Of a stretch of DNA of 64,000 nucleotides, positions 1-64,000 are shown one piece after another. The notes beneath the pieces were generated by a model. It was not told the origin of the DNA, ran no database searches, and worked only from the letters and a program-made list of their open reading frames with translations. The translations under genes were made by a program, and so were the position numbers. Each line of letters starts with the position of its first letter. Position 1 is the first letter of the stretch. The DNA is from Bradyrhizobium ottawaense (lineage in GTDB: Bacteria; Pseudomonadota; Alphaproteobacteria; Rhizobiales; Xanthobacteraceae): NCBI RefSeq assembly GCF_900099825.1, contig NZ_LT629693.1, forward strand, positions 3,173,001-3,237,000, in the 5' to 3' direction.

Positions 1-127
1 AAAAAATCCCAAACTGAAACAGGCTGGAATCCCGACGGTGGCCGCACAGCCACAGGCAAGAGCCATTTGCCGTTGACCGCGCCCGATGACGCGGTCTTGA
101 ATCATAAGGTAAATGGGGGAGGACGCG

Positions 128-1786
128 ATGGCTGAGGACACGGACGTAATCGTGGTCGGCGGCGGACTGGCGGGGCTGGTCGCGGCAACCGAGATCGCCG
201 ACGCCGGCAAACGCGTCATTTTGCTGGACCAGGAAGGCGAGCAGAGCCTCGGCGGCCAGGCGTTCTGGTCGTTTGGCGGGTTGTTCCTGGTCGACAGTCC
301 CGAACAGCGCCGGCTCGGCATCAAGGATTCCCACGATCTGGCGCTGCAGGACTGGATGGGCACCGCAGGCTTCGATCGCGAGGAAGACCTGTGGCCGAGG
401 AAGTGGGCCGAAGCCTATGTCGCCTTCGCCGCCGGCGAAAAGCGCGACTGGCTGCGCGCGATGGGCCATCGCATCTTTCCGGTGGTCGGCTGGGCCGAGC
501 GTGGCGGCTATGACGCCATGGGCCACGGCAATTCGGTACCGCGCTTTCATGTCACCTGGGGCACCGGTCCCGGGATCGTCGAGCCGTTCGAACGCCGCGC
601 GCGCGAGGCGCAGAAGAGCGGCCGGCTTACTTTCGGGTTCCGTCACCGCGTCGATGCGCTGATCATGACCAACGGCACCGTCGAAGGCGTCAGCGGTGCG
701 ATCCTCGAACCTGACGCGGTGGAGCGCGGCAAGAGTTCGTCGCGCAAGGTAGTCGGCGATTTCACCCTGCGCGCGCCGGCGGTGATCGTCGCCTCCGGCG
801 GTATCGGCGGCAATCACGACCTGGTCCGGCAGAACTGGCCCAAACGTCTCGGCGTACCGCCGAAGTTCATGATTTCGGGCGTGCCCGAACATGTCGACGG
901 CCGCATGATCGGCATCACCGAGGCCGCCGGCGCGCGGCTGATCAACCGCGACCGGATGTGGCATTACGTCGAGGGCATTCGGAACTGGTCACCGATCTGG
1001 CCGCGCCACGGCATCCGCATCCTGCCCGGCCCGTCCTCGATGTGGTTCGACGCCACGGGCAAACGACTGCCCGCGCCGCTGTTTCCCGGCTCCGACACGC
1101 TCGGCCAGCTCGACTACATCATGTCGACCGGCCACGATTATTCCTGGTTCATCCTGACCCAGAGCATCATCAAGAAGGAATTCGCACTCTCCGGCTCCGA
1201 ACAGAATCCGGATCTCACCGGCAAGAGCTGGCGCATGACCATCAAGCGCGCCACCAACAAGGGCGCGCCGGCGCCGGTCGAGGCGTTCAAGCAGCACGGC
1301 GCCGACTTCATCGTGCGCGACAACCTCGCCGACCTCGTCAGCGCCATGAACGCGCTGTCGGGCGACAACCTGCTGCAGCATGACCAGATCAAGGCGCAGA
1401 TCGAGGCGCGCGACCGCGAGATGACGAATCCCTATGTGAAAGACGCGCAGGTGATGAACATCCACAATGCGCGCCGCTACATCGGCGACAAACTGATCCG
1501 CACCGCCAAGCCGCACCGGATCCTCGATCCCGAGCACGGACCGCTGATCGCGGTCAAACTCAACATCCTGACCCGCAAGACGCTGGGCGGCTTCGAGACC
1601 GATCTCTCTTCGCGCGTGTTCGGCAATAACGGCCAGATCATCAAGGGGCTCTACGCCGCGGGCGAAGCCGCCGGCTTCGGCGGCGGCGGTGTGCACGGCT
1701 ATCGCTCGCTGGAAGGCACATTTCTCGGCGGCTGCCTGTTCTCCGGCCGCAATGCCGGGCGCGCGGCGGCAAAGGCGGCGTCTTGA
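128..1786 (+). CDS. FAD-binding dehydrogenase (flavoprotein, fumarate-reductase/KstD-like fold)
   Basis: A flavin oxidoreductase of about 552 residues. The N-terminus carries the dinucleotide-binding motif VVGGGLAGLVAA at residues 9-20, followed by the acidic residue of strand 2 (LLDQE). The C-terminus has the matching flavin contact LYAAGEAAGFGGGGVHG and the closing GTFLGGCLFSGR. This pattern is usual for FAD-binding dehydrogenases related to ketosteroid dehydrogenase and fumarate reductase flavoprotein; the substrate cannot be read from sequence. An ATG at 113 is in frame, but the ATG at 128 is preferred because a GGGGGAGGA ribosome site ends about five bases before it. A RidA-family gene follows 80 bases downstream and may be co-transcribed. 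Confidence 0.85.
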   Translation: MAEDTDVIVVGGGLAGLVAATEIADAGKRVILLDQEGEQSLGGQAFWSFGGLFLVDSPEQRRLGIKDSHDLALQDWMGTAGFDREEDLWPRKWAEAYVAFAAGEKRDWLRAMGHRIFPVVGWAERGGYDAMGHGNSVPRFHVTWGTGPGIVEPFERRAREAQKSGRLTFGFRHRVDALIMTNGTVEGVSGAILEPDAVERGKSSSRKVVGDFTLRAPAVIVASGGIGGNHDLVRQNWPKRLGVPPKFMISGVPEHVDGRMIGITEAAGARLINRDRMWHYVEGIRNWSPIWPRHGIRILPGPSSMWFDATGKRLPAPLFPGSDTLGQLDYIMSTGHDYSWFILTQSIIKKEFALSGSEQNPDLTGKSWRMTIKRATNKGAPAPVEAFKQHGADFIVRDNLADLVSAMNALSGDNLLQHDQIKAQIEARDREMTNPYVKDAQVMNIHNARRYIGDKLIRTAKPHRILDPEHGPLIAVKLNILTRKTLGGFETDLSSRVFGNNGQIIKGLYAAGEAAGFGGGGVHGYRSLEGTFLGGCLFSGRNAGRAAAKAAS

Positions 1787-1866
1787 AGCCGGGATCGTGC
1801 AATAACGCAGTGGCGCGTGGCGCATCGGCGCGCTAAGTAACCGGCCTCACAGATCAGGAGAGCAGT

Positions 1867-2217
1867 ATGACCATCCAGCGTTTCGAAGTCGGACCTCGCA
1901 TGAGCCAGGTCGTCGTTCACGGCAACACCGTCTATCTCGCGGGCGTCGTCGCCGGCAAGGCGGCCGGGAAAAGCGTGACCGAGCAAACGCAGGACGTGCT
2001 CGCGATCATCGACGGCCATCTCGCCACGGCCGGCACCGACAAGACCAAATTGCTGTCGGCGACGATCTACATCACCGACATGAAAACATTCCCAGAGATG
2101 AACGCGGCGTGGGACGGCTGGATTTCGGCCGGCAATACGCCGGCCCGCGCCACCGTCGAAGCCAAGCTGGCGGCGCCGCAGTACAACGTCGAGATCATGG
2201 TCATCGCTGCGAAGTAA
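1867..2217 (+). CDS. RidA/YjgF/UK114 family protein
   Basis: 116 residues, the usual length of the family. Known members hydrolyse reactive enamine or imine intermediates made by PLP enzymes and flavin oxidases. The diagnostic C-terminal part is present: a proline-containing turn, then ARATVEAKLA with the conserved arginine that binds the substrate carboxylate, then the final strand. An AGGAGAGCAGT ribosome site precedes the ATG. Its place just after a flavin oxidoreductase suggests it clears an imine product of that enzyme, which is inference only. Confidence 0.85.
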   Translation: MTIQRFEVGPRMSQVVVHGNTVYLAGVVAGKAAGKSVTEQTQDVLAIIDGHLATAGTDKTKLLSATIYITDMKTFPEMNAAWDGWISAGNTPARATVEAKLAAPQYNVEIMVIAAK

Positions 2218-2242
2218 GTTCGCCTTGAGACAGCCGTTACTC

Positions 2243-2327
2243 TCGTCATGGCCGGGCTTGACCCGGCCATCCACGTCTTAGAGCGAAAGAAAGTCGTGGA
2301 TGCCCGGGTCAAGCCCGGGCATGACGG
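2243..2327. repeat. Dispersed intergenic palindrome, type A
   Basis: Two arms form a long imperfect inverted repeat: 2243-2279 (TCGTCATGGCCGGGCTTGAC...) and 2291-2327 (...AAGCCCGGGCATGACGG). It lies between convergent genes. Elements starting GTCATGCCCGGGC are known as high-copy intergenic palindromes in Bradyrhizobium genomes. It could also end transcription from either side. Confidence 0.75.
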
Positions 2328-2348
2328 CTTAATTGCATCTCAATCACT

Positions 2349-3413
2349 TCACGCCGCTTTCGCCGCGCTCCGTTCCGCCTCGATCCGTCTCGCCAGCACC
2401 CGCCGGAAATATGTCAGCGCCGCATCGGCGCCGATCGCGAGCAGCTGGTAGTTCGGATCGGCGTCGAACACCTTCTGCTGCGCCTCGATAATCGCCAGGT
2501 CCTCGTTGAACGCCTCTTCGAGGCTGTGGCGCAACGACAGCGCGATGTTCGAATTGTCGATGTCGAAATCGTGCAGATAGTTCCAGAAGAAATGCGTGGT
2601 GCTGCGCGTTTCCGGCGTCATGAACTGGGCGTTGCGAAATTGCCGCGTGCCCGGAACCTGGACGCCTTTCTCCGTACCCTGCCCTGCCAGCGCGAACATG
2701 GTGTCGAGCAGGAAGATGCCGGGCACGATCATGCGGCCGATATTGCGGCGGTCGACCTTGTCGGTCTTGTTCGCGATCACCTTGCAGAGATAGGGCGGCG
2801 GTTCGGCGCCCATGTGCCAGCGCTCGACGCGAAAGCCGTCGTCCAGCTTTTCGATGGCGACCGGCTTGGTCTTGTAGGCATATTCCTCGGAGCCGCCGAG
2901 CGTGTGGGTGTGCACGAAGGCGAGGTGCGCGAAGTCGCTCAGGTTGTCGACGATCAGAAGCCAGTTCGCCTTGTAGTGCATATAACCGGGCAGACCGCGC
3001 CATTTGGGATCGGCGAGCGGCGGATAGTCCACGATCAGATCGGGATCGGCTTTCTCGACGTCCCCCATCCAGATCCAGATCAGGTTGTAGCGCTCGACGA
3101 CGGGATAGCTGCGCACGCCGAGTTTTGGCGGGATGATGTCCTGGCCGGGGATCTGGATGCACTTGCCGCCCGGCTCGAATTTCATGCCGTGATACATGCA
3201 CCTGATGTCATCGCCTTCGATGCGCCCCATCGATAGCGGCGCCGCGCGGTGGCAGCAGCGGTCGTCGAGCGCGACAACCCTGCCGCTCTCGCCGCGGTAA
3301 ATCACGACGGGACGCTCCAGGATGGTACGGGCGAGTTTTGTGCCGTCGATCAGCTCGTGATTCCAGGCCGCGACGTACCAGGAATTACGAAGAAAGATTC
3401 CGTCATCGATCAT
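2349..3413 (-). CDS. Rieske [2Fe-2S] aromatic ring-hydroxylating / O-demethylating oxygenase
   Basis: 354 residues, the size of vanillate or dicamba O-demethylase oxygenase subunits. The Rieske cluster ligands are visible near residues 52-75: a C-x-H in RCCHRAAPL and a C-x2-H in CMYHGMKF. The C-terminal two-thirds is the catalytic domain, with candidate iron ligands around DNLSDFAHLAFVHTHTLGG (D, H, H). The family uses electrons from a separate reductase, which is not encoded nearby. GGGAGAG precedes the start. The gene is divergent from a LysR regulator 128 bases away, which probably controls it. The substrate is unknown. Confidence 0.85.
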   Translation of the reverse strand: MIDDGIFLRNSWYVAAWNHELIDGTKLARTILERPVVIYRGESGRVVALDDRCCHRAAPLSMGRIEGDDIRCMYHGMKFEPGGKCIQIPGQDIIPPKLGVRSYPVVERYNLIWIWMGDVEKADPDLIVDYPPLADPKWRGLPGYMHYKANWLLIVDNLSDFAHLAFVHTHTLGGSEEYAYKTKPVAIEKLDDGFRVERWHMGAEPPPYLCKVIANKTDKVDRRNIGRMIVPGIFLLDTMFALAGQGTEKGVQVPGTRQFRNAQFMTPETRSTTHFFWNYLHDFDIDNSNIALSLRHSLEEAFNEDLAIIEAQQKVFDADPNYQLLAIGADAALTYFRRVLARRIEAERSAAKAA

Positions 3414-3541
3414 GGCACTCTCCCTGTGTGCTGTGCGAAACGCTTTTCTTTTTCGTTACGGTCATCTTCTATGTCATCGGGATTTGCCGGGATATCCGGA
3501 TTCCCTGGACACACTGTACCGCTGCATGGACAATTGACCGG

Positions 3542-4456
3542 ATGGACTGGCGCGATTGGGAGCTGTTTTGCGAGGTTGTTCAGCACGGCGGCTTTAGCGC
3601 CGCCGCGCGCGTGCTCGGGCATCCCAAGTCGAGCCTCAGTGCTGCAGTGCAGCGACTGGAAAGCCATCTGGGCCTGCGGCTGATCGAGCGCACCACGCGC
3701 CATCTGCGCCTGACCGATGCCGGCGACACCATCTATCAGCGGGTCAAGCCGCTGTTCATTGCGCTGCACGATACCCATGGCGAGGCGCTGGCGATGAGCA
3801 GCGCCATCTCGGGCACGCTGCGCATCAAGTCGCCTTACGAATTCGGCGCCAACCACGCCGGCCCGGTGGCCTGCGAATTGATGAACCGCTATCCGGATCT
3901 CGCGATCCGGATCGATGTCGAACATGAGTTCGTCAGCCCGGTCGCCGAGAACTACGACATCGTGTTCGCGATGCTGGAGGCACCGCTGCCCTCGACCGGG
4001 ATCGTCATCCGCAGGGTATCGTCGCTCGAGCGCGGACTCTATGCCGCGCCTTCGCTGCTCGAAAAATTCGGCGCGCCGCGCACACTGGAAGACCTCGCGC
4101 GGCTTCCGATGCTGACCGCCCCGAACGACGCGCCCTGGGCGCTCACCACGCCTGACGGCGATACTGAACATCTCGCCGTGCATAAGGCGCGGCTGGTCAG
4201 TTCGAATGCGGACATCAGGTTGCAGGCGGCGCTCGCCGGGCTCGGCGTGTTGCGGGTGACGGCGAGCTTTACCAATGCCGCCGTCGCGGCGGGATTGCTG
4301 CGGCAACTCCTGCCGGATCATGTCTGCGAGCCGCTTCGCGTGCACGCCCTGCTGCCGGCCCGCCAGTTCGTCCCGGCCAAGGTGCGCTGTTTTCTGGATG
4401 CACTGGAAGCCCATGGCCGCGGTGGCGCGCTGGAGGAGGCAACGCGAGATTCTTGA
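3542..4456 (+). CDS. LysR family transcriptional regulator
   Basis: 304 residues. The N-terminal winged helix-turn-helix is typical: MDWRDWELFCEVVQHGGFSAAARVLGHPKSSLS, then LRLIERTTRHLRLTDAG. A substrate-binding domain follows. The open frame extends upstream to 3338, but that part overlaps the divergent gene and has no family character, so the ATG at 3542, which begins the canonical LysR sequence, is taken as start. It is most likely the regulator of the divergent Rieske oxygenase. Its sequence resembles the DsdC/GcvA-like LysR subgroups only in general terms. Confidence 0.88.
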   Translation: MDWRDWELFCEVVQHGGFSAAARVLGHPKSSLSAAVQRLESHLGLRLIERTTRHLRLTDAGDTIYQRVKPLFIALHDTHGEALAMSSAISGTLRIKSPYEFGANHAGPVACELMNRYPDLAIRIDVEHEFVSPVAENYDIVFAMLEAPLPSTGIVIRRVSSLERGLYAAPSLLEKFGAPRTLEDLARLPMLTAPNDAPWALTTPDGDTEHLAVHKARLVSSNADIRLQAALAGLGVLRVTASFTNAAVAAGLLRQLLPDHVCEPLRVHALLPARQFVPAKVRCFLDALEAHGRGGALEEATRDS

Positions 4457-4558
4457 TCTCCGGGGTCAATTCTTGACCTCCGAGGTAATCGATTGGTGCA
4501 CGGCAATTTTCTAATGGTCGGTCGGCCGATCGATCCGGCACCAACCAGGGAGAACCCG

Positions 4559-4924
4559 ATGACCGACATTCGCAGCATTGCCCAAGGCTATATCGATCTG
4601 TGGAACGAGCGGATGCCAAGCCGCCGCCGCGAAATCTTGGCCACGAACTGGACCAGCGACGCCCGCTATGTCGATCCGCTGATGTCCGGCGAGGGCCATG
4701 ACGGCGTCGACGCGCTGATCGCCGGCGTTCAGCAGAAATTTCCGGACTTCAAATTCTCGCTGATCGGCGAGCCCAACGGGTTCGGCGACCACGCCCGTTT
4801 TTCCTGGGGTCTGGGCCCCGACGGCGTCGACAGCCCGATCAAGGGCACCGATTTCGCCGTGCTCAAGGAGGGGCGAATCCGCAGCATCACCGGCTTCCTC
4901 GACCAGGTGCCGCAGGGGGCGTAA
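4559..4924 (+). CDS. NTF2-like (SnoaL-type) protein
   Basis: 121 residues in the fold pattern of the SnoaL/NTF2-like superfamily: an N-terminal helix with IAQGYIDLWNE, then WTSDARYVDPLMSGEGHDGVDALI and a C-terminal sheet (ARFSWGLGPDG...GTDFAVLKEGRIRSITGFLDQ). Members are small ligand-binding or isomerase-like proteins. The ATG at 4559 follows an AGGGAGAA ribosome site; an upstream in-frame ATG at 4493 lacks one. It stands about 100 bases after the LysR gene in the same direction and could be co-regulated. Confidence 0.7.
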   Translation: MTDIRSIAQGYIDLWNERMPSRRREILATNWTSDARYVDPLMSGEGHDGVDALIAGVQQKFPDFKFSLIGEPNGFGDHARFSWGLGPDGVDSPIKGTDFAVLKEGRIRSITGFLDQVPQGA

Positions 4925-4954
4925 GCACGCGTCAGGGGGCATCCCGATTATTTC

Positions 4955-4984
4955 GGGAACCTCCCGGCCTTTCCCGCATCCAAC
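4955..4984 (+). promoter_or_regulatory. Putative ECF sigma promoter (autoregulatory)
   Basis: GGGAACCT at 4955-4962 and CATCCAAC at 4977-4984 are separated by 14 bases, 25 bases upstream of the ECF sigma factor start. Exactly the same two octamers with the same 14-base spacing lie upstream of the DUF4142 gene at 5795-5824. GGAAC-type -35 elements are typical of ECF promoters. The inference is that this sigma factor reads its own promoter. Confidence 0.65.
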
Positions 4985-5009
4985 CCCAATACCCTGTTAT
5001 TGGTGAACC

Positions 5010-5699
5010 ATGATGCGTCAGGCTCATACCCCACAAATCGCGCCCGCCGGCACCAGCGACGCCGAACGGGTTCGGCGGGCGCTGGCCCGCGACGAGGCGG
5101 CGATACGCGCCATCATGCAGGCGAATAACCGCCGGCTGTACCGGCTCGCCCGCGGCGTCCTGCGCAACGACGGCGAGGCCGAGGACGTGGTGCAGGAAAC
5201 CTATGTCCGCGCCTTCACCCATCTGGAGAGCTTTCGCGGCGACTCCAGTCTGGCGACCTGGCTGTCGCGGATCGCCATGAACGAGGCGCTGGGCCGGTTG
5301 CGCCGCCAGCGGCCGGGGGTGGAAATCAGTTCGCTGCCGCAAGGCGTGCTCGAAGCCCAGATCATCCAGTTCCCTCTCGCCGTCGCCGAAGACCCGGAAA
5401 AATCCATGGCCCAGCGCGAAATTCAGCGTGTCGTCGAGCACGCCATCGACGAATTGCCGGAAGCATTCCGTCTCGTCTTCATCACCCGCGTGATCGAGGG
5501 GATGAATGTGGAGGAGACCGGCGAAATTCTTGACCTCAAGCCGGAAACGGTGAAGTCGCGGCTGCACCGCGCCCGCACCATGTTGCGCGACATCGTCGAG
5601 AAGAAGATCGGCCCGGTGGTGATGGAAGCGTTTCCGTTCGCCGGCAAGCGCTGCGAACGGCTGACGGAGGCCGTGCTGAAGCGTCTCAACATCGGCTAG
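5010..5699 (+). CDS. ECF-type RNA polymerase sigma factor
   Basis: 229 residues. Region 2 is clear (RLARGVLRNDGEAEDVVQETYVRAF, then DSSLATWLSRIAMNEALGRLRR), and so is region 4 (AFRLVFITRVIEGMNVEETGEILDLKPETVKSRLHRARTML). The sequence between is a short linker, as in group 4 sigma factors. No anti-sigma gene is adjacent, so control may act through its own expression or an unlinked partner. The two promoter-like motifs flanking it imply that it drives itself and the downstream DUF4142-cupredoxin genes. Start is one of two adjacent ATGs (5010 or 5013). Confidence 0.88.
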   Translation: MMRQAHTPQIAPAGTSDAERVRRALARDEAAIRAIMQANNRRLYRLARGVLRNDGEAEDVVQETYVRAFTHLESFRGDSSLATWLSRIAMNEALGRLRRQRPGVEISSLPQGVLEAQIIQFPLAVAEDPEKSMAQREIQRVVEHAIDELPEAFRLVFITRVIEGMNVEETGEILDLKPETVKSRLHRARTMLRDIVEKKIGPVVMEAFPFAGKRCERLTEAVLKRLNIG

Positions 5700-5794
5700 A
5701 GCCCGGTTCTGATTAAATCAGAGCTCTACTCTTCTGTTTGACGCGTTCACGAACCGGTGTCCCATTTCGCTCGAAAACGCCATAGATAATTTTC

Positions 5795-5824
5795 GGGAAC
5801 CTCGGCGCCCGAGCGCCATCCAAC
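5795..5824 (+). promoter_or_regulatory. Putative ECF sigma promoter of the DUF4142-cupredoxin genes
   Basis: GGGAACCT (5795-5802), a 14-base spacer and CATCCAAC (5817-5824), with TTTTC before the first box. Same boxes and spacing as the motif upstream of the sigma gene at 4955-4984. It lies 57 bases before the DUF4142 start. Confidence 0.65.
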
Positions 5825-5881
5825 TCCTGTGACCCAACAACGCGCGCGGCCCCGCTGCCGGCGCCACAGGAGTATCAAACC

Positions 5882-6403
5882 ATGTTCGTTCGATTGAGCG
5901 CGGCTGTCGCCGCGTTGAGCCTTCTCACCGGCGCAGCACTGGCCCAGGGCGCCAAACCCACCGATCCGCAGATCGCGCATATCGCCTACACCGCCGGGGT
6001 CATCGACATCACCGCGGCGAAACAGGCGATCTCGAAAGCCGGCAGCAAGGACGTCAAGGCGTTCGCGGAAGACATGGTGCGCGACCATGAGGCCGTGAAC
6101 AAGCAGGCGCTCGACCTCGTCAAGAAGCTGAAGGTGACGCCCGAGGACAACGACACCAGCAAGACGCTGTCGAAGCAGGCCGCCGACAAGCTCGCCGAAC
6201 TCGGCAAGCTGAAGGGCGCCGACTACGACAAGGCCTATGTCGCCAACGAGGTCGCCTATCACAAGGCGGTCAACGGCGCGCTGGAAACGCTGCTGATCCC
6301 CTCGGCTGGCGACGCCGAGCTGAAGAGCCTGCTGCAGACCGGCCTGAAGATCTTTCAGGGTCACCAGCAGCACGCCGAACACGTCGCCGCGACGCTGAAG
6401 TAA
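5882..6403 (+). CDS. DUF4142 domain periplasmic protein
   Basis: 173 residues. A signal peptide is visible (MFVRLSAAVAALSLLTGAALAQG) with cleavage probably after ALA. The mature part is almost wholly helical and matches DUF4142, a ferritin-like four-helix bundle: IAHIAYTAGVIDITAAKQAISKAGSKDVKAFAEDMVRDHEAVNKQAL. A second half holds conserved His and Glu residues (NEVAYHKAVNGALETLL, HQQHAEHVAA). Function is not established; the family is linked with envelope and oxidative stress. It is preceded by the shared ECF promoter motif and followed 28 bases later by a cupredoxin gene. Confidence 0.85.
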   Translation: MFVRLSAAVAALSLLTGAALAQGAKPTDPQIAHIAYTAGVIDITAAKQAISKAGSKDVKAFAEDMVRDHEAVNKQALDLVKKLKVTPEDNDTSKTLSKQAADKLAELGKLKGADYDKAYVANEVAYHKAVNGALETLLIPSAGDAELKSLLQTGLKIFQGHQQHAEHVAATLK

Positions 6404-6431
6404 AAAGAACCTGGAAGTAAAGGAGCCTGCC

Positions 6432-6746
6432 ATGCTGTCGAGACGCATTCTACTGACCGCGCTGGCGCTCGGCGCGATGGCTGTCCCGGCGCATGCGGCG
6501 ACGATTCAGGTCGTGATGGAAAATCTCGTGGTGTCGCCGGCCGAGGTCTCGGCCAAGGTCGGCGACACCGTCGAATGGATCAACAAGGACGTGTTCGCGC
6601 ACACCGCGACGGCGCGAAACGGCGACTTCGACGTCGCCATGCCGCCGAAGAAGACGGTGACGTCGGTTCTCAAGAAGGCCGGCACGATCGAATATTACTG
6701 CCGCTTCCATCCCAACATAAAGGCCGTGCTGACGGTGGCCCCGTGA
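6432..6746 (+). CDS. Cupredoxin-like (plastocyanin/amicyanin-type) periplasmic protein, axial Met replaced
   Basis: 104 residues with a signal peptide ending at AHAA. The copper fold is clear: NLVVSPAEVSAKVGDTVEWINKDVFAHTATA supplies the first His ligand, and the C-terminal loop YYCRFHPNIKAVLTV supplies Cys and the second His. Amicyanin-type proteins have Met three residues after this His; here that codon is ATA (Ile) at 6717-6719. The protein could bind copper without the axial ligand. It follows the DUF4142 gene by 28 bases and probably shares its ECF-driven transcript. Confidence 0.85.
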   Translation: MLSRRILLTALALGAMAVPAHAATIQVVMENLVVSPAEVSAKVGDTVEWINKDVFAHTATARNGDFDVAMPPKKTVTSVLKKAGTIEYYCRFHPNIKAVLTVAP

Positions 6747-6750
6747 CGTT

Positions 6751-6942
6751 TCAACCCGCGGCTTCGGCAGCGATGTCGGCCGCGGCGGCATCGGTCAGGC
6801 CTTGCACGACCGCGGCATCGCCGATGCGCACCATCGCCAGCAGCGCGAAACGCGCCAGGAATAGCGACGCGCGTGCTTCGCCGAGCTCTGTCATGGTCTT
6901 GCACAGCTGCGTATAGGCGGCGTCGAGTTCGGCTTCGGTCAT
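6751..6942 (-). CDS. DUF2783 family small protein
   Basis: 63 residues: an N-terminal acidic helix (MTEAELDAAYTQLCKTMTELGEARASLFLARFALLAM) followed by an alanine-rich helix. This matches DUF2783, small proteins usually encoded directly downstream of FAD-dependent aromatic monooxygenases, exactly as here (23 bases after the monooxygenase stop). Function is unknown; the steady pairing suggests a partner of the enzyme. It is convergent with the cupredoxin gene, with only four bases between stops. Confidence 0.7.
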   Translation of the reverse strand: MTEAELDAAYTQLCKTMTELGEARASLFLARFALLAMVRIGDAAVVQGLTDAAAADIAAEAAG

Positions 6943-6965
6943 GGTCGTTGGTCCCGTCCCGGAAA

Positions 6966-8660
6966 TCAGGATTGCAGCAGATGGTCGATGGCGCCGGTCA
7001 CGTCCGCGGCATCGAACCGGCGCCAGCGCGCGAACACATGGCCGTCGGGACGAACCAGATAGAGCGTGCCGGGCGCCGCGTCATACATCGCGAACAGCCG
7101 GCCGCTCTTGTCCCAGCCGTGCGCCCGGGCGAAACCAGCCTGCCGCGCCAACGCTACGATCGCGAACGGAATGCCGCGGGCGCGCATCGCGGCATGACAT
7201 GTCGTCAGCTCATCCGGCACCGCGCCATCGTCAGTGAAATACAGCGCCGTGATATCAGCCCCGACCAGATCGGTAAGATGGCCCTCGCGGGTGGACGCGC
7301 CATCGACGATCACAAGCGGGCACTCCGTCAGCACATGGCCGCATGCTGGTCCCGCGCCGAACTCCGCGTCCTGCGAGGTCATATTGAGCGGCGAACCGGT
7401 GTAGGCGATCGCCGAAGACTGCCGCGGATTGATCAGCGAGCGCAGTTCGGGAAATTTCACGGCGAGACCGAGCACGGCCTTGCGCATCAGTTCGAACGCG
7501 AACGAAGGCGGCGCCATGAACTCGGTGCTCTTGGTGCCATAGCCCAGGTTTTCCCGGGCGGCGGCGACCCGCTCGGCCGAATAGCTGTCGAGCAGCCGCG
7601 GTGACGCAATCCCCTTGACCACGAAAGCGAGTTTCCAGGCGAGGTTGTCGGCATCGTCGATGCCGGAATTGGCGCCGCGCACGCCGAAGATCGGCAGCAG
7701 ATGCGCGGCGTCGCCGGCAAACAGCACGTGGCGATGACGGTAGTCGTCGAGCGTGAGCGCGTTGGCCTTGTAGATGCCGATCCAGACCGGGCTCCACGCG
7801 CCCTTCTCGCCCATCATCCCAAGCAGGCTTTCGACGCGCGGCATGACATTTTCGGGCTTGATCGCCTCATCGGGGTCTTCGCCGTCGCGCAACTGATAGT
7901 CGACGCGCCAGACGCCTGAAGGCTGCTTGTGGACCAGCACCGTCGAGCCGGGATTGCAGGGCGGATCGAAATAAGCGAGCCGCTCCGCCGGACGCGCGCT
8001 GTCCAGCACGATGTCGACGATGACATAGCGCCCTTCGTAGCTGGTGCCCTTCAGCTTCAATCCCAGCGTTTCGCGCAGCAAGCTGCGGCCGCCATCCGCG
8101 GCGACGACCCAGTCGGCCTCCATCGTGTAGGCGCCGGCTGGCGTCTCGACGGTGAGCCGCGTGCCGTCCTCGCGCGCGCCGACCGCGGTAACGCGGTTTT
8201 GCCAGCGAACCTCGATCAGGTCGCTGCGTTGCTCGGCGGCGTCGAGCAGCAACTGCTCGATCGAATATTGCGCCAGATTGATCATCGGCGGGTGCTTCTG
8301 GTTCTCATCCATCGGCATTTTGAAGTGCAGCACTTCGTCGTCGCGATAGAAGCTGCGGCCGCCGGTCCAGGGCAGGCCCTGCTTCAGAAAACCATCGGCC
8401 GCGCCGAGACGCGCGATGATTTCGAGGCTGCGCCGCGAGATGCAGATCGCGCGGCTGCCGAAGCAGACGGAATCATCCGCCTCGAGCAGAACGACCGGCA
8501 CGCCATGGCTGGCGAGACCGAGCGCCGCGCAATAGCCGACCGGTCCGCCGCCGACCACCACAACGGGATGCCGCGCCTGATCGACGCCGCCTTGCAGCGG
8601 CGGCAGCGACGCCGGATACTGCTTCGCCGTAAAGGGATATGGCTTGAACGGGCGGTTCAC
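6966..8660 (-). CDS. FAD-dependent aromatic monooxygenase (UbiH/MhpA-type)
   Basis: 564 residues, class A flavoprotein hydroxylase. The FAD-binding motif VVVGGGPVGYCAALGLA is at about residues 32-48, the DG motif WVVAADGGRSLLRE near 185, and the GD motif VLFAGDAAHLLPIFGVRGANSGIDDADNLAWKL near 310. A C-terminal thioredoxin-like domain ends with LYLVRPDGHVFARWR, as in phenol and 3-(3-hydroxyphenyl)propionate hydroxylases. It acts on an aromatic acid or phenol using NAD(P)H and O2; the exact substrate cannot be read. It forms a transcription unit with the downstream DUF2783 gene. Confidence 0.88.
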   Translation of the reverse strand: MNRPFKPYPFTAKQYPASLPPLQGGVDQARHPVVVVGGGPVGYCAALGLASHGVPVVLLEADDSVCFGSRAICISRRSLEIIARLGAADGFLKQGLPWTGGRSFYRDDEVLHFKMPMDENQKHPPMINLAQYSIEQLLLDAAEQRSDLIEVRWQNRVTAVGAREDGTRLTVETPAGAYTMEADWVVAADGGRSLLRETLGLKLKGTSYEGRYVIVDIVLDSARPAERLAYFDPPCNPGSTVLVHKQPSGVWRVDYQLRDGEDPDEAIKPENVMPRVESLLGMMGEKGAWSPVWIGIYKANALTLDDYRHRHVLFAGDAAHLLPIFGVRGANSGIDDADNLAWKLAFVVKGIASPRLLDSYSAERVAAARENLGYGTKSTEFMAPPSFAFELMRKAVLGLAVKFPELRSLINPRQSSAIAYTGSPLNMTSQDAEFGAGPACGHVLTECPLVIVDGASTREGHLTDLVGADITALYFTDDGAVPDELTTCHAAMRARGIPFAIVALARQAGFARAHGWDKSGRLFAMYDAAPGTLYLVRPDGHVFARWRRFDAADVTGAIDHLLQS

Positions 8661-8733
8661 GAATCTTCCCTTGGTGTTTTTTGCCCACGCCCCCGCCGCG
8701 GGGACACGGGTTCGCGAAATCAGGCAATAACTT

Positions 8734-9303
8734 TCAGGAAAGCCTGCGCCGGCGCAAGGCCATTGCCAGCCGCACCGCTACCGCCGCCTGCCAGACCGGA
8801 TACAGAAACGAGGTCTGATCGAGGCCGAGCGCATTGTCGAGCGCCAGCAATGCGCCGGCTATCGTCCCGGTCACCAGCATCTGCAGCCACGTCACGACGT
8901 CGCGCGGACCGGGCGGCAGCAAGGCAATACCCAACGCCATCAAGGCGCTGCCGGTGAAGCCGCCGGCGAGGCCAGAGAGAATGTTCCGCATCATCTTGTC
9001 GGCGCCGTTGACCTGCCCGTCGATGAAAACAGCGGCATTCACCGCGCAGACGAAGGCTGCCATCGTCATCGCGGCCGCGGCCAGCGCCGCCCACAACGGG
9101 TTGGCGCTGAAGCGGCGAACCACGAAGAAGACCACAACGGCGAACGGCACCGCGACCAGCGCCAGGAGAATATCGGCGGGCACGCCCGCAATCATGTCAA
9201 GCAACGTCGGCAAGAGCGGCGTGAGAATGCCCGACAGCAGGCCGGCGCCGGCCACTATCAATAAATTTCGTGAGGTGTCAGCCGAAGCGATCGCCTGGGT
9301 CAA
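8734..9303 (-). CDS. Conserved membrane protein, unknown function
   Basis: 189 residues, strongly hydrophobic, with five to six likely membrane segments (LLIVAGAGLLSGILTPLL, ILLALVAVPFAVVVFFVV, LAAAAMTMAAFVCAVNAAVF, LAGGFTGSALMALGIALL, MLVTGTIAGALLALDNALGL). No catalytic motif is seen. It lies 73 bases upstream of the monooxygenase gene on the same strand and may share its transcript. The start is preceded by AAGGAGTG. Confidence 0.6.
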   Translation of the reverse strand: MTQAIASADTSRNLLIVAGAGLLSGILTPLLPTLLDMIAGVPADILLALVAVPFAVVVFFVVRRFSANPLWAALAAAAMTMAAFVCAVNAAVFIDGQVNGADKMMRNILSGLAGGFTGSALMALGIALLPPGPRDVVTWLQMLVTGTIAGALLALDNALGLDQTSFLYPVWQAAVAVRLAMALRRRRLS

Positions 9304-9395
9304 CGCACACTCCTTGTTTTGCAGGAACGCCTGACGCCTAGCACGGCAGCGGACGAAATTGAATGTAACGCATTTTCGAGCGAAGCCGACACCGC

Positions 9396-9431
9396 AAAAT
9401 AAAGCCGCGCCAACCCGAAGGTTGACGCGGC
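9396..9431 (-). terminator. Rho-independent terminator of ssrA
   Basis: Read on the minus strand, a 12-bp stem (GCCGCG/CGCGGC plus CAACC/GGTTG, one mismatch) with a CGAA-type loop is followed by TTTATTTT. It lies right after the tmRNA coding piece. Confidence 0.75.
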
Positions 9432-9780
9432 GATGGCCGTTCTGTTGCCAGGTGGACCAACCCCGAACAGGTTACGCCGCGAGGCGCACTTCGTTCAATG
9501 CAACGTTATCGTTTGCATTTAGGTTTTTGACCCGATAACGGCGGTATCATGCCGAGCACAATTCAGAGCTTCATTGCGACCATCGATCCTGGTTCGCCCC
9601 CGCCTTAGCAGCCAGTCTTCAAGAGCCTTGGGATTCAGCCTTCCGGCCAAATCGATCTCACCGTGATGAGACCTTTAAGCTCAAGCTGCTAAGGTGGAGG
9701 CGCCGGGTACTGCCCCCGGGTCTGCCCGCAGTCCACTCTAAGGTTCAGCGCCATCGTCTTGCGACGAAGCCACCGTACGC
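9432..9780 (-). ncRNA. ssrA: tmRNA, circularly permuted two-piece form
   Basis: Transfer-messenger RNA, which rescues stalled ribosomes. On the minus strand the acceptor piece comes first, ending at 9693 with CGCCTCC-A-CC, preceded by the unusual T-arm CCCGGGGGCAGTACCCGG. The coding piece starts at 9601 with GGGGGCG, which pairs with CGCCTCC and forms the G3-U70 pair that marks alanine acceptors. The tag frame at 9516-9472 reads ANDNVALNEVRLAA then TAA, with the canonical AND start and LAA end. This permuted order is known for alphaproteobacteria. The 5' end of the acceptor piece is set by processing and is approximate. Confidence 0.93.
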
Positions 9781-9909
9781 GTGATCGCTGCCAAAAGATA
9801 GGCTGCTGTGGCTTGAATTCTTGTTGCGAAGGAAGTCCTCGATATTCAAGTCGCTGCCTGCGGACATCGCTCGGCGAGGATGACAGTTCCGAAAAGTGCC
9901 ACAGAGCGG

Positions 9910-10182
9910 TCACCGGCGTTCCAAAAGCCGGATGATCACCGTGTCGCCAGCCTTCTTTCCGATGGCAGCCTGCAGGTCCGCTTTGATAGGCAATTTATGG
10001 ACACCGCCACCTATCGCCATGAATGCCGTGCGTAGCGGGTGATCATCGACCGTACAACTTACCTTGACCAAGCCCTTTGTACCGAAGAACGCTGCGGACT
10101 TCGGCCATACGACATAGGTCCAGCCGCCCTTTTTTGGACTCTTCTGAAGCCGAGCTTTGAATTCCTTGTTCAGAACAACCAT
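9910..10182 (-). CDS. DUF1905 domain protein
   Basis: 90 residues fully covered by DUF1905: GGWTYVVWPKSAAFFGTKGLVKVSCTVDDHPLRTAFMAIGGGVHKLPIKADLQAAIGKKAGDTVIIRL. The fold is a small beta barrel of unknown function, sometimes fused to a YdeI-like domain. The ATG at 10182 is taken because AAAGGAGG lies nine bases upstream; a longer frame to 10230 has no such signal. Confidence 0.8.
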   Translation of the reverse strand: MVVLNKEFKARLQKSPKKGGWTYVVWPKSAAFFGTKGLVKVSCTVDDHPLRTAFMAIGGGVHKLPIKADLQAAIGKKAGDTVIIRLLERR

Positions 10183-10341
10183 CGCCTCGACCTCCTTTGC
10201 TTGAAGACCGCTCGTGAAGCGGCACTTCAATGGGCTGCTTCCTTACAAGACGGCCTGGATTGTGCCGGACCGACAAGTGGCGCATATTTTTTTTGCAAGA
10301 AGCTCGTAGGATGGGACTAATAATCCGCTCGAAGTACCTGG

Positions 10342-10653
10342 CTAATCCGAACAAACATCAACGATGGCCTGAAGAAATTCTTCGCCGGTAGCACACCATC
10401 GGGAGAATCCTATCTGGCGGAGCATATCGCTGATGACGGACATCGCGATCAGACTGCTGTCTTCATCCTCGAAGATTTTGTCCAGTTGCATGTGCAATTT
10501 GGAACCTTCGAGAGCGGCGACCTCGATCGCCAGCCGGTCCAGTTCGCTCGCCGCTTCGGTGTTGCGCGTGTCCCCAGGAAACTCGATCGCCCTGTTGCGG
10601 CGCCAGTAGGCGGTGCCCGCGCAATCGACCAGTGCACCAATGTCGATGAGCAA
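10342..10653 (-). CDS. Hypothetical protein
   Basis: About 103 residues, not recognised. It is helical and acidic (ASELDRLAIEVAALEGSKLHMQLDKIFEDEDSSLIAMSVISDMLRQIGF) with no signal peptide. No ATG opens the frame; a TTG at 10653 preceded by GAGGGAGGGGAG is the best start, and another TTG at 10671 is possible. It begins 26 bases downstream of the tRNA-Gly gene. Confidence 0.5.
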   Translation of the reverse strand: MLIDIGALVDCAGTAYWRRNRAIEFPGDTRNTEAASELDRLAIEVAALEGSKLHMQLDKIFEDEDSSLIAMSVISDMLRQIGFSRWCATGEEFLQAIVDVCSD

Positions 10654-10678
10654 TGCTCCCCTCCCTCGCAAAAGGAAC

Positions 10679-10752
10679 TGGAGCGGGCGAAGGGAATCGA
10701 ACCCTCGTATGCAGCTTGGGAAGCTGCCGTTCTACCATTGAACTACGCCCGC
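10679..10752 (-). tRNA. tRNA-Gly (anticodon CCC)
   Basis: A complete cloverleaf on the minus strand. The acceptor stem GCGGGCG pairs with CGCCCGC, followed by T and an encoded CCA. The anticodon arm is GCAGC-TTCCCAA-GCTGC, giving CCC. The T arm contains GGTTCGATTCC. Its 5' 37 bases (10716-10752) are repeated at 28874 and 45331, so it is the integration target of both mobile elements and has been rebuilt with element DNA on its 5' side. Confidence 0.95.
10716..10752. repeat. Attachment site, left (within tRNA-Gly)
   Basis: 37-bp sequence beginning TTGGGAAGCTGCCG and ending CTACGCCCGC, identical to 28874-28910 and 45331-45367 and in the same orientation. It spans tRNA positions 1 to the anticodon loop. 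Confidence 0.92.
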
Positions 10753-10763
10753 GTAGAAACCCT

Positions 10764-10792
10764 TTTATATCAGGTACTTCTTGCACTTTTTA
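10764..10792 (-). promoter_or_regulatory. Element-borne promoter reading into tRNA-Gly
   Basis: On the minus strand, -10-like TATAAA (10769-10764) lies 11 bases before the tRNA, with an AT-rich TAAAAA 17 bases further upstream. The segment aligns with the same place in element 2 (28921-28949): shared AAAGT, AAG and CCTGAT blocks at equal spacing. This suggests each element brings a promoter for the tRNA it interrupts. Confidence 0.45.
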
Positions 10793-11033
10793 GCCCGATT
10801 TTTCGGTCGATGCATGTTGCAAATCGTGTTGCACCGTTTCGGGCCCTCGGGTCACCGCTTATAGCCCGCTCCCGCGCCGTGCGGCAAGCCAGCGGACGTA
10901 TCCCATGATTGACGGAACAACGTCATCCATACACTCGGCCCTCAAACCAACTCGCCGAGATTACGCCCACCGTCAAAGTCCCCCGGCGTCGCCAACCGAC
11001 GATCTCTGCACATCCAAACCGGGCCGCCGCGTC

Positions 11034-11348
11034 ATGATCAGGACAGCCGCCGTTGAGGCTATGCTCGACGCGCACCCGGCCCGCATCCACGTGTTCACCG
11101 CCCCGCCGATCCTCCGGGAAAGCCGGGCGAGCCTCCGGCGGATGGCTTCATGCTTGACCCGGTCCCTCGACGTGAGCACCGAGGAAGCTCTCGCCGACGC
11201 ATACGACACCGCAATCGGCGGAGACGACAGCGCGGTCGGATGCAACATGACCCTGTTGATGGAAACATCGAGCGACCCTCGCGAACAAATCGAGCGGGTG
11301 TTGATGGCGGCGGACCTGTTGCGAATGGCCCTTAGAATACAGCATTAA
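11034..11348 (+). CDS. Hypothetical protein, element 1
   Basis: 104 residues from the ATG at 11034 (MIRTAAVEAMLDAHPARIHVF...), ending LMAADLLRMALRIQH. Not recognised. It is helical, without membrane segments. A longer frame to 10905 exists, but its N-terminal part is low-complexity. It lies between the attachment site and the excisionase, where satellites and islands often keep regulators. No strong ribosome site is visible, so it may not be real. Confidence 0.4.
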   Translation: MIRTAAVEAMLDAHPARIHVFTAPPILRESRASLRRMASCLTRSLDVSTEEALADAYDTAIGGDDSAVGCNMTLLMETSSDPREQIERVLMAADLLRMALRIQH

Positions 11349-11544
11349 AACAGGGTCAGGCACGCCAAAAGCACGCGGGTACACCGTGACGCAATTGCCA
11401 GTTGTTTGTTGCCTGATCATCCCGTAGCCTTGCAATCCTGAGACGGTGCCATGAGGCCCCGCGAGTTCAGACAAGTAGGCATGCGCCGAACCTCTCTTCT
11501 CCGCGCAAACACTCGGACAATCCCCCTCGTTCCTACGAACTAAA

Positions 11545-11582
11545 CCGGCGACCGCGTCCCGTACGCGACCGCCGGGCTTTTC
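11545..11582 (+). terminator. Hairpin with T run just upstream of excisionase
   Basis: CCGGCG-a-c-CGCGT (from 11545) pairs with ACGCG-a-c-CGCCGG (to 11575) around a CCCGT loop, followed by GCTTTTC. It ends three bases before the CGGAGG ribosome site of the excisionase gene, so it may be an attenuator. It also contains GTCCCGTACGCGA (11556-11568), repeated upstream of the replication gene at 17414. Confidence 0.6.
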
Positions 11583-11597
11583 ACCGGAGGCAAATCA

Positions 11598-11837
11598 ATG
11601 CCACGCGTTGCAACACGTCCAGAAGTGTATCTGGCACTTTCGCCCGCCGCGACAGCGACGGCGTTAGGCATTTCCTATTCCCACGTCCGTGATGCGATCA
11701 ACGAAGGCGTGCTCCCGGTCTACGTGGTCGGCGTCAAGCACCGCATCCACGTCAGCGACATCGAGCGGTTCCTCCGCTCATTTCCGAGCCCAGCAAAGCG
11801 CAAGTACACCAAGCGCAGGAGCGTCCCCCATGAATGA
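11598..11837 (+). CDS. Excisionase-like helix-turn-helix protein
   Basis: 79 residues. It holds a MerR/excisionase-type HTH: LSPAATATALGISYSHVRDAINEGVLPVYVVGVKHRIHVSDIERFLRSF, where the helix pair is followed by the wing (VVGVKHRI) and the anchoring IERFL. The C-terminus is very basic (PAKRKYTKRR). Such proteins direct excision by integrases or repress element promoters. CGGAGG precedes the ATG. Its stop overlaps the next start by eight bases, marking the first gene of a long rightward operon. Confidence 0.75.
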   Translation: MPRVATRPEVYLALSPAATATALGISYSHVRDAINEGVLPVYVVGVKHRIHVSDIERFLRSFPSPAKRKYTKRRSVPHE

Positions 11838-12450
11838 CACGGTCGATTATAAACTTTTCGAAGTCCCGCTCCTCGGTCGCAACATCGCCGCCAGCCGCAC
11901 GCCGCGTTTGCAGCCGTCCGCTATCGTCGAATACTCCGACATGCTTAGCCGCGAAGTGTCGGCGGCCCGATGGACGACGGACCCGGAGAATGGCGAACCG
12001 CTCAACAGCGCCGGGCAAACCATCGTTCAACATCTGGAGCACTCGTTAAAGACCCGGCCTCATTGGCTTCTGCCGACCGTGCTCGAAGATCAAGCCGACG
12101 CCGTCTGGTTGGCCGAGGTGCCGAACCTCACGGTTCGCGGTGCACGTCATAATCAGATCGAAAAGAACGTCGGCAGCAAGGCCGCCGCCGATATCCTCTT
12201 CAAAGAGGAAGCACTCCGCTACGGCGTCACCGACCCGATGTCATTGCAGCCGGGACGTAAGCCGGGCAGCGATGGCACCGAAAAGAAGCCCGCCGCGAAC
12301 CTCTCCGACAACCCGTGGTCCGTTCAGTATCGTGGTGATGCGACCGCACGTGCGGCGCGGATTGCATCGATCATCAAAACCGGGACGCGCTTCGCCGAAG
12401 GCATGGCGAAGGCCGCTGGGACGACGGTCGGAAAGCCGCTCAGCCGATGA
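11830..12450 (+). CDS. Element backbone protein A (conserved in both elements)
   Basis: 206 residues, function unknown. Its relative at 31448-32023 in element 2 shows the same landmarks in order: a region ending QHLEHSLKTRPHWLLP / LEDWLQQRPHLVAP, then LQPGRKPGS / LRPGREPGT, then NPW...FAEGMAKAAGTTVGKPLSR / NPF...AAAAKKFGTDLAGRPLRPS. Both lie close behind the excisionase or regulator genes. Conservation between otherwise diverged elements argues for a core role. The start overlaps the excisionase stop; the stop overlaps the next start by ATGA. Confidence 0.65.
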   Translation: MNDTVDYKLFEVPLLGRNIAASRTPRLQPSAIVEYSDMLSREVSAARWTTDPENGEPLNSAGQTIVQHLEHSLKTRPHWLLPTVLEDQADAVWLAEVPNLTVRGARHNQIEKNVGSKAAADILFKEEALRYGVTDPMSLQPGRKPGSDGTEKKPAANLSDNPWSVQYRGDATARAARIASIIKTGTRFAEGMAKAAGTTVGKPLSR

Positions 12451-12854
12451 TCAACAAAATCCGTCACACGCCCGGCGAGGCGATCAAACTGCCGAACGGC
12501 CAGTTCCTAAACCATGGCCAGATTATCAAACGGGGAGAACGAAAAATGAAGACGAACCCAGCCCGGCCCTTGAATACTGCGCTCCGGTCTATTGCCAGAG
12601 ATGGCGCTCCGAAGCGCACCGAGCCCGCCCCGGTCAAGGCCGGGATGAAGCGCGTCACCAAGGGCGAGCCCTCGGCCTATCACCATGGGCAGACGGTCCG
12701 GGACGAACCCAACACCGTCAAGGCTCACACCACGTCCATCCCGTTGCATCCTGCTACGCCCGCGAAGCTCGCGGCGAAGCTCGACCAGAGCAACAACGCC
12801 TCGACCGTGTTGGCCGACGCCTCGCGCTTGGGCCGTCCGGCGGAGAAGGCGTGA
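12447..12854 (+). CDS. Hypothetical basic protein, element 1
   Basis: 135 residues, not recognised. It opens with MINKIRHTPGEAIKLPNGQFLNHGQIIKRGERK and continues as a low-complexity, Lys/Pro/Ala-rich sequence without predicted membrane segments. It is translationally coupled: ATGA overlaps the previous stop, and its own stop overlaps the next ATG (GTGATGG). Confidence 0.55.
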   Translation: MINKIRHTPGEAIKLPNGQFLNHGQIIKRGERKMKTNPARPLNTALRSIARDGAPKRTEPAPVKAGMKRVTKGEPSAYHHGQTVRDEPNTVKAHTTSIPLHPATPAKLAAKLDQSNNASTVLADASRLGRPAEKA

Positions 12855-13000
12855 TGGCTTCGCAGGATCAGGATCAGCCGCCGGTCGAGAAACCGGAGAC
12901 GGAGGCCGCTCGACGTGAGCGGGTTTCCGTCGAGGAGCGCCTGCGCCACGCTCAGACAACCGCCGCCGCGTTGCGTCGGCGATATGGCATCGAGGAGTGA
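12854..13000 (+). CDS. Small helical protein, element 1
   Basis: 48 residues: MASQDQDQPPVEKPETEAAR, then a charged helix RRERVSVEERLRHAQTTAAALRRRYGIEE. Not recognised. The coupled start (TGATGG) and the position inside a tightly packed operon support it despite its size. Confidence 0.5.
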   Translation: MASQDQDQPPVEKPETEAARRERVSVEERLRHAQTTAAALRRRYGIEE

Positions 13001-13002
13001 GG

Positions 13003-13167
13003 ATGCAATGGATCGAAGTGCTCCGAAGGTTTTTCGACATGGGTCACGTGATCCGGCGGACCATGGCGTCGGCTACTCGGCGTCGGGCACTTCGGAACAT
13101 TCGCGCCACAGCGCGCACCGTGCGTCGGCGACAGCGACAACGCGTGATGAGCCAGAACGTCTGGTAG
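13003..13167 (+). CDS. Small Arg-rich protein, element 1
   Basis: 54 residues: MQWIEVLRRFFDMGHVIRRT followed by a strongly basic helix (ATRRRALRNIRATARTVRRRQRQRVM). GAGGAGTGAGG directly precedes the ATG. It overlaps, in another frame, the first third of the frame ending at 13409. The amphipathic basic sequence and good ribosome site make this frame the more convincing in that stretch. Confidence 0.45.
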   Translation: MQWIEVLRRFFDMGHVIRRTMASATRRRALRNIRATARTVRRRQRQRVMSQNVW

Positions 13168-13409
13168 GAGCCCGGAAGGTCGAGGAGGGACGACATCACG
13201 GACGCGGCAAGCGGACACGATGGCAGCTAATCGAGGAAAACCATCGTCGGCTCGGCAAGATTGTCGAGCGGCTGAAAATCGAGACGGACCCGGCGGTGCT
13301 GGAGAAGTTGCGGAAAAACTTCGAAATCAAAACCGCGTTTCTGGCGCGGCTCCGAGCAGAGACCGGCGAATGGTTTGTCGAGGCAATTCCGGGCGAGCAT
13401 GAGGTTTGA
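13008..13409 (+). CDS. Coiled-coil protein with uncertain start, element 1
   Basis: The C-terminal 65 residues look like a real helical protein: WQLIEENHRRLGKIVERLKI, ETDPAVLEKLRKNFEIKTAF, LARLRAETGEWFVEAIPGEH. Upstream the frame is low-complexity and overlaps the Arg-rich frame at 13003-13167. There is no ATG, GTG or TTG in this frame between 13008 and the helical part; a CTG at 13161 is the only near start. The true start is therefore open, and a link to the preceding frame by slippage cannot be excluded. Confidence 0.45.
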   Translation: MDRSAPKVFRHGSRDPADHGVGYSASGTSEHSRHSAHRASATATTRDEPERLVGARKVEEGRHHGRGKRTRWQLIEENHRRLGKIVERLKIETDPAVLEKLRKNFEIKTAFLARLRAETGEWFVEAIPGEHEV

Positions 13410-13411
13410 AG

Positions 13412-13663
13412 ATGCGCGGGACCGTAGTGTTTTGGAAAAGAGAATATCGCGACCCCACTGAGGATTTTAGTTGGGGTTTCATCATGCCCGAAGGCAGCAA
13501 CCGTCGAGATGCAAATGTCCGCGTCTACTTCAATTCGAAATCGGCGCGCTACTCGCCGGTCAAGCAAGGGGACCTCGTCGAGTACGAGATCAAAGTGTTT
13601 CGCGAGCCGCGTCCCGACAGACCCGGCAGCGCCGCAAGCAAAGTCGAAAGGGTCGAACAATGA
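13412..13663 (+). CDS. Cold-shock-domain-like OB-fold protein
   Basis: 83 residues. The sequence follows the cold-shock pattern: RGTVVFWKREY...WGFIMPEG, then VRVYFNSKSARYSPVKQGDLVEYEI, matching the RNP1-like strand (GFI) and the closing strand of a five-stranded barrel. The usual aromatic FVH motif is replaced by VYF. It likely binds single-stranded nucleic acid. ATG at 13412 is preferred to the TTG at 13406; GAGG precedes it. Confidence 0.55.
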   Translation: MRGTVVFWKREYRDPTEDFSWGFIMPEGSNRRDANVRVYFNSKSARYSPVKQGDLVEYEIKVFREPRPDRPGSAASKVERVEQ

Positions 13664-13830
13664 GCCAGCATCAGCGTCCTCATCCTCGTCAAGACCGTCG
13701 AGGCATCGGTCGAGCAGTAACTCGGCCCCTCGCGAAACCATCGAGACCATCTGGGGCGAGGACGACTACGAACCGTGGGACCGCAATCAAAGGCGACATC
13801 GGTAAGCTCGGACGACCCGTGACAACGTAA
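13660..13830 (+). CDS. Small basic protein, element 1
   Basis: 56 residues (MSQHQRPHPRQDRRGIGRAV...IGKLGRPVTT), not recognised. The start forms an ATGA overlap with the preceding stop. Another frame across the same bases reads ETIWGEDDYEPWDRNQRRHR, so the coding frame here is uncertain. Confidence 0.4.
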   Translation: MSQHQRPHPRQDRRGIGRAVTRPLAKPSRPSGARTTTNRGTAIKGDIGKLGRPVTT

Positions 13831-13859
13831 CAACGAAAACCAAGAGGGAGAACATCACC

Positions 13860-14117
13860 ATGGCAACGAACATCGTAGGCTCGAAAGAAAAATCGCAGAC
13901 CGGACGCGGACAAAATCAGGATCAGACGCCGGTCACCACGAGCAAAAAGCTCGCTGCAATTCCAAAAGTTTCGCCGCCCAACGCGAGCGCCGACGCTGGC
14001 GATTGGCAGACGCGCAAGATCAGCGGGAAGGCCATCAACACTCACTCCGGCATGCTGGCGAACCGACCCGGCCATGACGGCAAGGTCCCGCCGACGACAT
14101 CCTCGCGTCGCCGCTAA
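13860..14117 (+). CDS. Hypothetical protein, element 1
   Basis: 85 residues (MATNIVGSKEKSQTGRGQNQ...), not recognised; polar, Lys/Ser/Thr-rich and probably disordered. AGGGAGAACATCACC precedes the ATG, a good ribosome site. It is the last gene before the hairpin at 14164. Confidence 0.5.
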   Translation: MATNIVGSKEKSQTGRGQNQDQTPVTTSKKLAAIPKVSPPNASADAGDWQTRKISGKAINTHSGMLANRPGHDGKVPPTTSSRRR

Positions 14118-14163
14118 TCAGGAATTGGTCGCGGATAGTGAACTCATCCCTGCGATCAATGAA

Positions 14164-14209
14164 CCGCCGCACGGCCCTTGGACGGGAGACCGTGCGGCGG
14201 ACCTCTTTT
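14164..14209 (+). terminator. Strong hairpin with T run, element 1
   Basis: A perfect 11-bp stem: CCGCCGCACGG (14164-14174) pairs with CCGTGCGGCGG (14190-14200), followed by ACCTCTTTT. This has the form of an intrinsic terminator. The next gene's AAAGGA site begins five bases later, so it may regulate that gene's expression. Confidence 0.7.
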
Positions 14210-14227
14210 CGAAAAGGAATGTCCCCG

Positions 14228-14512
14228 ATGTTGGAAATCAGAAATCAGTTTGGAGTGATTGACCTCGCGGTAATTGATCCCGACGAAGTTGCAAAGCTCA
14301 CCGACCCCCAGCAGGAAAAACTTTCGACGCTCTGCACCGCAGTGAAGCGCCGCGAGGCAGCGCAGGAGCGGCTATTCGCAGCCGTGCGCGCCGTCAACGT
14401 CGCGACCATCGAGCAGACGAATGCTCTGGCCGCGCATCAACGCGCCAATCCGCCGCCGTCATTCATGGATTTGCACGCCGCCAGCGTGAAGGCGTTCAAC
14501 GAAACCAAGTGA
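14228..14512 (+). CDS. Element backbone protein H, N-terminal part
   Basis: 94 residues: MLEIRNQFGVIDLAVIDPDE, then VAKLTDPQQEKLSTLCTAVKRREAAQERLFAAV. The segment aligns with the start of the 226-residue protein at 32184 in element 2 (SIAKLSKPQQKALFAVQSTYLASDEAEVEF). The function is unknown; it is predicted all-helical. The ATG at 14228 is chosen because AAAGGA lies nine bases before it; the in-frame ATG at 14219 is too close to that site. The next gene matches the C-terminal half of the element 2 protein. Confidence 0.6.
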   Translation: MLEIRNQFGVIDLAVIDPDEVAKLTDPQQEKLSTLCTAVKRREAAQERLFAAVRAVNVATIEQTNALAAHQRANPPPSFMDLHAASVKAFNETK

Positions 14513-14543
14513 AGCGCGCCACGCGCAGAAAGGTCCCCATCCC

Positions 14544-15068
14544 ATGGCTCAAGATTTAGACGCCGACCTCCCCGAATACGTCGGAGCCGACAAGTCAACC
14601 CGCGCCGACCCGCCGAAGGGCAAGCGCAATTCAACGTCCCCGGCAGTGACAGCAAGTGCACCATCGGTCGCAGTCTACACGCCCCCGGCTCCCGGCTCGA
14701 CGCATCCGCGTGAGCCGAAGCTCGCCCCGGCGAAGCGCCTCGACGCGGCGGAGGAGGCTCTTCGCACCGCGCAGACGGACTTGATGTCGGCACGCGGCGA
14801 ACTCACCGCCGCGCAGGCAGCCGAGAGCGAGGCCGAGCTTGCATTCGCGTCGTGCTTCGCCACGATCTCCCCCGACGAACTCCTCCGCCAGCACGCCGCA
14901 CGCGCGGCGCAGGAGCGGGCGGAGCGGGTTGCACGCGGCGAGACGCCGGAGGCGAAGCCCGCGCCGACGCACAACCGGAGCCCGGTTGATGTGGCAGCCG
15001 CGTCGAGGCCGAAGACCAACCGACAGGCCCCGTCTACGCCCCTCCGCAGTAACGTAATTCGGCGGTGA
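14544..15068 (+). CDS. Element backbone protein H, C-terminal part
   Basis: 174 residues. A Pro/Ala/Thr-rich N-terminus leads to a long helix (LDAAEEALRTAQTDLMSARGELTAAQAAESEAELAFASCF), then SPDELLRQHAARAAQERAERVARGETP. The latter matches SVSDLVKENAKRESDRKLALIAAGLPP in the second half of the element 2 protein at 32184-32864. Element 1 thus encodes as two genes what element 2 encodes as one. Function unknown. Confidence 0.55.
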   Translation: MAQDLDADLPEYVGADKSTRADPPKGKRNSTSPAVTASAPSVAVYTPPAPGSTHPREPKLAPAKRLDAAEEALRTAQTDLMSARGELTAAQAAESEAELAFASCFATISPDELLRQHAARAAQERAERVARGETPEAKPAPTHNRSPVDVAAASRPKTNRQAPSTPLRSNVIRR

Positions 15069-15071
15069 CCC

Positions 15072-15263
15072 GTGAAGCAATGGCTCGAAGACAAAATCGA
15101 GGCGGACAAAACGCCGGAGCTAAGGCTCGCGAACCGTGTCGCGCGCTATGAGACCTCGCGGCAATTCCGCGATCACCGGCTACACCTCGACCGTGCCCTC
15201 CGCCGTATCGATGGCTTGCGGACGTTCCGCGATCTCCCGGCCTACAGACGGCGGGGCGATTGA
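15072..15263 (+). CDS. Small basic protein, element 1
   Basis: 63 residues starting at a GTG four bases after the previous stop: MKQWLEDKIEADKTPELRLA, then Arg/His-rich helices (RVARYETSRQFRDHRLHLDRALRRIDGL). Not recognised. The stop (TGATG) overlaps the next ATG, indicating coupling. Confidence 0.5.
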   Translation: MKQWLEDKIEADKTPELRLANRVARYETSRQFRDHRLHLDRALRRIDGLRTFRDLPAYRRRGD

Positions 15264-15718
15264 TGAGCATCACAGACAGCCCGGAGCGTGACGCCGCGCG
15301 CAAGCGCGGAGATGTGCGCTACATCTCGACCCGGCCTTGCCCTCACGGCAATGTCGGCGAGCGGTATGTCTGCAACGATGAGTGCCTTTGTCCGAAGTGC
15401 AGGAAACAGCCGGAGACCTACGTCTCCGACGAACCATGCAAGCACGGACACGTCGGCGAACGGTTCGCATCGAATGGCGCTTGCGTCACTTGCATGCGCG
15501 GCAGGAGGCGGAACCGAGCGCGCGTGCTCGATGATCCCGCTCGCTCTGTCGCACGTGAGGAGGGCCGCAAACGCTACATGCCAGCAAAGCCGTGTTACGT
15601 CGGCCACGTCTCCGAGCGGTACGTCTCGAATAACATCTGTTGCGAGTGCTCGGACGCCCGCCAGCGCAAGATCATGGGTACGCTATCGCGCGACAAGCAT
15701 ATACATCCGACGAAGTGA
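15263..15718 (+). CDS. Triple zinc-ribbon-like repeat protein
   Basis: 151 residues made of three copies of a unit of about 45 residues: PCPHGNVGERYVCNDECLCPKC, PCKHGHVGERFASNGACVTC and PCYVGHVSERYVSNNICCEC. Each unit offers a C-x-H/C-x...C-x2-C set suited to one zinc ion; the third lacks the first His. Units of this type occur in phage and mobile-element proteins and are thought to bind nucleic acid. ATG at 15263 is preferred to TTG at 15260. It lies directly before the HTH gene at 15729. Confidence 0.6.
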   Translation: MSITDSPERDAARKRGDVRYISTRPCPHGNVGERYVCNDECLCPKCRKQPETYVSDEPCKHGHVGERFASNGACVTCMRGRRRNRARVLDDPARSVAREEGRKRYMPAKPCYVGHVSERYVSNNICCECSDARQRKIMGTLSRDKHIHPTK

Positions 15719-15728
15719 AGAGGCCAAC

Positions 15729-16613
15729 ATGATCCGCGACCCATCAAAGCTCTATGACGCCCTCACGCTGATCAGCGAAGGCGTCACTCGACCCACGGCC
15801 ATCGCCAAGGCTCTGGGGATTGTGTATCGGACCTACACCCTATGGATGGTGCGGTCTAACTCCGGCGATCCCGAGTTCATGGTCGAGTATCAGGGCGAGC
15901 AAATGCAATGGGCCGCCGCGATCAAGCTCGCGACGAAGCTCGCCGCGCTCGAATTGCGCGGGATGGTTTTGCAGGAAAGCGTTTTCGGCGTCGAGGAGGT
16001 CCAGATTTTCCAAGGTCAGGTTGTTTGGCAGCTAGACCCGGAGGCGTGCAAGTGGGACGAAGACACGCGCGAGATGTTGGGCTTTCGCCGCGACGGCCTC
16101 CTCGAACGCGATGGCAAGCTAGTCCCGGTCACGATCAGGAAGCCCGCACCATGGGCGCAGCGCCAGCGCATACTGGAGGCAAATTTCGCCGACATGCGAC
16201 CGTCGCAGACGATCACTAACAACGTCAACTTGAGCGGCGCGGTCGGAGTTGGCTTCGTGCCGAAGCCGAACTATAGCGCAGGCCCGCCGCCGGTCCCGCC
16301 GCCGCCGCCAATGCCCTTGCTGGAAAATGTCACGGACGCGGAGGTCACCGACATTGATGACGATGATTTCCTCGGCCCGGAACCCGCTCCAGCCGCCGCG
16401 CCGATCAATATCATCCTCGACGTGAAAGCCCCGCCGGAGGAGCGTATCATCCGCGACATGCCGACCGCCGCAGAGACACCGGCCGCGCAGTCCGGCATCC
16501 TCACGCCGCCCCGTGCATTCGACGCGCCTCCTCCTCGGCCCGCGCGCTCGCCGCTCGAACAATCGCTCTATGACGCGCTGGAGACCGCACGCCAGAAACG
16601 GGACGGCGGCTAA
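15729..16613 (+). CDS. HTH protein resembling phage small terminase subunit, element 1
   Basis: 294 residues. The N-terminus has a helix-turn-helix, LYDALTLISEGVTRPTAIAKALGIVYRTYTLWM, followed by a helical region. Then comes WAQRQRILEANFADMRPSQT, INNVNLSGAVGVGFV, which resembles the region of small terminases where the helical core meets the C-terminal strands. The tail is Pro-rich and disordered (PPPVPPPPPMP). The relative at 33079 in element 2 shares the layout. A small-terminase role would fit a phage satellite that redirects packaging, but this rests on pattern alone. The stop overlaps the next ATG (TAATG). Confidence 0.5.
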   Translation: MIRDPSKLYDALTLISEGVTRPTAIAKALGIVYRTYTLWMVRSNSGDPEFMVEYQGEQMQWAAAIKLATKLAALELRGMVLQESVFGVEEVQIFQGQVVWQLDPEACKWDEDTREMLGFRRDGLLERDGKLVPVTIRKPAPWAQRQRILEANFADMRPSQTITNNVNLSGAVGVGFVPKPNYSAGPPPVPPPPPMPLLENVTDAEVTDIDDDDFLGPEPAPAAAPINIILDVKAPPEERIIRDMPTAAETPAAQSGILTPPRAFDAPPPRPARSPLEQSLYDALETARQKRDGG

Positions 16614-17008
16614 TGACAGACAGCAGCGAAGACTTCCTCGGCCTCACGGACGCGGCAGAGCGCCGCCTCGCGCAGGGTCCGGCCATGATCACGGGCGAAC
16701 CGCTCGGCCCGTTCGAACTGGCCGCGCTTGAGGAGATGAGCCGCAAAGACACCGACCCGAACGCGGGCCTAGTGGTTTTCACCTCGACATCGGAGGACGG
16801 CGTCGAGACCCTCGACCAGCCGCTCGTTTGGCAACGTGTCATGCGCTGGCCGCGTCCGCCGACCGTCGAGGAGGTCGAGGCGTGGCAGGCGAACGCGCGG
16901 GCCGCCCGCCGTGCCCGATGGTGGGATAGGCTGGCAGCCGCGAGAGCGCGGGACGAAGAAGCAGCCCGGCCCGTCCGTGCGGCAAAGCCGGGAGGCGCTA
17001 CGAAGTAA
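16613..17008 (+). CDS. Element backbone protein L (GLVV motif)
   Basis: 131 residues, not recognised. The middle part GLVVFTSTSEDGVETLDQPL, VWQRVMRWPRPPTV aligns with GLVVGLRALTPTQNGGVDEL, AVWEQAYRRKGRPAVV of the 65-residue protein at 34017, which also follows the small-terminase-like gene in element 2. The C-terminus is a long Ala/Arg helix. Conserved position and motif support a core function. Confidence 0.55.
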   Translation: MTDSSEDFLGLTDAAERRLAQGPAMITGEPLGPFELAALEEMSRKDTDPNAGLVVFTSTSEDGVETLDQPLVWQRVMRWPRPPTVEEVEAWQANARAARRARWWDRLAAARARDEEAARPVRAAKPGGATK

Positions 17009-17176
17009 CCCGGTCACCGGGCCGCCCCTAGCCGGGCTTCCCATTGGCCTCCAGAGATCGCGCTCGCCGGGAACGTCCCCCTCCTCGGTTTGCGTGGTGC
17101 GCGCGTCCGCTCTGGCCTCTCTTGGCGGGGCCGGAGTGGCGCGTCGCGTCGCATACGTGAAGAGGGAGACAGGACC

Positions 17177-17410
17177 ATGGCGAAGCTACGAAAGAACCCA
17201 GAGGACCGGACGCCGGTCGAGCTTGAGCGCGCGATCATGTGCAACAAACTGATCAGGGAGATTTGCCTGCACGAAATGAGGATGGCGGACGCGACGGCAG
17301 CCGAGCAAGGCCGCGCCTCTACACCGGACGATCACTACGCCGCGAAGTGCTCGACGCATGACATCCGGCAGGCGATCTATGCGAAATTTATGGATGAGTA
17401 CGAGATGTAG
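17177..17410 (+). CDS. Hypothetical protein, element 1
   Basis: 77 residues (MAKLRKNPEDRTPVELERAI...), helical, with Cys and His residues (MCNKLIREICLHEM, KCSTHDI). Not recognised. AGAGGGAGACAGGACC precedes the ATG. It is the last gene before the 190-base leader of the primase-helicase. Confidence 0.5.
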   Translation: MAKLRKNPEDRTPVELERAIMCNKLIREICLHEMRMADATAAEQGRASTPDDHYAAKCSTHDIRQAIYAKFMDEYEM

Positions 17411-17460
17411 TTTGTCCCGTACGCGATCAGCGATGAGAGTTGATTTTGTCCCGTACGAGA
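17411..17460. promoter_or_regulatory. Direct-repeat operator-like site upstream of the replication gene
   Basis: TTTGTCCCGTACG occurs at 17411-17423 and again at 17445-17457, 34 bases apart. Each includes the palindrome CGTACG. The longer form GTCCCGTACGCGA (17414-17426) also occurs upstream of the excisionase (11556-11568). They could be binding sites for an element repressor. Confidence 0.5.
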
Positions 17461-17602
17461 CGAAAATTTTCGCGTCCCAACACTATAGACAGCGCAACGA
17501 CCTTGTGAACGTGATGCGCTGAAACGACAAAGGCCCCGCCGACGAGGCGAGGCCATTGAAGGAAGTTCGGGGTTCGCGGCCCCTAATTCAGGAGCATTTA
17601 GC

Positions 17603-20056
17603 ATGACGAATAAAGCACAAAGTGCCGAAAAATTCAAGCCCCGTCAGCGAACCGCAGACATCGGCCTCGGCTATCTCGATGAACATTTCTACCGGAGGTT
17701 CATCTTCCCCATCAAGCCGGGGAAGAAATTTCCGCCGACTATCAAAAACAATCTCGAAGATGCGAGCAACGACCCCGCGCAAATCAGGGCGTGGGCAGAG
17801 GAATGGCCGGGATGCAACTGGGGCGTTGCGCTCCGCAAGTCAAAGCTCCTCGTCGCCGATGTGGACACCAACCCGAAAAAGGGCAAGGTCGGTCAGGCGA
17901 CGTATGATGACCTCGACCTCATCTACGGCTGGCCGGAGACGGAGACCACGTTCTCACCGTCCGGCGGTTTCCACAAAATCTATGAAGGTTGGGCGACCGA
18001 TGAGCATCCCGAGCACATCATGGCGCTAGGTGCCAATGGCCTCGGCAAAGATATCGATTGCCCAAACTATCTCCTCATCCCCGGTTGCGTTTTCGATGAC
18101 GGCACATCCTACACGTGGAACAACGTCGAGGCCGTCCGTGCTCCCGCGTGGATGTATGAAACCATCCGCGCCGCAAAGACGAAATCGCGCATCGCGAATG
18201 CGGGCGAGGTTGTCGTCGAGCTTGATCAGGATCGAAACATCGAGCTTGCAATCGACTTCCTGAAAAACGACGCGGAGCCGTCCATCCAAGGCTCCCTCGG
18301 AGACTTCAATCTCTTCAAGGTCGCAGCGTACCTCAAAGATATTGGCATCTCGCAACAGCTAGGTGCGGAGCTATTGAACGAATACTTCAATCCGCGTTGC
18401 GAGCCGCCGTGGGATATGGATGACTTCGAACGCAAGATGGCTTCGGCGTATACGAGTGGCAACCTATCGAAGGTCGGCGGCAAAACTGCCGAGGCCGACT
18501 TCGACGGCGAGGCCGAGGAGCCAATCGTCCCCATGGGCGACGCGAAAAAGATCAAGCGCGAGAAGGCCGAGCGCGAGGCGCTACAGCAGCGCGAGGCGTC
18601 CAAGCCCGTCAACGTCGGCGCTCGCAAATACACGCGGGCCGAACTGGTCGAGCGGTGGGTCTACGTCCGAGGGCTGGAGCGGTTCGTCTGCCGTGATGAT
18701 CCTCCGCCGCGCGCACGTGGCGCGGACTGGGACCCTGACGTAAATGAGCGACCGATCTACAGCGCATCGAAGTTCGATAAGGCGTTCATGTCGGTGCGAA
18801 AGAAGACCGATGGCGGACGCATCTCGGACGGGCTTCTCAGTGAGAAGAAAGGCGGCATCGCGCACTTTGAGGGAATGGTTTATCGGCCCGGCTCGACGGA
18901 GTTCGCTGGAGAAAATTATAACGTCTATCGTCCGTCACCGATCAAGCTCGCGCCCGCCGACACGGATGAGGCGCGAGACGATGTCGCGATGTGGAATGCA
19001 CATCTCGACTATCTCTTTAAGGACGACAAAGAGAGCCGCGACCATATGCTCAACTTCATTGCATGGCGCATCCGGTATCCCGGAAAGAAGATGAAGCACG
19101 CCCTGATTTTGCAGGGCGAGCACAAGGGCACGGGGAAAAGTTTTATCGGGCGCATGATGACCGAAATCCTCGGCCACAATAACATTGCCTATCCGCGTGA
19201 GAGCGATCTCAGCAACAAGTTCAACGCGTGGGCCGCCGCCGTCCAACTTGTTATCATCGAAGAGCTTCGCGCGGTCGATAAGCACAAGATCAAGTCCAAC
19301 CTACACCCGATGATCACCGAGGAGGTGATACCCGTCGAGTTCAAGGGAGTGGACGCGAAAAAGTTTTCGAACTGCTTTGGCATCTTCGGGATGACGAACG
19401 GCGACGCCGCGCTCAGTATCGACACTGGGGACCGCCGCTATCTGGTCATTCGAACGATGGCCGTCCCGCGCGACAAGCCATCGTATGGCGAGGGCTTCGA
19501 TCCGCTGTACTATGAAAAGCTCTTCGCCATCTTGAACCGGCCCGCGTCCATCGCAGCCATTGGCTGGGAATTGCGCGAGCGCGATCTCGGCGGCTACAAC
19601 GCACAGGGCTCGGCACCGATGACCGCCGCCAAGGCCGACATGATCGACGCGGGCGGCCCGCCGCTGCAACAGTGGATGATAGAGAACGCTGGCACGTGGC
19701 CGTTGTGCGCTCGGCTCACAACCGTCGAGGAGATTGTGCAGATTGTGCCGAGGCGTTTCCATGGGGCGTACCTTGATCAGAACGTCACCACGGCATTGAA
19801 GGCCGCGTTCAATGGCGCTCGCGCCGGTCGCATCCCGGTCAACGGCACAAAGCGCCACCTCTGGAGCATAAATAACGAGGTCGAGGTCAATCGGCTGATC
19901 CGTGAGCGCGACGCCGCGAGCAAGGCCGGGGAAGCCGTCAAGGTGACGAACCGCAACACCGCACTGGCCGCGATCTACCTCGGCGACCTCGCGGCAGCTA
20001 AGCGGACCGGGGCCGCGACCGATGGCTCCGATGGCCTCGATGAGGTCGAGGTGTGA
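17603..20056 (+). CDS. Prim-pol / D5-like helicase replication protein
   Basis: 817 residues. The N-terminal archaeo-eukaryotic primase (prim-pol) domain spans about residues 15-200: FIFPIKPGKKFPP, the metal-binding LLVADVDTNPKKG near 90, and SPSGGFHKIY near 118. The C-terminal SF3/D5-like helicase has Walker A LQGEHKGTGKSFIG near 503, Walker B LVIIEELR, and FGIFGMTNGDAALSIDTGDRRYLV, matching the DUF5906/P4-type helicase family. Such fusions start and drive replication of phage satellites and some plasmids. It is followed by an origin-like noncoding block. The ATG is preceded by AGGAGCATTTAGC. Confidence 0.85.
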   Translation: MTNKAQSAEKFKPRQRTADIGLGYLDEHFYRRFIFPIKPGKKFPPTIKNNLEDASNDPAQIRAWAEEWPGCNWGVALRKSKLLVADVDTNPKKGKVGQATYDDLDLIYGWPETETTFSPSGGFHKIYEGWATDEHPEHIMALGANGLGKDIDCPNYLLIPGCVFDDGTSYTWNNVEAVRAPAWMYETIRAAKTKSRIANAGEVVVELDQDRNIELAIDFLKNDAEPSIQGSLGDFNLFKVAAYLKDIGISQQLGAELLNEYFNPRCEPPWDMDDFERKMASAYTSGNLSKVGGKTAEADFDGEAEEPIVPMGDAKKIKREKAEREALQQREASKPVNVGARKYTRAELVERWVYVRGLERFVCRDDPPPRARGADWDPDVNERPIYSASKFDKAFMSVRKKTDGGRISDGLLSEKKGGIAHFEGMVYRPGSTEFAGENYNVYRPSPIKLAPADTDEARDDVAMWNAHLDYLFKDDKESRDHMLNFIAWRIRYPGKKMKHALILQGEHKGTGKSFIGRMMTEILGHNNIAYPRESDLSNKFNAWAAAVQLVIIEELRAVDKHKIKSNLHPMITEEVIPVEFKGVDAKKFSNCFGIFGMTNGDAALSIDTGDRRYLVIRTMAVPRDKPSYGEGFDPLYYEKLFAILNRPASIAAIGWELRERDLGGYNAQGSAPMTAAKADMIDAGGPPLQQWMIENAGTWPLCARLTTVEEIVQIVPRRFHGAYLDQNVTTALKAAFNGARAGRIPVNGTKRHLWSINNEVEVNRLIRERDAASKAGEAVKVTNRNTALAAIYLGDLAAAKRTGAATDGSDGLDEVEV

Positions 20057-20119
20057 ATGGCCGGGGCCGCGTGCCAGTTGACAAGGGACGGGCGGACCGG
20101 ACCCCAGCCCAGAGCAGGC

Positions 20120-20800
20120 GGAGGGTCTAGTCCGCTATGTTAGCCTACAGCCGCAGGGGTTTCTTGCACTAGCGGACTACAGACCGGACCTAACACCCTC
20201 TACTCCTCCCCACATATACGCTCTTACATTCTGAATATAGGGAAAGGGTCTAGGCTGTAGTCCGCTAGTGCAAGAAACCCTTATGGTTTGGGCACAAGTA
20301 GCGGACTAGAGGGTCTAGTCCGGCTCTGGTCCGGCTCTGGTCCGCTCTATCAGGCAGTTGCGAGCCTTTTCCCATATTACCTAGTCAATTGTATGCGAAG
20401 TGGTACAATAATCGATCCTCGGCGCAGATCGACGGGCGCGTTAACCTTACCAATTAACCATAACAACCTCTGAAATCCCCAGCGACCCCTTGCTGGCGTT
20501 AACCTTATTATTTGGATTAACGCTTCGTTACACCCCCGGCCACATGGCGGGATGGTTAACGCGCCCAGCTATGCGTTTACCCTGATTTGGCAGTGGCACA
20601 GGTCTTGCGCCTCCCCGAAAAGATTCCATAACGGACATTACGCGCATCCAAATCCCATAATACTACAGCGCGCTCGCTTTCGCATCACAACCTATAGTTA
20701 ATGAAGGGTTAACGCGATCCAACACCCCGGCGGCGAAGGTGGGTATGGTTAAGAGATACGGGGTAGGCCCGGATTGCCATGGTTAACGCGAATTGCCTAT
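20120..20800. other. Putative replication origin of element 1
   Basis: An 860-base stretch without a convincing gene. A perfect 26-bp inverted repeat (20157-20182 and 20255-20280) has 72 bases between its arms. The decamer TAGTCCGCTA or its complement TAGCGGACTA occurs four times (20128, 20170, 20258, 20299). Further on, GTTAAC occurs at 20440, 20498, 20555, 20708 and 20782, three times as GGTTAACGCG. It lies directly after the primase-helicase gene, and element 2 has an analogous block at the same place, so an origin is the best reading. Confidence 0.6.
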
Positions 20801-20918
20801 GGCCCCTAGCTCACGCTCTGTTTTCGACCTTCAACCTGAAAACGAAATTTAGAAAAACACCCGTAAAGTTGGAAAATGTTTTCGCGGCCCAGCGCAGGCC
20901 CGTGGTAGGTTGTCCGGT

Positions 20919-21077
20919 ATGAAGGCGACCAAACCCCAGCCGCACCGAGCCGCCGCTCCAGAGCCCGGCCCCAGCGCGTTCGCCGAATGGATGCGCGCCA
21001 ATGTCGCCCGCGAGATCAAGGCGGGCCGTGTCCGCTCGACCGTTGATGACGACGGCGTCGAGCACGCGATCAACTAA
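20919..21077 (+). CDS. Small protein, paralogue of 21270-21395
   Basis: 52 residues: a Pro/Ala-rich start (MKATKPQPHRAAAPEPGPSA), then AFAEWMRANVAREIKAGRVR and an acidic end (STVDDDGVEHAIN). The W-x2-x-NV-x-R-[ED] pattern recurs in the next small frame, WGRWIKSNVRRDLASGALRV. Two related frames in a row argue for real genes. Function unknown; a short basic helix suggests nucleic-acid or protein binding. Confidence 0.45.
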   Translation: MKATKPQPHRAAAPEPGPSAFAEWMRANVAREIKAGRVRSTVDDDGVEHAIN

Positions 21078-21269
21078 AGAACGACAGGGCGCGGCGGTAT
21101 GGGTTGTTTCGATGGTCAGCCTCGATAGCATCCCTTCGACGAGGTCCGGCCCGCTACTTTCTGTCGTACACTACCATCTGGGGATAGTACGGCGTGGAGT
21201 CGCGTGCCAAGGTTCGTAGGAAAGAACCTACCAATGCTGCGTTGAGCCCATGAAGACGCCCAGCCCCGA

Positions 21270-21395
21270 GTGAAGCAACGCGCCAGAGCGGCCCGCGAGC
21301 CTGTCCGGTACGGCCCCGCGTGGGGACGATGGATCAAGAGCAACGTGCGCCGCGATCTCGCCAGCGGCGCGCTCCGCGTCAACGCCAAGGGATGA
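21270..21395 (+). CDS. Small protein, paralogue of 20919-21077
   Basis: 41 residues from a GTG start: MKQRARAAREPVRYGPAWGR, then WIKSNVRRDLASGALRVNAKG. It repeats the [FA]-x-x-W-x-x-NV-x-R pattern of the preceding small gene. An ATG-started frame at 21250 hits a stop after seven codons, so GTG is required. It ends 24 bases before the next gene. Confidence 0.4.
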   Translation: MKQRARAAREPVRYGPAWGRWIKSNVRRDLASGALRVNAKG

Positions 21396-21419
21396 CGCTG
21401 CACTAACGGGGGAAGAAGG

Positions 21420-21734
21420 ATGCCGCTACTTTGGAGAAGGCTCGCTTGGTTCGCCAGCTTTGCAATCGCTGTGGCGTTGGCGCTGTGGATGCGAAGCTCA
21501 GGCTATGGTTGGTTTGCGACGCTCGGTCTGGCGGCAATCGTTTGGGTCGGCCTACCGTTCGTCATCGCTCAGATTTGCGCCGCGTTCGTATTGAGAGGCT
21601 TTCACGACCGCGCGCAGCATGGCGATGGGCTCGCGGAAAAGATTGCGGAAGCTGTCAAGGGGCTTCCGCCAGAGCAACAGGTCGAAGTGGGTAAGCGGAT
21701 GATCGATGAGAGCTTTGACAAGCGTTCTCTATAG
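21420..21734 (+). CDS. Small membrane protein, element 1
   Basis: 104 residues with two membrane segments (LAWFASFAIAVALALWM and WFATLGLAAIVWVGLPFVIAQICAAFVL) and a cytoplasmic helical tail (LAEKIAEAVKGLPPEQQVEV). Not recognised. GGGGGAAGAAGG precedes the ATG. It is convergent with, and overlaps by six bases, the membrane protein gene at 21729-22130. Confidence 0.5.
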   Translation: MPLLWRRLAWFASFAIAVALALWMRSSGYGWFATLGLAAIVWVGLPFVIAQICAAFVLRGFHDRAQHGDGLAEKIAEAVKGLPPEQQVEVGKRMIDESFDKRSL

Positions 21735-22130
21735 CGCGTCCTCTTTTCTTACCACGACGACAGCGGAGACGGCCCCCAACAGAGCCCACGTTACGCCACT
21801 GATCCCGACATTGAAGAGGCTCATTCGAAAGCCCGACCAAATCATCAGAGCCGAACCGGCGGCGATGATTACCAGAGCAATGACCCCCATCACCATGAGG
21901 TCGAATGTTGAGTAATTCTTTTCACGTCTCGCGATCAGCGAGCCCATGAAGCCGAAAGCACCCGCGTAGCAGAGAGCGCACGCGACGAGCGCCGACGCGC
22001 CGACCATCGCCGAGGATTTGAACATCGCTTGAACGCAAACGATGAGCGTAACCAGCCAGAAGATCAGCACTATGCTGCTTCGACTGAGGAACGCGCCAAT
22101 CAGTGCTCTAGTGAAACCTGATACGCTCAT
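21729..22130 (-). CDS. Four-segment membrane protein, element 1
   Basis: 133 residues with four likely membrane helices (IVLIFWLVTLIVCVQAMF, GASALVACALCYAGAFGFMG, LMVMGVIALVIIAAGSALMIW, VTWALLGAVSAVVVV). Not recognised. The ATG at 22130 overlaps the upstream nucleotidyltransferase stop as ATGA, so the two are translationally coupled; an ATG at 22139 is also in frame. The coupling suggests a two-gene unit in the cargo zone of the element. Confidence 0.55.
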   Translation of the reverse strand: MSVSGFTRALIGAFLSRSSIVLIFWLVTLIVCVQAMFKSSAMVGASALVACALCYAGAFGFMGSLIARREKNYSTFDLMVMGVIALVIIAAGSALMIWSGFRMSLFNVGISGVTWALLGAVSAVVVVRKEDAL

Positions 22131-22441
22131 CGGGGCCATACCTTTACCCAGGCTTTCACAATCGCCGTTCCCGGCTCGGCGGGAGTAATAGGTTCAAGGC
22201 TTACGTGGCGACCAACGATAACTTCAAGTTCGCGCTGCCACTGTTTTCTGAATGCGATGAAGTTCGCGAACGCCCAATTGTGATCGCCGGTTGGTGGCAT
22301 TAGGCCGAGGCCGAGATCAACGTCACTATGTTGCTTTGAAGAGCCATCGGCTCGGCTGCCGAACAACCATAGCTCGCGAACGTTATCGTTCTTGCTTGCC
22401 CATTCGCCCAAGCCGCGAAGCCACTCGTCTTGCATATCCAT
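22127..22441 (-). CDS. MNT-type nucleotidyltransferase domain protein
   Basis: 104 residues. The polymerase-beta-type motif is clear: LWLFGSRADGSSKQHSDVDLGLGL near residues 25-48, with GS and the D-x-D pair. This is the minimal nucleotidyltransferase fold known from MNT antitoxins of HEPN-MNT systems. No HEPN gene is adjacent; instead it is coupled to a four-segment membrane protein. An upstream extension of the frame to 22627 overlaps the secreted-protein gene and is rejected. Confidence 0.7.
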   Translation of the reverse strand: MDMQDEWLRGLGEWASKNDNVRELWLFGSRADGSSKQHSDVDLGLGLMPPTGDHNWAFANFIAFRKQWQRELEVIVGRHVSLEPITPAEPGTAIVKAWVKVWPR

Positions 22442-22455
22442 CGCGGCTTCATTTT

Positions 22456-22854
22456 TCACTGGAGGCACCCGCGATTTCTCATTTTCTCCAATGTCGCCTG
22501 TTTCAAATAAGGATCGATAGTTCGGTTCGCCAAAAGCTGAAATGCAGTGTCGCACCATTGTTGAGGTGACAATGACGTCGGTCGCTGTACTCGCTTTCTC
22601 GGCTCCAGAAACATTTGATGCGGACAATGGTTAGCCTGCCCGACTGCGACGTATTCCTCCTTGCGCGCGGGCGAAGCGTTTGGGTTTTTAAGTGCGGCAT
22701 CGACAATCTCGCACCACTCTTGGCTCGGCACCGAGGGTAGGGAGGTTGGCGGAGGCACATTCGGGGAGCTTGCGAGGAGATCGGCGGTTGAAGGTTCGGC
22801 ATAAGCGCCAGTTGTGAACAATAAGACGAGAGCCCCGGCTTTTAAGATCTTCAT
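22456..22854 (-). CDS. Small secreted protein with Cys pairs, element 1
   Basis: 132 residues with a signal peptide (MKILKAGALVLLFTTGAYAE). The mature part carries two related segments, SQEWCEIVDAALKNPNASPARKEEYVAVGQANHC and SPQQWCDTAFQLLANRTIDPYLKQATLEKMRNRGC, each with a W-C...C pair likely to form a disulphide. This looks like an internal duplication. Not recognised. It ends 15 bases before the nucleotidyltransferase gene and may belong to the same transcript. Confidence 0.55.
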   Translation of the reverse strand: MKILKAGALVLLFTTGAYAEPSTADLLASSPNVPPPTSLPSVPSQEWCEIVDAALKNPNASPARKEEYVAVGQANHCPHQMFLEPRKRVQRPTSLSPQQWCDTAFQLLANRTIDPYLKQATLEKMRNRGCLQ

Positions 22855-22938
22855 TTCCGCCCCCATCAGTGCACATGATTTCGGATAACGCTCCGCACGA
22901 ACGCCAGCTTTGCGACGCCGCACTGACGATAACACCAC

Positions 22939-23289
22939 TCACTTATAACAGGTTTGTCCGCCCCAAACGTTAGCCTTGCAAAAGCTACCTCCCGATCCAA
23001 TTGCTTTGTTGCACTCGCGCAGCAATGGGATGCACGCCCCCGGCGTTTCTGCCTCACAATCTTTTCGTAGGTCGGTGCAACTGCAATAACCCGCCGTGAA
23101 GCTACCTTCTTCCTTCACGATAGCAGTCAACATTTCATCCACGATGGGCTTTTTCCCATCTGCCCAAACGAACTTGCCTTGGGTCTGGCAAATCTCGGGG
23201 AAGCGGCTTGCCGCTGAGCAGGGCGATACAATCGCCGCGCCTGTCAAGCCCATAAGCGCCACCAATATCCATCGCTTCGTTGTTCGCAT
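22939..23289 (-). CDS. Cys-rich secreted protein, element 1
   Basis: 116 residues with a signal peptide ending near PCSAAS. The mature region contains eight Cys (ICQTQ, YCSCTDLRKDCEAE, ACIPLLREC, FCKAN, TCYK), suggesting a disulphide-rich periplasmic or exported protein. Not recognised. It lies 84 bases upstream of the second small secreted protein on the same strand. Confidence 0.5.
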   Translation of the reverse strand: MRTTKRWILVALMGLTGAAIVSPCSAASRFPEICQTQGKFVWADGKKPIVDEMLTAIVKEEGSFTAGYCSCTDLRKDCEAETPGACIPLLRECNKAIGSGGSFCKANVWGGQTCYK

Positions 23290-23408
23290 CGTTTGGTCCC
23301 CTCACCTTGCTGTAAATGTAACCGCGATGGGCGGTAGGGCTCAAGGTCGATCCGCCCCAACATCTGGGGCGATTGCAGGAATGAACGCGGCGCGCTCTGA
23401 TGCGCCCC

Positions 23409-23855
23409 ATGGCTCCGAAGCACCATCCGACCCCGCTGTCCGGCGGCGACCGCAAAGCCCTCAAGAAAGAGCTTTCGAAATCGCGGACGATGACGACCAT
23501 CCTCGCTGAGCGCGCGGCGGAGAAGCGGCAGGAAGGCGAGGCGCTGATCCGGGAAGCCGACAACCTGGCCTGTCAAAGCTGGAACGAAAAGATGTGGTCG
23601 GACGGCGGGCCAATCGACCCGAGCCCGACTATCGATCAAGCGATTAACGGCGGCTTCCCATGGTTGGAGATCAAGTGCAGCCGATGCCTGACGCCGCGCG
23701 ATGTCGATCTTGCCGTGTTGCCCCATGTTCCGACGACATGCGTGCACGATCTCGCCGGGCGGCTGGTGTGTCAGAAGTGTCGGAAGGCTGGAAGGCGTCC
23801 GACCGCTACGCTGCTGCAACTTGCGCCGCACCGAAGGCATCAAGCTAACGATTAG
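23409..23855 (+). CDS. Zinc-ribbon protein of a family common in rhizobia
   Basis: 148 residues. The C-terminus has IKCSRCLTPRDVDLAVLPHV, then TTCVHDLAGRLVCQKCRKAG: two C-x2-C pairs plus Cys/His residues typical of a zinc ribbon. The N-terminal half is a charged helix (ALKKELSKSRTMTTILAERAAEKRQEGEALIREADNLACQSW). Similar proteins occur widely in Bradyrhizobium as conserved hypotheticals, often on islands. ATG at 23409 or 23400 may be the start. It is convergent with the reverse-transcriptase module. Confidence 0.6.
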   Translation: MAPKHHPTPLSGGDRKALKKELSKSRTMTTILAERAAEKRQEGEALIREADNLACQSWNEKMWSDGGPIDPSPTIDQAINGGFPWLEIKCSRCLTPRDVDLAVLPHVPTTCVHDLAGRLVCQKCRKAGRRPTATLLQLAPHRRHQAND

Positions 23856-23869
23856 GAACGCGAGGCGTC

Positions 23870-24050
23870 TCGCCGTGTAACACAGGTGAAGGAGCCGCCC
23901 TCAAGCATCAAGTGTGTGCGAGCTTGCGCCCGCCCGTATGGAACTATGCAGCCGAGTAATTACCCCGACCGTCGTCACCCCTTACGTGGCAGCGGAGTAA
24001 ACTCCGCCGGTAGCTGTCTTGAGCGGCCCCTCCGGGATCATTTCTACATG
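23870..24050 (-). ncRNA. Candidate noncoding RNA of the reverse-transcriptase module
   Basis: A gap of about 190 bases directly downstream of the second reverse transcriptase, read on its strand. It contains a perfect GCGGAGT/ACTCCGC inverted repeat (23992-24007), a GCGAG/CTCGC hairpin near 23861-23874, and CACACAC at 23918-23912. DRT type 3 systems are reported to need a noncoding RNA with an AC-repeat template, so this gap is the natural candidate. Boundaries are guesses. Confidence 0.4.
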
Positions 24051-24051
24051 C

Positions 24052-26004
24052 TTAATAGACTGCTCTCAACTCCTTCTTTCGGAGGTGGTTGAGCAAATCA
24101 ATCTGTTTCCAGTTTACGAACCACGGGAAACGCTCGAACTCAGCGACGAGCACGTTTGAGTAATGTGAACTCGACACCTCAAGCTGTCTCAAAAGGACCA
24201 ATGCGCAATCCCGTCGAAACACTTTTGATAGGAACGGACACGCAATTAAGTCCATTAAAAAGTGCGCGTCGTGCGAAACTCTCCTTGGCATCGCCGTTGG
24301 CAAGAACTGCTTCTTTAACTTGTCTTCGACTTCGCTGATAAATTGGGGATCGGTCGAACCAAAATAGAACAACAACGATATGATCGAAAAATAGTCCACG
24401 TTATCATCATCAATCACGCGCCTTCGGATGTCGTGAACGTTGGTTCTGTAACTTGGCGGCAATTCAGTGGACGCCAGAATTATGTTCAACATCTCAATGG
24501 GAACGCACTCGGTCATAGCAATACTTGAAAGGCTAGGGTTCGTAACAACCTCTTGGATGAGTATCCGAACCCTCTCGTAAATGTGCTCCGCTGTCTCAGG
24601 CAGGTTATCTTTAAAAAAGCGGACCGACAAAATCGTCGCCTTTGCCACTTGGTACGAGGTCGTTACCGTCGCGTGCACAGTAAAAAAGTAGAACAGCGCC
24701 GACAAAAGCGTATCAAACACTTTTGCATACAACTCTGCGTCTTTTCGAACCTCGACGGGAGCCGAAGAGAAACTAGCAATCATCATCTCTAAAGTGCTGC
24801 TAATCGAACCGACGATGTATGGACTGACATCTTCGTAACCCGCCTCTCCGTTAGTACAAGCCACTTTGATATCGTTCGCAAACGTTCGAACGACAGACTT
24901 TGGCTCTCGGATGCTCTTCGGCAGAGAAAGACGCAAACTCAGATCAACTTTAGATATAGCTTCGCGGAATTTGTTAAGCGCAGGAGACGCTCCAGAAATT
25001 ATTTGGGAACGTCTCGTCTGCAATGGCCTCGGGATCGTATGGGTCTTCTGTTCGTTTAGATGCAAATTGAAAGTCAACAGGGCGTCCGAGATGGCCCGTT
25101 GAATAATATCTAAGGTCTCGGACCTATTTGCAAAGATTACGTAATCGTCGATGTATCTGCGAATTGAGTAGTCGGTGCCAAACACCAAGCCTGAACGCTT
25201 CGCCCTTCTAAGCACCGCGACATCAACGGATTGAAGAATAATCTCAGCAAATATCCTAGAGATTTCCGCTCCGACAGGAATACCATTTGTTTCGTTGTAG
25301 TTTGAATATTGCATCAATGCATCGAAGTCATTGGCAAATGAAACTGCTGTCGGGTGCTCCTTCCCGTGCTGAATATCTTTCACCGCCCACGCAAGAGTGT
25401 GACTATAGATAGATGAAAAACACTTGGAGACATCCGTTAGACGCATCATTGAAAACGTTTTCTCTAGGCCTACGAACTCCTCCGAATTGAAAAACTTATA
25501 AAACCGCTCATGCCCGGCGTACGCGAAATACGATCCCGGATTTCTGACCGTCTCATCGTGCAGGAGCATATCGATAGCCGCGCCTTTGTATTGCTTCCTT
25601 TCGGCGGTCCTCGTTACATAAAATACCGAGCTACCGACTTTTACGGGTCGCCTAAGCGACACATCCGAGTGGCGACAAAAGTACGGCAAAAGCGGCCCGT
25701 ACTGCTCGTAGAACTGGCACGCTCTTTTTTGCGCGGCGGGATGCGCCAAGCTCAATTGCCGACTGGCAGTGTGTGTTAGCCTTATACGATAGCGGTAAGG
25801 TATAGTGTAGCGCTCTGGATTGTCGTAGATCAACGCGCTGACAATCCGCTGCATACCGGGAGTTCGCGGCGTTCTGCGAATATTCAAGTGGAAGCCATCG
25901 TTTGAAAATACGATTGGGACGTCCATCGGGGCGGTTTCAGTCAGTACGGCCCGATCAGCATTGCTTCTGTCAATGTTGCCTCGCCGCAGAGGGGTCCTAA
26001 CCAT
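24052..26004 (-). CDS. drt3b: Reverse transcriptase, second gene of a DRT3-like pair
   Basis: 650 residues. The RT core lies in the first half: the catalytic YIDDYVIFAN box near residues 281-290, preceded by NGIPVGAEISRIFAEIILQ, and followed by FNLHLNEQKTHTIPR (thumb entry). A long helical C-terminal region (about 330-650) has no recognised domain. There are no maturase, integrase or retron features. The ATG overlaps the end of the upstream RT gene by eight bases, so the two are co-translated. Two unequal RTs in tandem match DRT type 3. Base composition is clearly AT-richer than the backbone, a sign of separate origin. Confidence 0.75.
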   Translation of the reverse strand: MVRTPLRRGNIDRSNADRAVLTETAPMDVPIVFSNDGFHLNIRRTPRTPGMQRIVSALIYDNPERYTIPYRYRIRLTHTASRQLSLAHPAAQKRACQFYEQYGPLLPYFCRHSDVSLRRPVKVGSSVFYVTRTAERKQYKGAAIDMLLHDETVRNPGSYFAYAGHERFYKFFNSEEFVGLEKTFSMMRLTDVSKCFSSIYSHTLAWAVKDIQHGKEHPTAVSFANDFDALMQYSNYNETNGIPVGAEISRIFAEIILQSVDVAVLRRAKRSGLVFGTDYSIRRYIDDYVIFANRSETLDIIQRAISDALLTFNLHLNEQKTHTIPRPLQTRRSQIISGASPALNKFREAISKVDLSLRLSLPKSIREPKSVVRTFANDIKVACTNGEAGYEDVSPYIVGSISSTLEMMIASFSSAPVEVRKDAELYAKVFDTLLSALFYFFTVHATVTTSYQVAKATILSVRFFKDNLPETAEHIYERVRILIQEVVTNPSLSSIAMTECVPIEMLNIILASTELPPSYRTNVHDIRRRVIDDDNVDYFSIISLLFYFGSTDPQFISEVEDKLKKQFLPTAMPRRVSHDAHFLMDLIACPFLSKVFRRDCALVLLRQLEVSSSHYSNVLVAEFERFPWFVNWKQIDLLNHLRKKELRAVY

Positions 26005-27235
26005 CGCGCCAGCACCGCCTAAGTTCGCCCAACTCCGTCATCGGGAAATTGTAGAACGTGCGTTGATTGAAACTTTGCACGAAATTGTATTTGAGAAGAG
26101 ACCTGCGCACTTTAGCGGGGGCCTTAGTAGCCAAGCGCCTCGACAATCGATTTCGCGTTCCGATTAAGAGGGAGCGAAAGAATGTATCGAGTTCGGCGAG
26201 CGCAGCCTGCGAATTGACCCTTCTATAATTACAGTAGAGGCCCGTATTTCGAGACCGTCCTATGGAAAAGTCGCGAACGTTATAGTTCCCGGTCAGCACT
26301 TGTAACCTTCGCTCAAGTTTTCCTATGTCGCCATCATCTAGAAACGCCCCTATCGAACAACAGAGGCGCGTCTTTAGGCGCGCGATCTTCGTACCGGCGA
26401 TCGTGATTTCCACTTCACGAGCAAGCCTTCTTTCTGCGTTCCGCGTACTTTCATGTATCGAAAAATTGTAACCGAGATAGTCGAATTGGCCCAGAGTTGC
26501 TCGACCATCTGATTTTGACTGAACCGGGATTTCGATCCGTTTAGTTTTCTTGTGATTTAGCTCAAGACCTAAAGGAGCAAGCAACCTTCTAATCTTGCGA
26601 GCGAAATCCTTTGGATTTTCACGCCCGCTAGTGACGATAACAATATCGTCGACATACCTCGCATGGAAGTACACTTCGGGAAGGATCGAAAGCTCACCGT
26701 CAAATCGTTGCAAGGTAAATTCGGAGAGGGTGGCACTCAACTGGACGCCGCGTGGCAGACCGATGATACCCCGCGAATGCAATTCGTTTAAATAGTGCTC
26801 AAGAACTAAAGCGGCGCTCCTAGGCAGCGTGGAGACATTTGCCAATTCATCGAAAAGACGCTTGGTATCTACACTTTCAAAGAAGGCCTTGATGTCAAAC
26901 TTATAGATGCGGTGCGGGACACCTTCCGCTAGCACCGTTCCCAGACGGCGGATGATCGTATCACGATCCGATGGTCTGATCTTCGTCGCTTGTCTGATTA
27001 ATCTGTTTAGCCCGCGCAGCACGACCGAATGAGGCGTCGATCTCACGCGGTAAGCTACCTTTCTTTTAATCAGCACTGGCTCTAGCTTAAGAGTAGTAAA
27101 TCCGTATTGGACAACTGTTGTCGCACGCTGCGCCAATTCCTCAGCGTCATAGCTTCCGGCTACGCAATCATCATTCAGCAGGTCTTTTGAGTGAATGCAG
27201 TTTGATAGAAACTGCTTGTTCATTCCAGCTAGCAA
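25997..27235 (-). CDS. drt3a: Reverse transcriptase, first gene of a DRT3-like pair
   Basis: 412 residues. RT motifs in order: an N-terminal RVRSTPHSVVLRGLNRLIRQ, KFDIKAFFESVDTKRLF (motif A Asp), GIIGLPRGVQLSATLSEF (motif B), ARYVDDIVIVTSG (motif C, near 190-200), LGLELNHKKTKRIEIP (D) and FDYLGYNFSI (E). Size and pairing fit Drt3a of the defence-associated RT type 3 system, known to protect against phages. The first codon is TTG (27235) behind AGGGGGG; an ATG four codons later is the alternative. It lies in the cargo zone of element 1. Confidence 0.75.
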   Translation of the reverse strand: MLAGMNKQFLSNCIHSKDLLNDDCVAGSYDAEELAQRATTVVQYGFTTLKLEPVLIKRKVAYRVRSTPHSVVLRGLNRLIRQATKIRPSDRDTIIRRLGTVLAEGVPHRIYKFDIKAFFESVDTKRLFDELANVSTLPRSAALVLEHYLNELHSRGIIGLPRGVQLSATLSEFTLQRFDGELSILPEVYFHARYVDDIVIVTSGRENPKDFARKIRRLLAPLGLELNHKKTKRIEIPVQSKSDGRATLGQFDYLGYNFSIHESTRNAERRLAREVEITIAGTKIARLKTRLCCSIGAFLDDGDIGKLERRLQVLTGNYNVRDFSIGRSRNTGLYCNYRRVNSQAALAELDTFFRSLLIGTRNRLSRRLATKAPAKVRRSLLKYNFVQSFNQRTFYNFPMTELGELRRCWRDG

Positions 27236-27381
27236 TGGACGCCCCCCTAAACTATTGGTAGCATTTTAATGGAGGGCGTCAATCAGTACAAACGTAGTGA
27301 TCCGCTTGCGCATATACAGTCTCATTGGCGCACGCGCTTGCCTATCACCGTCTCGCAGTCTGGAGAGCGGTGATGCCGATC

Positions 27382-28746
27382 TCAACTTGTCGCGGCGGCT
27401 TTGCTTTTCTTGGGGGTCGGCATATCGGGTACGAGTGGCGTGTCGTCATGGCTGCCGAGCTTGAGCCCGAGCAATCCGAAGACGTGTGCGCTGATCTTCT
27501 CTTGCGCTTTCCGAAGTGCGGGACCGTGAACCACGATCAATTCGGCGATGTACTTCGCGGACACGCCTTCGAGCGCGTGACCCATCAGGAAGTGCGACAA
27601 CGTCTCCGATATCCCGAGACTGACGTGCAGCGTCTTGAACGTATGCCGAAGGGCGTTGCCAGCCATCGGTAGGCCCGTCCGTGACGGCATCTGACGACAG
27701 CCGGGAAAGACGAGATCAGGGTCAATGATCTCGTGGTGCGGCCTCTTGCGGGGAACGATGCGAACCTCGCCACGCTTCATTCCGCGCAGGCCCTTCATTG
27801 TGATGGTCGGGCTCGTGAGCGGGGCATTGAGGGCGAGATCAACGGCGTACTCAATCTGCCAAGTCATCGGCAACGTGATGTCTTTACCGGCCTTCGCGTT
27901 CGGGATGGTGAAAGTTCGGGCCTTCCGATCAATGTCCTGCTTTCGGATGCGAGCGCCCTCCCCAGGCCGGACGCCGGTCAACAGACAGAACAGAAAATAT
28001 CCGCGCTGCACCGGGCTCTCAATGTCATCCCATGCTGTGCGCCACTTCTTGAAGTCGTTCGGCGCGAGCGCGACCTGAGCGGCTTCTTCCTTATTCCACT
28101 GCACCGACGAAGTCGGGATACGATCTAGCGACAGGGTCACGTCACGCGCGGCGCGATGGTTGTAGGTCGCACGGATTAGTTCGCAGGCTCGGTTTGCCGA
28201 AACAGGCCCATGAACGCGGGTCACTTTCCCGTGCCATGCTTCGACGGCCTCGGGGTCCTGCGCCATCGCGTGCAGCGTCCACTTGCCCCATTGCGGCAGG
28301 ATGAGGCTATCGCCGAGCTTGACGGCGTTGGCGTGATGACGCGGCGGCTTGCCCTTATCACGGGCCTTGCGGAGGAGCTTCTCCAGATAGCCCGGCCAAG
28401 CCCTCTCGAAGGTCACGGCGTCGCGCTTGCCCGGGGCAGCCTTCCCGTCTGCGACCGAACCGGCGAAGCTCACAGCGCGCTTACGAGCCTCCTCCGCATC
28501 CACCTCGGGATAGGTGCCTAGCGACTTGAAGACCATCTTGCGGACGCCGTTTTTCATCCGCTGGCGACGATATCGCCACACCATCGAACGCGGGCCGACG
28601 TGAAGGAAGAGGCCCTTTAATTCACTATCGGCATGATGACCATGGACCTTCGGGTCTTCTTGAAAATCGCAGAGAGCATCGATGCTCTTCGCGAGATCAA
28701 CCGACTTTCGTGTCCCGGACTTCTTGGCTTTTCGTGTTGCACTCAT
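27382..28746 (-). CDS. Tyrosine recombinase (integrase) of element 1
   Basis: 454 residues. The catalytic domain shows the first Arg in LTGVRPGEGARIR (near 258), the second box as NALRHTFKTL (near 364, Asn in place of the usual His), then FLMGHALEGVSAKYI with the His and the tyrosine nucleophile near 397. The N-terminal half contains the arm- and core-binding region. It is read away from the attachment repeat at 28874, 127 bases upstream. It is clearly homologous to the integrase at the right end of element 2, consistent with both using tRNA-Gly. Confidence 0.88.
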   Translation of the reverse strand: MSATRKAKKSGTRKSVDLAKSIDALCDFQEDPKVHGHHADSELKGLFLHVGPRSMVWRYRRQRMKNGVRKMVFKSLGTYPEVDAEEARKRAVSFAGSVADGKAAPGKRDAVTFERAWPGYLEKLLRKARDKGKPPRHHANAVKLGDSLILPQWGKWTLHAMAQDPEAVEAWHGKVTRVHGPVSANRACELIRATYNHRAARDVTLSLDRIPTSSVQWNKEEAAQVALAPNDFKKWRTAWDDIESPVQRGYFLFCLLTGVRPGEGARIRKQDIDRKARTFTIPNAKAGKDITLPMTWQIEYAVDLALNAPLTSPTITMKGLRGMKRGEVRIVPRKRPHHEIIDPDLVFPGCRQMPSRTGLPMAGNALRHTFKTLHVSLGISETLSHFLMGHALEGVSAKYIAELIVVHGPALRKAQEKISAHVFGLLGLKLGSHDDTPLVPDMPTPKKSKAAATS

Positions 28747-28873
28747 GTTGCACTATGCCTCGGTAAGACATTGGACTTCTCAAAGTCCGCTGTTCGAAGA
28801 TAGTGCAGGAAGTGCCTGGAAATAGCGGGTTTCTGGGCGTTTCTGGCATCATGGTGAAGATCGGCTGAAATGC

Positions 28874-28910
28874 TTGGGAAGCTGCCGTTCTACCATTGAA
28901 CTACGCCCGC
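28874..28910. repeat. Attachment site, middle (junction of elements 1 and 2)
   Basis: Identical 37-bp copy of the tRNA-Gly 5' half. It marks the right end of element 1 and the left end of element 2. The tRNA 3' half is absent here. ATCGGCTGA lies a few bases to its left, as it also does at the right-hand copy, and may be part of the integrase arm region. Confidence 0.92.
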
Positions 28911-28920
28911 AATTTCTATC

Positions 28921-28949
28921 TATAAATCAGGCGCTTACGCGACTTTCAA
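28921..28949 (-). promoter_or_regulatory. Element 2 promoter facing the attachment site
   Basis: On the minus strand: TTGAAA (28949-28944), 17-base spacer, TTTATA (28926-28921), reading into the tRNA 5' half at 28910. It would drive tRNA-Gly when element 2 alone occupies the site. The segment is similar in sequence and spacing to 10764-10792 of element 1. From here to 29225 no further feature is seen. Confidence 0.5.
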
Positions 28950-29225
28950 GCCTGATTTTCGTCTCGCATCGTTGTGTCATCGTGATGTCGGCTGAGAACC
29001 CCGACCCTCGTTTTATAGACTGCTCTCAAGCCACCTTCAATGTTCAAGCATGCCGGGGCGAGCATCACCGGCGCGGAACGCAATTCGCATCTCCGTAAAG
29101 CCACGCTTGTCAAAAGCGTACTGCTAATTTGCTCGCTGCAATTTCAGCGAAGTCCTTAAGGACCTAGCAACGTGAGAGCGCCAGACTAGTTGAGGCTTCA
29201 GCTCCACGATAGGCAGGATCGTAAA

Positions 29226-29987
29226 ATGCCATTTTTCGGGCCTCTCGGAATTATGATCTTGCTCGCGTTCTTGAACGTTAAGTTTCCTGACGCGAACGTT
29301 TGGACGTGGGCAGCCATACTGTTCTTCGGCCCGCTCGTTTGCGCGGCGGCCTATGGCTTGATCTGGCACGAGTTATTGAAGCCGCTGTTCCTCCGCGCGC
29401 GGACGACCGAACTGGCGCCCGCCACCACACGTCCCAAGTACAAAGTTTCCATGTGGCTCATCTTCAAAATCTGGGCCGGGTGGTATGTATCCAAAGCCGC
29501 GCTCATCGGACTGCTCTACTGGGCAGACGTCCCGCTTTCTAACCGCATCTACAATATCGTTATGGTGGGAGCACTATTTGTAACTTTTGGGATTTGGGGC
29601 ATCTGGGTAGGGCTGTTGAAACCTACTTTACAGGACGGCACTGCCGCAAAGACGACCGAACCGGCGACCAGGAAGTCCCTTGCAGCACTCCAAGCTCCTT
29701 CAAGTTACAAGGCGCCGAAGTGGGTTGTCGAGGGGCTGATCATCGCGGCGATATGGGCTGTCTTCGAAGCGGCGCTTCTCCTGTGGGCTTATTGGTATGG
29801 TGCGCCGCCTACCGCGCCGATCTTTAATCTCGCCCCAGTGATTGCGTTCGTTATGGCCTTGATTGTCCGGCGCACGATCTGGACCGCACTAGTAAATCTG
29901 CTGTTCTTTCCTGCCCCGCCGCGGGCTTCTCGCAAGCCTTTCTCGGACAAAGTCGAAGAGTTCTGGGCGGACAGCCCACGCCGATGA
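29226..29987 (+). CDS. Polytopic membrane protein, element 2
   Basis: 253 residues with about six to seven membrane segments arranged in repeated pairs (LGIMILLAFLNV, WAAILFFGPLVCAAAYGLIW, VSKAALIGLLYWADV, IVMVGALFVTFGIWGIWVGLL, VEGLIIAAIWAVFEAALLLWAYW, APVIAFVMALIVRR). A Pro/Thr-rich cytoplasmic linker is in the middle. Not recognised. It is the first gene after the left attachment site, outside the backbone operon, so it may be an accessory gene. Confidence 0.5.
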   Translation: MPFFGPLGIMILLAFLNVKFPDANVWTWAAILFFGPLVCAAAYGLIWHELLKPLFLRARTTELAPATTRPKYKVSMWLIFKIWAGWYVSKAALIGLLYWADVPLSNRIYNIVMVGALFVTFGIWGIWVGLLKPTLQDGTAAKTTEPATRKSLAALQAPSSYKAPKWVVEGLIIAAIWAVFEAALLLWAYWYGAPPTAPIFNLAPVIAFVMALIVRRTIWTALVNLLFFPAPPRASRKPFSDKVEEFWADSPRR

Positions 29988-30311
29988 TCTAAAGCACGTC
30001 ACTGACCAACGCCACGCGGCAAACCAAAGCGGGCTGCTGACCGAACGGTATCCTTAATAGCATTTGGAATGCCAGCTCATACATAACCGGAGTGCGCATT
30101 CCGTGATTGGCAGAACCGCACCTTAACCATCGCGAGAAGTCCTTCTTGACGGCGGATGCTTCGGAAGGCGATAAGCTCGCCTCGTCGGAATTAGTTGAAC
30201 TGCACTCCACCAGAGTGCTTGGGCCAGCCAGACAAAGGCGGCAGAACTCCCGGCACCGAGAGCCCCTATAGGTCTCCGGTTCATCAGGGACGCTACAAGT
30301 TCAACGGCAAC
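29988..30311. other. Noncoding stretch, element 2
   Basis: About 320 bases between the membrane protein and the excisionase hairpin. I see no gene that can be supported: a 73-codon frame on the minus strand (29989-30210) lacks a ribosome site and family features. The promoter of the rightward operon is expected here but is not clear. Confidence 0.4.
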
Positions 30312-30343
30312 CCTCCAATGTGCGAAAGCAGTGGAGGTTTTTT
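30312..30343 (+). promoter_or_regulatory. Hairpin with T6 run that includes the excisionase ribosome site
   Basis: CCTCCA (30312-30317) pairs with TGGAGG (30332-30337), with an inner TGC-GAAA-GCA stem-loop, followed by six T. It has terminator form. The 3' arm is also the GGAGG ribosome site for the GTG at 30347, so folding would hide that site. Confidence 0.6.
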
Positions 30344-30346
30344 GTT

Positions 30347-30577
30347 GTGCGTAAAGAACTCAACCAGCCTGTATTCCTGAAGACGGCCACACTGCTCGCA
30401 CGTTACGACGGCGTGTCCCGGATGTGGTTAAACCGTCGCATCAAGCACGATGGTTTCCCCGCGCCTACTCGCTTTGGCACGACATCAACACCCCTTTGGC
30501 GGCTAGACCTTGTCGAGAAATGGGAGCGTGATCAATCCGCGCTCGGTCTCGTCTTCGAAAAGAAGGCGGTGGGATGA
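30347..30577 (+). CDS. AlpA/excisionase-like HTH protein, element 2
   Basis: 76 residues. The pattern is that of short HTH regulators of the AlpA/Xis type: FLKTATLLARYDGVSRMWLNRRIKHDGFPAPTRFGTTSTPLWRLDLVEKWERD, with the helix pair, the wing around the Pro-rich turn and the closing helix. GTG at 30347 has GGAGG nine bases upstream; a GTG at 30320 is in frame but without a site. AlpA-type proteins activate excision of satellite P4-like elements. The stop overlaps the next start as ATGA. Confidence 0.65.
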   Translation: MRKELNQPVFLKTATLLARYDGVSRMWLNRRIKHDGFPAPTRFGTTSTPLWRLDLVEKWERDQSALGLVFEKKAVG

Positions 30578-31257
30578 TGTCAGCCATCCCCAATACTCCC
30601 GACGAGCATCTGGCCGAAGCCAAGGAACTCATCGCCCGCGACGAGGCGGGTGACCGGGAGCGCACCACCGAACAGCGGGTTCTTCACATGGGAGCCGCCG
30701 AGCACATCGCGAAGGCGATGACGCTGGACAACCGGCTCACTCAGCGCAAAGTCGCCGACAGGATCGGCAAGAGCCCAGCGTGGGTCAACACACTCATTGC
30801 ATGGCGCGCGAAGAAATACGAGACGCCGACCGCGTTCGGTCCGCAGGCAAAGGAAGCCCGCGAGAAGTCGCGTTTAGATCCGACTAAACACACGAAGCCG
30901 AAGGCCACGACAGCAGAGAAGGTCAACGCTTCAAGAGCCAAGCACGAAGCCGAGGCCGCGAAGGCCAGGGCTCAAGAGGCCAAAGCCAGACAACGCGAAG
31001 CCAAAGCCCAAGCCGATCGGGCTCGCGCCGAGGCCCGTAAGGCGCGCGAGCAAGCGAAAGAAACTCTTTGTCGTATATTCCACGGCGGCAAAACGGCTGA
31101 CATCTCTGCCGAGCAGCGTGAGAAGATGATCAAGTTTCTCGGCATGCTTGGCAGCGAACACGATGGCGAGCGCGCCAACGCCGGGAAGATGGCTGATGTT
31201 CTCCGCACCAAGCTCGGCGTCGCGTGGGACCAACTCATCGTGGAGGCCGCGCGATGA
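30574..31257 (+). CDS. HTH and coiled-coil protein, element 2
   Basis: 227 residues. Residues 30-75 form an HTH of the ParB/KorB-like kind (LTQRKVADRIGKSPAWVNTLIAWR). A long Ala/Lys/Glu/Arg helix follows (about 110-165). The C-terminus KMIKFLGMLGSEHDGERANAGKMADVLRT, KLGVAWDQLIVEAAR is a short domain seen in many rhizobial hypothetical proteins. It may bind element DNA as a regulator or partition-like factor. Element 1 has no counterpart. It is translationally coupled to the excisionase. Confidence 0.55.
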   Translation: MMSAIPNTPDEHLAEAKELIARDEAGDRERTTEQRVLHMGAAEHIAKAMTLDNRLTQRKVADRIGKSPAWVNTLIAWRAKKYETPTAFGPQAKEAREKSRLDPTKHTKPKATTAEKVNASRAKHEAEAAKARAQEAKARQREAKAQADRARAEARKAREQAKETLCRIFHGGKTADISAEQREKMIKFLGMLGSEHDGERANAGKMADVLRTKLGVAWDQLIVEAAR

Positions 31258-31447
31258 CGGCACCAAATCGCTAAAGCTAATATCCATGGCGAGAATTTAA
31301 TAAAGCGCACGCCGTTAAACGCTGATGCACGACAGCGAACGTTGCTGCACGCTCCGATGACAACCGGCACTGAACTAATAACCCCGCGCACCATTATCGT
31401 CGTGCACTACGAGCCAACAACGAGTGACACTACGAGAGGACCGACCC

Positions 31448-32023
31448 ATGGCCATCAACAAGTTCTTTAATACGACACGCATCAACGCCTTCATCGTCGA
31501 GAAGAAGCTGCCGCCGACGTGCGCCATCGACATGGAGCTGGCGTTGCTCGACGCCCTCGACGAAGACGACGAAGTAAAGAATGTCGCTGCGCTCGAAGAT
31601 TGGCTGCAACAGCGCCCCCATCTGGTAGCGCCGGAGAACCGCCGCTCGCCGGTCAACATCGCATTGGAGCGCGCAGCGTTCGGTCAGGGCAACGCCACTG
31701 CTCGCAGCACCCTCTTCCGGGAATACGGCGAGTATCAGTATGCCGAGCGAATGGCGGATTGGGGAGCGTCACCGAGGACCCTTAGGCCGGGACGCGAACC
31801 GGGCACTTCAACGGAAGAGGTCGTCGAGAAGGCGGAGAAGATCGTGAGGTCCGACAACGAGAATGCGAACAATCCGTTCAACCCGAAAAAGAAGTACTCG
31901 TCGGATCAGGCTCGACAGAACGAAATCGGAAAGTTCATCACGTTCTTCGGCACAAAGTCCGCAGCAGCCGCCGCCAAGAAATTCGGAACGGACCTGGCGG
32001 GCCGTCCGCTGCGTCCCTCGTAA
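31448..32023 (+). CDS. Element backbone protein A (conserved in both elements)
   Basis: 191 residues, function unknown. It is the counterpart of 11830-12450 in element 1, with the shared landmarks ALEDWLQQRPHLVAP, STLFREYGEYQYAERMADWG, LRPGREPGTS and the C-terminal GTKSAAAAAKKFGTDLAGRP. Predicted helical, no membrane segment. ATG at 31448 is chosen over the frame opening at 31424 because GAGAGGA precedes it. The common presence and same order in both elements point to a core function. Confidence 0.65.
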   Translation: MAINKFFNTTRINAFIVEKKLPPTCAIDMELALLDALDEDDEVKNVAALEDWLQQRPHLVAPENRRSPVNIALERAAFGQGNATARSTLFREYGEYQYAERMADWGASPRTLRPGREPGTSTEEVVEKAEKIVRSDNENANNPFNPKKKYSSDQARQNEIGKFITFFGTKSAAAAAKKFGTDLAGRPLRPS

Positions 32024-32183
32024 CACACAAGTCTTCGCCGCCGCACGAGTACCAGCAATAAAGAGCTTCGGTCGATGGCTGACCGATACGAGCGGAGCCG
32101 GGCGTTCTCGAAGTGGGGGCCGCTCCCCCTCGCCGCGTTTTGGCCGGACTCCGCTTAGATTTTTCAACAGAAGGAACCACCCC

Positions 32184-32864
32184 ATGCAAAGTATTTTTGA
32201 CGCTCAAGGACTGCCCCGACGTGATCTCGACGAGAAATCGATTGCGAAGCTCTCGAAGCCTCAGCAAAAGGCTCTGTTCGCTGTGCAGTCCACCTACTTG
32301 GCGTCTGACGAAGCAGAGGTGGAGTTCATCGCCACCGAGAAAGCGACGCGCTCTGCCGCTCAGGACCTCAAGAAACGTATGGCTGAGTACGAGGCGGTCG
32401 TTCCGAGAAGGACATTCTACGACGAGTGGAAAGTCACCGTCGCAAAGCAGCCGGAGAGAACGATCTCGTCGGAGAAACAGGCGCAAATTGAGGCCGCGCT
32501 GCAGGCTGTGGACCACGCGAACGTTGCGCTTGAGCAACGCCGCGCTGCCGAGTTTCCCGCCAAGCAACGGCGCAAGGAAGCCCGACAGGCATTTGCTAAC
32601 GCGCTCCGGGACTGGAGCCTCGTCGATGGCCGACCGAAGTCCGTAAGCGATCTAGTCAAGGAAAATGCCAAACGCGAAAGCGATCGCAAACTCGCGCTAA
32701 TTGCAGCGGGACTTCCACCCGATCATGACGCGGTTCAATCCTCTGTCGGCGACAGTCACCTCGACCGGGTAAAAGCAAGCGGAGGTCGCGGTCACTCAGC
32801 TAACTTCGGGTACAACCGCAACTCGATGAGGGGCGCAACCGTGAAACCGCCCAGTCAGCGGTGA
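32184..32864 (+). CDS. Element backbone protein H (single-gene form)
   Basis: 226 residues, mainly long charged helices: SIAKLSKPQQKALFAVQSTYLASDEAEVEFIATEKATRSA, then IEAALQAVDHANVALEQRRAAEF and RQAFANALRDWSLVDGRPKSVSDLVKENAKRE. It corresponds to two consecutive genes (14228-14512 and 14544-15068) of element 1. Function unknown; a scaffold- or regulator-like coiled-coil protein is possible. AGAAGGAACC precedes the ATG. Its stop overlaps the next start (GTGA). Confidence 0.6.
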   Translation: MQSIFDAQGLPRRDLDEKSIAKLSKPQQKALFAVQSTYLASDEAEVEFIATEKATRSAAQDLKKRMAEYEAVVPRRTFYDEWKVTVAKQPERTISSEKQAQIEAALQAVDHANVALEQRRAAEFPAKQRRKEARQAFANALRDWSLVDGRPKSVSDLVKENAKRESDRKLALIAAGLPPDHDAVQSSVGDSHLDRVKASGGRGHSANFGYNRNSMRGATVKPPSQR

Positions 32865-33076
32865 GCATCATGTCCGGCTACCATCCGCGCCCATGGCGAC
32901 CGCGCAGGCTGAGCGACACTGCGGCAGCTGATCGGTCGAAGTATCTTAATGCCAGGATAAATGCCGCGATTGGCTTATGCCCCGCGCCGAAACATCCGCT
33001 GGATTTTGACGACAAGAAAACCCAGAGCGCGTCCTGGGGCAAGCGCGTTGTTCTGGGACCGAGAAGGAAATATTGA
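32861..33076 (+). CDS. Small basic protein, element 2
   Basis: 71 residues from the GTG at 32861, or 68 from the ATG at 32870 (MSGYHPRPWRPRRLSDTAAA...KRVVLGPRRKY). Not recognised; rich in Arg and Pro. The GTGA overlap with the preceding stop and the close following gene support it. Confidence 0.5.
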   Translation: MSIMSGYHPRPWRPRRLSDTAAADRSKYLNARINAAIGLCPAPKHPLDFDDKKTQSASWGKRVVLGPRRKY

Positions 33077-33078
33077 TC

Positions 33079-34017
33079 ATGCCGCTCACAAAGTACAAGC
33101 AGCCGGGCAAATTCGGCGAAGTGCTCGACAACATCCACACCTATGGCTCACTCGGAAAAGCCTCAAGAGCTAGCGCGGTTGACCCGTGGACGCTCGCACG
33201 CTGGCGCAGAATGTCAGAGGCCGGCGATCAGGATTTTCAGGATGTCGAATATCGGGGCGTGATCCAGCCGTTTCACCTTCACGTGGAAGACGCGATAGAG
33301 AACAGCGTCGATGAGATCGAAAGCAACTTCCGAGCTACCGCGCGCGACGGATACTGGAGGCCGGTGATCTGGCACGGGGACTACTGTTTTGAACCTGATG
33401 AGGCCGCGGAAGCCATGAGCGAGACAGAATTTCAAGACGCCGTTGAGCTAGGCCTCGCATGGCCGGACAAAAAGCGGCGCGTTAAAAACGAGGAAACCGG
33501 CCGGTGGGAGCGCGTTAAGATAACCGAGTGGATAGCGCCGAGCGTTGACGCGCAGGTGAAGGTGTTATCGTCATGGTCTGACCGTTACGCCGACAAACGT
33601 TCGCTCAAGCTCGATATGAATGTGAACCAGACCCTTGGCGTGACCGTGATCGGCAGTAGGCCAAGCGTTGCTCCTCCGCTGCCCGCACTTGAAACAATCC
33701 CGCCCGAGATTGCCAAGCCCAACGAAACGACAAGCGAAGCCATATATTCGGAGATCACTAACGAACGTTCGCTCGACGAAACGAGAACGGACCTCGCCGA
33801 GCAGGCGCTGGTGGAGCAGCCGGTAGGAACTGAAAACCTCCTCGACATGGAGCAGCGTGATATTTTGCAGCGTATGCGCTCGCACAATCCGCTTGCGCGT
33901 GAACTGGCGCAGAAGGCGGAGGACAATCTAAAGCGGCGCATCGCAGCTGGAGACCCCGATGTTGATCCTCGCCGGACGGGAAGAGGACCGACGCCCACCG
34001 GTTTCAAGGTGGTCTGA
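33079..34017 (+). CDS. HTH protein resembling phage small terminase subunit, element 2
   Basis: 312 residues. The N-terminal HTH is KFGEVLDNIHTYGSLGKASRASAVDPWTLARWR. The central part, PSVDAQVKVLSSWSDRYADK, RSLKLDMNVNQTLGVTVIG, follows the helical-core-to-strand pattern of small terminases. A disordered acidic region follows, then LLDMEQRDILQRMRSHNPLARELAQKAEDNLKRRIAAGDPD. It is the positional and sequence counterpart of 15729-16613. Conservation of this gene is one of the main arguments for satellite-type elements. The stop overlaps the next ATG. Confidence 0.5.
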   Translation: MPLTKYKQPGKFGEVLDNIHTYGSLGKASRASAVDPWTLARWRRMSEAGDQDFQDVEYRGVIQPFHLHVEDAIENSVDEIESNFRATARDGYWRPVIWHGDYCFEPDEAAEAMSETEFQDAVELGLAWPDKKRRVKNEETGRWERVKITEWIAPSVDAQVKVLSSWSDRYADKRSLKLDMNVNQTLGVTVIGSRPSVAPPLPALETIPPEIAKPNETTSEAIYSEITNERSLDETRTDLAEQALVEQPVGTENLLDMEQRDILQRMRSHNPLARELAQKAEDNLKRRIAAGDPDVDPRRTGRGPTPTGFKVV

Positions 34018-34214
34018 TGCCTAAATTTGACTTCAAGCGCCGACGGCGCGGCAACGAACCTCAGAGCCTGGGGCTCGTGGTCGGCCTGCGAGCTTTGACA
34101 CCTACACAGAATGGCGGAGTTGATGAGCTTGCAGTGTGGGAACAGGCGTACAGGCGCAAGGGGAGACCGGCAGTCGTCTTCGAAGAGGATGAAGATAACG
34201 TGCCATCATCATAA
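34017..34214 (+). CDS. Element backbone protein L (GLVV motif, short form)
   Basis: 65 residues: a basic start (MPKFDFKRRRRGNEPQSLGL), then VVGLRALTPTQNGGVDELAV, WEQAYRRKGRPAVVFEEDED. It aligns with the centre of the 131-residue protein at 16613 in element 1 and occupies the same position after the small-terminase-like gene. The start overlaps the previous stop (TGATG). Function unknown. Confidence 0.55.
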   Translation: MPKFDFKRRRRGNEPQSLGLVVGLRALTPTQNGGVDELAVWEQAYRRKGRPAVVFEEDEDNVPSS

Positions 34215-34311
34215 AGCGGGACGCCCGACCGGATCAGGGTCGAGCGTTTCAGACGCAGGCAGGCAGAGAACCAATGTCGTACAAATTCCAACACCACTGT
34301 CAATCCCAGGC

Positions 34312-34342
34312 TCGGCCCCCCGGCCAATCCCCGGAGGGCCGA
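34312..34342 (+). promoter_or_regulatory. Hairpin hiding the ribosome site of 34345
   Basis: TCGGCCC (34312-34318) pairs with GGGCCGA (34336-34342) around an inner GC-rich loop that can pair further. The ribosome site GGAGGG lies in the 3' arm, and the ATG begins three bases after the stem. Confidence 0.55.
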
Positions 34343-34344
34343 CC

Positions 34345-34902
34345 ATGGCGAATTTAGATGAATTGCGGAAGCTCGACGCCGACACGCTCGGGGACATGCT
34401 CGACAACGCCGAGCGAGACTTTTTCGCCGCCGACGAGGCCGGACTGACGATGGTCGAAGGAATGGCTGGCATATGCAAGCGTCATAGGGAGATCGGCATT
34501 GCGTACTTCGGGGTGATACGGAAGCCACTACTTGCCCGCGTGAGAATGTTGGAGCGGGTCATATCGTCTAAGGTGATCACGCCGCACCAGTGGAGCGCCG
34601 CCGATGACGCGCACTGTGAAGCAGTTGCTCGACTGCAACTCATGTATGCCGCAGGCCGTGAGTTCTACACTACACGCGAGCACTGCGACGCGGAGGCACG
34701 CGAGGAGTACACCGAAGCCATAACGGAGATTTACTGGCAGAGATTTTGCGAGCTACGCGACACCGAGAAGCTCATCGACAGCGCGCGCAGAGAGGGCCAA
34801 TCTATCAGGCGAAGCCTCAGGTCGCCCACAGGATACGTGAAAACGGGCAAGCATGTTCGCGGCGCTGATGGCGTCAAGATCCCGGTAGTGAGGAAGCAAT
34901 GA
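34345..34902 (+). CDS. Hypothetical helical protein, element 2
   Basis: 185 residues, not recognised. All-helical and charged: MANLDELRKLDADTLGDMLDNAERDFFAADEAG, then RVRMLERVISSKVITPHQWS and EEYTEAITEIYWQRFCELRDTEKLID. The C-terminus is Gly/Lys/Arg-rich. It precedes the helicase gene with an ATGA-type overlap (34899), so it may be a replication accessory factor; that is inference from position only. Confidence 0.55.
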   Translation: MANLDELRKLDADTLGDMLDNAERDFFAADEAGLTMVEGMAGICKRHREIGIAYFGVIRKPLLARVRMLERVISSKVITPHQWSAADDAHCEAVARLQLMYAAGREFYTTREHCDAEAREEYTEAITEIYWQRFCELRDTEKLIDSARREGQSIRRSLRSPTGYVKTGKHVRGADGVKIPVVRKQ

Positions 34903-36458
34903 TGACACCGAACCCGTCTTCAGCCGACCCCGTAGTGCTGTCAGCGGCAACGCCGCAGCTCAGCGCGTCTAAGTTCAAGGCCACTGAGTTTCCAACGCTC
35001 ATCTGCTATCAGAATGAGTGGATGTCTTGGGATGGTGCGGCTTATCAGGGGCTCGAAGCCGAGACTGTTGAGGCTCACCTGAGCGCGTTTATGGGTAACG
35101 CAAAGACGGCGACATATGAAGAAGTCACAGACCCGGAAACCGGCGACGACAGGCGCGCCGTCAAGCTGACGCCGTTCAATCCGAAGTCGCGCGATATCAA
35201 CGATGTGTACAAGATGCTCAAGCATCTGTGTCACGTGCCGATCGGTACGATGGACCCGCCGTCGTGGCTTAAAGGCACACCAACGCAATATGCGAAGCTC
35301 CTCCCGAAAAACCTAATAAGTTTCCAAAACGGATTGCTCGATATCGAGACGCGCGTATTGCATCCAGCGACGCCGTTCTTTTTCACCCGAACCGCATTGC
35401 AGATGAACTATGACCCAAACGCGCCGGAGCCGACCCTATGGCTTGAGTTCATGCGGCAGGTAACGAAGGACCGACAGCCGCTCATTGAACTTACTCAGGA
35501 AATGCTGGGGTATCTCATCTCGACCGATACCAGCATGCACAAAATATTTTTCCTTTGGGGTCGTCCACGCTCGGGAAAAGGAACCATTTTGCGCATCACG
35601 ACCGCGCTCGTCGGCGAGAAGAACATGCGCTATCCGAGCATCGAGACGCTGGCGGGTCGGTTTGGTATGCACAACCTCATCGGCGGCTCGGTCGCACAGA
35701 TCACTGATGCAAATACGATGGACAACCGAGACCTCGGCAAGTGCGGTTCGCGGATGAACGGTATCAGCGGCGAGGATGGGCAAACGGTCGAGCGCAAAGG
35801 CATTGGCGATTGGAACGGCAAAATTTCGGTACGTTTCCAGATTGCAGGCAACACGCTGCCGAACTTCGGAACCAATACGGTTGCGATGGCGACGCGGCTC
35901 TTGATCATTCCATTCGACGAGACCTTTGAGGGCCGGGAAGATCGCGCGCTAACGGACAAGCTCATCGCCGAGCTTCCCGGTATTTTGAATTGGGCGTTGG
36001 TCGGGCTCGACCGCTTGCGACTGATGGGCGACTTCGTCGAGCCGAACGACAGCAAGGTCGCTAAGAAGCGGCTCGTGCATCTGTCCGACCCGATACATGG
36101 CTTCGTCGAGGACTATTGCGTCTTGAAGGGTGGCGCAGGCGTCGATAGGGATGTGCTCTATGGTGCCTATGTTCGGTTCTGCGAAGGCAATCATGTGAAG
36201 GCTAAGGGCCTCGGAGAGTTCACCGAAGGTCTGCAAGCCATCCATTCGAGTGTGCTCACGGGCCGTCGCCGCAAAGGCAACGAGGCACAAGTTCACTGCT
36301 ATCGCAACATCACCTTAAATGACGAAATCGCCGAGAAGGTCTATCAGGTCGACCGGGACGAAAGCGACGACCTCGGGGTCGGCGTGCTGATCACAATCAA
36401 GCGCGACGTTTCGGGCTGGCCGGTGCCGCGAGCGACCGGTGGTGACTTCGCACCCTAA
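34899..36458 (+). CDS. P4/D5-type replicative helicase, element 2
   Basis: 519 residues. It matches the C-terminal helicase half of P4-type primases: an N-terminal D5-like domain (LLPKNLISFQNGLLDIETRV, PTLWLEFMRQVTKDRQPLIELTQEMLGYLI), Walker A FLWGRPRSGKGTILRI near residue 220, and further SF3 landmarks SVAQITDAN and VRFQIAGNTLPNFGTNTVAMATRLLIIPF. A C-terminal winged-helix-like region follows (HGFVEDYCVLKG...). Unlike the element 1 protein it has no primase domain, so the host primase or another factor must supply primers. An origin-like block follows. Confidence 0.83.
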   Translation: MMTPNPSSADPVVLSAATPQLSASKFKATEFPTLICYQNEWMSWDGAAYQGLEAETVEAHLSAFMGNAKTATYEEVTDPETGDDRRAVKLTPFNPKSRDINDVYKMLKHLCHVPIGTMDPPSWLKGTPTQYAKLLPKNLISFQNGLLDIETRVLHPATPFFFTRTALQMNYDPNAPEPTLWLEFMRQVTKDRQPLIELTQEMLGYLISTDTSMHKIFFLWGRPRSGKGTILRITTALVGEKNMRYPSIETLAGRFGMHNLIGGSVAQITDANTMDNRDLGKCGSRMNGISGEDGQTVERKGIGDWNGKISVRFQIAGNTLPNFGTNTVAMATRLLIIPFDETFEGREDRALTDKLIAELPGILNWALVGLDRLRLMGDFVEPNDSKVAKKRLVHLSDPIHGFVEDYCVLKGGAGVDRDVLYGAYVRFCEGNHVKAKGLGEFTEGLQAIHSSVLTGRRRKGNEAQVHCYRNITLNDEIAEKVYQVDRDESDDLGVGVLITIKRDVSGWPVPRATGGDFAP

Positions 36459-36535
36459 CCCTTGGCCATTTGACGACCGCTCGGCTTGTCATCGGATTGC
36501 GGGGAGATGGCTTGCGTGAGGATTGAGGTTTTTGG

Positions 36536-37110
36536 GGTGTGCAGACTGTGCAGCCTTCTCCATTACCCAGCTAAACTATTTGAGATGAATATCTACAAAG
36601 AACTCCGCTTTAGCCTGCACAGACTGCACACCTCTGACAATGGCTTGCGGGGGAGCGGCACGCGCGGACTAGGGACACCGCGATAAACGTCGATAGCGTA
36701 GCCTGGGGGGACCGAAATTAACCTTAACGTCTACAATTCGACCGACTAATCTTAACCAGCGTTAAAGACTTGACAGGGGGTCGCGTTAATGTGGAATTAA
36801 CCACTAAGTCATTGATCGCACTGCGAGATATTCCATATCACCCCATACGCGAATGATGCTGCACCGCGTTTCACGTTACGTCCCATGGTTGGCACGATAC
36901 TTGTCCCGCGCCAGGCCAGAAATCGAGCAATATAGCTAACGACGCGGTCCCTCGGGTCCTAGGATCGTTAACCAAGAGTTACCGGGTAGTCATGGTTAAC
37001 GGGGGGTAAACGCCATTTGGCTATGTCCCCTTGGACGTTCACTCACTTTGAAAAACGATGGCGGATTTCAAAAAATAAAAATCTAAATGCTGCAAATTGT
37101 TTTCGACCTA
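36536..37110. other. Putative replication origin of element 2
   Basis: The gene-free stretch 36459-37151 holds an 18-bp inverted repeat (36536-36553 and 36615-36632, one central mismatch, 61 bases between arms; GGTGTGCAG...CTGTGCAG), then several TTAAC motifs including GTTAAC at 36967 and CATGGTTAACG at 36991. After that comes an AT-rich tail ending TGTTTTCGACC. Element 1 has the same order of parts after its replication gene, including CATGGTTAACG and a similar tail. Confidence 0.55.
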
Positions 37111-37151
37111 CCTCGTCCAGGTCGCTGCGTCGCATTCGTTTCCTAGCGCAT

Positions 37152-37934
37152 CTAAGCTGGCTTCCGCAAAAGCCCGACCAATCTTCGAAATTCTAGGTCG
37201 TTTTCTGCCCCCTTCCATTTGTTCACGAAGCGGCAGACCACCTGAAGATTGTCGATAGTGTAATGTGCTTCGCTGTCTATTCTATCAAGCGAGCACAAAA
37301 GCGCGACGTCGTCGCACTTTCCATCGAGCTGAAGCGGGATACCCGTGATCGCGCATCGGCCGCTTTGCATATCCAACAGATTCCGAATGTGATCCGACAA
37401 TTCGCTTGGCGTCAAAGGCAGTAGCTTATTTTTGATCCTTCGAACAACCGCTTGACCGTTTGCGTTCGCCGCAGTTCGTACAGCCGTCTTGGCCATTCTG
37501 ATTGTTGTATTCTGCATCGCGACATCTTCGGGTGCACTGGCCGCAATATTTGCAACGTCAGCGATCTTCGCAAACTCCGCCTCGGAGATCGATCGGACAC
37601 CTCGCTGGAAATATCCCTTCCGCTGTCCTCCGATCTCAAGATAGCCCGACCGTCCTTGCTTAAATGGCACGGGGCTATCGAAGGGCCGGTAGTTTAAGAC
37701 CTCGCACCTTAGCCTGTCAGGGGTGTCTCCAGTAACCGACCCTACGATCCCCATGCCAAAATACACTTGAAGTTGTCGGCCACCCGCCCTCTTCCGACCC
37801 CGATAGTAGACAAACGCCAAGCCAGGCAAGATTATGCGACGATACATCTTGGGAAATTGGTAGGACACACCGGTATCGTCGTCGTATGAGATGCCCGACT
37901 CTGTCGCTTCATTCTCAGAAAAGACAAGCGGCAT
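37152..37934 (-). CDS. HNH endonuclease of a restriction cluster
   Basis: 260 residues. The N-terminal 120 residues form a possible DNA-recognition domain (YRRIILPGLAFVYYRGRKRA, LQVYFGMGIVGSV). The C-terminus is an HNH-type nuclease: RCAITGIPLQLDGK, then LCSLDRIDSEAHYTIDNLQVVCRFVNKWKG, with the S-x-DRID and N-x-Q elements. It begins one base after the vsr stop, so it belongs to the dcm-vsr operon. It probably cuts unmethylated target sites as the restriction partner of the methyltransferase. Confidence 0.7.
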   Translation of the reverse strand: MPLVFSENEATESGISYDDDTGVSYQFPKMYRRIILPGLAFVYYRGRKRAGGRQLQVYFGMGIVGSVTGDTPDRLRCEVLNYRPFDSPVPFKQGRSGYLEIGGQRKGYFQRGVRSISEAEFAKIADVANIAASAPEDVAMQNTTIRMAKTAVRTAANANGQAVVRRIKNKLLPLTPSELSDHIRNLLDMQSGRCAITGIPLQLDGKCDDVALLCSLDRIDSEAHYTIDNLQVVCRFVNKWKGAENDLEFRRLVGLLRKPA

Positions 37935-37935
37935 G

Positions 37936-38379
37936 CTATCTCACAGATTTAACTGTTTTACGCTGGTCACATGCAGAAAGAAATTTCTGAACACGTTTTT
38001 CAACAAGGGTAGGCTTTTTCAATTGGCATTCCCAGACTGTCAGCACACGCCAGCCTTGTTTCTTAAGCGCCAGCCTCACGGCAATATCGCGCGAAACATT
38101 CCTCTCAAACTTCGCTTTCCAAAACTCTATGCGCGTCTTCGGCATCGATGCTTTGCGGCAATTTGAGTGCCTATGCCAAAAACATCCGTGAACTAAAATT
38201 ACAGACCGAAGCCTGGGAAACACCAAATCGGGTGTTCCCGGCAACTCCTTTTTGTGAAGACGAAATCGATAGCCCAATCGATGCGATATCGCACGAACGG
38301 CACGCTCCGGCCCGGTGTGCTGCGACCGTACCTTGGCCATCAAGGCCGAACGGCGATCTGGCGTCAACCTATCCGTCAT
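37936..38379 (-). CDS. vsr: Very short patch repair endonuclease (Vsr)
   Basis: 147 residues. Vsr motifs are present: SxxM-type start (RRSALMAKVRSQHTGPE), LHKKELPGTPDLVFPRLRSV with the catalytic Asp, and ILVHGCFWHRHSNC with the metal- and base-contacting His residues. Vsr nicks T:G mismatches that arise by deamination of 5-methylcytosine, and it is usually linked to C5-methyltransferases, as here. The neighbour upstream is such a methyltransferase, 27 bases away. Confidence 0.88.
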   Translation of the reverse strand: MTDRLTPDRRSALMAKVRSQHTGPERAVRAISHRLGYRFRLHKKELPGTPDLVFPRLRSVILVHGCFWHRHSNCRKASMPKTRIEFWKAKFERNVSRDIAVRLALKKQGWRVLTVWECQLKKPTLVEKRVQKFLSACDQRKTVKSVR

Positions 38380-38406
38380 AGATCTTCGACCGCATTATGC
38401 GCGTGT

Positions 38407-39480
38407 TCAGGCCTTAAGACCATTATAGATCACTGCCAGGATTTCGCGCGCGATGATCGGACTAACACTATTACCGATCATTCGAAAACTGTGCCACGTG
38501 GTTGGATGAAAAAGGAAGCGATCGGGAAAGCCTTGCAGGCGGGCGGCTTCGCGTACGGTGATCACTCGATCTTTCGTTGGATGAAGCGGCCTAACCGCTT
38601 GATATGAGCCACGGTCAGAACCGGTCCCGGCCCTTATTGTTGGGCACTGGCCTGTCCAAGATAGGCGAACGTGCTTCCCGACTTCGTCCTTGCCCCCTTG
38701 GGGGACTGTAGCAAAGCGACCGACAATTTCCTTTTTGTGCGGTGTCTTCCGGTGCCCGGTCACCAGTTTTGTTTTGCCCCTGAGGCTTTGTGCGTAAGTG
38801 GAGCGGCTGCTATCTTTCTCCGAAGACCATAGATCAAATCCGCTCGAATCAAGGCCGCGTGGCTTTAGCTTCCCAAGGTCAGCTATGGCATCTCTAACAG
38901 TCACGGGACTCTTCCCGCCCTCGAACATTGAGGGATCAAATGCACGCATTTCGTTCGTGTCGTAACCAAAGACAAATATTCTGGGTCGACTCGTTGCCGC
39001 TCCAAAACTCGCGCTGTTGAGCAGCATTGGGCCAATCACACGGTATCGTTTGGGCAAAAGCTGCAGTCCATCATCGAGAACTTTGCGGTTGCGCTCGTAG
39101 GCCAGCCCCCGAACATTCTCCATGAGAAAAAATTTTGGGCTCACCTCTCGAACGATTCGAAAGAAATCGAGGAGCAAGCCTCGCCGCGGATCATCTTCAT
39201 CCTGTCTCCCAATGGAGCTGAAGCCTTGGCATGGCGGTCCGCCGATTACGCCATCTACCTTCGAGCCAATAGCCTGTTTAATCGCGCGCGCGCTTTCTCG
39301 GCCAATATCCGCGATTCTCAGGTTCGACGACGGAAAATTATGGGCGAACGAAGACGTGAGGTGCAGGTCTTGGTCGATCGAAAGCGCCGAACGAAATCCG
39401 GCCTGCTCGGCGCCGAGAGATAGCCCCCCGCACCCGCAAAATAGATCGAGAACCTGCGGGCGATCTGGGCGGTGAGGCAT
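38407..39480 (-). CDS. DNA (cytosine-5) methyltransferase
   Basis: 357 residues with all main motifs in order: I LDLFCGCGGLSLGAEQAGF, IV GGPPCQGFSSIG with the catalytic Cys, VI FLMENVRGL, VIII ATSRPRIFVFGYD, and IX/X TVREAARLQGFPDRF...FRMIGNSVSPIIAREI. A target-recognition region lies between VIII and IX. It methylates cytosine in a site that cannot be read. It heads an operon with vsr and an HNH nuclease and is divergent from a GHKL ATPase gene with 154 bases between, which probably hold both promoters. Confidence 0.92.
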   Translation of the reverse strand: MPHRPDRPQVLDLFCGCGGLSLGAEQAGFRSALSIDQDLHLTSSFAHNFPSSNLRIADIGRESARAIKQAIGSKVDGVIGGPPCQGFSSIGRQDEDDPRRGLLLDFFRIVREVSPKFFLMENVRGLAYERNRKVLDDGLQLLPKRYRVIGPMLLNSASFGAATSRPRIFVFGYDTNEMRAFDPSMFEGGKSPVTVRDAIADLGKLKPRGLDSSGFDLWSSEKDSSRSTYAQSLRGKTKLVTGHRKTPHKKEIVGRFATVPQGGKDEVGKHVRLSWTGQCPTIRAGTGSDRGSYQAVRPLHPTKDRVITVREAARLQGFPDRFLFHPTTWHSFRMIGNSVSPIIAREILAVIYNGLKA

Positions 39481-39634
39481 GTCTATCGCAACTTTTCAAC
39501 CGAGGAATCGGCGTATCGCTTAGCATACTAGAAGAGCTTTTGTCGATCGTTAACGGTCTATAGCCTAAATCACTAGTTGAATTCCCTGAGTTTCTCGCCA
39601 TTCTGAGGGCATTAGGGCTAGGGAGGAATACGGA

Positions 39635-41044
39635 GTGGCCAAGACACCCCAACTGGGCGAGGCAAAAAACCCGCTCAGAATGAAAATCAATAAACGCTTC
39701 TTCGTCGATATGCTCACACGCGACATAGAGCTCGAAGACGCCGTGCTCGACTTGCTCGACAACTGTTTGGATGGCATCGTGCGATCCACGCCCAAATCAC
39801 TCTCAGGCAAGAAGCCATACAGAAGCTATTGGAGCAAGATTACGCTCAACGAAGATACTTTCGAAATTGTCGATAACTGCGGCGGCATTCCCAAAAACTT
39901 GATTGAAAGGGCGTTTGGGATCGGTCGAGATATCGATCCAAACGAGCACTACAAGACTATCGGCATTTACGGCATCGGAATGAAGAGAGCCATTTTTAAG
40001 ATGGCCCTCGAAGCGTCAGTTCAGTCGCATTGCGACTTCGGTTTCGAAGTTCAAATAAGCGAGCAATGGCTCAAGGACGAAGATGAGTGGAGATTGGACT
40101 ATCACCGCCGGAAGGTGCCCTTTCAAAAGGGCACTCGCATTGCGGTCACAAAGTTGAGAAGGGACATCGCCAAAATATTCAAGACCGCCTCATTCGAAGC
40201 TCGCTTGCATGAATTCATTGCGCGCCATTATGCGATAATCATAAACAAGGGCTTTCGCGTCGAACTGAATGGGAAGGTCATCCTTGCCGCCCCTGTTTCG
40301 ATCCTATCTACCAAATTCGACGATATCTCCGACGATAGTCCATCGCTTGCACCATACATGGCGAAGTACGAGGCGGATGGGGTGAAGGCAAGCCTTTGGG
40401 TAGGCATGTATCGCAGTCCGTCCGAATCCGAAGGTGACGAGGAAAGCGAGACGGAGCAACGTCAGAGCAGCGACAATTCGGGTTGGACGATCATATGCAA
40501 CGACAGAGCAATAGTTTCGAACGACACGACAATTTTGACGGGATGGGGTGAAGCGGGAGTTCCTCGCTTCCACCCGCAGTTCATTGGAATCCGCGGCATA
40601 TTAGCGATGGAATCGGACTATCCATTGAAGCTACCGCTTACGACAACAAAACGTGGCTTAGATGCTTCGTCTGAATTGTATTTAAACCTAAAGCAATTCA
40701 TGCGAGAGGGGACAAAATTCTATACAAGTTTCACAAACCATTGGAAAGCTGACCGCGTAAAAGCAAAGAAGCTATTTGCGGAGGCTGAGTTACTCGAGAT
40801 GCCGGAGCTTCGAGCTCTCATGTCTAAGAGCGAGCTCTCCGCAGTAAAAAGGCTGGATGGTGCTTTTAAATATGAGCCCCACCTACCCACACCCGCACCT
40901 TCGGAAATGAAAAGAATTTCGTTCACTCGGCACAAGGATGATATTTCGAAAGTGGCGTCGAAGATGCTTGGCGACCCAAAGGCTAAGCCCACCGATGTGG
41001 GGGCCGCCTGCTTTGACGAAATGCTGAAGAAGGTGTCGCGCTGA
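39635..41044 (+). CDS. GHKL-type ATPase (MORC/MutL-like) of the restriction cluster
   Basis: 469 residues. The Bergerat ATP-binding fold is clear in the N-terminus: N box LEDAVLDLLDNCLDG (residues about 27-41), G1 FEIVDNCGGIPKN, and G2 IGIYGIGMKRAIFKMA. A transducer-like domain follows (RIAVTKLRRDI...). No nuclease motif is visible. Published comparative work links MutL/MORC-like ATPases with Vsr- and C5-methylase-containing restriction systems, which matches this context. GTG start behind AGGGAGGA. The stop overlaps the next ATG (TGATG). Confidence 0.8.
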   Translation: MAKTPQLGEAKNPLRMKINKRFFVDMLTRDIELEDAVLDLLDNCLDGIVRSTPKSLSGKKPYRSYWSKITLNEDTFEIVDNCGGIPKNLIERAFGIGRDIDPNEHYKTIGIYGIGMKRAIFKMALEASVQSHCDFGFEVQISEQWLKDEDEWRLDYHRRKVPFQKGTRIAVTKLRRDIAKIFKTASFEARLHEFIARHYAIIINKGFRVELNGKVILAAPVSILSTKFDDISDDSPSLAPYMAKYEADGVKASLWVGMYRSPSESEGDEESETEQRQSSDNSGWTIICNDRAIVSNDTTILTGWGEAGVPRFHPQFIGIRGILAMESDYPLKLPLTTTKRGLDASSELYLNLKQFMREGTKFYTSFTNHWKADRVKAKKLFAEAELLEMPELRALMSKSELSAVKRLDGAFKYEPHLPTPAPSEMKRISFTRHKDDISKVASKMLGDPKAKPTDVGAACFDEMLKKVSR

Positions 41045-42072
41045 TGACGGCCGCCGGCGCGCCGGGCGCATTCGGGGTGAATTACGCGATACGGCCTCAC
41101 AAATTTGTCGACAGACGCGTGTTCGTAGAGGTCATATCAAGATATTCGAACTTCACGTCAATCGATAAGCACATTTACGTTGGCTTGGGCAGCTTCGCCA
41201 TGGAAGATCACAAGCTGATGAATCTCTCGTTTGGCATCAGCCCCCTGCTTTCACTGGAAATCGACAGCGATGTATTGAAGCGCCAACAATTCAACACGCC
41301 TCTATCGTGCATTAAGCCGACCCGATATTCCACGAACGATTTCGTTGTGCGAAGAGCCTCAATTCTTGCCGAGATCGGGGCGTCGTCTGAGACGAATTCG
41401 ATTGTCTGGTTCGATATGACGGATGCCACATCGTTGCGCGCAAACTTAGATAATTTTGGACAGCTGCTATCCGCGAGCCAGCCGGGCGATCTTCTCCGAA
41501 TGACTGTCGATGTGGATGACAAGGCGTTCGGACGAAATAATCCTGACGAGACTTACGAAGACTTGCAATATCGCCGATTCGCCACGCTGCAAGAACTCAT
41601 CGGAGCTCAGCTAAAGCCAGGAGCGACACAGGACGACATAGGAGAAAAGCTCGGTATTGCAAAGTTAGTTAGCCACGCATTTTCGTTGGTGGCGGAAGAG
41701 GCCTTCGATCACGACGCTCGCTACAAGTTTGAACCGATCTCGATAACGACTTACGCTGACGGCCACCGAATGTTGAGCGTCACGGGAGTAATCGTTGAAC
41801 GAGATCGCAGCAAGGAGTGTAGAGAGCGGATGGCTCTCGCAGACGTTCCGGGAGGAGTGAATGACTGGCAGGAGTTGATCGAAATCCAGATACCTCAACT
41901 GACTGTCTGGGAAAAGCTAATGATTGATCGCGACGTACACTCCAGCGACCCAAGCGGCTTGTTACGGCTGATCGATTTTAAACTTCACGAAACAATACCG
42001 ACTATCGATCTGTTGGGCGGCTATCAAAAATTTCAGCGCTTCTATCCAACGTTTCGGCATGTCTTGCTATAG
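41044..42072 (+). CDS. Unrecognised Rossmann-like partner of the GHKL ATPase
   Basis: 342 residues, no family recognised with certainty. The N-terminal half reads like a methyltransferase-type Rossmann fold: KHIYVGLGSFAMEDHKLM (glycine loop), SPLLSLEIDSDVLKRQQFNT (acidic end of strand 2) and SIVWFDMTDATSLRANLDNF (strand 4 Asp). The C-terminal half has SITTYADGHRMLSVTGVIVERD and a helical end. It is translationally coupled to the ATPase gene, so the two probably act together. Whether it binds S-adenosylmethionine is unknown. Confidence 0.6.
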   Translation: MTAAGAPGAFGVNYAIRPHKFVDRRVFVEVISRYSNFTSIDKHIYVGLGSFAMEDHKLMNLSFGISPLLSLEIDSDVLKRQQFNTPLSCIKPTRYSTNDFVVRRASILAEIGASSETNSIVWFDMTDATSLRANLDNFGQLLSASQPGDLLRMTVDVDDKAFGRNNPDETYEDLQYRRFATLQELIGAQLKPGATQDDIGEKLGIAKLVSHAFSLVAEEAFDHDARYKFEPISITTYADGHRMLSVTGVIVERDRSKECRERMALADVPGGVNDWQELIEIQIPQLTVWEKLMIDRDVHSSDPSGLLRLIDFKLHETIPTIDLLGGYQKFQRFYPTFRHVLL

Positions 42073-42253
42073 AATTAGACCTTAGCCGTCACAAACGGAC
42101 ATCGTCGGTTTGGCGTGGCATGTCCGAAAAGTGGCTGAGCTCGAACATCGGCGCCGCCATCGCGATAGACTTTTCGGAATTTCTCAGGTGACCGTCATCT
42201 AAAACAGCCGACAGCGAGCTCTTGCTGGCCTTCTCTCTGTCCAGACGCTCACC

Positions 42254-42517
42254 TCAGAGTTTAGGTGGACCGGAACAAGCTGGACAATCCGGACCTGCAG
42301 CGTTTATGCGGATCAAAGCATCATAATTCGTGTGTCCAACAGACCATAAAGTATCACTCACGTCTAAAGTAAGGTCTGCTTGATCACACTCCGCGAGAAA
42401 AAACTCCAATGCGTTCGTCCCGTCTGGCCTCGTTGCGGATTCAAGGGCCTTAAAGAAGTTATACACCCCCCGAACTGTCAGGGGTCTGCTTCCAACATTC
42501 TTCTGTTGCTCGGCCAT
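42254..42517 (-). CDS. Hypothetical protein, element 2
   Basis: 87 residues: MAEQQKNVGSRPLTVRGVYNFFKALESATRPDGTNALEFFLAECDQ, ending with CPACSGPPKL, a possible half zinc site. Not recognised. It lies 49 bases downstream of the lipoprotein gene on the same strand and may be co-transcribed. Confidence 0.5.
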   Translation of the reverse strand: MAEQQKNVGSRPLTVRGVYNFFKALESATRPDGTNALEFFLAECDQADLTLDVSDTLWSVGHTNYDALIRINAAGPDCPACSGPPKL

Positions 42518-42566
42518 CGTTAGTCTCCCGTTTGAATAGCCTCAAATACGTAGTACGCTCACGTCC

Positions 42567-43568
42567 TCAAGGGACATTTAGCCGACCTACGCCCGTCCCC
42601 AATCGTGTGAGGGCGTTCTGGGTATTGATCTCTCGCTGGCGATCCAAGCCCTCCGACGCGGCCGCACGCACTCCCGCTTTTCCGGGAGCTAATATCCGGC
42701 CATATTCGTCAAACTGCGGTATGCCATTTTTCGTGGGCGGCAGGCTGACCAGGATGATGATTGTATGCAAATCTTGTCGGAAGTTATCGACATTGAGCCC
42801 GGCACTGGAGGGCACAAATCTGCCAACAACCGAATTCGTTGTTGTCGAGGGGTCAAAGTTGCCGGTCGACTTAGTCGTGAACGTAAGAGTGTCTGTCATC
42901 TGCGCTGTCGTGTAATCTGTTTTATCCCCAGCTAGATTTTCCCACTGGTTAGCGACCAAGAATGAATCGACCAGCGTGTTGATCCTCAGCAATCCGGCTG
43001 TTGGAAATAGATAGTTCGGCGCCTGCGGCTGATTTTGGCAGGCTTCTTCCTTCATCAGCCGCGCGAGGCTGTCGAACGTATCGAACACTCGGAAATGCCG
43101 GCTTGCCTCGCGGGTACGATCATTCTTGGCCAGCAGCCCAATAGTGTCGGTCCCAGCATTGAGAGCCTTCAACAAAGTGATATTCAGCCCCAACGTGTTC
43201 ATCTCGGTTGAGTCAATAGTGAAATCGTAGCTGATGTTGGTGTCCTTGTAGAACTCGAAGGGCTTCCTCAGCTCGGGCGCGAACAGTGGCCATTTTAGAG
43301 CCCGATAGTTCGCAGAATTGCTGTCAAGCCAAGCCAACATCTCGTCGCGCGCCATGCGCTGATAAACAATGTAGCTTGCCGGCACCGCCGCAATATTCCG
43401 ACGAATTACTGCCCGTATTGCGTCACGCGTCTGACACCGGATCGTCGCGGCGATCCTGTCGCTTGTGTACGGCTGGTCGGTGTTCGAAGGCAGATAGTCT
43501 TCAGGCAATGGATAAATTGAGCATCCGCCAAGAATAAGCACAATAAGAAGCCAGGCGAAACGTTGCAT
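42567..43568 (-). CDS. Putative outer-membrane lipoprotein, element 2
   Basis: 333 residues. A lipoprotein signal is visible: MQRFAWLLIVLILGGCSIYP, with the lipobox LGGC. The mature part is largely helical with a Thr/Ser-rich strand region (DTLTFTTKSTGNFDPSTTTN). Not recognised. ATG at 43568 is taken because it starts the signal peptide; the frame extends to 43598. As cargo at the right end of a mobile element, an exclusion or surface role is possible, but nothing proves it. Confidence 0.6.
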   Translation of the reverse strand: MQRFAWLLIVLILGGCSIYPLPEDYLPSNTDQPYTSDRIAATIRCQTRDAIRAVIRRNIAAVPASYIVYQRMARDEMLAWLDSNSANYRALKWPLFAPELRKPFEFYKDTNISYDFTIDSTEMNTLGLNITLLKALNAGTDTIGLLAKNDRTREASRHFRVFDTFDSLARLMKEEACQNQPQAPNYLFPTAGLLRINTLVDSFLVANQWENLAGDKTDYTTAQMTDTLTFTTKSTGNFDPSTTTNSVVGRFVPSSAGLNVDNFRQDLHTIIILVSLPPTKNGIPQFDEYGRILAPGKAGVRAAASEGLDRQREINTQNALTRLGTGVGRLNVP

Positions 43569-43762
43569 GGTGCCCCCATATCGCAACGACGATCGCAAAA
43601 TTTTTTGTTTTCAACCCTAAGACGTCGAGCAACTTCCTGTCAACTATTGAACGGCTATTCGGCCCGGGCGGGCCACTATCGCCGCCGTCCTATGGCAGGC
43701 CCCCATTCATGATGGCTCGTTCGTTACCCTTGGCGCGCTCCAGCTCCCTCGCCCTCACCGTC

Positions 43763-45190
43763 TCAAACGATGCGGGTCGGAGCGGCGGCTTTTGCTCTTT
43801 TTCGGCTCGTTTCGACCCGGGTCGGCGCATCCGGCACGAGCGGCGCATCGTCATAGCCGCCGAGCGTAAGCCCGAGCAATTCGGAAATCCGGCGGCTGAT
43901 CTTCTCTTGAGCTGCGCGGAGAGCCTGCGAGTTAGCGATCATCAACTCGTTAGTGTACTTCGCGGAGACGCCTTGCAGACTATGCCCCATCAGGAACGAA
44001 ATCAGCATTTCGGATATTTCGAGAGAGACTGCGATGCTGCGGAACGTATGCCGAAGTGCGTTACCTGAGACGGGAAGACCTGATCGATGCCCAGCTTGAC
44101 GGACGCCCGGGAAAATCAGATCGGCAGCTGCGACCTCATGATGAGACTTCTTGCGTTCGATCACGCGGACCTCGCCGCGCTTCATTCCGCGAAGACCCCT
44201 CATTGTGATGGTTTGCGGGGGCGCGTTGATGGCCATCGCCAGCGCGAAAGCAATCTCGCCAGTGATCGGCAGCGAGATATCGTTTCCGGCTTTCGCGTTC
44301 CGAATAATCATGCGCCGTGCGTCGAGATCGATATCGCTCTCGCGGATCATGGCAAGCTCAGTTGGCCGACAGCCGGTCAAAAGCGCGGCGAGATGATAGC
44401 CCTTATGTACCGGGTTTTCGATCTTGTCCCATGCCTTGCGCCACGCCGAGAAGTCGGGGAAGTCGAGCACGGCTTTCGAAACCTTGACCTTGCCCAGACG
44501 GATGCCCGAGGTTGGCGAGGCGGCCGGATTAAGCGTGCGATCAAGCCGCGCCTCTTCGCGGTAGCAGGCCCGAATGAGCCGTGCGCAATGGTCGGCGGTT
44601 GTGGGGATGGTCTTCGAAAGTTTCGCGTGCCATGTCTTCACGGCTCGCGGGTTCTGCGACATCTCGGAGAGCGTCCAACCGTCCCATTGAGGCATGATGT
44701 GCGCCTCAGAGAGCTTGCTGGCATTGAGCCACCATCGCGGTGGCTTCCCTTTGGCTTCGGCCTGCGCCTTGAGATGGGCGAGGTAGCTTTCAAAGGCTCT
44801 GCGGAAGGGCATTGCTTGGCGTTTGCCGGGGGCTGCTGTACCGGCGGCAACCGCACCCGAATATATGAGGGCTTCCTTGCGTGCCTCATCAGTGGTCACC
44901 GCAGGCCAGTTGCCGAGCGTCTTGAAGACCGATGACCGATTGCCCTTCGTCCGGCTCTGTTGGCGGAACCGCCAGACCGTAGATTTAGCGCCGAGGAAAA
45001 CGGTCAGGCCGAAGACCTTGCTGTCGGGGTAGTAACCGCGAAACTTCTCATCATCGTCCGCGAGATCGCGCAACCATTCAATGTGATCGTCGTCGAGCAA
45101 ACGGGGCTTGCGCTTCGCGTTCGGCTCCGTTTGAACTGGGGCCTTGCCGTTATGCGTGCTCTGAAAATCGTTGTGCCATCGTGATGTCAT
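43763..45190 (-). CDS. Tyrosine recombinase (integrase) of element 2
   Basis: About 475 residues from the ATG at 45190; the frame is open to 45271. Catalytic boxes: LLTGCRPTELAMIRE (first Arg), NALRHTFRSIAVSLEISEML (second Arg, with Asn for His), FLMGHSLQGVSAKYTNELM (His and Tyr). It is homologous over its length to the integrase at 27382, including the tail (GGYDDAPLVPD vs GSHDDTPLVPD), yet diverged, so the two elements arrived separately rather than by duplication. The right attachment repeat lies 141 bases upstream of the chosen start. Confidence 0.85.
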   Translation of the reverse strand: MTSRWHNDFQSTHNGKAPVQTEPNAKRKPRLLDDDHIEWLRDLADDDEKFRGYYPDSKVFGLTVFLGAKSTVWRFRQQSRTKGNRSSVFKTLGNWPAVTTDEARKEALIYSGAVAAGTAAPGKRQAMPFRRAFESYLAHLKAQAEAKGKPPRWWLNASKLSEAHIMPQWDGWTLSEMSQNPRAVKTWHAKLSKTIPTTADHCARLIRACYREEARLDRTLNPAASPTSGIRLGKVKVSKAVLDFPDFSAWRKAWDKIENPVHKGYHLAALLTGCRPTELAMIRESDIDLDARRMIIRNAKAGNDISLPITGEIAFALAMAINAPPQTITMRGLRGMKRGEVRVIERKKSHHEVAAADLIFPGVRQAGHRSGLPVSGNALRHTFRSIAVSLEISEMLISFLMGHSLQGVSAKYTNELMIANSQALRAAQEKISRRISELLGLTLGGYDDAPLVPDAPTRVETSRKRAKAAAPTRIV

Positions 45191-45330
45191 TGTGATGCCA
45201 TTTGACCAGTTCGGATGCTGGGTTTTCAGCCGCCGAGACATCACAGATAACAAGAAAAGCCTGCGAAACATGGGCTTTAGTCAATGGTTTCGGGCGTATC
45301 TTGTAACGTGGTAAAAATCGGCTGATTAGA

Positions 45331-45367
45331 TTGGGAAGCTGCCGTTCTACCATTGAACTACGCCCGC
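45331..45367. repeat. Attachment site, right (end of element 2)
   Basis: Third identical copy of the 37-bp tRNA-Gly 5' half. To its right the host sequence resumes, including what should be the original tRNA-Gly promoter, now displaced by about 34.6 kb. The rest of 45191-45508 shows no further gene. Confidence 0.92.
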
Positions 45368-45508
45368 AAATGCTCGCCCCATGATTAGCCGACCCCGCGC
45401 GATCCGCCAAGCGGTTCCGGCCGCTCCGCCCCCGCCCTTAACCGATTGCAAAGATTCCGGATGCGCCGGTTCCGGACGGTGTTATGATGCCCGAGGGGTT
45501 GGTGGCGT

Positions 45509-46087
45509 ATGGCGGGGCTTGGGTACACCATATTCGACACGGGGATTGGCCGGTGCGGCATCGCATGGGGCCCACTGGGCGTCATTGGCGTGCAGCTCCC
45601 CGAAGCCCGCGAGATCGATACCAGGCGGCGGCTGTACCAGCTTTATCCCGACGCGCGCGAACTTCGCCCGCCGCTGAACGCCGAGATCGCGATCGAAGGC
45701 ATCGCAGCACTGGTGCGCGGTGGTAACAGCGATCTTTCCGACGTCGCCCTCGACATGACCGGCATCCCGGCCTTCAACCAGCGCGTCTATGCGTTCGCCC
45801 GCCAGATCCCGCGCGGGGAAACCCGCACCTATGCCGAGATCGCTTCCGGCCTGCGCGCCTCGGGCGCGGTCTATTCGGTGGCGCAGGCGATTGCCCGCAA
45901 CCCCTTCATGATCATCGTGCCCTGCCACCGCGTGCTTGAGGCGGGCCACTATGCCGACAAGATCTCGCCGAACGGCGGCGCCATCTCCAAGCGGCGGCTG
46001 CTCTCGATCGAGGGCGCGCACCCGACCTCCAGCAAGACCCTGTTCGACGTGCTGCTGCCCGTTGCGCCGCCCCGGGCGCCTACTTAA
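45509..46087 (+). CDS. ogt: Methylated-DNA--[protein]-cysteine S-methyltransferase
   Basis: 192 residues. The active-site motif IIVPCHRVLEAG holds the acceptor Cys, preceded by the HTH segment FNQRVYAFARQIPRGETRTYAEIA and VAQAIARNPF. It removes O6-alkyl groups from guanine in DNA by transferring them to its own Cys. No Ada N-terminal regulatory domain. GAGGGG precedes the ATG. It is followed nine bases later by an AraC-type regulator gene. Confidence 0.9.
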   Translation: MAGLGYTIFDTGIGRCGIAWGPLGVIGVQLPEAREIDTRRRLYQLYPDARELRPPLNAEIAIEGIAALVRGGNSDLSDVALDMTGIPAFNQRVYAFARQIPRGETRTYAEIASGLRASGAVYSVAQAIARNPFMIIVPCHRVLEAGHYADKISPNGGAISKRRLLSIEGAHPTSSKTLFDVLLPVAPPRAPT

Positions 46088-46096
46088 GTAGGCGGG

Positions 46097-46936
46097 ATGA
46101 CCGCGACCACGCTGCTCGAGCGCCCATCCATCTCGGTATCCGACTTCCGCTGCGACGCCGGCCCGGGCGACCGGCCGTTCGCCGAACAGCATCGCTGTCA
46201 CTCGATCTCCTATGTGCGCAAGGGCAGTTTCGGCCTGCGCTGCCGCGGCCGGTCCCATGAGCTGGTGGCGGGATCGGTGTTGATCGGCCATCCCGGCGAC
46301 GAATATACCTGCACCCATGAGCACGTCTGCGGCGACGAGTGCCTGTCGTTTTTCCTGAGCCCCGAGCTGGTCGAGACGCTCGGCGACAGCAAGGCGATCT
46401 GGCAGGCGGGCTGCGCGCCGCCGCTGCCGGAACTGGTGGTGCTCGGCGAACTGGCGCAATCGGCGGCAGATGGCAACAGCGACATCGGGCTCGACGAGAT
46501 CGGCCAGGTGCTCGCGAACCGCTTTATCGAAGTCGTCTCCGGCAAACCGCGCAAGGCGGCCTCGCCAGCCGCCCGCGACCGCCGCCGCGCGGTGGAAACC
46601 GCGTTGTGGATCGATGCCCATTCGCACCAGGCCATCGGCCTGGAAGACGCCGCCGATCAGGCCGGCATCAGCCCGTTCCATTTCCTGCGGCTGTTCGCGG
46701 ACACGCTCGGCGTCACCCCGCACCAGTATCTGGTGCGCTCGCGGCTGCGCCACGCGGCGCGGCGGCTGGCCGACGACGACAGCGCGATCACCGATATCGC
46801 CTATGATGTCGGTTTCGGCGACCTCTCCAATTTCGTGCGCACCTTCCACCGCGCCGCCGGCGCCTCGCCGTTGCGATTCCGCCAGGCCTCGCGGGGGATG
46901 CGCAAGATTCTCCAAGAACGCCTTGCCCTCAACTGA
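46097..46936 (+). CDS. AraC family transcriptional regulator
   Basis: 279 residues. The C-terminal AraC double HTH is intact: [43 protein letters not shown] and [34 protein letters not shown]. The N-terminal part is a cupin-like sensor ([30 protein letters not shown]) with a Cys/His group ([11 protein letters not shown]) that could bind metal. It begins nine bases after ogt and 56 bases before a VOC protein gene, so it may regulate these neighbours. Confidence 0.88.
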
Positions 46937-46991
46937 CTAGGGTTGCTCCAGGCCGCGCGGCAATCTCGCGCGCGTGTCACTGGAGAACACC

Positions 46992-47351
46992 ATGTACGAC
47001 CACATCGGATTGCGCGTCGGCAACCTCGACGCCAGCGTTCGCTTCTATACTGCGGCGCTCGCTCCCCTGGGCTATGTACTCTGCTCGCGCGATGATTCCG
47101 GCGCGGGCTTTGGCCCGAAGGGCGAGCCCGCGCTCTGGCTGCACCTGCACAAGGGAAATTCAAGCACCGGCGCACACGTCGCGTTCCGCGCGCCGGATCA
47201 TGCGGCGATCGGAAAATTTCACGCCGAGGGCCTGAAGGCCGGCGGCCGCGACAATGGCGGCGCCGGACCGCGCGCCGATTACAGCCCGACCTATTTTGCC
47301 GCGTTCCTGATCGACCCCGACGGCAACAATGTCGAGGCGGTGTGCGCGTAG
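46992..47351 (+). CDS. VOC family (glyoxalase-like) protein
   Basis: 119 residues: MYDHIGLRVGNLDASVRFYT, then LAPLGYVLCSRDD and the C-terminal FLIDPDGNNVEAV, the two half-motifs (HI and E) of a vicinal-oxygen-chelate domain. Members are metal-dependent lyases, dioxygenases or resistance proteins. ATG at 46992 has CTGGAG upstream; a GTG at 46974 is less likely. Confidence 0.83.
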   Translation: MYDHIGLRVGNLDASVRFYTAALAPLGYVLCSRDDSGAGFGPKGEPALWLHLHKGNSSTGAHVAFRAPDHAAIGKFHAEGLKAGGRDNGGAGPRADYSPTYFAAFLIDPDGNNVEAVCA

Positions 47352-47377
47352 TGCGCGACCGCGTCATGCGAGCACCC

Positions 47378-47467
47378 GTAGGGTTGGCAAAGCGAAGCGT
47401 GCCCACCATCAATGACTCGATCTGATCGACGGTGGGCACGGCGCAATAGCGCCTTTGCCCACCCTAC
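47378..47467. repeat. Dispersed intergenic palindrome, type B
   Basis: Arms GTAGGGTTGGCAAAGCGAAG...GTGCCCACC and GGTGGGCACGGCGC...TTTGCCCACCCTAC form a long imperfect inverted repeat. Palindromes of this GTAGGGTGGGCAAAG type are common between genes in Bradyrhizobium and relatives. Confidence 0.75.
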
Positions 47468-47497
47468 TCATCAACTCCCGACAACAGGATTCAAACC

Positions 47498-47929
47498 ATG
47501 GCTTCCATCTACAAGGACATCATCATCGACGCCCATCCTGACGACGTCTGGGACGCCGTGCGCGATTTCGGCGCGGTGCATACACGGCTGGCACCGGGAT
47601 TCGTGCTCGACACCAAACTCGACGGCGACGCCCGTATCGTGACGTTTGCGAACGGCTCGGTCGCGCGCGAAACCCTGGTCGATTGCGACGACAAGCGGCG
47701 CCGGCTGGTCTACGCCATCGCCAGCGAACGCCTGAAGCAGCACAGCGCGTCGGCGCAGGTGTTTGCCGAGAGCGATGGACGCACACGCTTCGTGTGGATT
47801 ACCGATGTGCTGCCGAACGAGATCGCGCCCTATATCGACGCGCAGATGGATCAAGGCGCGCTCGCGATGCAGAAAGCGCTCGCGCGATCAGCAAAAGTGG
47901 CATCCGGTTTTGCGTCCGATCGCGCGTAG
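47498..47929 (+). CDS. SRPBCC (START/Bet v1-like) family protein
   Basis: 143 residues with the helix-grip pattern: KDIIIDAHPDDVWDAVRDFGAV, then a beta sheet (ARIVTFANGSVARETLVDCD, RRRLVYAIAS, TRFVWITDVLPNEIAPYIDA) and a long C-terminal helix. Members bind hydrophobic ligands or act as cyclases; no specific activity can be given. It stands alone behind a dispersed palindrome. Confidence 0.8.
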   Translation: MASIYKDIIIDAHPDDVWDAVRDFGAVHTRLAPGFVLDTKLDGDARIVTFANGSVARETLVDCDDKRRRLVYAIASERLKQHSASAQVFAESDGRTRFVWITDVLPNEIAPYIDAQMDQGALAMQKALARSAKVASGFASDRA

Positions 47930-48059
47930 AAACATCAACCTGACGCAGCGTCGCGTGATCTTTCTCACAGATCGGCCAATCGCCCTCTCCTAGCCTCACC
48001 CCCGTGCGTTCGAATGGCACCGCGTCCGCGGGCATCGCCAGCGCACGGGGAGCCGAACC

Positions 48060-48530
48060 ATGACTGGAGCTGACAAGGTGGTGTGCCAGGCGGCCACGCT
48101 GCTGCTGCTGTTTGCGCTCACGTCGATGCCGGCCAAGGCGCAGTTCTTTGGCGGTGGAGGCGGCGGCGAAGACATGATGACGCAGATGGCGCCGATGCTG
48201 GAAATGATGAAGGCGAAGATGGGCAAGCGCCGCTTCGCCATGATGATGCAGACCATGGGGCCGATGATGGGCCGCATGATGGAAGGCGGCGGCGGAGGTT
48301 TTGGCATGATAGGCGGCGGCGGAATCCCCGGCGGTCTCGGCGGGATGGTCCCCGGCGGCTATGGCGGCGGGTATATGCCCGAAGGTTACGGCGCCGACAT
48401 CGGCGGCGGCGACATCATGGGGATGCTCGGCGGCGGTGGCGGCGGCGAACTGATGGGCATGGTCCCGCAACTGATGCGCATGGCCAATCTCGGCGGCGGC
48501 AGGTATGGCCGAAGGCATCGGCGGAGGTAG
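48060..48530 (+). CDS. Secreted Met/Gly-rich protein
   Basis: 156 residues. A signal peptide (VVCQAATLLLLFALTSMPAKAQ) leads into a sequence dominated by Met and Gly: MMTQMAPMLEMMKAKMGKRR, FAMMMQTMGPMMGRMMEGGG, then GGGG repeats and GMIGGGGIPGGLGGMVPGG. It ends in a basic patch (GRYGRRHRRR). Met clusters of this kind often bind Cu(I); this is inference. Not recognised as a known family. The start could also be a few codons later. Confidence 0.6.
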   Translation: MTGADKVVCQAATLLLLFALTSMPAKAQFFGGGGGGEDMMTQMAPMLEMMKAKMGKRRFAMMMQTMGPMMGRMMEGGGGGFGMIGGGGIPGGLGGMVPGGYGGGYMPEGYGADIGGGDIMGMLGGGGGGELMGMVPQLMRMANLGGGRYGRRHRRR

Positions 48531-48541
48531 ATATGAACTCC

Positions 48542-48621
48542 GTCATTCCGGGATGGTCCGAAGGACCAGACCCGGAATCTCGAGATTCCGGGTTCGATGC
48601 TTCGCATCGCCCCGGAATGAC
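48542..48621. repeat. Dispersed intergenic palindrome, type C
   Basis: Starts GTCATTCCGGGATGGTCC and ends CGCCCCGGAATGAC, with internal inverted blocks (GGTCCGAAGGACC, CCCGGAATCTCGAGATTCCGGG). It is the known high-copy GTCATTCCGGGG type of rhizobial genomes and lies between convergent genes. Confidence 0.8.
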
Positions 48622-48642
48622 AGTCGTGGTCGCGGGTTTAAC

Positions 48643-50085
48643 TCACGACAACGCCGGCCGTGCGGCCGGCACCTCGGCCTGCTTCGGTCCCCACCGCGTC
48701 AGGATCACGCTGGCGCAGGACAGCACGCCGAGCACCACCATCGATGCCGAAGCCAGCACGAAAAAATCCTGCGCGGTGGCGTTGTGGGTCGACAGCCACC
48801 AGCCACCGGTGCCGATGAACAGCAGCCGCGCGGTCTGCGCCATGACAGGGCCGATCACCTTGGCAGCACCCTGCGACGAAAAATACATCGACGACGCGAG
48901 ACCGATGAAGGCGTACATCGGCGCCGCCGTCGACAGATATTGATGGCTCGCCGCGCGCACGCTGGCATCGCTGGTAAAGAGGTTGACCCAGACGTCGGGG
49001 AAAATCGCGATGAAGGTCGCGATGGTGCCGACCGCAAGGAAAGAGACAAATCCCGCGGTCCAGGCGACGCGGCGGGCGCGCGCGATACGTCCCGCGCCGA
49101 CCGACATGCCGATCATCGGCACCGAGGCGATGCCGACCGCAAACGACACCGACGTCAGCAGGAATTCGAGCCGCGCGCCGATGCCGTAGCCGGCAAGAAT
49201 TTCGGTACCGAAACTCGCCAGCATGTGGGTGAAGATGCTGATGGTCAGCACCGATTGCAGCGGCGAGAAGCAGGAGATGGCGCCGACCTTGAGGATGTCG
49301 AAGAACATCGCCCCTTGAATCCGCAGGCCGAAGATTTTCGGCACCACGCGCGACCGTCCTGAAAACAGGTACCAGGACATCACGGAGATGCTGATGAGAT
49401 AGGCGGTCAAAGAGCCGGCGGCGACGCCGCGCATGCCGAATTGCGGGATCGGGCCGAGACCAAGGCCAAGCGTGCCGCCGAGAATGATCTGGCAGACCGC
49501 GGAAGACAGCATCATCAACGACGGCAGTTTCATGTTGCCGGTGCCGCGCAGAACGCCAGCCATCGTGTTCATCAGCCAGGGCGCGACGGCGCCGCCGAAG
49601 AAGATCTGCGTATAGGCGATCGCCTGCGCCAGCACGTTGCCGCGGCCGCCGAGCAATTCCAGCAATTGGGGCCCGAAGATCAGCATGCCCAGCATGAAGG
49701 TTAAGCCGAAGCAGAGGCCGATCAGCAATGCGTGCGAGGCCAGCGTCGAGGCGCGCTCGACGTCGCCGGCGCCGAGCGCACGCGCGATGGCGGAAGCCAC
49801 CCCGCCGCCCATCGCGCCGCCCGACATCGTCATGGTCAGGATCACGCAGGGAAACACCAGCGCCATTGCGGCGAGCGACTCGACGCCGAGCCGGCCGATA
49901 TAAGAGGTCTCGGCAATGACCACGCAGGTGCTGGCGCTGAGCGCGATCACGTTGGGCCAGGCGAGCCACAGCAGCGTCGGCAGGATCGGGCGATCGAGCA
50001 GCGCATTCTTGGCCGGCGCTTCCGGCGGCGGAAGCGGACGTTCCTCCTCGTCTACGGGCAGTTCGGCGACGGCAATATCGGGCAT
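48643..50085 (-). CDS. MATE family multidrug efflux transporter
   Basis: 480 residues with about twelve membrane segments in two similar halves, the layout of MatE proteins: ILPTLLWLAWPNVIALSAST, GVESLAAMALVFPCVILTMT in the first half and GYGIGARLEFLLTSVSFAVG, GASAMV-like segments in the second. These proteins export cationic compounds using H+ or Na+ gradients. No regulator is adjacent. The frame opens upstream to 50170, but MPDIAVAELPVDEEERP at 50085 is the plausible start. Confidence 0.85.
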   Translation of the reverse strand: MPDIAVAELPVDEEERPLPPPEAPAKNALLDRPILPTLLWLAWPNVIALSASTCVVIAETSYIGRLGVESLAAMALVFPCVILTMTMSGGAMGGGVASAIARALGAGDVERASTLASHALLIGLCFGLTFMLGMLIFGPQLLELLGGRGNVLAQAIAYTQIFFGGAVAPWLMNTMAGVLRGTGNMKLPSLMMLSSAVCQIILGGTLGLGLGPIPQFGMRGVAAGSLTAYLISISVMSWYLFSGRSRVVPKIFGLRIQGAMFFDILKVGAISCFSPLQSVLTISIFTHMLASFGTEILAGYGIGARLEFLLTSVSFAVGIASVPMIGMSVGAGRIARARRVAWTAGFVSFLAVGTIATFIAIFPDVWVNLFTSDASVRAASHQYLSTAAPMYAFIGLASSMYFSSQGAAKVIGPVMAQTARLLFIGTGGWWLSTHNATAQDFFVLASASMVVLGVLSCASVILTRWGPKQAEVPAARPALS

Positions 50086-50205
50086 TTCGTCTCCCGCCGC
50101 GCAGTCTGATTGCTGCGCCGCGGTGTTTTCCTACCACGATCGGACAGGATTCCCTGTGCATGGGGCGCAAGGGGGGCCTGCACGATTGCAGGCGAGCAGG
50201 TTTCC

Positions 50206-51270
50206 CTACCCGATCGACCAGACAAACGGCGCCTTGCCGCCGACCGGCGGCTTCAAATGCACCGGAATGTGGCGGCCACAGCCGGCCGCCAGGCCCTCGA
50301 ACAGGCCTGTGAGAACGCTGGCACAGGCCGGGTGATAATCGCCGACATCGGCCATTAATTTCCAGCTCTGCTGCCGGACTTCGAAGGCGCCTTCCGAGGC
50401 GCTGATCTCGGCGACATCGTCCTGTGACTCGAACAGCACGCGCAGGAAGGCGACGAAATCTTTCGCCGAGCCTTGCGCCGCTCCCTGACCCATCGCAAAG
50501 CTCTTCGCGATCTCGTGGAAATACTGCATGCCGATCAGCTTGCCGGTGAGGTGCAGCAGATAGGCGGCATCTTCCGGCCCGAACACCTGCACCATCACCG
50601 GCGCCGCCGTCTTCACATATTCCATCGCGTAGTTGCGATAGGCCTTTTCCAGCCGCGGCTTCGGCCAGCTATCGACCGGCAGCGCCGGCGCGGTGGCGGG
50701 ATCAAACTGGGGCGATTCGAGATGCCGCGCGAATACCAGCCGCGCGTCGAGCTCCAGCGGATGATCGTATTCGCAGTAATAGCCTTCGAGCCCGTCCTGG
50801 CCGTCGACGCTCTGCTTGGTGCAGACGAAGCCGAGATTGAGATTGCCCAGCGCCACGCCGTTGTTGGCGTGCCATCCGCGCAGCATCGCGCGCGAAACTT
50901 CGCCCGGCACGCCGCAGATCGCAGTCCCGCGCCAGATCCAGCGCGGCGGCGGATAGCGGATCCAGGCCTTGCGGTCGGTCTCGTGCATGTATTCGACATG
51001 CACGCCGCCGATCCAGTTCGACAGATAGTGATAGCGCGCAGCGGCGACCGCGGGCGGCAGATGATCGAGCCCGAGTTTGACCAGCCCGGGCAGGAAGCGC
51101 TCCTGCTGCTGGCGGCGGAATACCCTGAATACGAATTCGGCGGCATCCGCGGTGCCGCGCCTAGAGACCACAGTGAGAATGAGGCCGGTGAAAAACGCAT
51201 GATAGAGATCGGCGACGCTGCGCCACTTCGCCCATTGCGCTTCGTGTTCGCTGTCCTGCCGTCCGACCAT
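50206..51270 (-). CDS. Conserved uncharacterised protein next to amidase
   Basis: 354 residues, soluble, not recognised with confidence. Recognisable segments: WRSVADLYHAFFTGLILTVV, LPGLVKLGLDHLPPAVAAARYHYLSNWIGG, WIRYPPPRWIWRGTAICGVP, LRGWHANNGVALGNLNLGFVCTKQ and YHPACASVLTGLFEG. His and Cys residues are conserved-looking but no cofactor motif is clear. It is divergent from an amidase gene 136 bases away, suggesting a shared catabolic role. Confidence 0.55.
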   Translation of the reverse strand: MVGRQDSEHEAQWAKWRSVADLYHAFFTGLILTVVSRRGTADAAEFVFRVFRRQQQERFLPGLVKLGLDHLPPAVAAARYHYLSNWIGGVHVEYMHETDRKAWIRYPPPRWIWRGTAICGVPGEVSRAMLRGWHANNGVALGNLNLGFVCTKQSVDGQDGLEGYYCEYDHPLELDARLVFARHLESPQFDPATAPALPVDSWPKPRLEKAYRNYAMEYVKTAAPVMVQVFGPEDAAYLLHLTGKLIGMQYFHEIAKSFAMGQGAAQGSAKDFVAFLRVLFESQDDVAEISASEGAFEVRQQSWKLMADVGDYHPACASVLTGLFEGLAAGCGRHIPVHLKPPVGGKAPFVWSIG

Positions 51271-51405
51271 CGTCGCTCCCTTTTTTGTGAAAGCACATTG
51301 TCATCGCGCGCGAAGTGGCGCAATGCGCCGCGCGCGAGGCTGGATTGCCTTGACGCGGGCGCTTGCGAACCTAAGGTCCGAAGCCACGCCGAAGGGATCG
51401 ATTGC

Positions 51406-52881
51406 ATGACATTGCCGATGAGCTGGGACGAATGGACGCGGCACGACGGCACGGCACTGGCCGCACGCGTTCGTAAGGGCGAACTCACCGCCGCGGAATT
51501 AGCCAAGCAAGCCGCCGCAGGGATCGCCAAGGTCAATCCCGCGCTGTCAGCCGTCGTCGAAGTGTTCGAGGACGCGATCGCCGATCCCGGCAGCAACGGC
51601 GCCAATCCAGATGGGCCGTTTGCCGGGCTGCCTTTCCTGATGAAGGATCTCGGCCCGACCATGAAGGGCCGGCTGCAGGAGATGGGCTCGCTGATCATGC
51701 GCGGCAATCGCGCGACATCCGATACGTTCCTGACCGGGAAATTTCGTCACGCGGGACTCAATCTCATCGGGCGCACCACCACGCCGGAGTTCGGGGTCTG
51801 CAGTTCGGCCGAAAATCCCGCCGTTTATATCACGCGCAATCCCTGGAACACCGACTACACCACCTGTGGATCGTCGGCCGGCAGCGCCGCGACGGTCGCG
51901 GCCGGTGTGGTGCCGATCGCGCATGCGACCGACGGCGGCGGCTCCATCCGGATTCCGGCCGGCGTCAACGGCAATATCGGGTTGAAGGTCTCGCGCGGGG
52001 TGTTCTCGCTCGCACCGCTGATGTCTGACCTGACAGGGCTGGTCTCGATCCAGGGCTGCCAGTCGCGTTCGGTGCGCGACACCGCGGCCTTTGTCGATGC
52101 CTGCCGCGGTCCGGCGCCCGGCGAGTTCATGCCGTTCTGGACTACGCCGGAGCCTTACACCGAGATGATCACGCGCGATCCGGGCCGGCTCCGCATCGCG
52201 CTCTCGCACCAATGGGGCGAATATCGCGCCACACCGCAGATCGCGACCGAACTCGCGCGGGTCGGAAAATTCCTCGAAAGCCTCGGCCATCATGTTGATT
52301 ATGCGCTGCCGGACCTGGACTTCCCCGCCGCCTTCGAGGCGCAGACGGCCTGTTATGTCAGCAACTTCGCGCAGGTGATCGGCAATATGCTGGCCGCGCG
52401 CGGGCTCGACCGGCCACCGGCCGACCTGATCGAACCTGTTAACATCAGGATATGGGAAGCCGGACGGCACAACAGTTTCACCGAACGCGCGCGCATGCAG
52501 GCGGTGTTCAACACCACGTCGCGCGGCTTCGGCGATTTCTTCGAGCAGTGGGACATCATCCTGACGCCGATCACGGCGCTGCCGACACCGAAGGTCGGCA
52601 CGACAGAATATCTGACGATCAGCGACAACCCGTCGGTGGCGGACTGGTTCGGCAATCTCTGGCGCAATTTTGCGTTCACGCCGCTCGCCAATCTCTGCGG
52701 CATTCCCGCGATCTCGTTGCCGCTCGCAACGCACGAGCACGGGTTGCCACTCGGCATTCAGGCGCAGGCCAAGCAGGCCAATGACGGCCTGCTGCTTCAG
52801 CTGGCCGCCCAGATCGAGCGCGCGATCGGCGGCAAATGGAATTCAGGCGAGAGGCCTGGCGTGCACGTGACGAACGGCTAG
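51406..52881 (+). CDS. Amidase (amidase signature family)
   Basis: 491 residues. The Ser-cisSer-Lys triad region is present: Lys in GLPFLMKDLGPT, then TTCGSSAGSAATVAAGVVPIAHATDGGGSIRIPAG with the two serines. The family hydrolyses amide bonds of many small compounds. The long upstream open frame (from 50473) is not coding; ATG at 51406 follows GAAGGGA. It ends next to a convergent TetR gene, one base between stops. Confidence 0.88.
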   Translation: MTLPMSWDEWTRHDGTALAARVRKGELTAAELAKQAAAGIAKVNPALSAVVEVFEDAIADPGSNGANPDGPFAGLPFLMKDLGPTMKGRLQEMGSLIMRGNRATSDTFLTGKFRHAGLNLIGRTTTPEFGVCSSAENPAVYITRNPWNTDYTTCGSSAGSAATVAAGVVPIAHATDGGGSIRIPAGVNGNIGLKVSRGVFSLAPLMSDLTGLVSIQGCQSRSVRDTAAFVDACRGPAPGEFMPFWTTPEPYTEMITRDPGRLRIALSHQWGEYRATPQIATELARVGKFLESLGHHVDYALPDLDFPAAFEAQTACYVSNFAQVIGNMLAARGLDRPPADLIEPVNIRIWEAGRHNSFTERARMQAVFNTTSRGFGDFFEQWDIILTPITALPTPKVGTTEYLTISDNPSVADWFGNLWRNFAFTPLANLCGIPAISLPLATHEHGLPLGIQAQAKQANDGLLLQLAAQIERAIGGKWNSGERPGVHVTNG

Positions 52882-52882
52882 C

Positions 52883-53566
52883 TCAAGCTGCCCGATATCC
52901 CCTCAGGAACAGCGCGACGCATTTCCGAACCCGCGCCTCGATCTGCGGGCGCGATGGCAACGGCAGGCCACCGAACATGGTGGCGCGCCGCGGCGCATCC
53001 GCGACCATGCCGAGCAACATCCCGGCAACTTCTTCGGCATCGTCGAGCTTCATCAGCCCGCGGCTCTGCTGCATGGTCAGCCAGTCGGCCAGAGCCGTCA
53101 CGGTTCGCTGGATGCCGTTGCGGTAGAACGCCCCGGCGAGATCAGAAAACTTGCCGGACTCCTGCAGCACCATGCTCTGCAGCGCAACGACCTCCTTGTC
53201 GAGCGCGAGATCGGCGCAGGCCATCAGCGCCGCGTAAAGCGCTTCGTCGATCTCGGCATGATCGATCGCCTCCAGATTGATTTCGGACAGGAACCGGTCG
53301 ATCCGATCCGACGTCATGCCTTCGAACAGCGCCGCCTTGTTCGGGATTAAACGATAGAGCGTCTTGGTCGAGACTCCGGCACGACGGGCCACGCTCTCGA
53401 TACTGGTCGCGGCATAACCGTTGTCCGAAAATTCGTGCCGCGCGGCTTCGTAGATGAGCTGGCGCGTGTCGCAGTCAGGACGGACCTGCGGCCGGCCCCG
53501 GAGGCGACGCTCTGCGCACGGATCCCCGTCTGGGTCGGACGTTTGGGTGATCTTGATCTCAGCCAT
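52883..53566 (-). CDS. TetR family regulator of the adjacent efflux pump
   Basis: 227 residues. N-terminal HTH: IYEAARHEFSDNGYAATSIESVARRAGVSTKTLYRLIPNKAALFEGM. The ligand domain follows, with the AefR-like C-terminal pattern (EVAGMLLGMVADAPRRATMFG). It is divergent from an EmrA/EmrB-type pump, and the intergenic gap holds a palindrome over the pump promoter, so it most likely represses the pump until a substrate binds. Confidence 0.87.
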   Translation of the reverse strand: MAEIKITQTSDPDGDPCAERRLRGRPQVRPDCDTRQLIYEAARHEFSDNGYAATSIESVARRAGVSTKTLYRLIPNKAALFEGMTSDRIDRFLSEINLEAIDHAEIDEALYAALMACADLALDKEVVALQSMVLQESGKFSDLAGAFYRNGIQRTVTALADWLTMQQSRGLMKLDDAEEVAGMLLGMVADAPRRATMFGGLPLPSRPQIEARVRKCVALFLRGYRAA

Positions 53567-53582
53567 GTGATTAAATGATGCC

Positions 53583-53620
53583 TGTCATTCCATTGACAGT
53601 TCAAACGTAGGGTCTATTTT
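53583..53620 (+). promoter_or_regulatory. Pump promoter with overlapping operator palindrome
   Basis: TGTCA-TTCCAT-TGACA (53583-53598) is an inverted repeat overlapping a -35 box TTGACA (53593-53598). A -10-like TATTTT follows after 16 bases (53615-53620), 36 bases before the pump start. This is a usual TetR operator arrangement. Confidence 0.55.
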
Positions 53621-53656
53621 GGAAAATATCAAGTTTCCTAATTTAGGGATACGGCC

Positions 53657-54937
53657 ATGACCCGCCATTCCACCGCCTTCGAAATCGAGAGCCCGGTTCC
53701 AGCCGACGCCACCGAGGCCTTGCTGCCCGGCACCGGCGCTCCAACGAATACGGCTGCGCCAGCCGCGCCGACCGCCAGGAAGTTCAATCTCCGCAAGGCC
53801 TTGCTGACCGGTGCGGCGTTGGCGGTACTGGCCGGCGGCGTCTGGTACGGCTGGGATTACTGGACGGTTGGCCAGTATCTGGTCTCGACCGACGACGCCT
53901 ACGTCAAGGCCGACAACACGACCATCGCACCGAAGGTTTCCGGTTACCTGCATGAGGTACTCGTGGGCGACAATGAGCGGATTAGGGCCGGACAGGTTCT
54001 GGCACGGATCGATGACCGGGATTTCAAGGTCGCGCTCGATCAGGCCAAGGCCGACGTCGCTGCGGCGAGAGCCACGATCGCGAGCAAGCAGGCGCAGCTC
54101 GAAGTCCAGCAGGCGGTCATCTCCGCGGCCGAGGCCACCATCGATGTCGACCGGGCCACGCTGACTTTCGCAGTCCAGGAAAACAAGCGCTATTCCGATC
54201 TTGCGACCACTGGATACGGAAGCGTGCAGAATGCGCAGCAGGCGCAATCGCGCAACGGCGGCGCGCAAGCAGCCCTGGCGCGCGATGCGGCCAACCTGAC
54301 GTCAGCGCAAAAGCAGGTCGACCTGTTGAAGGCCGAGATCGTGCAGGCCGAGGCATCGCTCGCCCGCGCCAAGGCGATCCAGAGCCAGGCTGAACTCAAC
54401 CTCGGCTACACCACGATTACGGCACCGATCGATGGCGTGGTCGGCAACCGCACGCTGCGGGTCGGCCAGTACGTGCAGGCCGGCACGCAGCTGATGTCGG
54501 TGGTGCCGGCCAGCGGCGCCTATGTGGTCGCGAACTACAAGGAAACCCAGCTCACCGACGTCCATGAAGGACAGGCTGTCGACATCGCCGTCGACATGTT
54601 CCCCGGCCAGATCGTGCACGGCCACGTCGACAGCATCGCGCCGGCCAGCGGCCAGGAATTCGCGCTGCTGCCGCCGGATAACGCCACCGGCAACTTCACC
54701 AAGGTGGTGCAGCGCATTCCCGTGAAGATCGCGCTCGACCGCGGCAAGGCTTCCATTGTGGAACTGCGGCCGGGCATGTCTGTCATCCCGACCATCGAGA
54801 CCCGCGCGCAGGCGCCGATCCGTCAGGCCGCGGCCGGATCCAAGGTATCGAATTCTGTTCAGGGAGCATCGTGCCATGTCAAATCTCAACCCGTCAGGTC
54901 AGATATCCGCGCTTCCGACCTCGCAAGCCGGATCTGA
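53657..54937 (+). CDS. EmrA/HlyD-type membrane fusion protein of MFS pump
   Basis: 426 residues. One N-terminal membrane segment (ALLTGAALAVLAGGVWYGWDYW), then the lipoyl half-motif VSTDDAYVKADNTTIAPKVSGYL, a long coiled-coil hairpin (about 120-235), the second lipoyl half YTTITAPIDGVVGNRTLRVG and the beta-barrel with VVANYKETQLTDVHEGQAVDI. It links the inner-membrane transporter to an outer-membrane channel; no TolC-like gene is near. It overlaps the transporter gene by about 60 bases. Confidence 0.88.
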   Translation: MTRHSTAFEIESPVPADATEALLPGTGAPTNTAAPAAPTARKFNLRKALLTGAALAVLAGGVWYGWDYWTVGQYLVSTDDAYVKADNTTIAPKVSGYLHEVLVGDNERIRAGQVLARIDDRDFKVALDQAKADVAAARATIASKQAQLEVQQAVISAAEATIDVDRATLTFAVQENKRYSDLATTGYGSVQNAQQAQSRNGGAQAALARDAANLTSAQKQVDLLKAEIVQAEASLARAKAIQSQAELNLGYTTITAPIDGVVGNRTLRVGQYVQAGTQLMSVVPASGAYVVANYKETQLTDVHEGQAVDIAVDMFPGQIVHGHVDSIAPASGQEFALLPPDNATGNFTKVVQRIPVKIALDRGKASIVELRPGMSVIPTIETRAQAPIRQAAAGSKVSNSVQGASCHVKSQPVRSDIRASDLASRI

Positions 54938-56498
54938 CAGCGCAGCCGTCGATCCAAACCGCGCCAGCGTCACCGTCTGGATCGCCGTGATCGCGGCCAT
55001 GATCGGCTCGTTCATGGCGATCCTGAACATCCAGATCACCAACGCCTCGCTGCTCAACATCGAAGGCGGTATCGGCACCGGCGTCGACAACGGCTCGTGG
55101 ATATCGACCTCCTATCTGATCGGCGAGATCGTCGTCATTCCCCTGACCGATTTTCTCAGCCGCGTTTTCTCGTTCCGCCGCTACATGCTGGTCAGCGCGG
55201 CGCTGTTCGCGGCCTTTTCGGTAGCCTGCGCCTTCACCCACGATTTGCCGTCGATGATCGCGATGCGCGGCCTGCAGGGGTTTGCCGGCGGTGTGCTGAT
55301 CCCGATGGCGTTCACGCTGGTGCTGACCAAGCTGCCGAAGTCGCAGCAGCCGGTGGGGCTGGCGATCTTCGCGCTGTCGGTCACCTTCGCGCCCGCGATC
55401 GGACCGACCATCGGCGGCTATCTCACCGAGAATTACGGCTGGCGGACCATCTTCTTCGTCAACGTGATCCCAACAGCGGTAATGGTCAGTGCGCTCTATC
55501 TGACACTGCCGCGGCAACCGATGCAGCTCAAGCTGCTCCGGGAAGGCGACTGGGCCGGCATTTTCACCATGGCGATCGGATTGTCGGCGCTGCAGACCGT
55601 GCTCGAGGAAGGCAACAAGGACGACTGGTTCGCCTCGCCCTTCATCCTGCGCCTCGCGATCCTTGCGGTGGTCAGCCTGTCGCTGTTCGTGTGGATCGAG
55701 CTCACGGTCGAGAAACCGTTGATCCGGCTGCGGCTCTTGAAGGGACGCAATTACGGTTTCGGCGTCGCGGCACTGACGCTGGTGGGCTTTGCGCTGTTCG
55801 GCTCGGTTTACATCCTGCCGGCCTATCTCGGCCAGGCCCAGGGCTACAACGCCGAACAGATCGGCAACGTACTGGCCTGGACCGGCCTGCCGCAACTGCT
55901 CCTGATTCCGCTGATCCCGAAAATGATGCAGCGCTTCGATGTGCGCTACATCGCTTTCACCGGCCTGATGATCTTTGCCTATAGCTGCTTCATGAACACA
56001 GCGATGTCGCCGGACTATGCCGGCGACCAGCTCTGGATTCCGAACATCGTGCGCGCGATCGGTCAGGCCATGGTGCTGACGCCGCTGACCTCGGTGACGA
56101 CAAGCGAGATCGCGCCGCAGGACGCCGCCGCCGCATCGGGTATCAGCAACATGCTGCGCAATCTCGGCGGCGCGATCGGCACCGCCGTGCTCGCCACCGT
56201 GATCACCAAGCGCGAGCAGTTCCATTCCAACATCATCGGCCAGTCGGTCACGCTCGGCCGCGAGGAAGTGCGCAACCGGATCGCCCAGACCACCGACTAC
56301 TTCATGGCGCATGGCGTACCCGATCCGGCCGCCGCGCATCAGCAGGCGATCATTGCGCTCGGCAAGACCGTGAGGCATCAGGCGCTGGTGATGGGGTTCA
56401 GCGACACCTTTGCAGTGATCGGCGTGGTGCTTGTGATCGCAGCGCTGGCGGTTGCGCTGACGCGCAAGGCGAAGGCGGCGACGGCCGCCGCGCATTGA
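54876..56498 (+). CDS. EmrB/QacA-type MFS drug transporter (DHA2)
   Basis: 540 residues with fourteen membrane segments expected for DHA2 transporters. Motifs: AAMIGSFMAILNIQITNASL in the first helix, DNGSWISTSYLIGEIVVIPL, the loop FSFRRYMLVSA, and antiporter motif C-like ALSVTFAPAIGPTIGGYLTENYGWRTIFFVNV. The drug is unknown. ATG at 54876 follows AGGGAGCATCGTGCC and lies inside the end of the fusion-protein gene, consistent with coupling. Confidence 0.88.
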   Translation: MSNLNPSGQISALPTSQAGSDSAAVDPNRASVTVWIAVIAAMIGSFMAILNIQITNASLLNIEGGIGTGVDNGSWISTSYLIGEIVVIPLTDFLSRVFSFRRYMLVSAALFAAFSVACAFTHDLPSMIAMRGLQGFAGGVLIPMAFTLVLTKLPKSQQPVGLAIFALSVTFAPAIGPTIGGYLTENYGWRTIFFVNVIPTAVMVSALYLTLPRQPMQLKLLREGDWAGIFTMAIGLSALQTVLEEGNKDDWFASPFILRLAILAVVSLSLFVWIELTVEKPLIRLRLLKGRNYGFGVAALTLVGFALFGSVYILPAYLGQAQGYNAEQIGNVLAWTGLPQLLLIPLIPKMMQRFDVRYIAFTGLMIFAYSCFMNTAMSPDYAGDQLWIPNIVRAIGQAMVLTPLTSVTTSEIAPQDAAAASGISNMLRNLGGAIGTAVLATVITKREQFHSNIIGQSVTLGREEVRNRIAQTTDYFMAHGVPDPAAAHQQAIIALGKTVRHQALVMGFSDTFAVIGVVLVIAALAVALTRKAKAATAAAH

Positions 56499-56514
56499 AG
56501 GCGACGTCCGGACT

Positions 56515-57621
56515 TTAGACCTTGAAATGCTTGGAGAGCTTCAGGCCCTGCGCCTGATAGTTCGAGCCGATCTTCTGGCCGTACATCGCGTCGGGCCGCG
56601 CCAGCATTTTCTCGTAGACGAGGCGGCCGACGATCTGGCCGTGCTCGAGGATGAACGGCACCTCGCGCGAGCGCACTTCGAGCACCGCGCGCGAGCCCTT
56701 CCCGCCGGCGCCGGCATAGCCGAAGCCGGGATCGAAGAATCCGGCATAATGCACACGGAATTCGCCGACCAGGGGATCGAACGGCACCATCTCCGCGGCG
56801 TAGTCCGGCGGCACCTGCACGGCCTCTTTCGACGCCAGAATGTAGAACTCACCGGGATCGAGGATCAGGCTGCCGTCGGGCCGCGCTTCTATCGGCTCCC
56901 AGAATTCGCCGACCGCGTAGCCGCCGCGGCGATCGATATCGACCACGCCGGTGTGGCGCTTGGCGCGGTAGCCGACGAAGCCGCTGGTGTTCTCGCCGGA
57001 CAGATCGACAGACAGCGCGACGCCATTGGCGAGGTCGGCGTCATCGATATCGACCAGCCGTTCGGCCTCGTGCAGCGCGTCGAGTTCGTCGGCATTGAGG
57101 ATGGCGTCGCCGGTGCGGAAGCGGACCTGAGAGAGCCGCGAACCCTCGCGCAGCAGCACCGGAAACGTCTTCGGGCTGATCTCGGCATAGAGCGGGCCGT
57201 GATAGCCGGCGCCGATCATGTCGAAGCGGCGGGTGCCGTCGGCGATCACGCGGGTGAACACGTCCAGCCGCCCGGTCGAACTCTTGGGGTTGGCGGCGGC
57301 GACGATCTCGGGCGGCAGCGCCAGGCTTTCCAGCAACGGGACGATGTAGACGCAATTCGTCTCCAGCACCGCGCCGTCGGAGAGATCTATTTCATGCAGC
57401 TTCAATTCGTCGATGCGCTCGGCCACGGTGGCGCCCGGCCCGGGCAGGAAGCTCGCGCGCACCCGGTAGGCAATATTGCCGAGGCGCAGGTCGAGGCTTG
57501 CCGGCTGGATCTGGCTTTCGACAAAGGGATATTCGGGCAGGATGAGACCCGCATCCGCCATCGCCGCGATCATGCGGTCGGGCAGAATTCCGTTGGCGTC
57601 GGGCGGCAGCGAAAACGACAC
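56515..57621 (-). CDS. dcd: 2'-deoxycytidine 5'-triphosphate deaminase (long alphaproteobacterial form)
   Basis: 368 residues, about twice the usual Dcd length, as known for rhizobial forms with two dUTPase-like domains. First domain: ESQIQPASLDLRLGNIAYRV, then ANPKSSTGRLDVFTRVIADGTRRFDMIGAGYHGPLYAEISPKTFPV. Second domain: FYILASKEAVQVPPDYAAEM, then HYAGFFDPGFGYAGAGGKGSRAVLEVRSREVPFILEHGQIVGRL. It converts dCTP to dUTP for thymidylate synthesis. GTG at 57621 with AGAGGA upstream is preferred to the ATG at 57666. Confidence 0.85.
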   Translation of the reverse strand: MSFSLPPDANGILPDRMIAAMADAGLILPEYPFVESQIQPASLDLRLGNIAYRVRASFLPGPGATVAERIDELKLHEIDLSDGAVLETNCVYIVPLLESLALPPEIVAAANPKSSTGRLDVFTRVIADGTRRFDMIGAGYHGPLYAEISPKTFPVLLREGSRLSQVRFRTGDAILNADELDALHEAERLVDIDDADLANGVALSVDLSGENTSGFVGYRAKRHTGVVDIDRRGGYAVGEFWEPIEARPDGSLILDPGEFYILASKEAVQVPPDYAAEMVPFDPLVGEFRVHYAGFFDPGFGYAGAGGKGSRAVLEVRSREVPFILEHGQIVGRLVYEKMLARPDAMYGQKIGSNYQAQGLKLSKHFKV

Positions 57622-57712
57622 GGCGTGGTCCTCTGAGGCGGCCCATCGGAATGGTCCGAATGCCATCCGGACCGCACAAATAAGGGCTTTTAGGGGTTAT
57701 CCGATGGCCGCC

Positions 57713-57741
57713 TTGACGAAAAGGGCGCGAGGGAATATCAG
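57713..57741 (+). promoter_or_regulatory. Putative promoter of the metZ leader
   Basis: TTGACG (57713-57718), 17-base spacer, TATCAG (57736-57741), placed just upstream of the riboswitch. It is a reasonable housekeeping promoter though the -10 box is weak. Confidence 0.45.
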
Positions 57742-57754
57742 CATGACTTATCCC

Positions 57755-57804
57755 GTGGTGATTTGAGCCGGCCGGCTTGCAGCCACGTTAAATAAGTCGC
57801 TAAA
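57755..57804 (+). ncRNA. SAM-II riboswitch
   Basis: The segment GTGGTGATTTGAGCCGGCCG, then GCTTGCAGCCACGTTAAATA, AGTCGCTAAA follows the SAM-II (metA) consensus: a P1 hairpin with GCCGGC/GGC, the TGCAGCCACGTTAAA core, and the 3' GCTAAA that forms the pseudoknot. The class senses S-adenosylmethionine in alphaproteobacteria and occurs upstream of metA, metZ and metC-type genes. Here it precedes metZ. Confidence 0.88.
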
Positions 57805-57845
57805 CAGGCCGGGGACATGTGTGATCCCGGCCTGTGGAAATTTTT
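57805..57845 (+). terminator. Terminator hairpin behind the SAM-II riboswitch
   Basis: CAGGCCGGG (57805-57813) pairs with CCCGGCCTG (57826-57834), followed by TGGAAATTTTT. It lies directly after the riboswitch, so SAM binding probably favours termination before metZ. A second run, CCGGTTTTTTG, follows at about 57850. Confidence 0.7.
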
Positions 57846-57897
57846 CCAGGCCGGTTTTTTGTGACCATTTTCAAGGGATGGTCACGACGGAGGTCAC

Positions 57898-59091
57898 ATG
57901 TCTGAGGCTAATTCTACCGCCCGCTATCGTCCCGAAACCCGGCTGGTCCACGCCGGCGCCCTGCGCTCGCAATATGGCGAGACCTCCGAGGCGCTGTTCC
58001 TGACCCAGGGCTTCATCTACGACAGCGCCGAGCAATGCGAGGCGCGCTTCAAGGGCGAAGATCCCGGCTTTCTCTATTCGCGGTTTTCCAATCCCAACAT
58101 CTCGATGTTCGAGCGCCGCATGATCGAGCTCGAAGGCGCGGAGGCCGCGCGCGCGACCGCCACGGGAATGGCCGCGGTGACCACCGCGATCCTGGCGCCG
58201 CTGAAGGCCGGCGACCACGTGGTGGCGGCGAAGGCGATGTTCGGCTCCTGCCGCTACGTGGTGGAAGACCTGCTGCCCCGCTACGGCATCCAGTCGACGC
58301 TGGTCGACGGCCTCGACCTCGACCAGTGGAAGAACGCGATGCGGCCGAACACCAGGACCTGCTTCCTGGAGAGCCCGACCAATCCGACGCTCGACGTGAT
58401 GGACATTTCCGCGATCGCCGAGATCGCGCATCAGGGCGGCGCGCGGCTGATCGTCGACAACGTGTTCGCGACGCCGATCTGGCAGAGCCCGCTGTCGCTC
58501 GGCGCCGACGTCGTGGTCTATTCCGCCACCAAGCACATCGACGGCCAGGGCCGCTGCCTCGGCGGCATCATCCTGTCCTCGGAAGCGTTCATCGCCGAGC
58601 ACATTCACAACTTCATGCGCCAGACCGGCCCGTCGATGTCGCCGTTCAATGCCTGGGTGCTGCTGAAGGGGCTGGAGACGCTGGCCGTGCGCGTGCGCGC
58701 GCAGACCGAGACCGCGGCGAAGATCGCCGACGCACTCGCCAGCCATCCGAAGATTTCGCGGCTGATCTATCCCGGCCGCGCCGATCATCCGCAGGCTGCA
58801 TTGGTGAAGAAGCAGATGCGCGCGGGTTCGACCCTGATCGGCTTCGAGGTCAAGGGCGGCAAGGCCGGCGCGTTCCGCTGCCTCAACGGGCTGAAGATCT
58901 CCCGGATCTCGAACAATCTCGGCGACGCCAAGAGCCTCGTCACCCATCCCGCCACCACGACGCACCAGCGGCTGGCGCCGGAAGCGCGCGCCGAACTCGG
59001 CATCAGCGAAGGTTTTATTCGCTTCTCCGCCGGGCTCGAACATGCCGACGATCTGATCGAGGATTTTGCGGCGGCGCTGGAGAAGGTGTGA
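57898..59091 (+). CDS. metZ: O-succinylhomoserine sulfhydrylase
   Basis: 397 residues, a PLP enzyme of the Cys/Met metabolism family. Family marks: ATATGMAAVTTAILAPLKAGD, SPTNPTLDVMDI, and the PLP lysine in VVYSATKHIDGQGRCLGG. The C-terminal NLGDAKSLVTHPATTTHQRL is also typical. It makes homocysteine from O-succinylhomoserine and sulfide in methionine synthesis. The upstream SAM-II riboswitch fits this role. ACGGAGG precedes the ATG. Confidence 0.9.
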   Translation: MSEANSTARYRPETRLVHAGALRSQYGETSEALFLTQGFIYDSAEQCEARFKGEDPGFLYSRFSNPNISMFERRMIELEGAEAARATATGMAAVTTAILAPLKAGDHVVAAKAMFGSCRYVVEDLLPRYGIQSTLVDGLDLDQWKNAMRPNTRTCFLESPTNPTLDVMDISAIAEIAHQGGARLIVDNVFATPIWQSPLSLGADVVVYSATKHIDGQGRCLGGIILSSEAFIAEHIHNFMRQTGPSMSPFNAWVLLKGLETLAVRVRAQTETAAKIADALASHPKISRLIYPGRADHPQAALVKKQMRAGSTLIGFEVKGGKAGAFRCLNGLKISRISNNLGDAKSLVTHPATTTHQRLAPEARAELGISEGFIRFSAGLEHADDLIEDFAAALEKV

Positions 59092-59129
59092 GGTTTAGCT
59101 TCACCCTCCCCTGGAGGGGGAGGGTAAGT

Positions 59130-60194
59130 TCACATCGGCCGATAGGTCCGCACGTCGGACGGCACGTTGACGCCGAGCTTGATCTGGCCGACCGACTTGA
59201 TGATGTCGTCGCCGAGCAGTTGCGCGAAGCAGGCGTAGCCCCAGTCGTTCATGTGCAGGCCGTCGGAGATGACGAAACTGTCGATCGGGATCGCCTGCTT
59301 CTCGTGCCAGTCGCGCATCACCTCGAAGCGCGGAAACACGCCGACGTGACGGAGCTCGGCGACCCTGCCGAGTAACTTCACCATCTTGCCCGCGCTTTCA
59401 CCCTTGGCGGTGACCGCCGGAGAATATTGCGGATCGACCAGCACCAGATCGGCGCCGGCTTCCTGAATCCGCTTGACGCCCTCCTCGACCATGGTGGCGG
59501 TGTCGCCGGGATCGAGGTTGCGCAGCACCGCGTTGGTGCCGACCTGCCAGATCACCATGTCCGGATGCATGTCGATCACTTCGGCCTGCAACCGCTTCAT
59601 CATTTCGGGCGCGTCCTCGCCGCCCTTGCCGCGATTGACGACGGTGATGTCGGCGCTCGGATACTGCCGGCGCAATTGCGCGGCGAGCCGGTTGGGATAT
59701 TTGAATTCGGGCGACGACGCGCCGTAGCCGTCGGTCGAGGACGACCCGAACGCGACGATCACGACCGGCTGGCCCGCGGCGAGCTTGCTCGCGACATGCG
59801 GCAGCGAGCCCATCGATTTGGCGCCGCCCTTCGGCGACAGGCAAGGCACGCGGCTGAAGATATCGCTCGCCGATTTCGCGACCTCCTTCACCTTGTCGAT
59901 CGCCCGGCCGGTGAGGCCCTTTGGCTGTGCCGGAGCGGCCTGATCGACGGCCGCAACATTGCCGGCGCCCGCCGCGCCTGTGGTCGGTGAACTGCCTGTC
60001 GTCGGTGAACCGCCAGTGGTCGGCGCGGCCTGCGGCTTGGCGGCTTCAGCCTTGGCGTGGTCGCCGAGTGCGGCCTGCTGCGCCACCTGCGGCTGGGCAA
60101 CTTCCGCGTGTAGCGGCAAAACGCAGGCAGCCGTCAACAGCGCAAACGCGGCAGTGGCGAATGTGGTCAAACGAAAAGGGTAGTGACAACTCAT
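59130..60194 (-). CDS. SGNH/GDSL hydrolase family periplasmic protein
   Basis: 354 residues. An N-terminal signal (FATAAFALLTAACVLPLHAE) and a Pro/Thr/Gly-rich linker (GGSPTTGSSPTTGAAG) lead to an SGNH domain from about residue 130: block I VIVAFGSSSTDGYG (nucleophile Ser), block II VVNRGKGGEDA, block III IWQVGTNAV, block V FVISDGLHMNDWGYA (Asp, His). Likely an esterase or acyl-transfer partner in the periplasm. It is third in an operon with a degenerate SGNH protein and OpgC, so it may act on osmoregulated periplasmic glucans. Confidence 0.8.
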   Translation of the reverse strand: MSCHYPFRLTTFATAAFALLTAACVLPLHAEVAQPQVAQQAALGDHAKAEAAKPQAAPTTGGSPTTGSSPTTGAAGAGNVAAVDQAAPAQPKGLTGRAIDKVKEVAKSASDIFSRVPCLSPKGGAKSMGSLPHVASKLAAGQPVVIVAFGSSSTDGYGASSPEFKYPNRLAAQLRRQYPSADITVVNRGKGGEDAPEMMKRLQAEVIDMHPDMVIWQVGTNAVLRNLDPGDTATMVEEGVKRIQEAGADLVLVDPQYSPAVTAKGESAGKMVKLLGRVAELRHVGVFPRFEVMRDWHEKQAIPIDSFVISDGLHMNDWGYACFAQLLGDDIIKSVGQIKLGVNVPSDVRTYRPM

Positions 60195-60208
60195 TAACGC
60201 TAGTTCCC

Positions 60209-60967
60209 TTAATTCTGCTGCGCCACATCAAGGTGGGCGGTGTCGATCACGAATTTCGACAGCGCGCGGCCGAGACAGGCGTGAACGCGCTTGGCCAGAT
60301 CCGGGCCGTGCGCGGTACTGAACAGGTCGAAATCGCCGGCGTCGTTCCAGTGGCGCATGATCGCAAACCGGTCGAACAGCGGAACCTCGTGCTGCTGTGC
60401 CACCACCCGCATATTATCTAGGTACGGCGGCGCAGAAATCATCGTCTCCGTGCGCGGACTGTATTGCAGATTGACCAAGACCACATCGGTTCCGGCGGTT
60501 TGCAGCGCAACAACACCTTCGTTCAAAGCGCTGCGAAAATCGTCGGGATCGACGGATCGCATAGCATCGACGGTGCCGGTCTGCCAGATGACCAAAGTAG
60601 GCTTTTTTGCTTCCACCAGCTTAACGAGCGTGCCGGCCGCTTCCTCGGCGGTTTTCGCGCTCTGTAGTTCTACGGATAGGTTGATCGCGAGCTGCGGCAG
60701 CCGCTCTTTCAGCGCCGCCTGCAACCTTGCGGGGTAGGCGCTGGCTTCCGACGAGGGGATGCTGGAGGAACGGCTGCCGACCACCAGGATGGTCAGCGGC
60801 TGGCCTTTTTTCACGGCCTCGGTGACCTTCGGCAGCGAGTTTTCGCTGGTCAGGAGATAGGCCGGCACATCGCAGGGCTGGGGAGCATCCTCGGCGCGCG
60901 CGAAGCCGGTGGCCGCCAAGCCGGCGAGCAGCGTCACGCCCAGCAAAGTCCTGAATGCGGACCTCAT
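60209..60967 (-). CDS. SGNH-like periplasmic protein with degraded active site
   Basis: 252 residues with a signal peptide (LLGVTLLAGLAATGFARAED). The SGNH layout is visible: block I LTILVVGSRSSSIPSSEASA keeps a Ser, block III VIWQTGTVDAM has Val in place of the oxyanion Asn position, and the block V region reads DLFSTAHGPDLAKRV without the Asp of D-x-x-H. The sequence is parallel to the neighbour at 59130 (QYSP, RHW shared). It could be a non-catalytic partner. The start overlaps the opgC stop by ATGA. Confidence 0.7.
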   Translation of the reverse strand: MRSAFRTLLGVTLLAGLAATGFARAEDAPQPCDVPAYLLTSENSLPKVTEAVKKGQPLTILVVGSRSSSIPSSEASAYPARLQAALKERLPQLAINLSVELQSAKTAEEAAGTLVKLVEAKKPTLVIWQTGTVDAMRSVDPDDFRSALNEGVVALQTAGTDVVLVNLQYSPRTETMISAPPYLDNMRVVAQQHEVPLFDRFAIMRHWNDAGDFDLFSTAHGPDLAKRVHACLGRALSKFVIDTAHLDVAQQN

Positions 60968-62229
60968 GCGCCCCCTCCCGCCATGTCGGCGTTGCCGGCG
61001 GCGCTTTTTGTTTTCGACGCACCCTTGTCGGCCGAGTGCTTGTACCACGAAATCACCCACGCCATTCCCCACATGATGAGGATTCCGGAGATGCTGACCA
61101 GCAAGTGCATTGCAGCACCGCCGGAGACTTCGGCCAGCACGAAATGCCCTGCGAAAGCCAGGAAGACACCGAGGCAGAATATCTCAAGCGAATGCTGGCC
61201 GCACAGGATCAATGGTCGCAGCCAGGGCGATTTCAGCCCTGGCCAATCCCTGGGCAGGAAGCGCACGGTGATGGCCGCCAGCGCCAGGAAATGGGCGAAG
61301 CGCAACACGTCCAGATCGGTCTTGTCGATCGGATACATCCACTGCTCGACGATGCGGGGCAGGCGGCCGAGTTGAGGCACAGACCAGGTCAGGGCGACGC
61401 AGAAAGCGGCAAACAGATAGACGAAGCAAATCCACATCGTCACCGGCGACGACAGCAGCCGCGACATCCGCTGCGCCCCGCCCATCGCGCACCAGGCCCC
61501 GAACACGAACAGCAACTGCCAGGCCAGCGGGTTGAAGAACCAGAAGCCGTTCGGGTAGGCCGTCAGGTACCAGTCGAAATGCCAGGTCAGCACATAGATC
61601 AGCGCCGACAGCGCCAGCGTGACGTCGGCCTTCCACTTCATCAGCCACAGGATCAGCGGCAGGAACAGCATCAGCACGATATAGAGCGGCAGCACGTCCA
61701 TGTTGACGGGGCGAAATCTCAGCAGCAGCGCCTGGACGATGGTGACGTCCGGCTGCTTGAGAAAATCCATGATGCCCATCTCTTCGCTGTAGAGCGGGTT
61801 CTCGAAACTGGTGGCGACGTAGGAAATCTCGGCCAGGAAGATCGTGAACAGGAACACATGCGCGACATAGATCTGCCAGACCCGGCGCAGGATCCGCGCG
61901 GTCGCCACCACGACGCCCGCCTGCAGCATCGCGCGGCCATAGACGAAGGCCGCGGTGTAGCCGGAGATGAAGATGAATATCTCGGTAGCGTCGGAAAATC
62001 CGTAATTGCGGATCGTGAACCAGGTCAGGATGTTCGGCGGCAGATGATCGATGAAGATCAGCCAGAGTGCCAACCCGCGAAACAGGTCGAGCCGCAATTC
62101 GCGCTCGCCCGCCGCCGGGAACGCGATCGCCGGTGCGGACGCCGCCGCGGCATCGCTGGTCGCGGGCGCACACGTGGCTTTGGCACCTTCAAGCGGCGTA
62201 CCGGCAACAGGATCGGCAATGGACGTCAT
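60964..62229 (-). CDS. opgC: OpgC-type acyltransferase (osmoregulated periplasmic glucan succinylation)
   Basis: About 421 residues with ten or so membrane segments. OpgC marks: RELRLDLFRGLALWLIFIDHLPPNILTWFTIRNYGFSDATEIFIFISGYTAAFVYG near the N-terminus and LKSPWLRPLILCGQHSLEIFCLGVFLAF near the C-terminus. In Rhodobacter and others OpgC adds succinyl groups to periplasmic glucans. It heads an operon with two SGNH-like periplasmic proteins. ATG at 62229 (MTSIADPV) is preferred to 62268. Confidence 0.83.
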   Translation of the reverse strand: MTSIADPVAGTPLEGAKATCAPATSDAAAASAPAIAFPAAGERELRLDLFRGLALWLIFIDHLPPNILTWFTIRNYGFSDATEIFIFISGYTAAFVYGRAMLQAGVVVATARILRRVWQIYVAHVFLFTIFLAEISYVATSFENPLYSEEMGIMDFLKQPDVTIVQALLLRFRPVNMDVLPLYIVLMLFLPLILWLMKWKADVTLALSALIYVLTWHFDWYLTAYPNGFWFFNPLAWQLLFVFGAWCAMGGAQRMSRLLSSPVTMWICFVYLFAAFCVALTWSVPQLGRLPRIVEQWMYPIDKTDLDVLRFAHFLALAAITVRFLPRDWPGLKSPWLRPLILCGQHSLEIFCLGVFLAFAGHFVLAEVSGGAAMHLLVSISGILIMWGMAWVISWYKHSADKGASKTKSAAGNADMAGGGA

Positions 62230-62473
62230 TCGGCACCGTTGGGGCAGTTGGAAATTTCGCGCTGGCACTGTCCAAAATCGATCATATCGGCCCGCAAGTT
62301 GCAGACAAGATACGCAGGAACAAGGCCAGCCGCGCGCGGCTGCGCTTTAGAATGGAACTATGTTGAAACCGCGATGAAATCCGCCGCAACCGGCCCCCCC
62401 GGTCTTTCCTGCGATTGGTTCCGGTCGTTTTGTTGGGTATGATGCGCGACAGGATTTTCGAAGGCTTTTTCGC

Positions 62474-62866
62474 ATGTACCGTGCCGTCACCCGTCAAATC
62501 GAAGTTACCGTCGAACCGAACTTCATGCCGGAACGCTCGGCGACCGACCGGGGCCAGTATTTCTGGTCCTACACAATCGTGATCACCAATACCGGCGCCG
62601 AGACCGTGCAGCTCCGCACCCGGCATTGGGTCATCACCGACGCGACCGGGCGCAAGCAGGAAGTCCGCGGCGAAGGCGTGGTCGGCGAACAGCCAGTGCT
62701 CGCGCCCGGCGAGCGCTTCGAATACACCTCCGGCGTGCCGCTGCCGACCGCCTCCGGCTTCATGGCCGGCCGCTACCAGATGGTCAACGAGAGCGGCGAA
62801 CGCTTTGAGATCGACGTGCCGACGTTCTCGCTCGACAGCCCGGAAGGCAAGCGGGTGTCGAATTAG
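62474..62866 (+). CDS. apaG: ApaG (Co2+/Mg2+ efflux-associated) domain protein
   Basis: 130 residues entirely covered by the ApaG beta-sandwich: VTVEPNFMPERSATDRGQYFWSYTIVITNTGAETVQLRTRHWVITDATGRKQEVRGEGVVGEQPVLAPGERFEYTSGVPL, with the GxGxxG-like GEGVVGE turn. Found in most proteobacteria; exact role is unclear. It stands alone, divergent from opgC. Confidence 0.93.
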   Translation: MYRAVTRQIEVTVEPNFMPERSATDRGQYFWSYTIVITNTGAETVQLRTRHWVITDATGRKQEVRGEGVVGEQPVLAPGERFEYTSGVPLPTASGFMAGRYQMVNESGERFEIDVPTFSLDSPEGKRVSN

Positions 62867-62895
62867 GGGCACCGCCGTCTCCGCGCATTGTGGAC

Positions 62896-62976
62896 CGTAG
62901 GATGGGTGGAGCGCAGCGATACCCATTAATACCGCCCGTGTGGCGATGGGTATCGCTTCGCTCCACCCATCCTACG
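62896..62976. repeat. Dispersed intergenic palindrome, type D
   Basis: CGTAGGATGGGTGGAGCG...CGATACCCATTAAT and CGATGGGTATCGCTTCGCTCC...CCATCCTACG form a long inverted repeat. Palindromes of the GTAGGATGGGT type are frequent between genes in Bradyrhizobium. Confidence 0.8.
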
Positions 62977-62980
62977 CGCC

Positions 62981-63063
62981 GTCATTGCGAGCGCAGCGAA
63001 GCAATCCATCGCACGGCATAACGGATAGATGGATTGCCGCGTCGCTTCGCTCCTCGCAATGAC
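62981..63063. repeat. Dispersed intergenic palindrome, type E
   Basis: GTCATTGCGAGCGCAGCGAA...ATCCATC pairs with GATGGATTGC...CGCTTCGCTCCTCGCAATGAC. Another known high-copy type, directly adjoining type D. Confidence 0.8.
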
Positions 63064-63539
63064 GTGTTGAGACATGCCCTCTTGTTCTCGCGGCGCGATG
63101 CGCCCGGAGTTTTGCAAGAAACCTTTACCCTCGAAATCAGAGGGCACAGGGAAGGCCGGGTGCGCGCCGCACCCGCGGTCTCGCGTGCAATGTGCATAAA
63201 AAAATGCTGCACACGAGCATACAGGTTCAGCGGAAACACTCCGGCCTTCCCTGCGCAATGGCTTTACGGCCTATACGCGTTCGTCCTGGTGACCGGCTTT
63301 CTTGCCACCATCGTCAGCTCGAAGCGTTAGCCTCTCACGAACTTGACGCCAGCACCGGGGCGTCGGATCCAAACGATTTCACCGTACGCAACAGCAGCGT
63401 TCGTCTTCGCCGCCGAAGGGCTGGACAGACTTTTGGTGATTTGCCCGTCGTGCCAATTTGTCGCGGGCCTTGTGACTTGCCTTGTCGGGCAAAATCGTCG
63501 CGGCCGGCGTGACGCGAGGGTGTGAAGAGCAGTCAAATT
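63064..63539. other. Gene-free stretch with recurrent rhizobial noncoding sequence
   Basis: No gene can be supported in these 475 bases. Frames such as 63192-63512 read LSCHHRQLEALASHELDAST, a sequence type often seen as a spurious prediction in Bradyrhizobiaceae, which suggests a dispersed noncoding repeat. The rest shows no clear signal. Confidence 0.45.
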
Positions 63540-64000
63540 CTACGTTTGAAACTGCGCTTGCGACCAGAGCAGGAACTCCCGGATTGCTGTCTGCATCGGG
63601 TGATCGGGTCGATAGCTCACGTGGAAGCAATAGCCCGGCAAGATAACATCGGATAGACAGCGGAGGCTGCCAGCGGCCAATTCCGCCGCGACGATGATAT
63701 CGCTGCACAAGGCAATTCCCTGTCCGGCAAGAAGGGCGGCGATGGCATGCGGCTCTTCGCGAAAGCTCAGACTGACGAGGTTGCCTAGCGGCGGGACAAG
63801 CGCGTATTTCTCCCGCGCAGCGATTTCCCAGCGACGCCATGTCGGCGCATTCGTATCCGAGGACGGCCAAGCGTAACTGATCAGAGGAAAGGTCGCCAAA
63901 TCGGCGGGGCTGAGGCTATCTGTGACATGCCCCACAAGGGCCGGGCTCCCGACAACCAGGAAGCGATCGCAGGACAATTCGACAGATTGAACATCCGGCG
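63540..64000 (-). CDS. LysR family regulator, C-terminal part (cut by window edge)
   Basis: The frame stays open to the window end, reading DVQSVELSCDRFLVVGSPALVGH and onward through the substrate-binding domain: LATFPLISYAWPSSDTNAPTWRRW, LGNLVSLSFREEPHAIAALLAGQGIALCSDIIVAAELAAGSL, ending HPMQTAIREFLLWSQAQFQT. This is the second half of a GcvA-like LysR effector domain. The DNA-binding half lies beyond 64000. The TTG at 63977 is not the start. Confidence 0.8.
   Translation of the reverse strand, partial: PDVQSVELSCDRFLVVGSPALVGHVTDSLSPADLATFPLISYAWPSSDTNAPTWRRWEIAAREKYALVPPLGNLVSLSFREEPHAIAALLAGQGIALCSDIIVAAELAAGSLRCLSDVILPGYCFHVSYRPDHPMQTAIREFLLWSQAQFQT

Follow-up and report, generated by a model that had tools for sequence, protein, structure and literature searches.

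Two related, separately acquired integrative elements probably lie in tandem in the 5′ half of the sole tRNA-Gly(CCC) gene of Bradyrhizobium ottawaense, with an inferred promoter relay along the array and predicted excision of each unit by its own integrase. The window is a 64,000-nt stretch of this genome (GCF_900099825.1, NZ_LT629693.1, 3,173,001–3,237,000), and all coordinates refer to it. ARAGORN and the Rfam tRNA model placed the tRNA gene at 10679–10752 on the minus strand, and it is the only tRNA-Gly(CCC) gene in the 8.34-Mb genome.

Two units bounded by a tRNA-derived repeat

The initial annotation had reported a 37-bp direct repeat occurring exactly three times and delimiting units of about 18.2 and 16.5 kb. 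Our repeat search recovered the same exact triple, at 10716, 28874 and 45331, with spacings of 18158 and 16457. Positions 10714–10752 agree with 28872–28910 at 39 of 39 positions and with 45329–45367 at 38 of 39. With up to three mismatches allowed, a genome-wide search for the pattern gave three matches, each of them exact; the reversed pattern, used as a control, gave none. The repeat corresponds to the tRNA 5′ half plus the anticodon loop; the usual 3′ half is not used. Att copy 1 (10716–10752, minus strand) lies within the tRNA gene, copy 2 (28874–28910, minus strand) is an orphan 5′ half between the units, and copy 3 (45331–45367, minus strand) is another such orphan, at the right-hand border with the chromosome. 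Among the three 5′ halves, copy 1 is the only one adjoined by the 3′ half of the tRNA, and the gene there would have been restored by unit 1, which would have supplied its 5′ half. The copies bound unit 1 (10753–28873, about 18.1 kb) and unit 2 (28911–45330, about 16.4 kb). An intact tDNA and a displaced fragment in direct orientation, with the island between them and a tyrosine integrase gene on board, match the Islander definition.

The integrase gene announced for the right end of each unit is present: int1 at 27382–28746 and int2 at 43763–45271, both on the minus strand. The start of int1 lies 128 nt downstream of copy 2, while int2 is a 502-aa ORF whose translation may actually begin at M28 (45190), judging from the end repeats. 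Both products have Phage_integrase and Arm-DNA-bind_3 domains and are 51% identical over 437 aligned positions, in keeping with their earlier description as homologous yet diverged. Columns R302, R407, H408, H430 and Y439, which we take to be the catalytic residues of these integrases, are invariant in seven aligned sequences. An excisionase had also been proposed near each left end. This holds for unit 1, where 11598–11837 (plus strand) encodes an excisionase-like protein (TIGR01764, E 5e-7; phrog_66, E 7e-5); the unit 2 candidate at 30320–30577 (plus strand) is weak, with a phrog_66 match at E 2e-4 and no NCBIfam or Pfam match.

Both tests set in advance for reading the locus as accretion rather than duplication, namely whether empty sites join tRNA-Gly to the sequence at 45368 and whether relatives have single units, came out in favour of accretion. 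As the empty-site sample we chose 14 single-copy genomes of the genus and fetched their flanks. The tRNA lies directly behind the motif TTGGCG-N17-TAATCA, the same as at 45382–45410, in 11 of them, and a match to the window gene 45509–46087 (alkylguanine-DNA-methyltransferase type, PF01035) was found within the fetched kilobase in 13 of the 14 (G026, partial). Single units at the same locus, with this gene beyond the distal copy, were found in G022, G061, G149, G041, G011, G025 and G046. Two further regions were considered. A 104-kb stretch in G041 was examined as an integrative and conjugative element (ICE), and the 25 of 40 Pfam families listed for 34 of its larger ORFs are mostly metabolic, none being for conjugation. 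G230 was considered as the clean empty form of an ectopic site, and its flank match, over 184 and 63 nt only, leaves it as a lead.

The initial annotation missed the 5′-half target mode with its promoter consequence, the element-specific end repeats and the other integrase groups at the site. Thirteen integrases stand next to orphan copies: eight of the IntU type, four of a second group (G011, G025, G046 and G246, 54–94% identical) and that of G001, at 30–36%. On plasmids the integrase had ten matches, each with under 60% identity and with coverage of the query short of 80%.

Reading the unit ends by eye gave arm-type repeats that differ between the units. In unit 1 a left pair of GTGCAACAYG type (10813–10835) is accompanied by a right pair (28732–28754) overlapping the int1 start codon; in unit 2 a left pair of GACATCACGAT type (28968–28989) is accompanied by right repeats (45168–45199) overlapping M28 of the int2 ORF. 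Across 12 elements, the two ends of one element have on average 23.5 10-mers in common, versus 8.0 between elements. In units 1 and 2 alike, the left end has 25 10-mers in common with the right end of the same unit, against 7 and 6, respectively, with the right end of the other unit. Own-end sharing is not the highest value in 4 of the 12 elements, being exceeded only by a same-repeat relative in G011 and G041b and by others too in G149 and G025. Because the units have the same core and different arm-type repeats, each integrase is predicted to excise only its own unit.

Upstream motifs and a putative promoter relay

The promoter-like motif that natively precedes tRNA-Gly now faces int2 in the window (45382–45410, minus strand). 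Besides the 11 single-copy genomes above, it precedes the complete tRNA at both G060 copies. Of 11 occupied sites, none has it before the complete tRNA and 10 have it before the distal copy, and the N17 spacing holds in all 23 copies having the motif; these counts come from the same sequences on which the motif was defined, with 55 nt before the tRNA available in G155. The displaced fragment is the 5′ part of the tRNA, with the native upstream motif shifted to the distal end. The motif is absent at five of the 15 orphan copies examined, namely those of G001, both of G041b, the ectopic one of G230 and unit 1's own, where this is expected because of the tandem arrangement. It is likewise missing before four complete tRNAs at which no unit was detected (G053, G039, G125 and G230). 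Thirteen of the 15 orphan copies adjoin an integrase, and in all 13 the gene runs in the tRNA direction, its ORF starting 24–154 nt from the copy.

The left ends carry a different candidate signal, a nearly palindromic 33-bp motif that may be a promoter or operator. It lies upstream of the restored tRNA in unit 1 (10769–10801, minus strand) and upstream of copy 2 and int1 in unit 2 (28926–28958, minus strand). It was found at 4 of 13 left ends (units 1 and 2, G041b and G155), and one unrelated interior site fits the pattern as well. Scans of the three junctions for consensus sigma-70 promoters and terminators returned nothing at the element left ends or at the native motif; since they were blind even to the latter, they are uninformative on promoters.

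Each element carries a copy of the tRNA 5′ half as far as the anticodon loop. Recombination would take place there, in the loop TTCCCAA (7 bp) that separates the anticodon-stem arms. It rebuilds the tRNA, whose 5′ half then comes from the element, and moves the old 5′ half and the native promoter-like motif to the far end. As the 5′ half is the target, insertion exchanges the upstream regions, and because int starts just inside the far end and in the tRNA direction, we infer an exchange of promoters, after which the native tRNA promoter would read int. In the integrated state the element left end would have to transcribe the tRNA, and in the excised circle it would read across attP into int. 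In the tandem, the native promoter would serve int2, the unit 2 left end int1 and the unit 1 left end the tRNA.

Gene content and competing readings

Each unit has a replication gene, a Prim-Pol/VapE/DUF5906 primase-helicase in unit 1 (17603–20056, plus strand) and a D5-type primase-helicase in unit 2 (34899–36458, plus strand). Integrase and an HTH protein are common to all six complete IntU-type elements. The HTH protein is TerS-like and is encoded at 15288–16613 (plus strand) in unit 1 and at 33073–34017 (plus strand) in unit 2, the latter matching the terminase small subunit family phrog_4044 at E 1.2e-5. Three of the six members match phrog_4102 and two phrog_4044, weakly, with 1.2e-5 as the best E value. 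Compared directly, the TerS-like proteins of units 1 and 2 show no similarity (E 0.58), their link being a weak one by transitive phmmer clustering, and a profile search of the family in PDB gave nothing useful. Weak tail-fibre matches fall at 30574–31257 (E 0.03–0.04). Among the proteins scanned, small size, an integrase with a replication gene and no phage structural genes agree with the description of phage-inducible chromosomal islands (PICIs). With less certainty, the set of integrase, excisionase, D5/VapE gene, TerS-like HTH protein and defence cargo looks phage-satellite-like.

Both units are likely to carry anti-virus genes. Unit 1 encodes the reverse transcriptases Drt3a (25997–27235, minus strand; PADLOC Drt3a, E 4e-114) and Drt3b (24052–26004, minus strand; PADLOC Drt3b, E 1e-182), and residues 10–650 of the 650 in Drt3b match PDB 9z6y (E 2e-102). 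Downstream, a candidate DRT3 ncRNA (23860–24051, minus strand; ACACAC at 23913–23918) completes the DRT3 arrangement by position and motif, as described in PMC13174585. It has no Rfam match, and its fold (z −1.86) is not clearly better than that of shuffled sequences, 8 of 200 being as good. The unit 2 cargo comprises HNH/endonuclease VII-like, Vsr and Dcm genes (37152–39480, minus strand) and genes for a GHKL-ATPase protein with weak BbrUII/HgiDII similarity and a Methyltransf_35 protein (39635–42072, plus strand), for neither of which PADLOC gave a match.

How the units came to stand side by side could be read in other ways. It is improbable that 10716–45367 is one composite 34.6-kb element moving with one integrase and carrying the middle copy as a passenger. 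The outer copies, being direct repeats too, could recombine, yet an integrase, an excisionase-like gene, a replication gene and matching end repeats are present in each unit separately, and relatives have single units of similar size. Moreover, three same-strand copies at one locus (at most one mismatch) occur in one of 265 genus genomes, that of B. ottawaense here, and in none of the other 264, many of which are drafts. More improbable still is that a single ancestral element was duplicated in tandem and the two copies then diverged where they stand. The homologous integrases would fit this, as would right ends that are 84% alike over 83 nt, att copy included, and a small-gene cluster shared besides integrase and HTH protein. 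Against it, Int2 has 80–90% identity, varying with the alignment, to integrases of other genomes (G041b, G155) versus 51% to Int1, and the helicases (E 6e-4 to each other) and cargo are unlike between the units. Because only the integrase, the one HTH family and the one small-gene cluster, grouped by transitive phmmer clustering, are common to them, the units are, from their gene content, not a recent duplication. Separate acquisition of two related elements is the reading we prefer, and either order of arrival would give the same structure.

Accretion could also be right and the relay have no regulatory meaning, with int read from local promoters and the tRNA transcribed weakly or not at all. 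tRNA-Gly(UCC) is able to read GGG, which this reading gives as the reason why tRNA-Gly(CCC) would be dispensable. A promoter would fit between copy and int, the left ends have no consensus promoter, and the 33-bp motif is absent from 9 of 13. We regard this as unlikely in view of the constant direction and position of int at all 13 int-bearing ends and of the 3′-end ICEs whose int has been shown to be read, in the integrated state, from the tRNA promoter and, after excision, from a promoter at the distal end (PMC13023037). As to how the units move, it appears somewhat doubtful that they are integrative mobilizable elements transferred by conjugation rather than helper-packaged satellites. In its favour, Int2 had no relative in 50,697 phage records, the integrase alignment had none in IMG/VR (two short patterns, of limited reach), and the TerS-like protein had none in IMG/VR (searched with one family member at a time) or the phage collections. 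However, no relaxase or type IV secretion Pfam domain was found among the 20 larger unit proteins scanned, and five of six HTH family members match terminase-small-subunit families, if weakly.

An extension of the preferred reading is offered tentatively, in which a promoter shift register is combined with arm-site divergence permitting coexistence and with IntU as an undescribed satellite-like group of Bradyrhizobium. The promoter that drives a newcomer's int in the excised state would pass to the tRNA or to the integrase of the neighbouring unit, and the newcomer would take the promoter in front of it, so that unit order would set which integrase is expressed. Diverged arm sites would let units with one core site coexist, and the tRNA 5′ half would be the target both of IntU elements and of at least one further integrase group that is only distantly related to them.

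Relation to known systems and significance

The Islander database describes 3919 islands and 125 tandems of at least two; 5′ fragments, listed for 159 of the 3919, are a minority mode there (PMC4383910). The present array is likewise a tandem at one tDNA; its fragments are 5′ fragments, with the promoter consequences that these would entail. In target the units resemble pTN3-like archaeal integrases in tRNA-Leu, described as using a 5′ half that ends near the anticodon and as cutting the restored tRNA off from its original promoter (PMC8371274, PMC5495485). Unlike pTN3, whose integration is described as splitting its own int, the units here are two, reside in a bacterium and have whole int genes, of which the distal one gains the native upstream region.

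In ICEKp1, ICEclc and ICEEc1 the int promoter is reported to switch by state, int at the tRNA-side junction being read from the host tRNA promoter as long as the element is integrated and from the element's opposite end once it is excised (PMC13023037), and a similar switch is predicted here by analogy. In those ICEs, as described, the tRNA keeps its promoter because insertion is at the 3′ end; here that promoter is lost to the tRNA, which is expected to be read from one at the element's distal end, and conjugation genes were not found among the 20 larger proteins scanned. The units resemble the Gram-negative PICIs of PMC6092414 in small size, an integrase, a small DNA-binding excisionase/AlpA-like gene, a primase-helicase, a possible TerS, the lack of clear structural genes and defence cargo; the TerS similarity is weak. 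Some PICIs, not all, have terS. The unit 1 defence genes resemble DRT3 in that Drt3a and Drt3b are followed downstream by a candidate ncRNA containing ACACAC (PMC13174585; PDB 9z6y), and differ from the DRT3 described there in that the predicted system is cargo of a tRNA-Gly(CCC) element.

The locus is a natural setting for testing whether mobile elements hold the transcription of a host tRNA and share it in series, and it would show two integrases using one core site without cross-excision. It also links the tRNA-Gly(CCC) site to cargo for defence, namely a DRT3 system that looks complete and restriction-type modules, and therefore the loss or order of units is predicted to alter both integrase expression and phage defence.

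Two tandem elements at the 5' half of tRNA-Gly(CCC)

The initial annotation had described a 37-bp direct repeat occurring exactly three times (10716, 28874 and 45331), and this was confirmed, with no fourth genomic copy at up to three mismatches. The repeat is the 5' half of tRNA-Gly(CCC), anticodon loop included, and the 3' half follows just one of the three copies, in the complete tRNA gene at 10679-10752 (minus strand), leaving two orphan copies. The elements are situated upstream of the tRNA. Such 5' fragments are reported for 159 of 3919 islands in the Islander paper (PMC4383910), and a review states that a bacterial tRNA retains its original promoter, with very few exceptions (PMC8371274). 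A permuted two-piece tmRNA gene (9381-9784) lies less than 1 kb from the target.

Unit 1 (10753-28873) carries an excisionase-like gene at its left, an HTH/TerS-like gene, a Prim-Pol/VapE protein, Drt3a and Drt3b, and the integrase int1 at its right. Unit 2 (28911-45330) carries a weak excisionase-like gene, an HTH/TerS-like gene, a D5 helicase, Dcm-Vsr-HNH endonuclease genes, a GHKL-ATPase, a Methyltransf_35 protein and int2 at its right. The proposed layout, an integrase at the right and an excisionase at the left of each unit, thus holds, with a weak excisionase likeness in unit 2, as does the divergence of the homologous integrases, which share 51% identity. Among the cargo, a complete-looking DRT3 system was observed at 23860-27235, comprising Drt3a, Drt3b and, immediately downstream of Drt3b, a stretch containing ACACAC (23913-23918, minus strand). 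The unit 1 primase gene is followed by an inverted repeat (20157-20280; 34-nt arms, 91% complementary, 56-nt gap) that is possibly an origin or terminator. The region 37152-42072 of unit 2 may hold two adjacent restriction-type modules, Dcm-Vsr-HNH endonuclease and GHKL-ATPase/Methyltransf_35, and PADLOC gave no name for the latter pair.

Occupied and empty sites in Bradyrhizobium

The 37-bp pattern (at most one mismatch) was found in 250 of 265 genus genomes, the window genome included, and in more than one copy in 17. Three same-strand copies at a single locus were found in the window genome alone among these 265 genomes, many of which are drafts. At a threshold of E 1e-60, 7 of the 265 contain an integrase relative, as do 8 of 391 genomes sampled from the family; four genomes are common to both counts. 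From the 16 multi-copy relatives, the site or its ends were fetched in 11 (G001, G011, G022, G025, G041, G046, G060, G061, G149, G155 and G246), as were both copies of G230, while G073, G075, G175 and G238 were left out; for G001, G025 and G246, whose units are longer, the two ends were read. Fourteen single-copy genomes, picked for long contigs, were fetched for comparison.

A promoter-like motif, TTGG[CA][GT]-N14-GGCTAANCA, i.e. TTGGCG-N17-TAATCA, is hereafter called the native motif. Counted before 43 copies from 35 fetched loci and the window, the same sequences from which it was picked, it precedes 10 of 15 orphan copies and 13 of 28 complete tRNAs, namely those of 11 of the 14 single-copy genomes and the G060 pair, with identical spacing in all 23 occurrences. 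At the 11 occupied sites, window included, it never precedes the tRNA and is found at the distal copy in ten, G001 being the exception; in the window it lies at 45382-45410. Insertion therefore shifts the native upstream region to the far end.

A single unit followed beyond the distal copy by the alkylguanine-DNA-methyltransferase-type flanking gene (45509-46087 in the window) was found in G022, G061, G149, G041, G011, G025 and G046. In G155, the distal end and flanking gene share one contig, and a second contig has a complete tRNA behind a matching left end. The native motif is present in G246, with the flanking gene unmatched in the fetched stretch; G001 has neither there. Copy-to-copy spacing in relatives is shortest in G011 (11.1 kb) and longest in G025 (73 kb). 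The flanking gene was matched in 13 of the 14 single-copy genomes, once partially. These single units, together with the tRNA directly behind the native motif in 11 of 14 single-copy genomes, bear out the suggested accretion of two related elements. The remaining three (G053, G039 and G125) have different sequence upstream of the tRNA. In G053, G230 and G039 (loci L052, L063 and L068), the native motif is replaced, just upstream of the tRNA, by a palindromic repeat of the GGAAAAG...GGTTTTCCG type that is similar in all three. G060 has two complete tRNA-Gly(CCC) genes in inverted orientation, 27 kb from each other and preceded by identical sequence (L065 980, L066 8685), either an inverted duplication or an assembly artefact.

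Integrases and element ends

An integrase adjoins 13 of the 15 orphan copies, always in the tRNA direction, with the longest-ORF start 24-154 nt from the copy; none adjoins the G230 ectopic copy or the left copy of G041b, a second, ectopic element in G041. Eight of the 13 belong to the group of int1 and int2 (IntU). A second group comprises G011, G025, G046 and G246 (54-94% mutual identity), and the G001 integrase is 30-36% identical to it; all five resemble IntU weakly and carry Arm-DNA-bind_3, and the Phage_integrase domain scored above cut-off in G001 and G025, slightly under it in G011, and was unreported for G046 and G246. This layout is the one that a promoter exchange would require, with few independent cases given shared ancestry. 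Of four integrase relatives outside the genus, one (L082) is preceded by an orphan tRNA-Gly 5' half that has three mismatches; the other three loci showed no such copy at up to ten mismatches.

Two 5'-half copies, neither followed by the tRNA 3' half, bound a 104-kb stretch of G041 that contains an Int2 relative (88%); G230 also has a lone copy of this kind but lacks the stretch (L041 978-1014; L040 17619-17655; L064 2075-2111). This may be an insertion into a relic att site; the G041/G230 flank matches are short. In G039, a C-terminal piece of an integrase resembling Int2 (76% identity) is found about 70 bp past tRNA-Glu(CTC) (L067 9950-10510) and may be a degenerate relative at a different tRNA.

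By eye, short direct repeats occur in pairs at each end of the elements: unit 1 has GTGCAACAYG, unit 2 has GACATCACGAT, and other elements have different ones. An element's own two ends have a mean of 23.5 10-mers in common versus 8.0 between ends of different elements (n=12), the own-end value topping its row in 8 of 12; units 1 and 2 each score 25 with themselves and 7 and 6 with each other. G041b, which carries an integrase close to Int2, also has the unit 2 repeats. From their position, and by analogy with tyrosine integrases in general, the end repeats are putative integrase arm-binding sites. At the right end, the pair overlaps the start codon of int1 in unit 1 and M28 of the listed int2 ORF in unit 2, so int2 may start later than listed. 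Upstream of the copy, at 17-49 nt in unit 1 and 16-48 nt in unit 2, the left ends have a nearly palindromic 33-bp motif. It is shared by G041b and G155, which makes 4 of 13 left ends; it may be a candidate promoter/operator for int in the circle and for the tRNA after insertion.

A predicted promoter relay

In the two-unit array, int2 is faced by the native motif, int1 by the unit 2 left end and the tRNA by the unit 1 left end, an arrangement that predicts a relay of promoters. For 3'-end ICEs, PMC13023037 reports that int was shown to use the tRNA promoter if integrated and a distal-end promoter if excised. The present layout mirrors this switching of int, except that here the tRNA itself would swap its promoter. 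Islands in tandem and insertions into a tRNA 5' half are known separately, and their combination was not found in the open-licence papers searched. As far as can be told, what is new is this tandem 5'-half combination, with a predicted promoter relay and separate predicted arm specificities.
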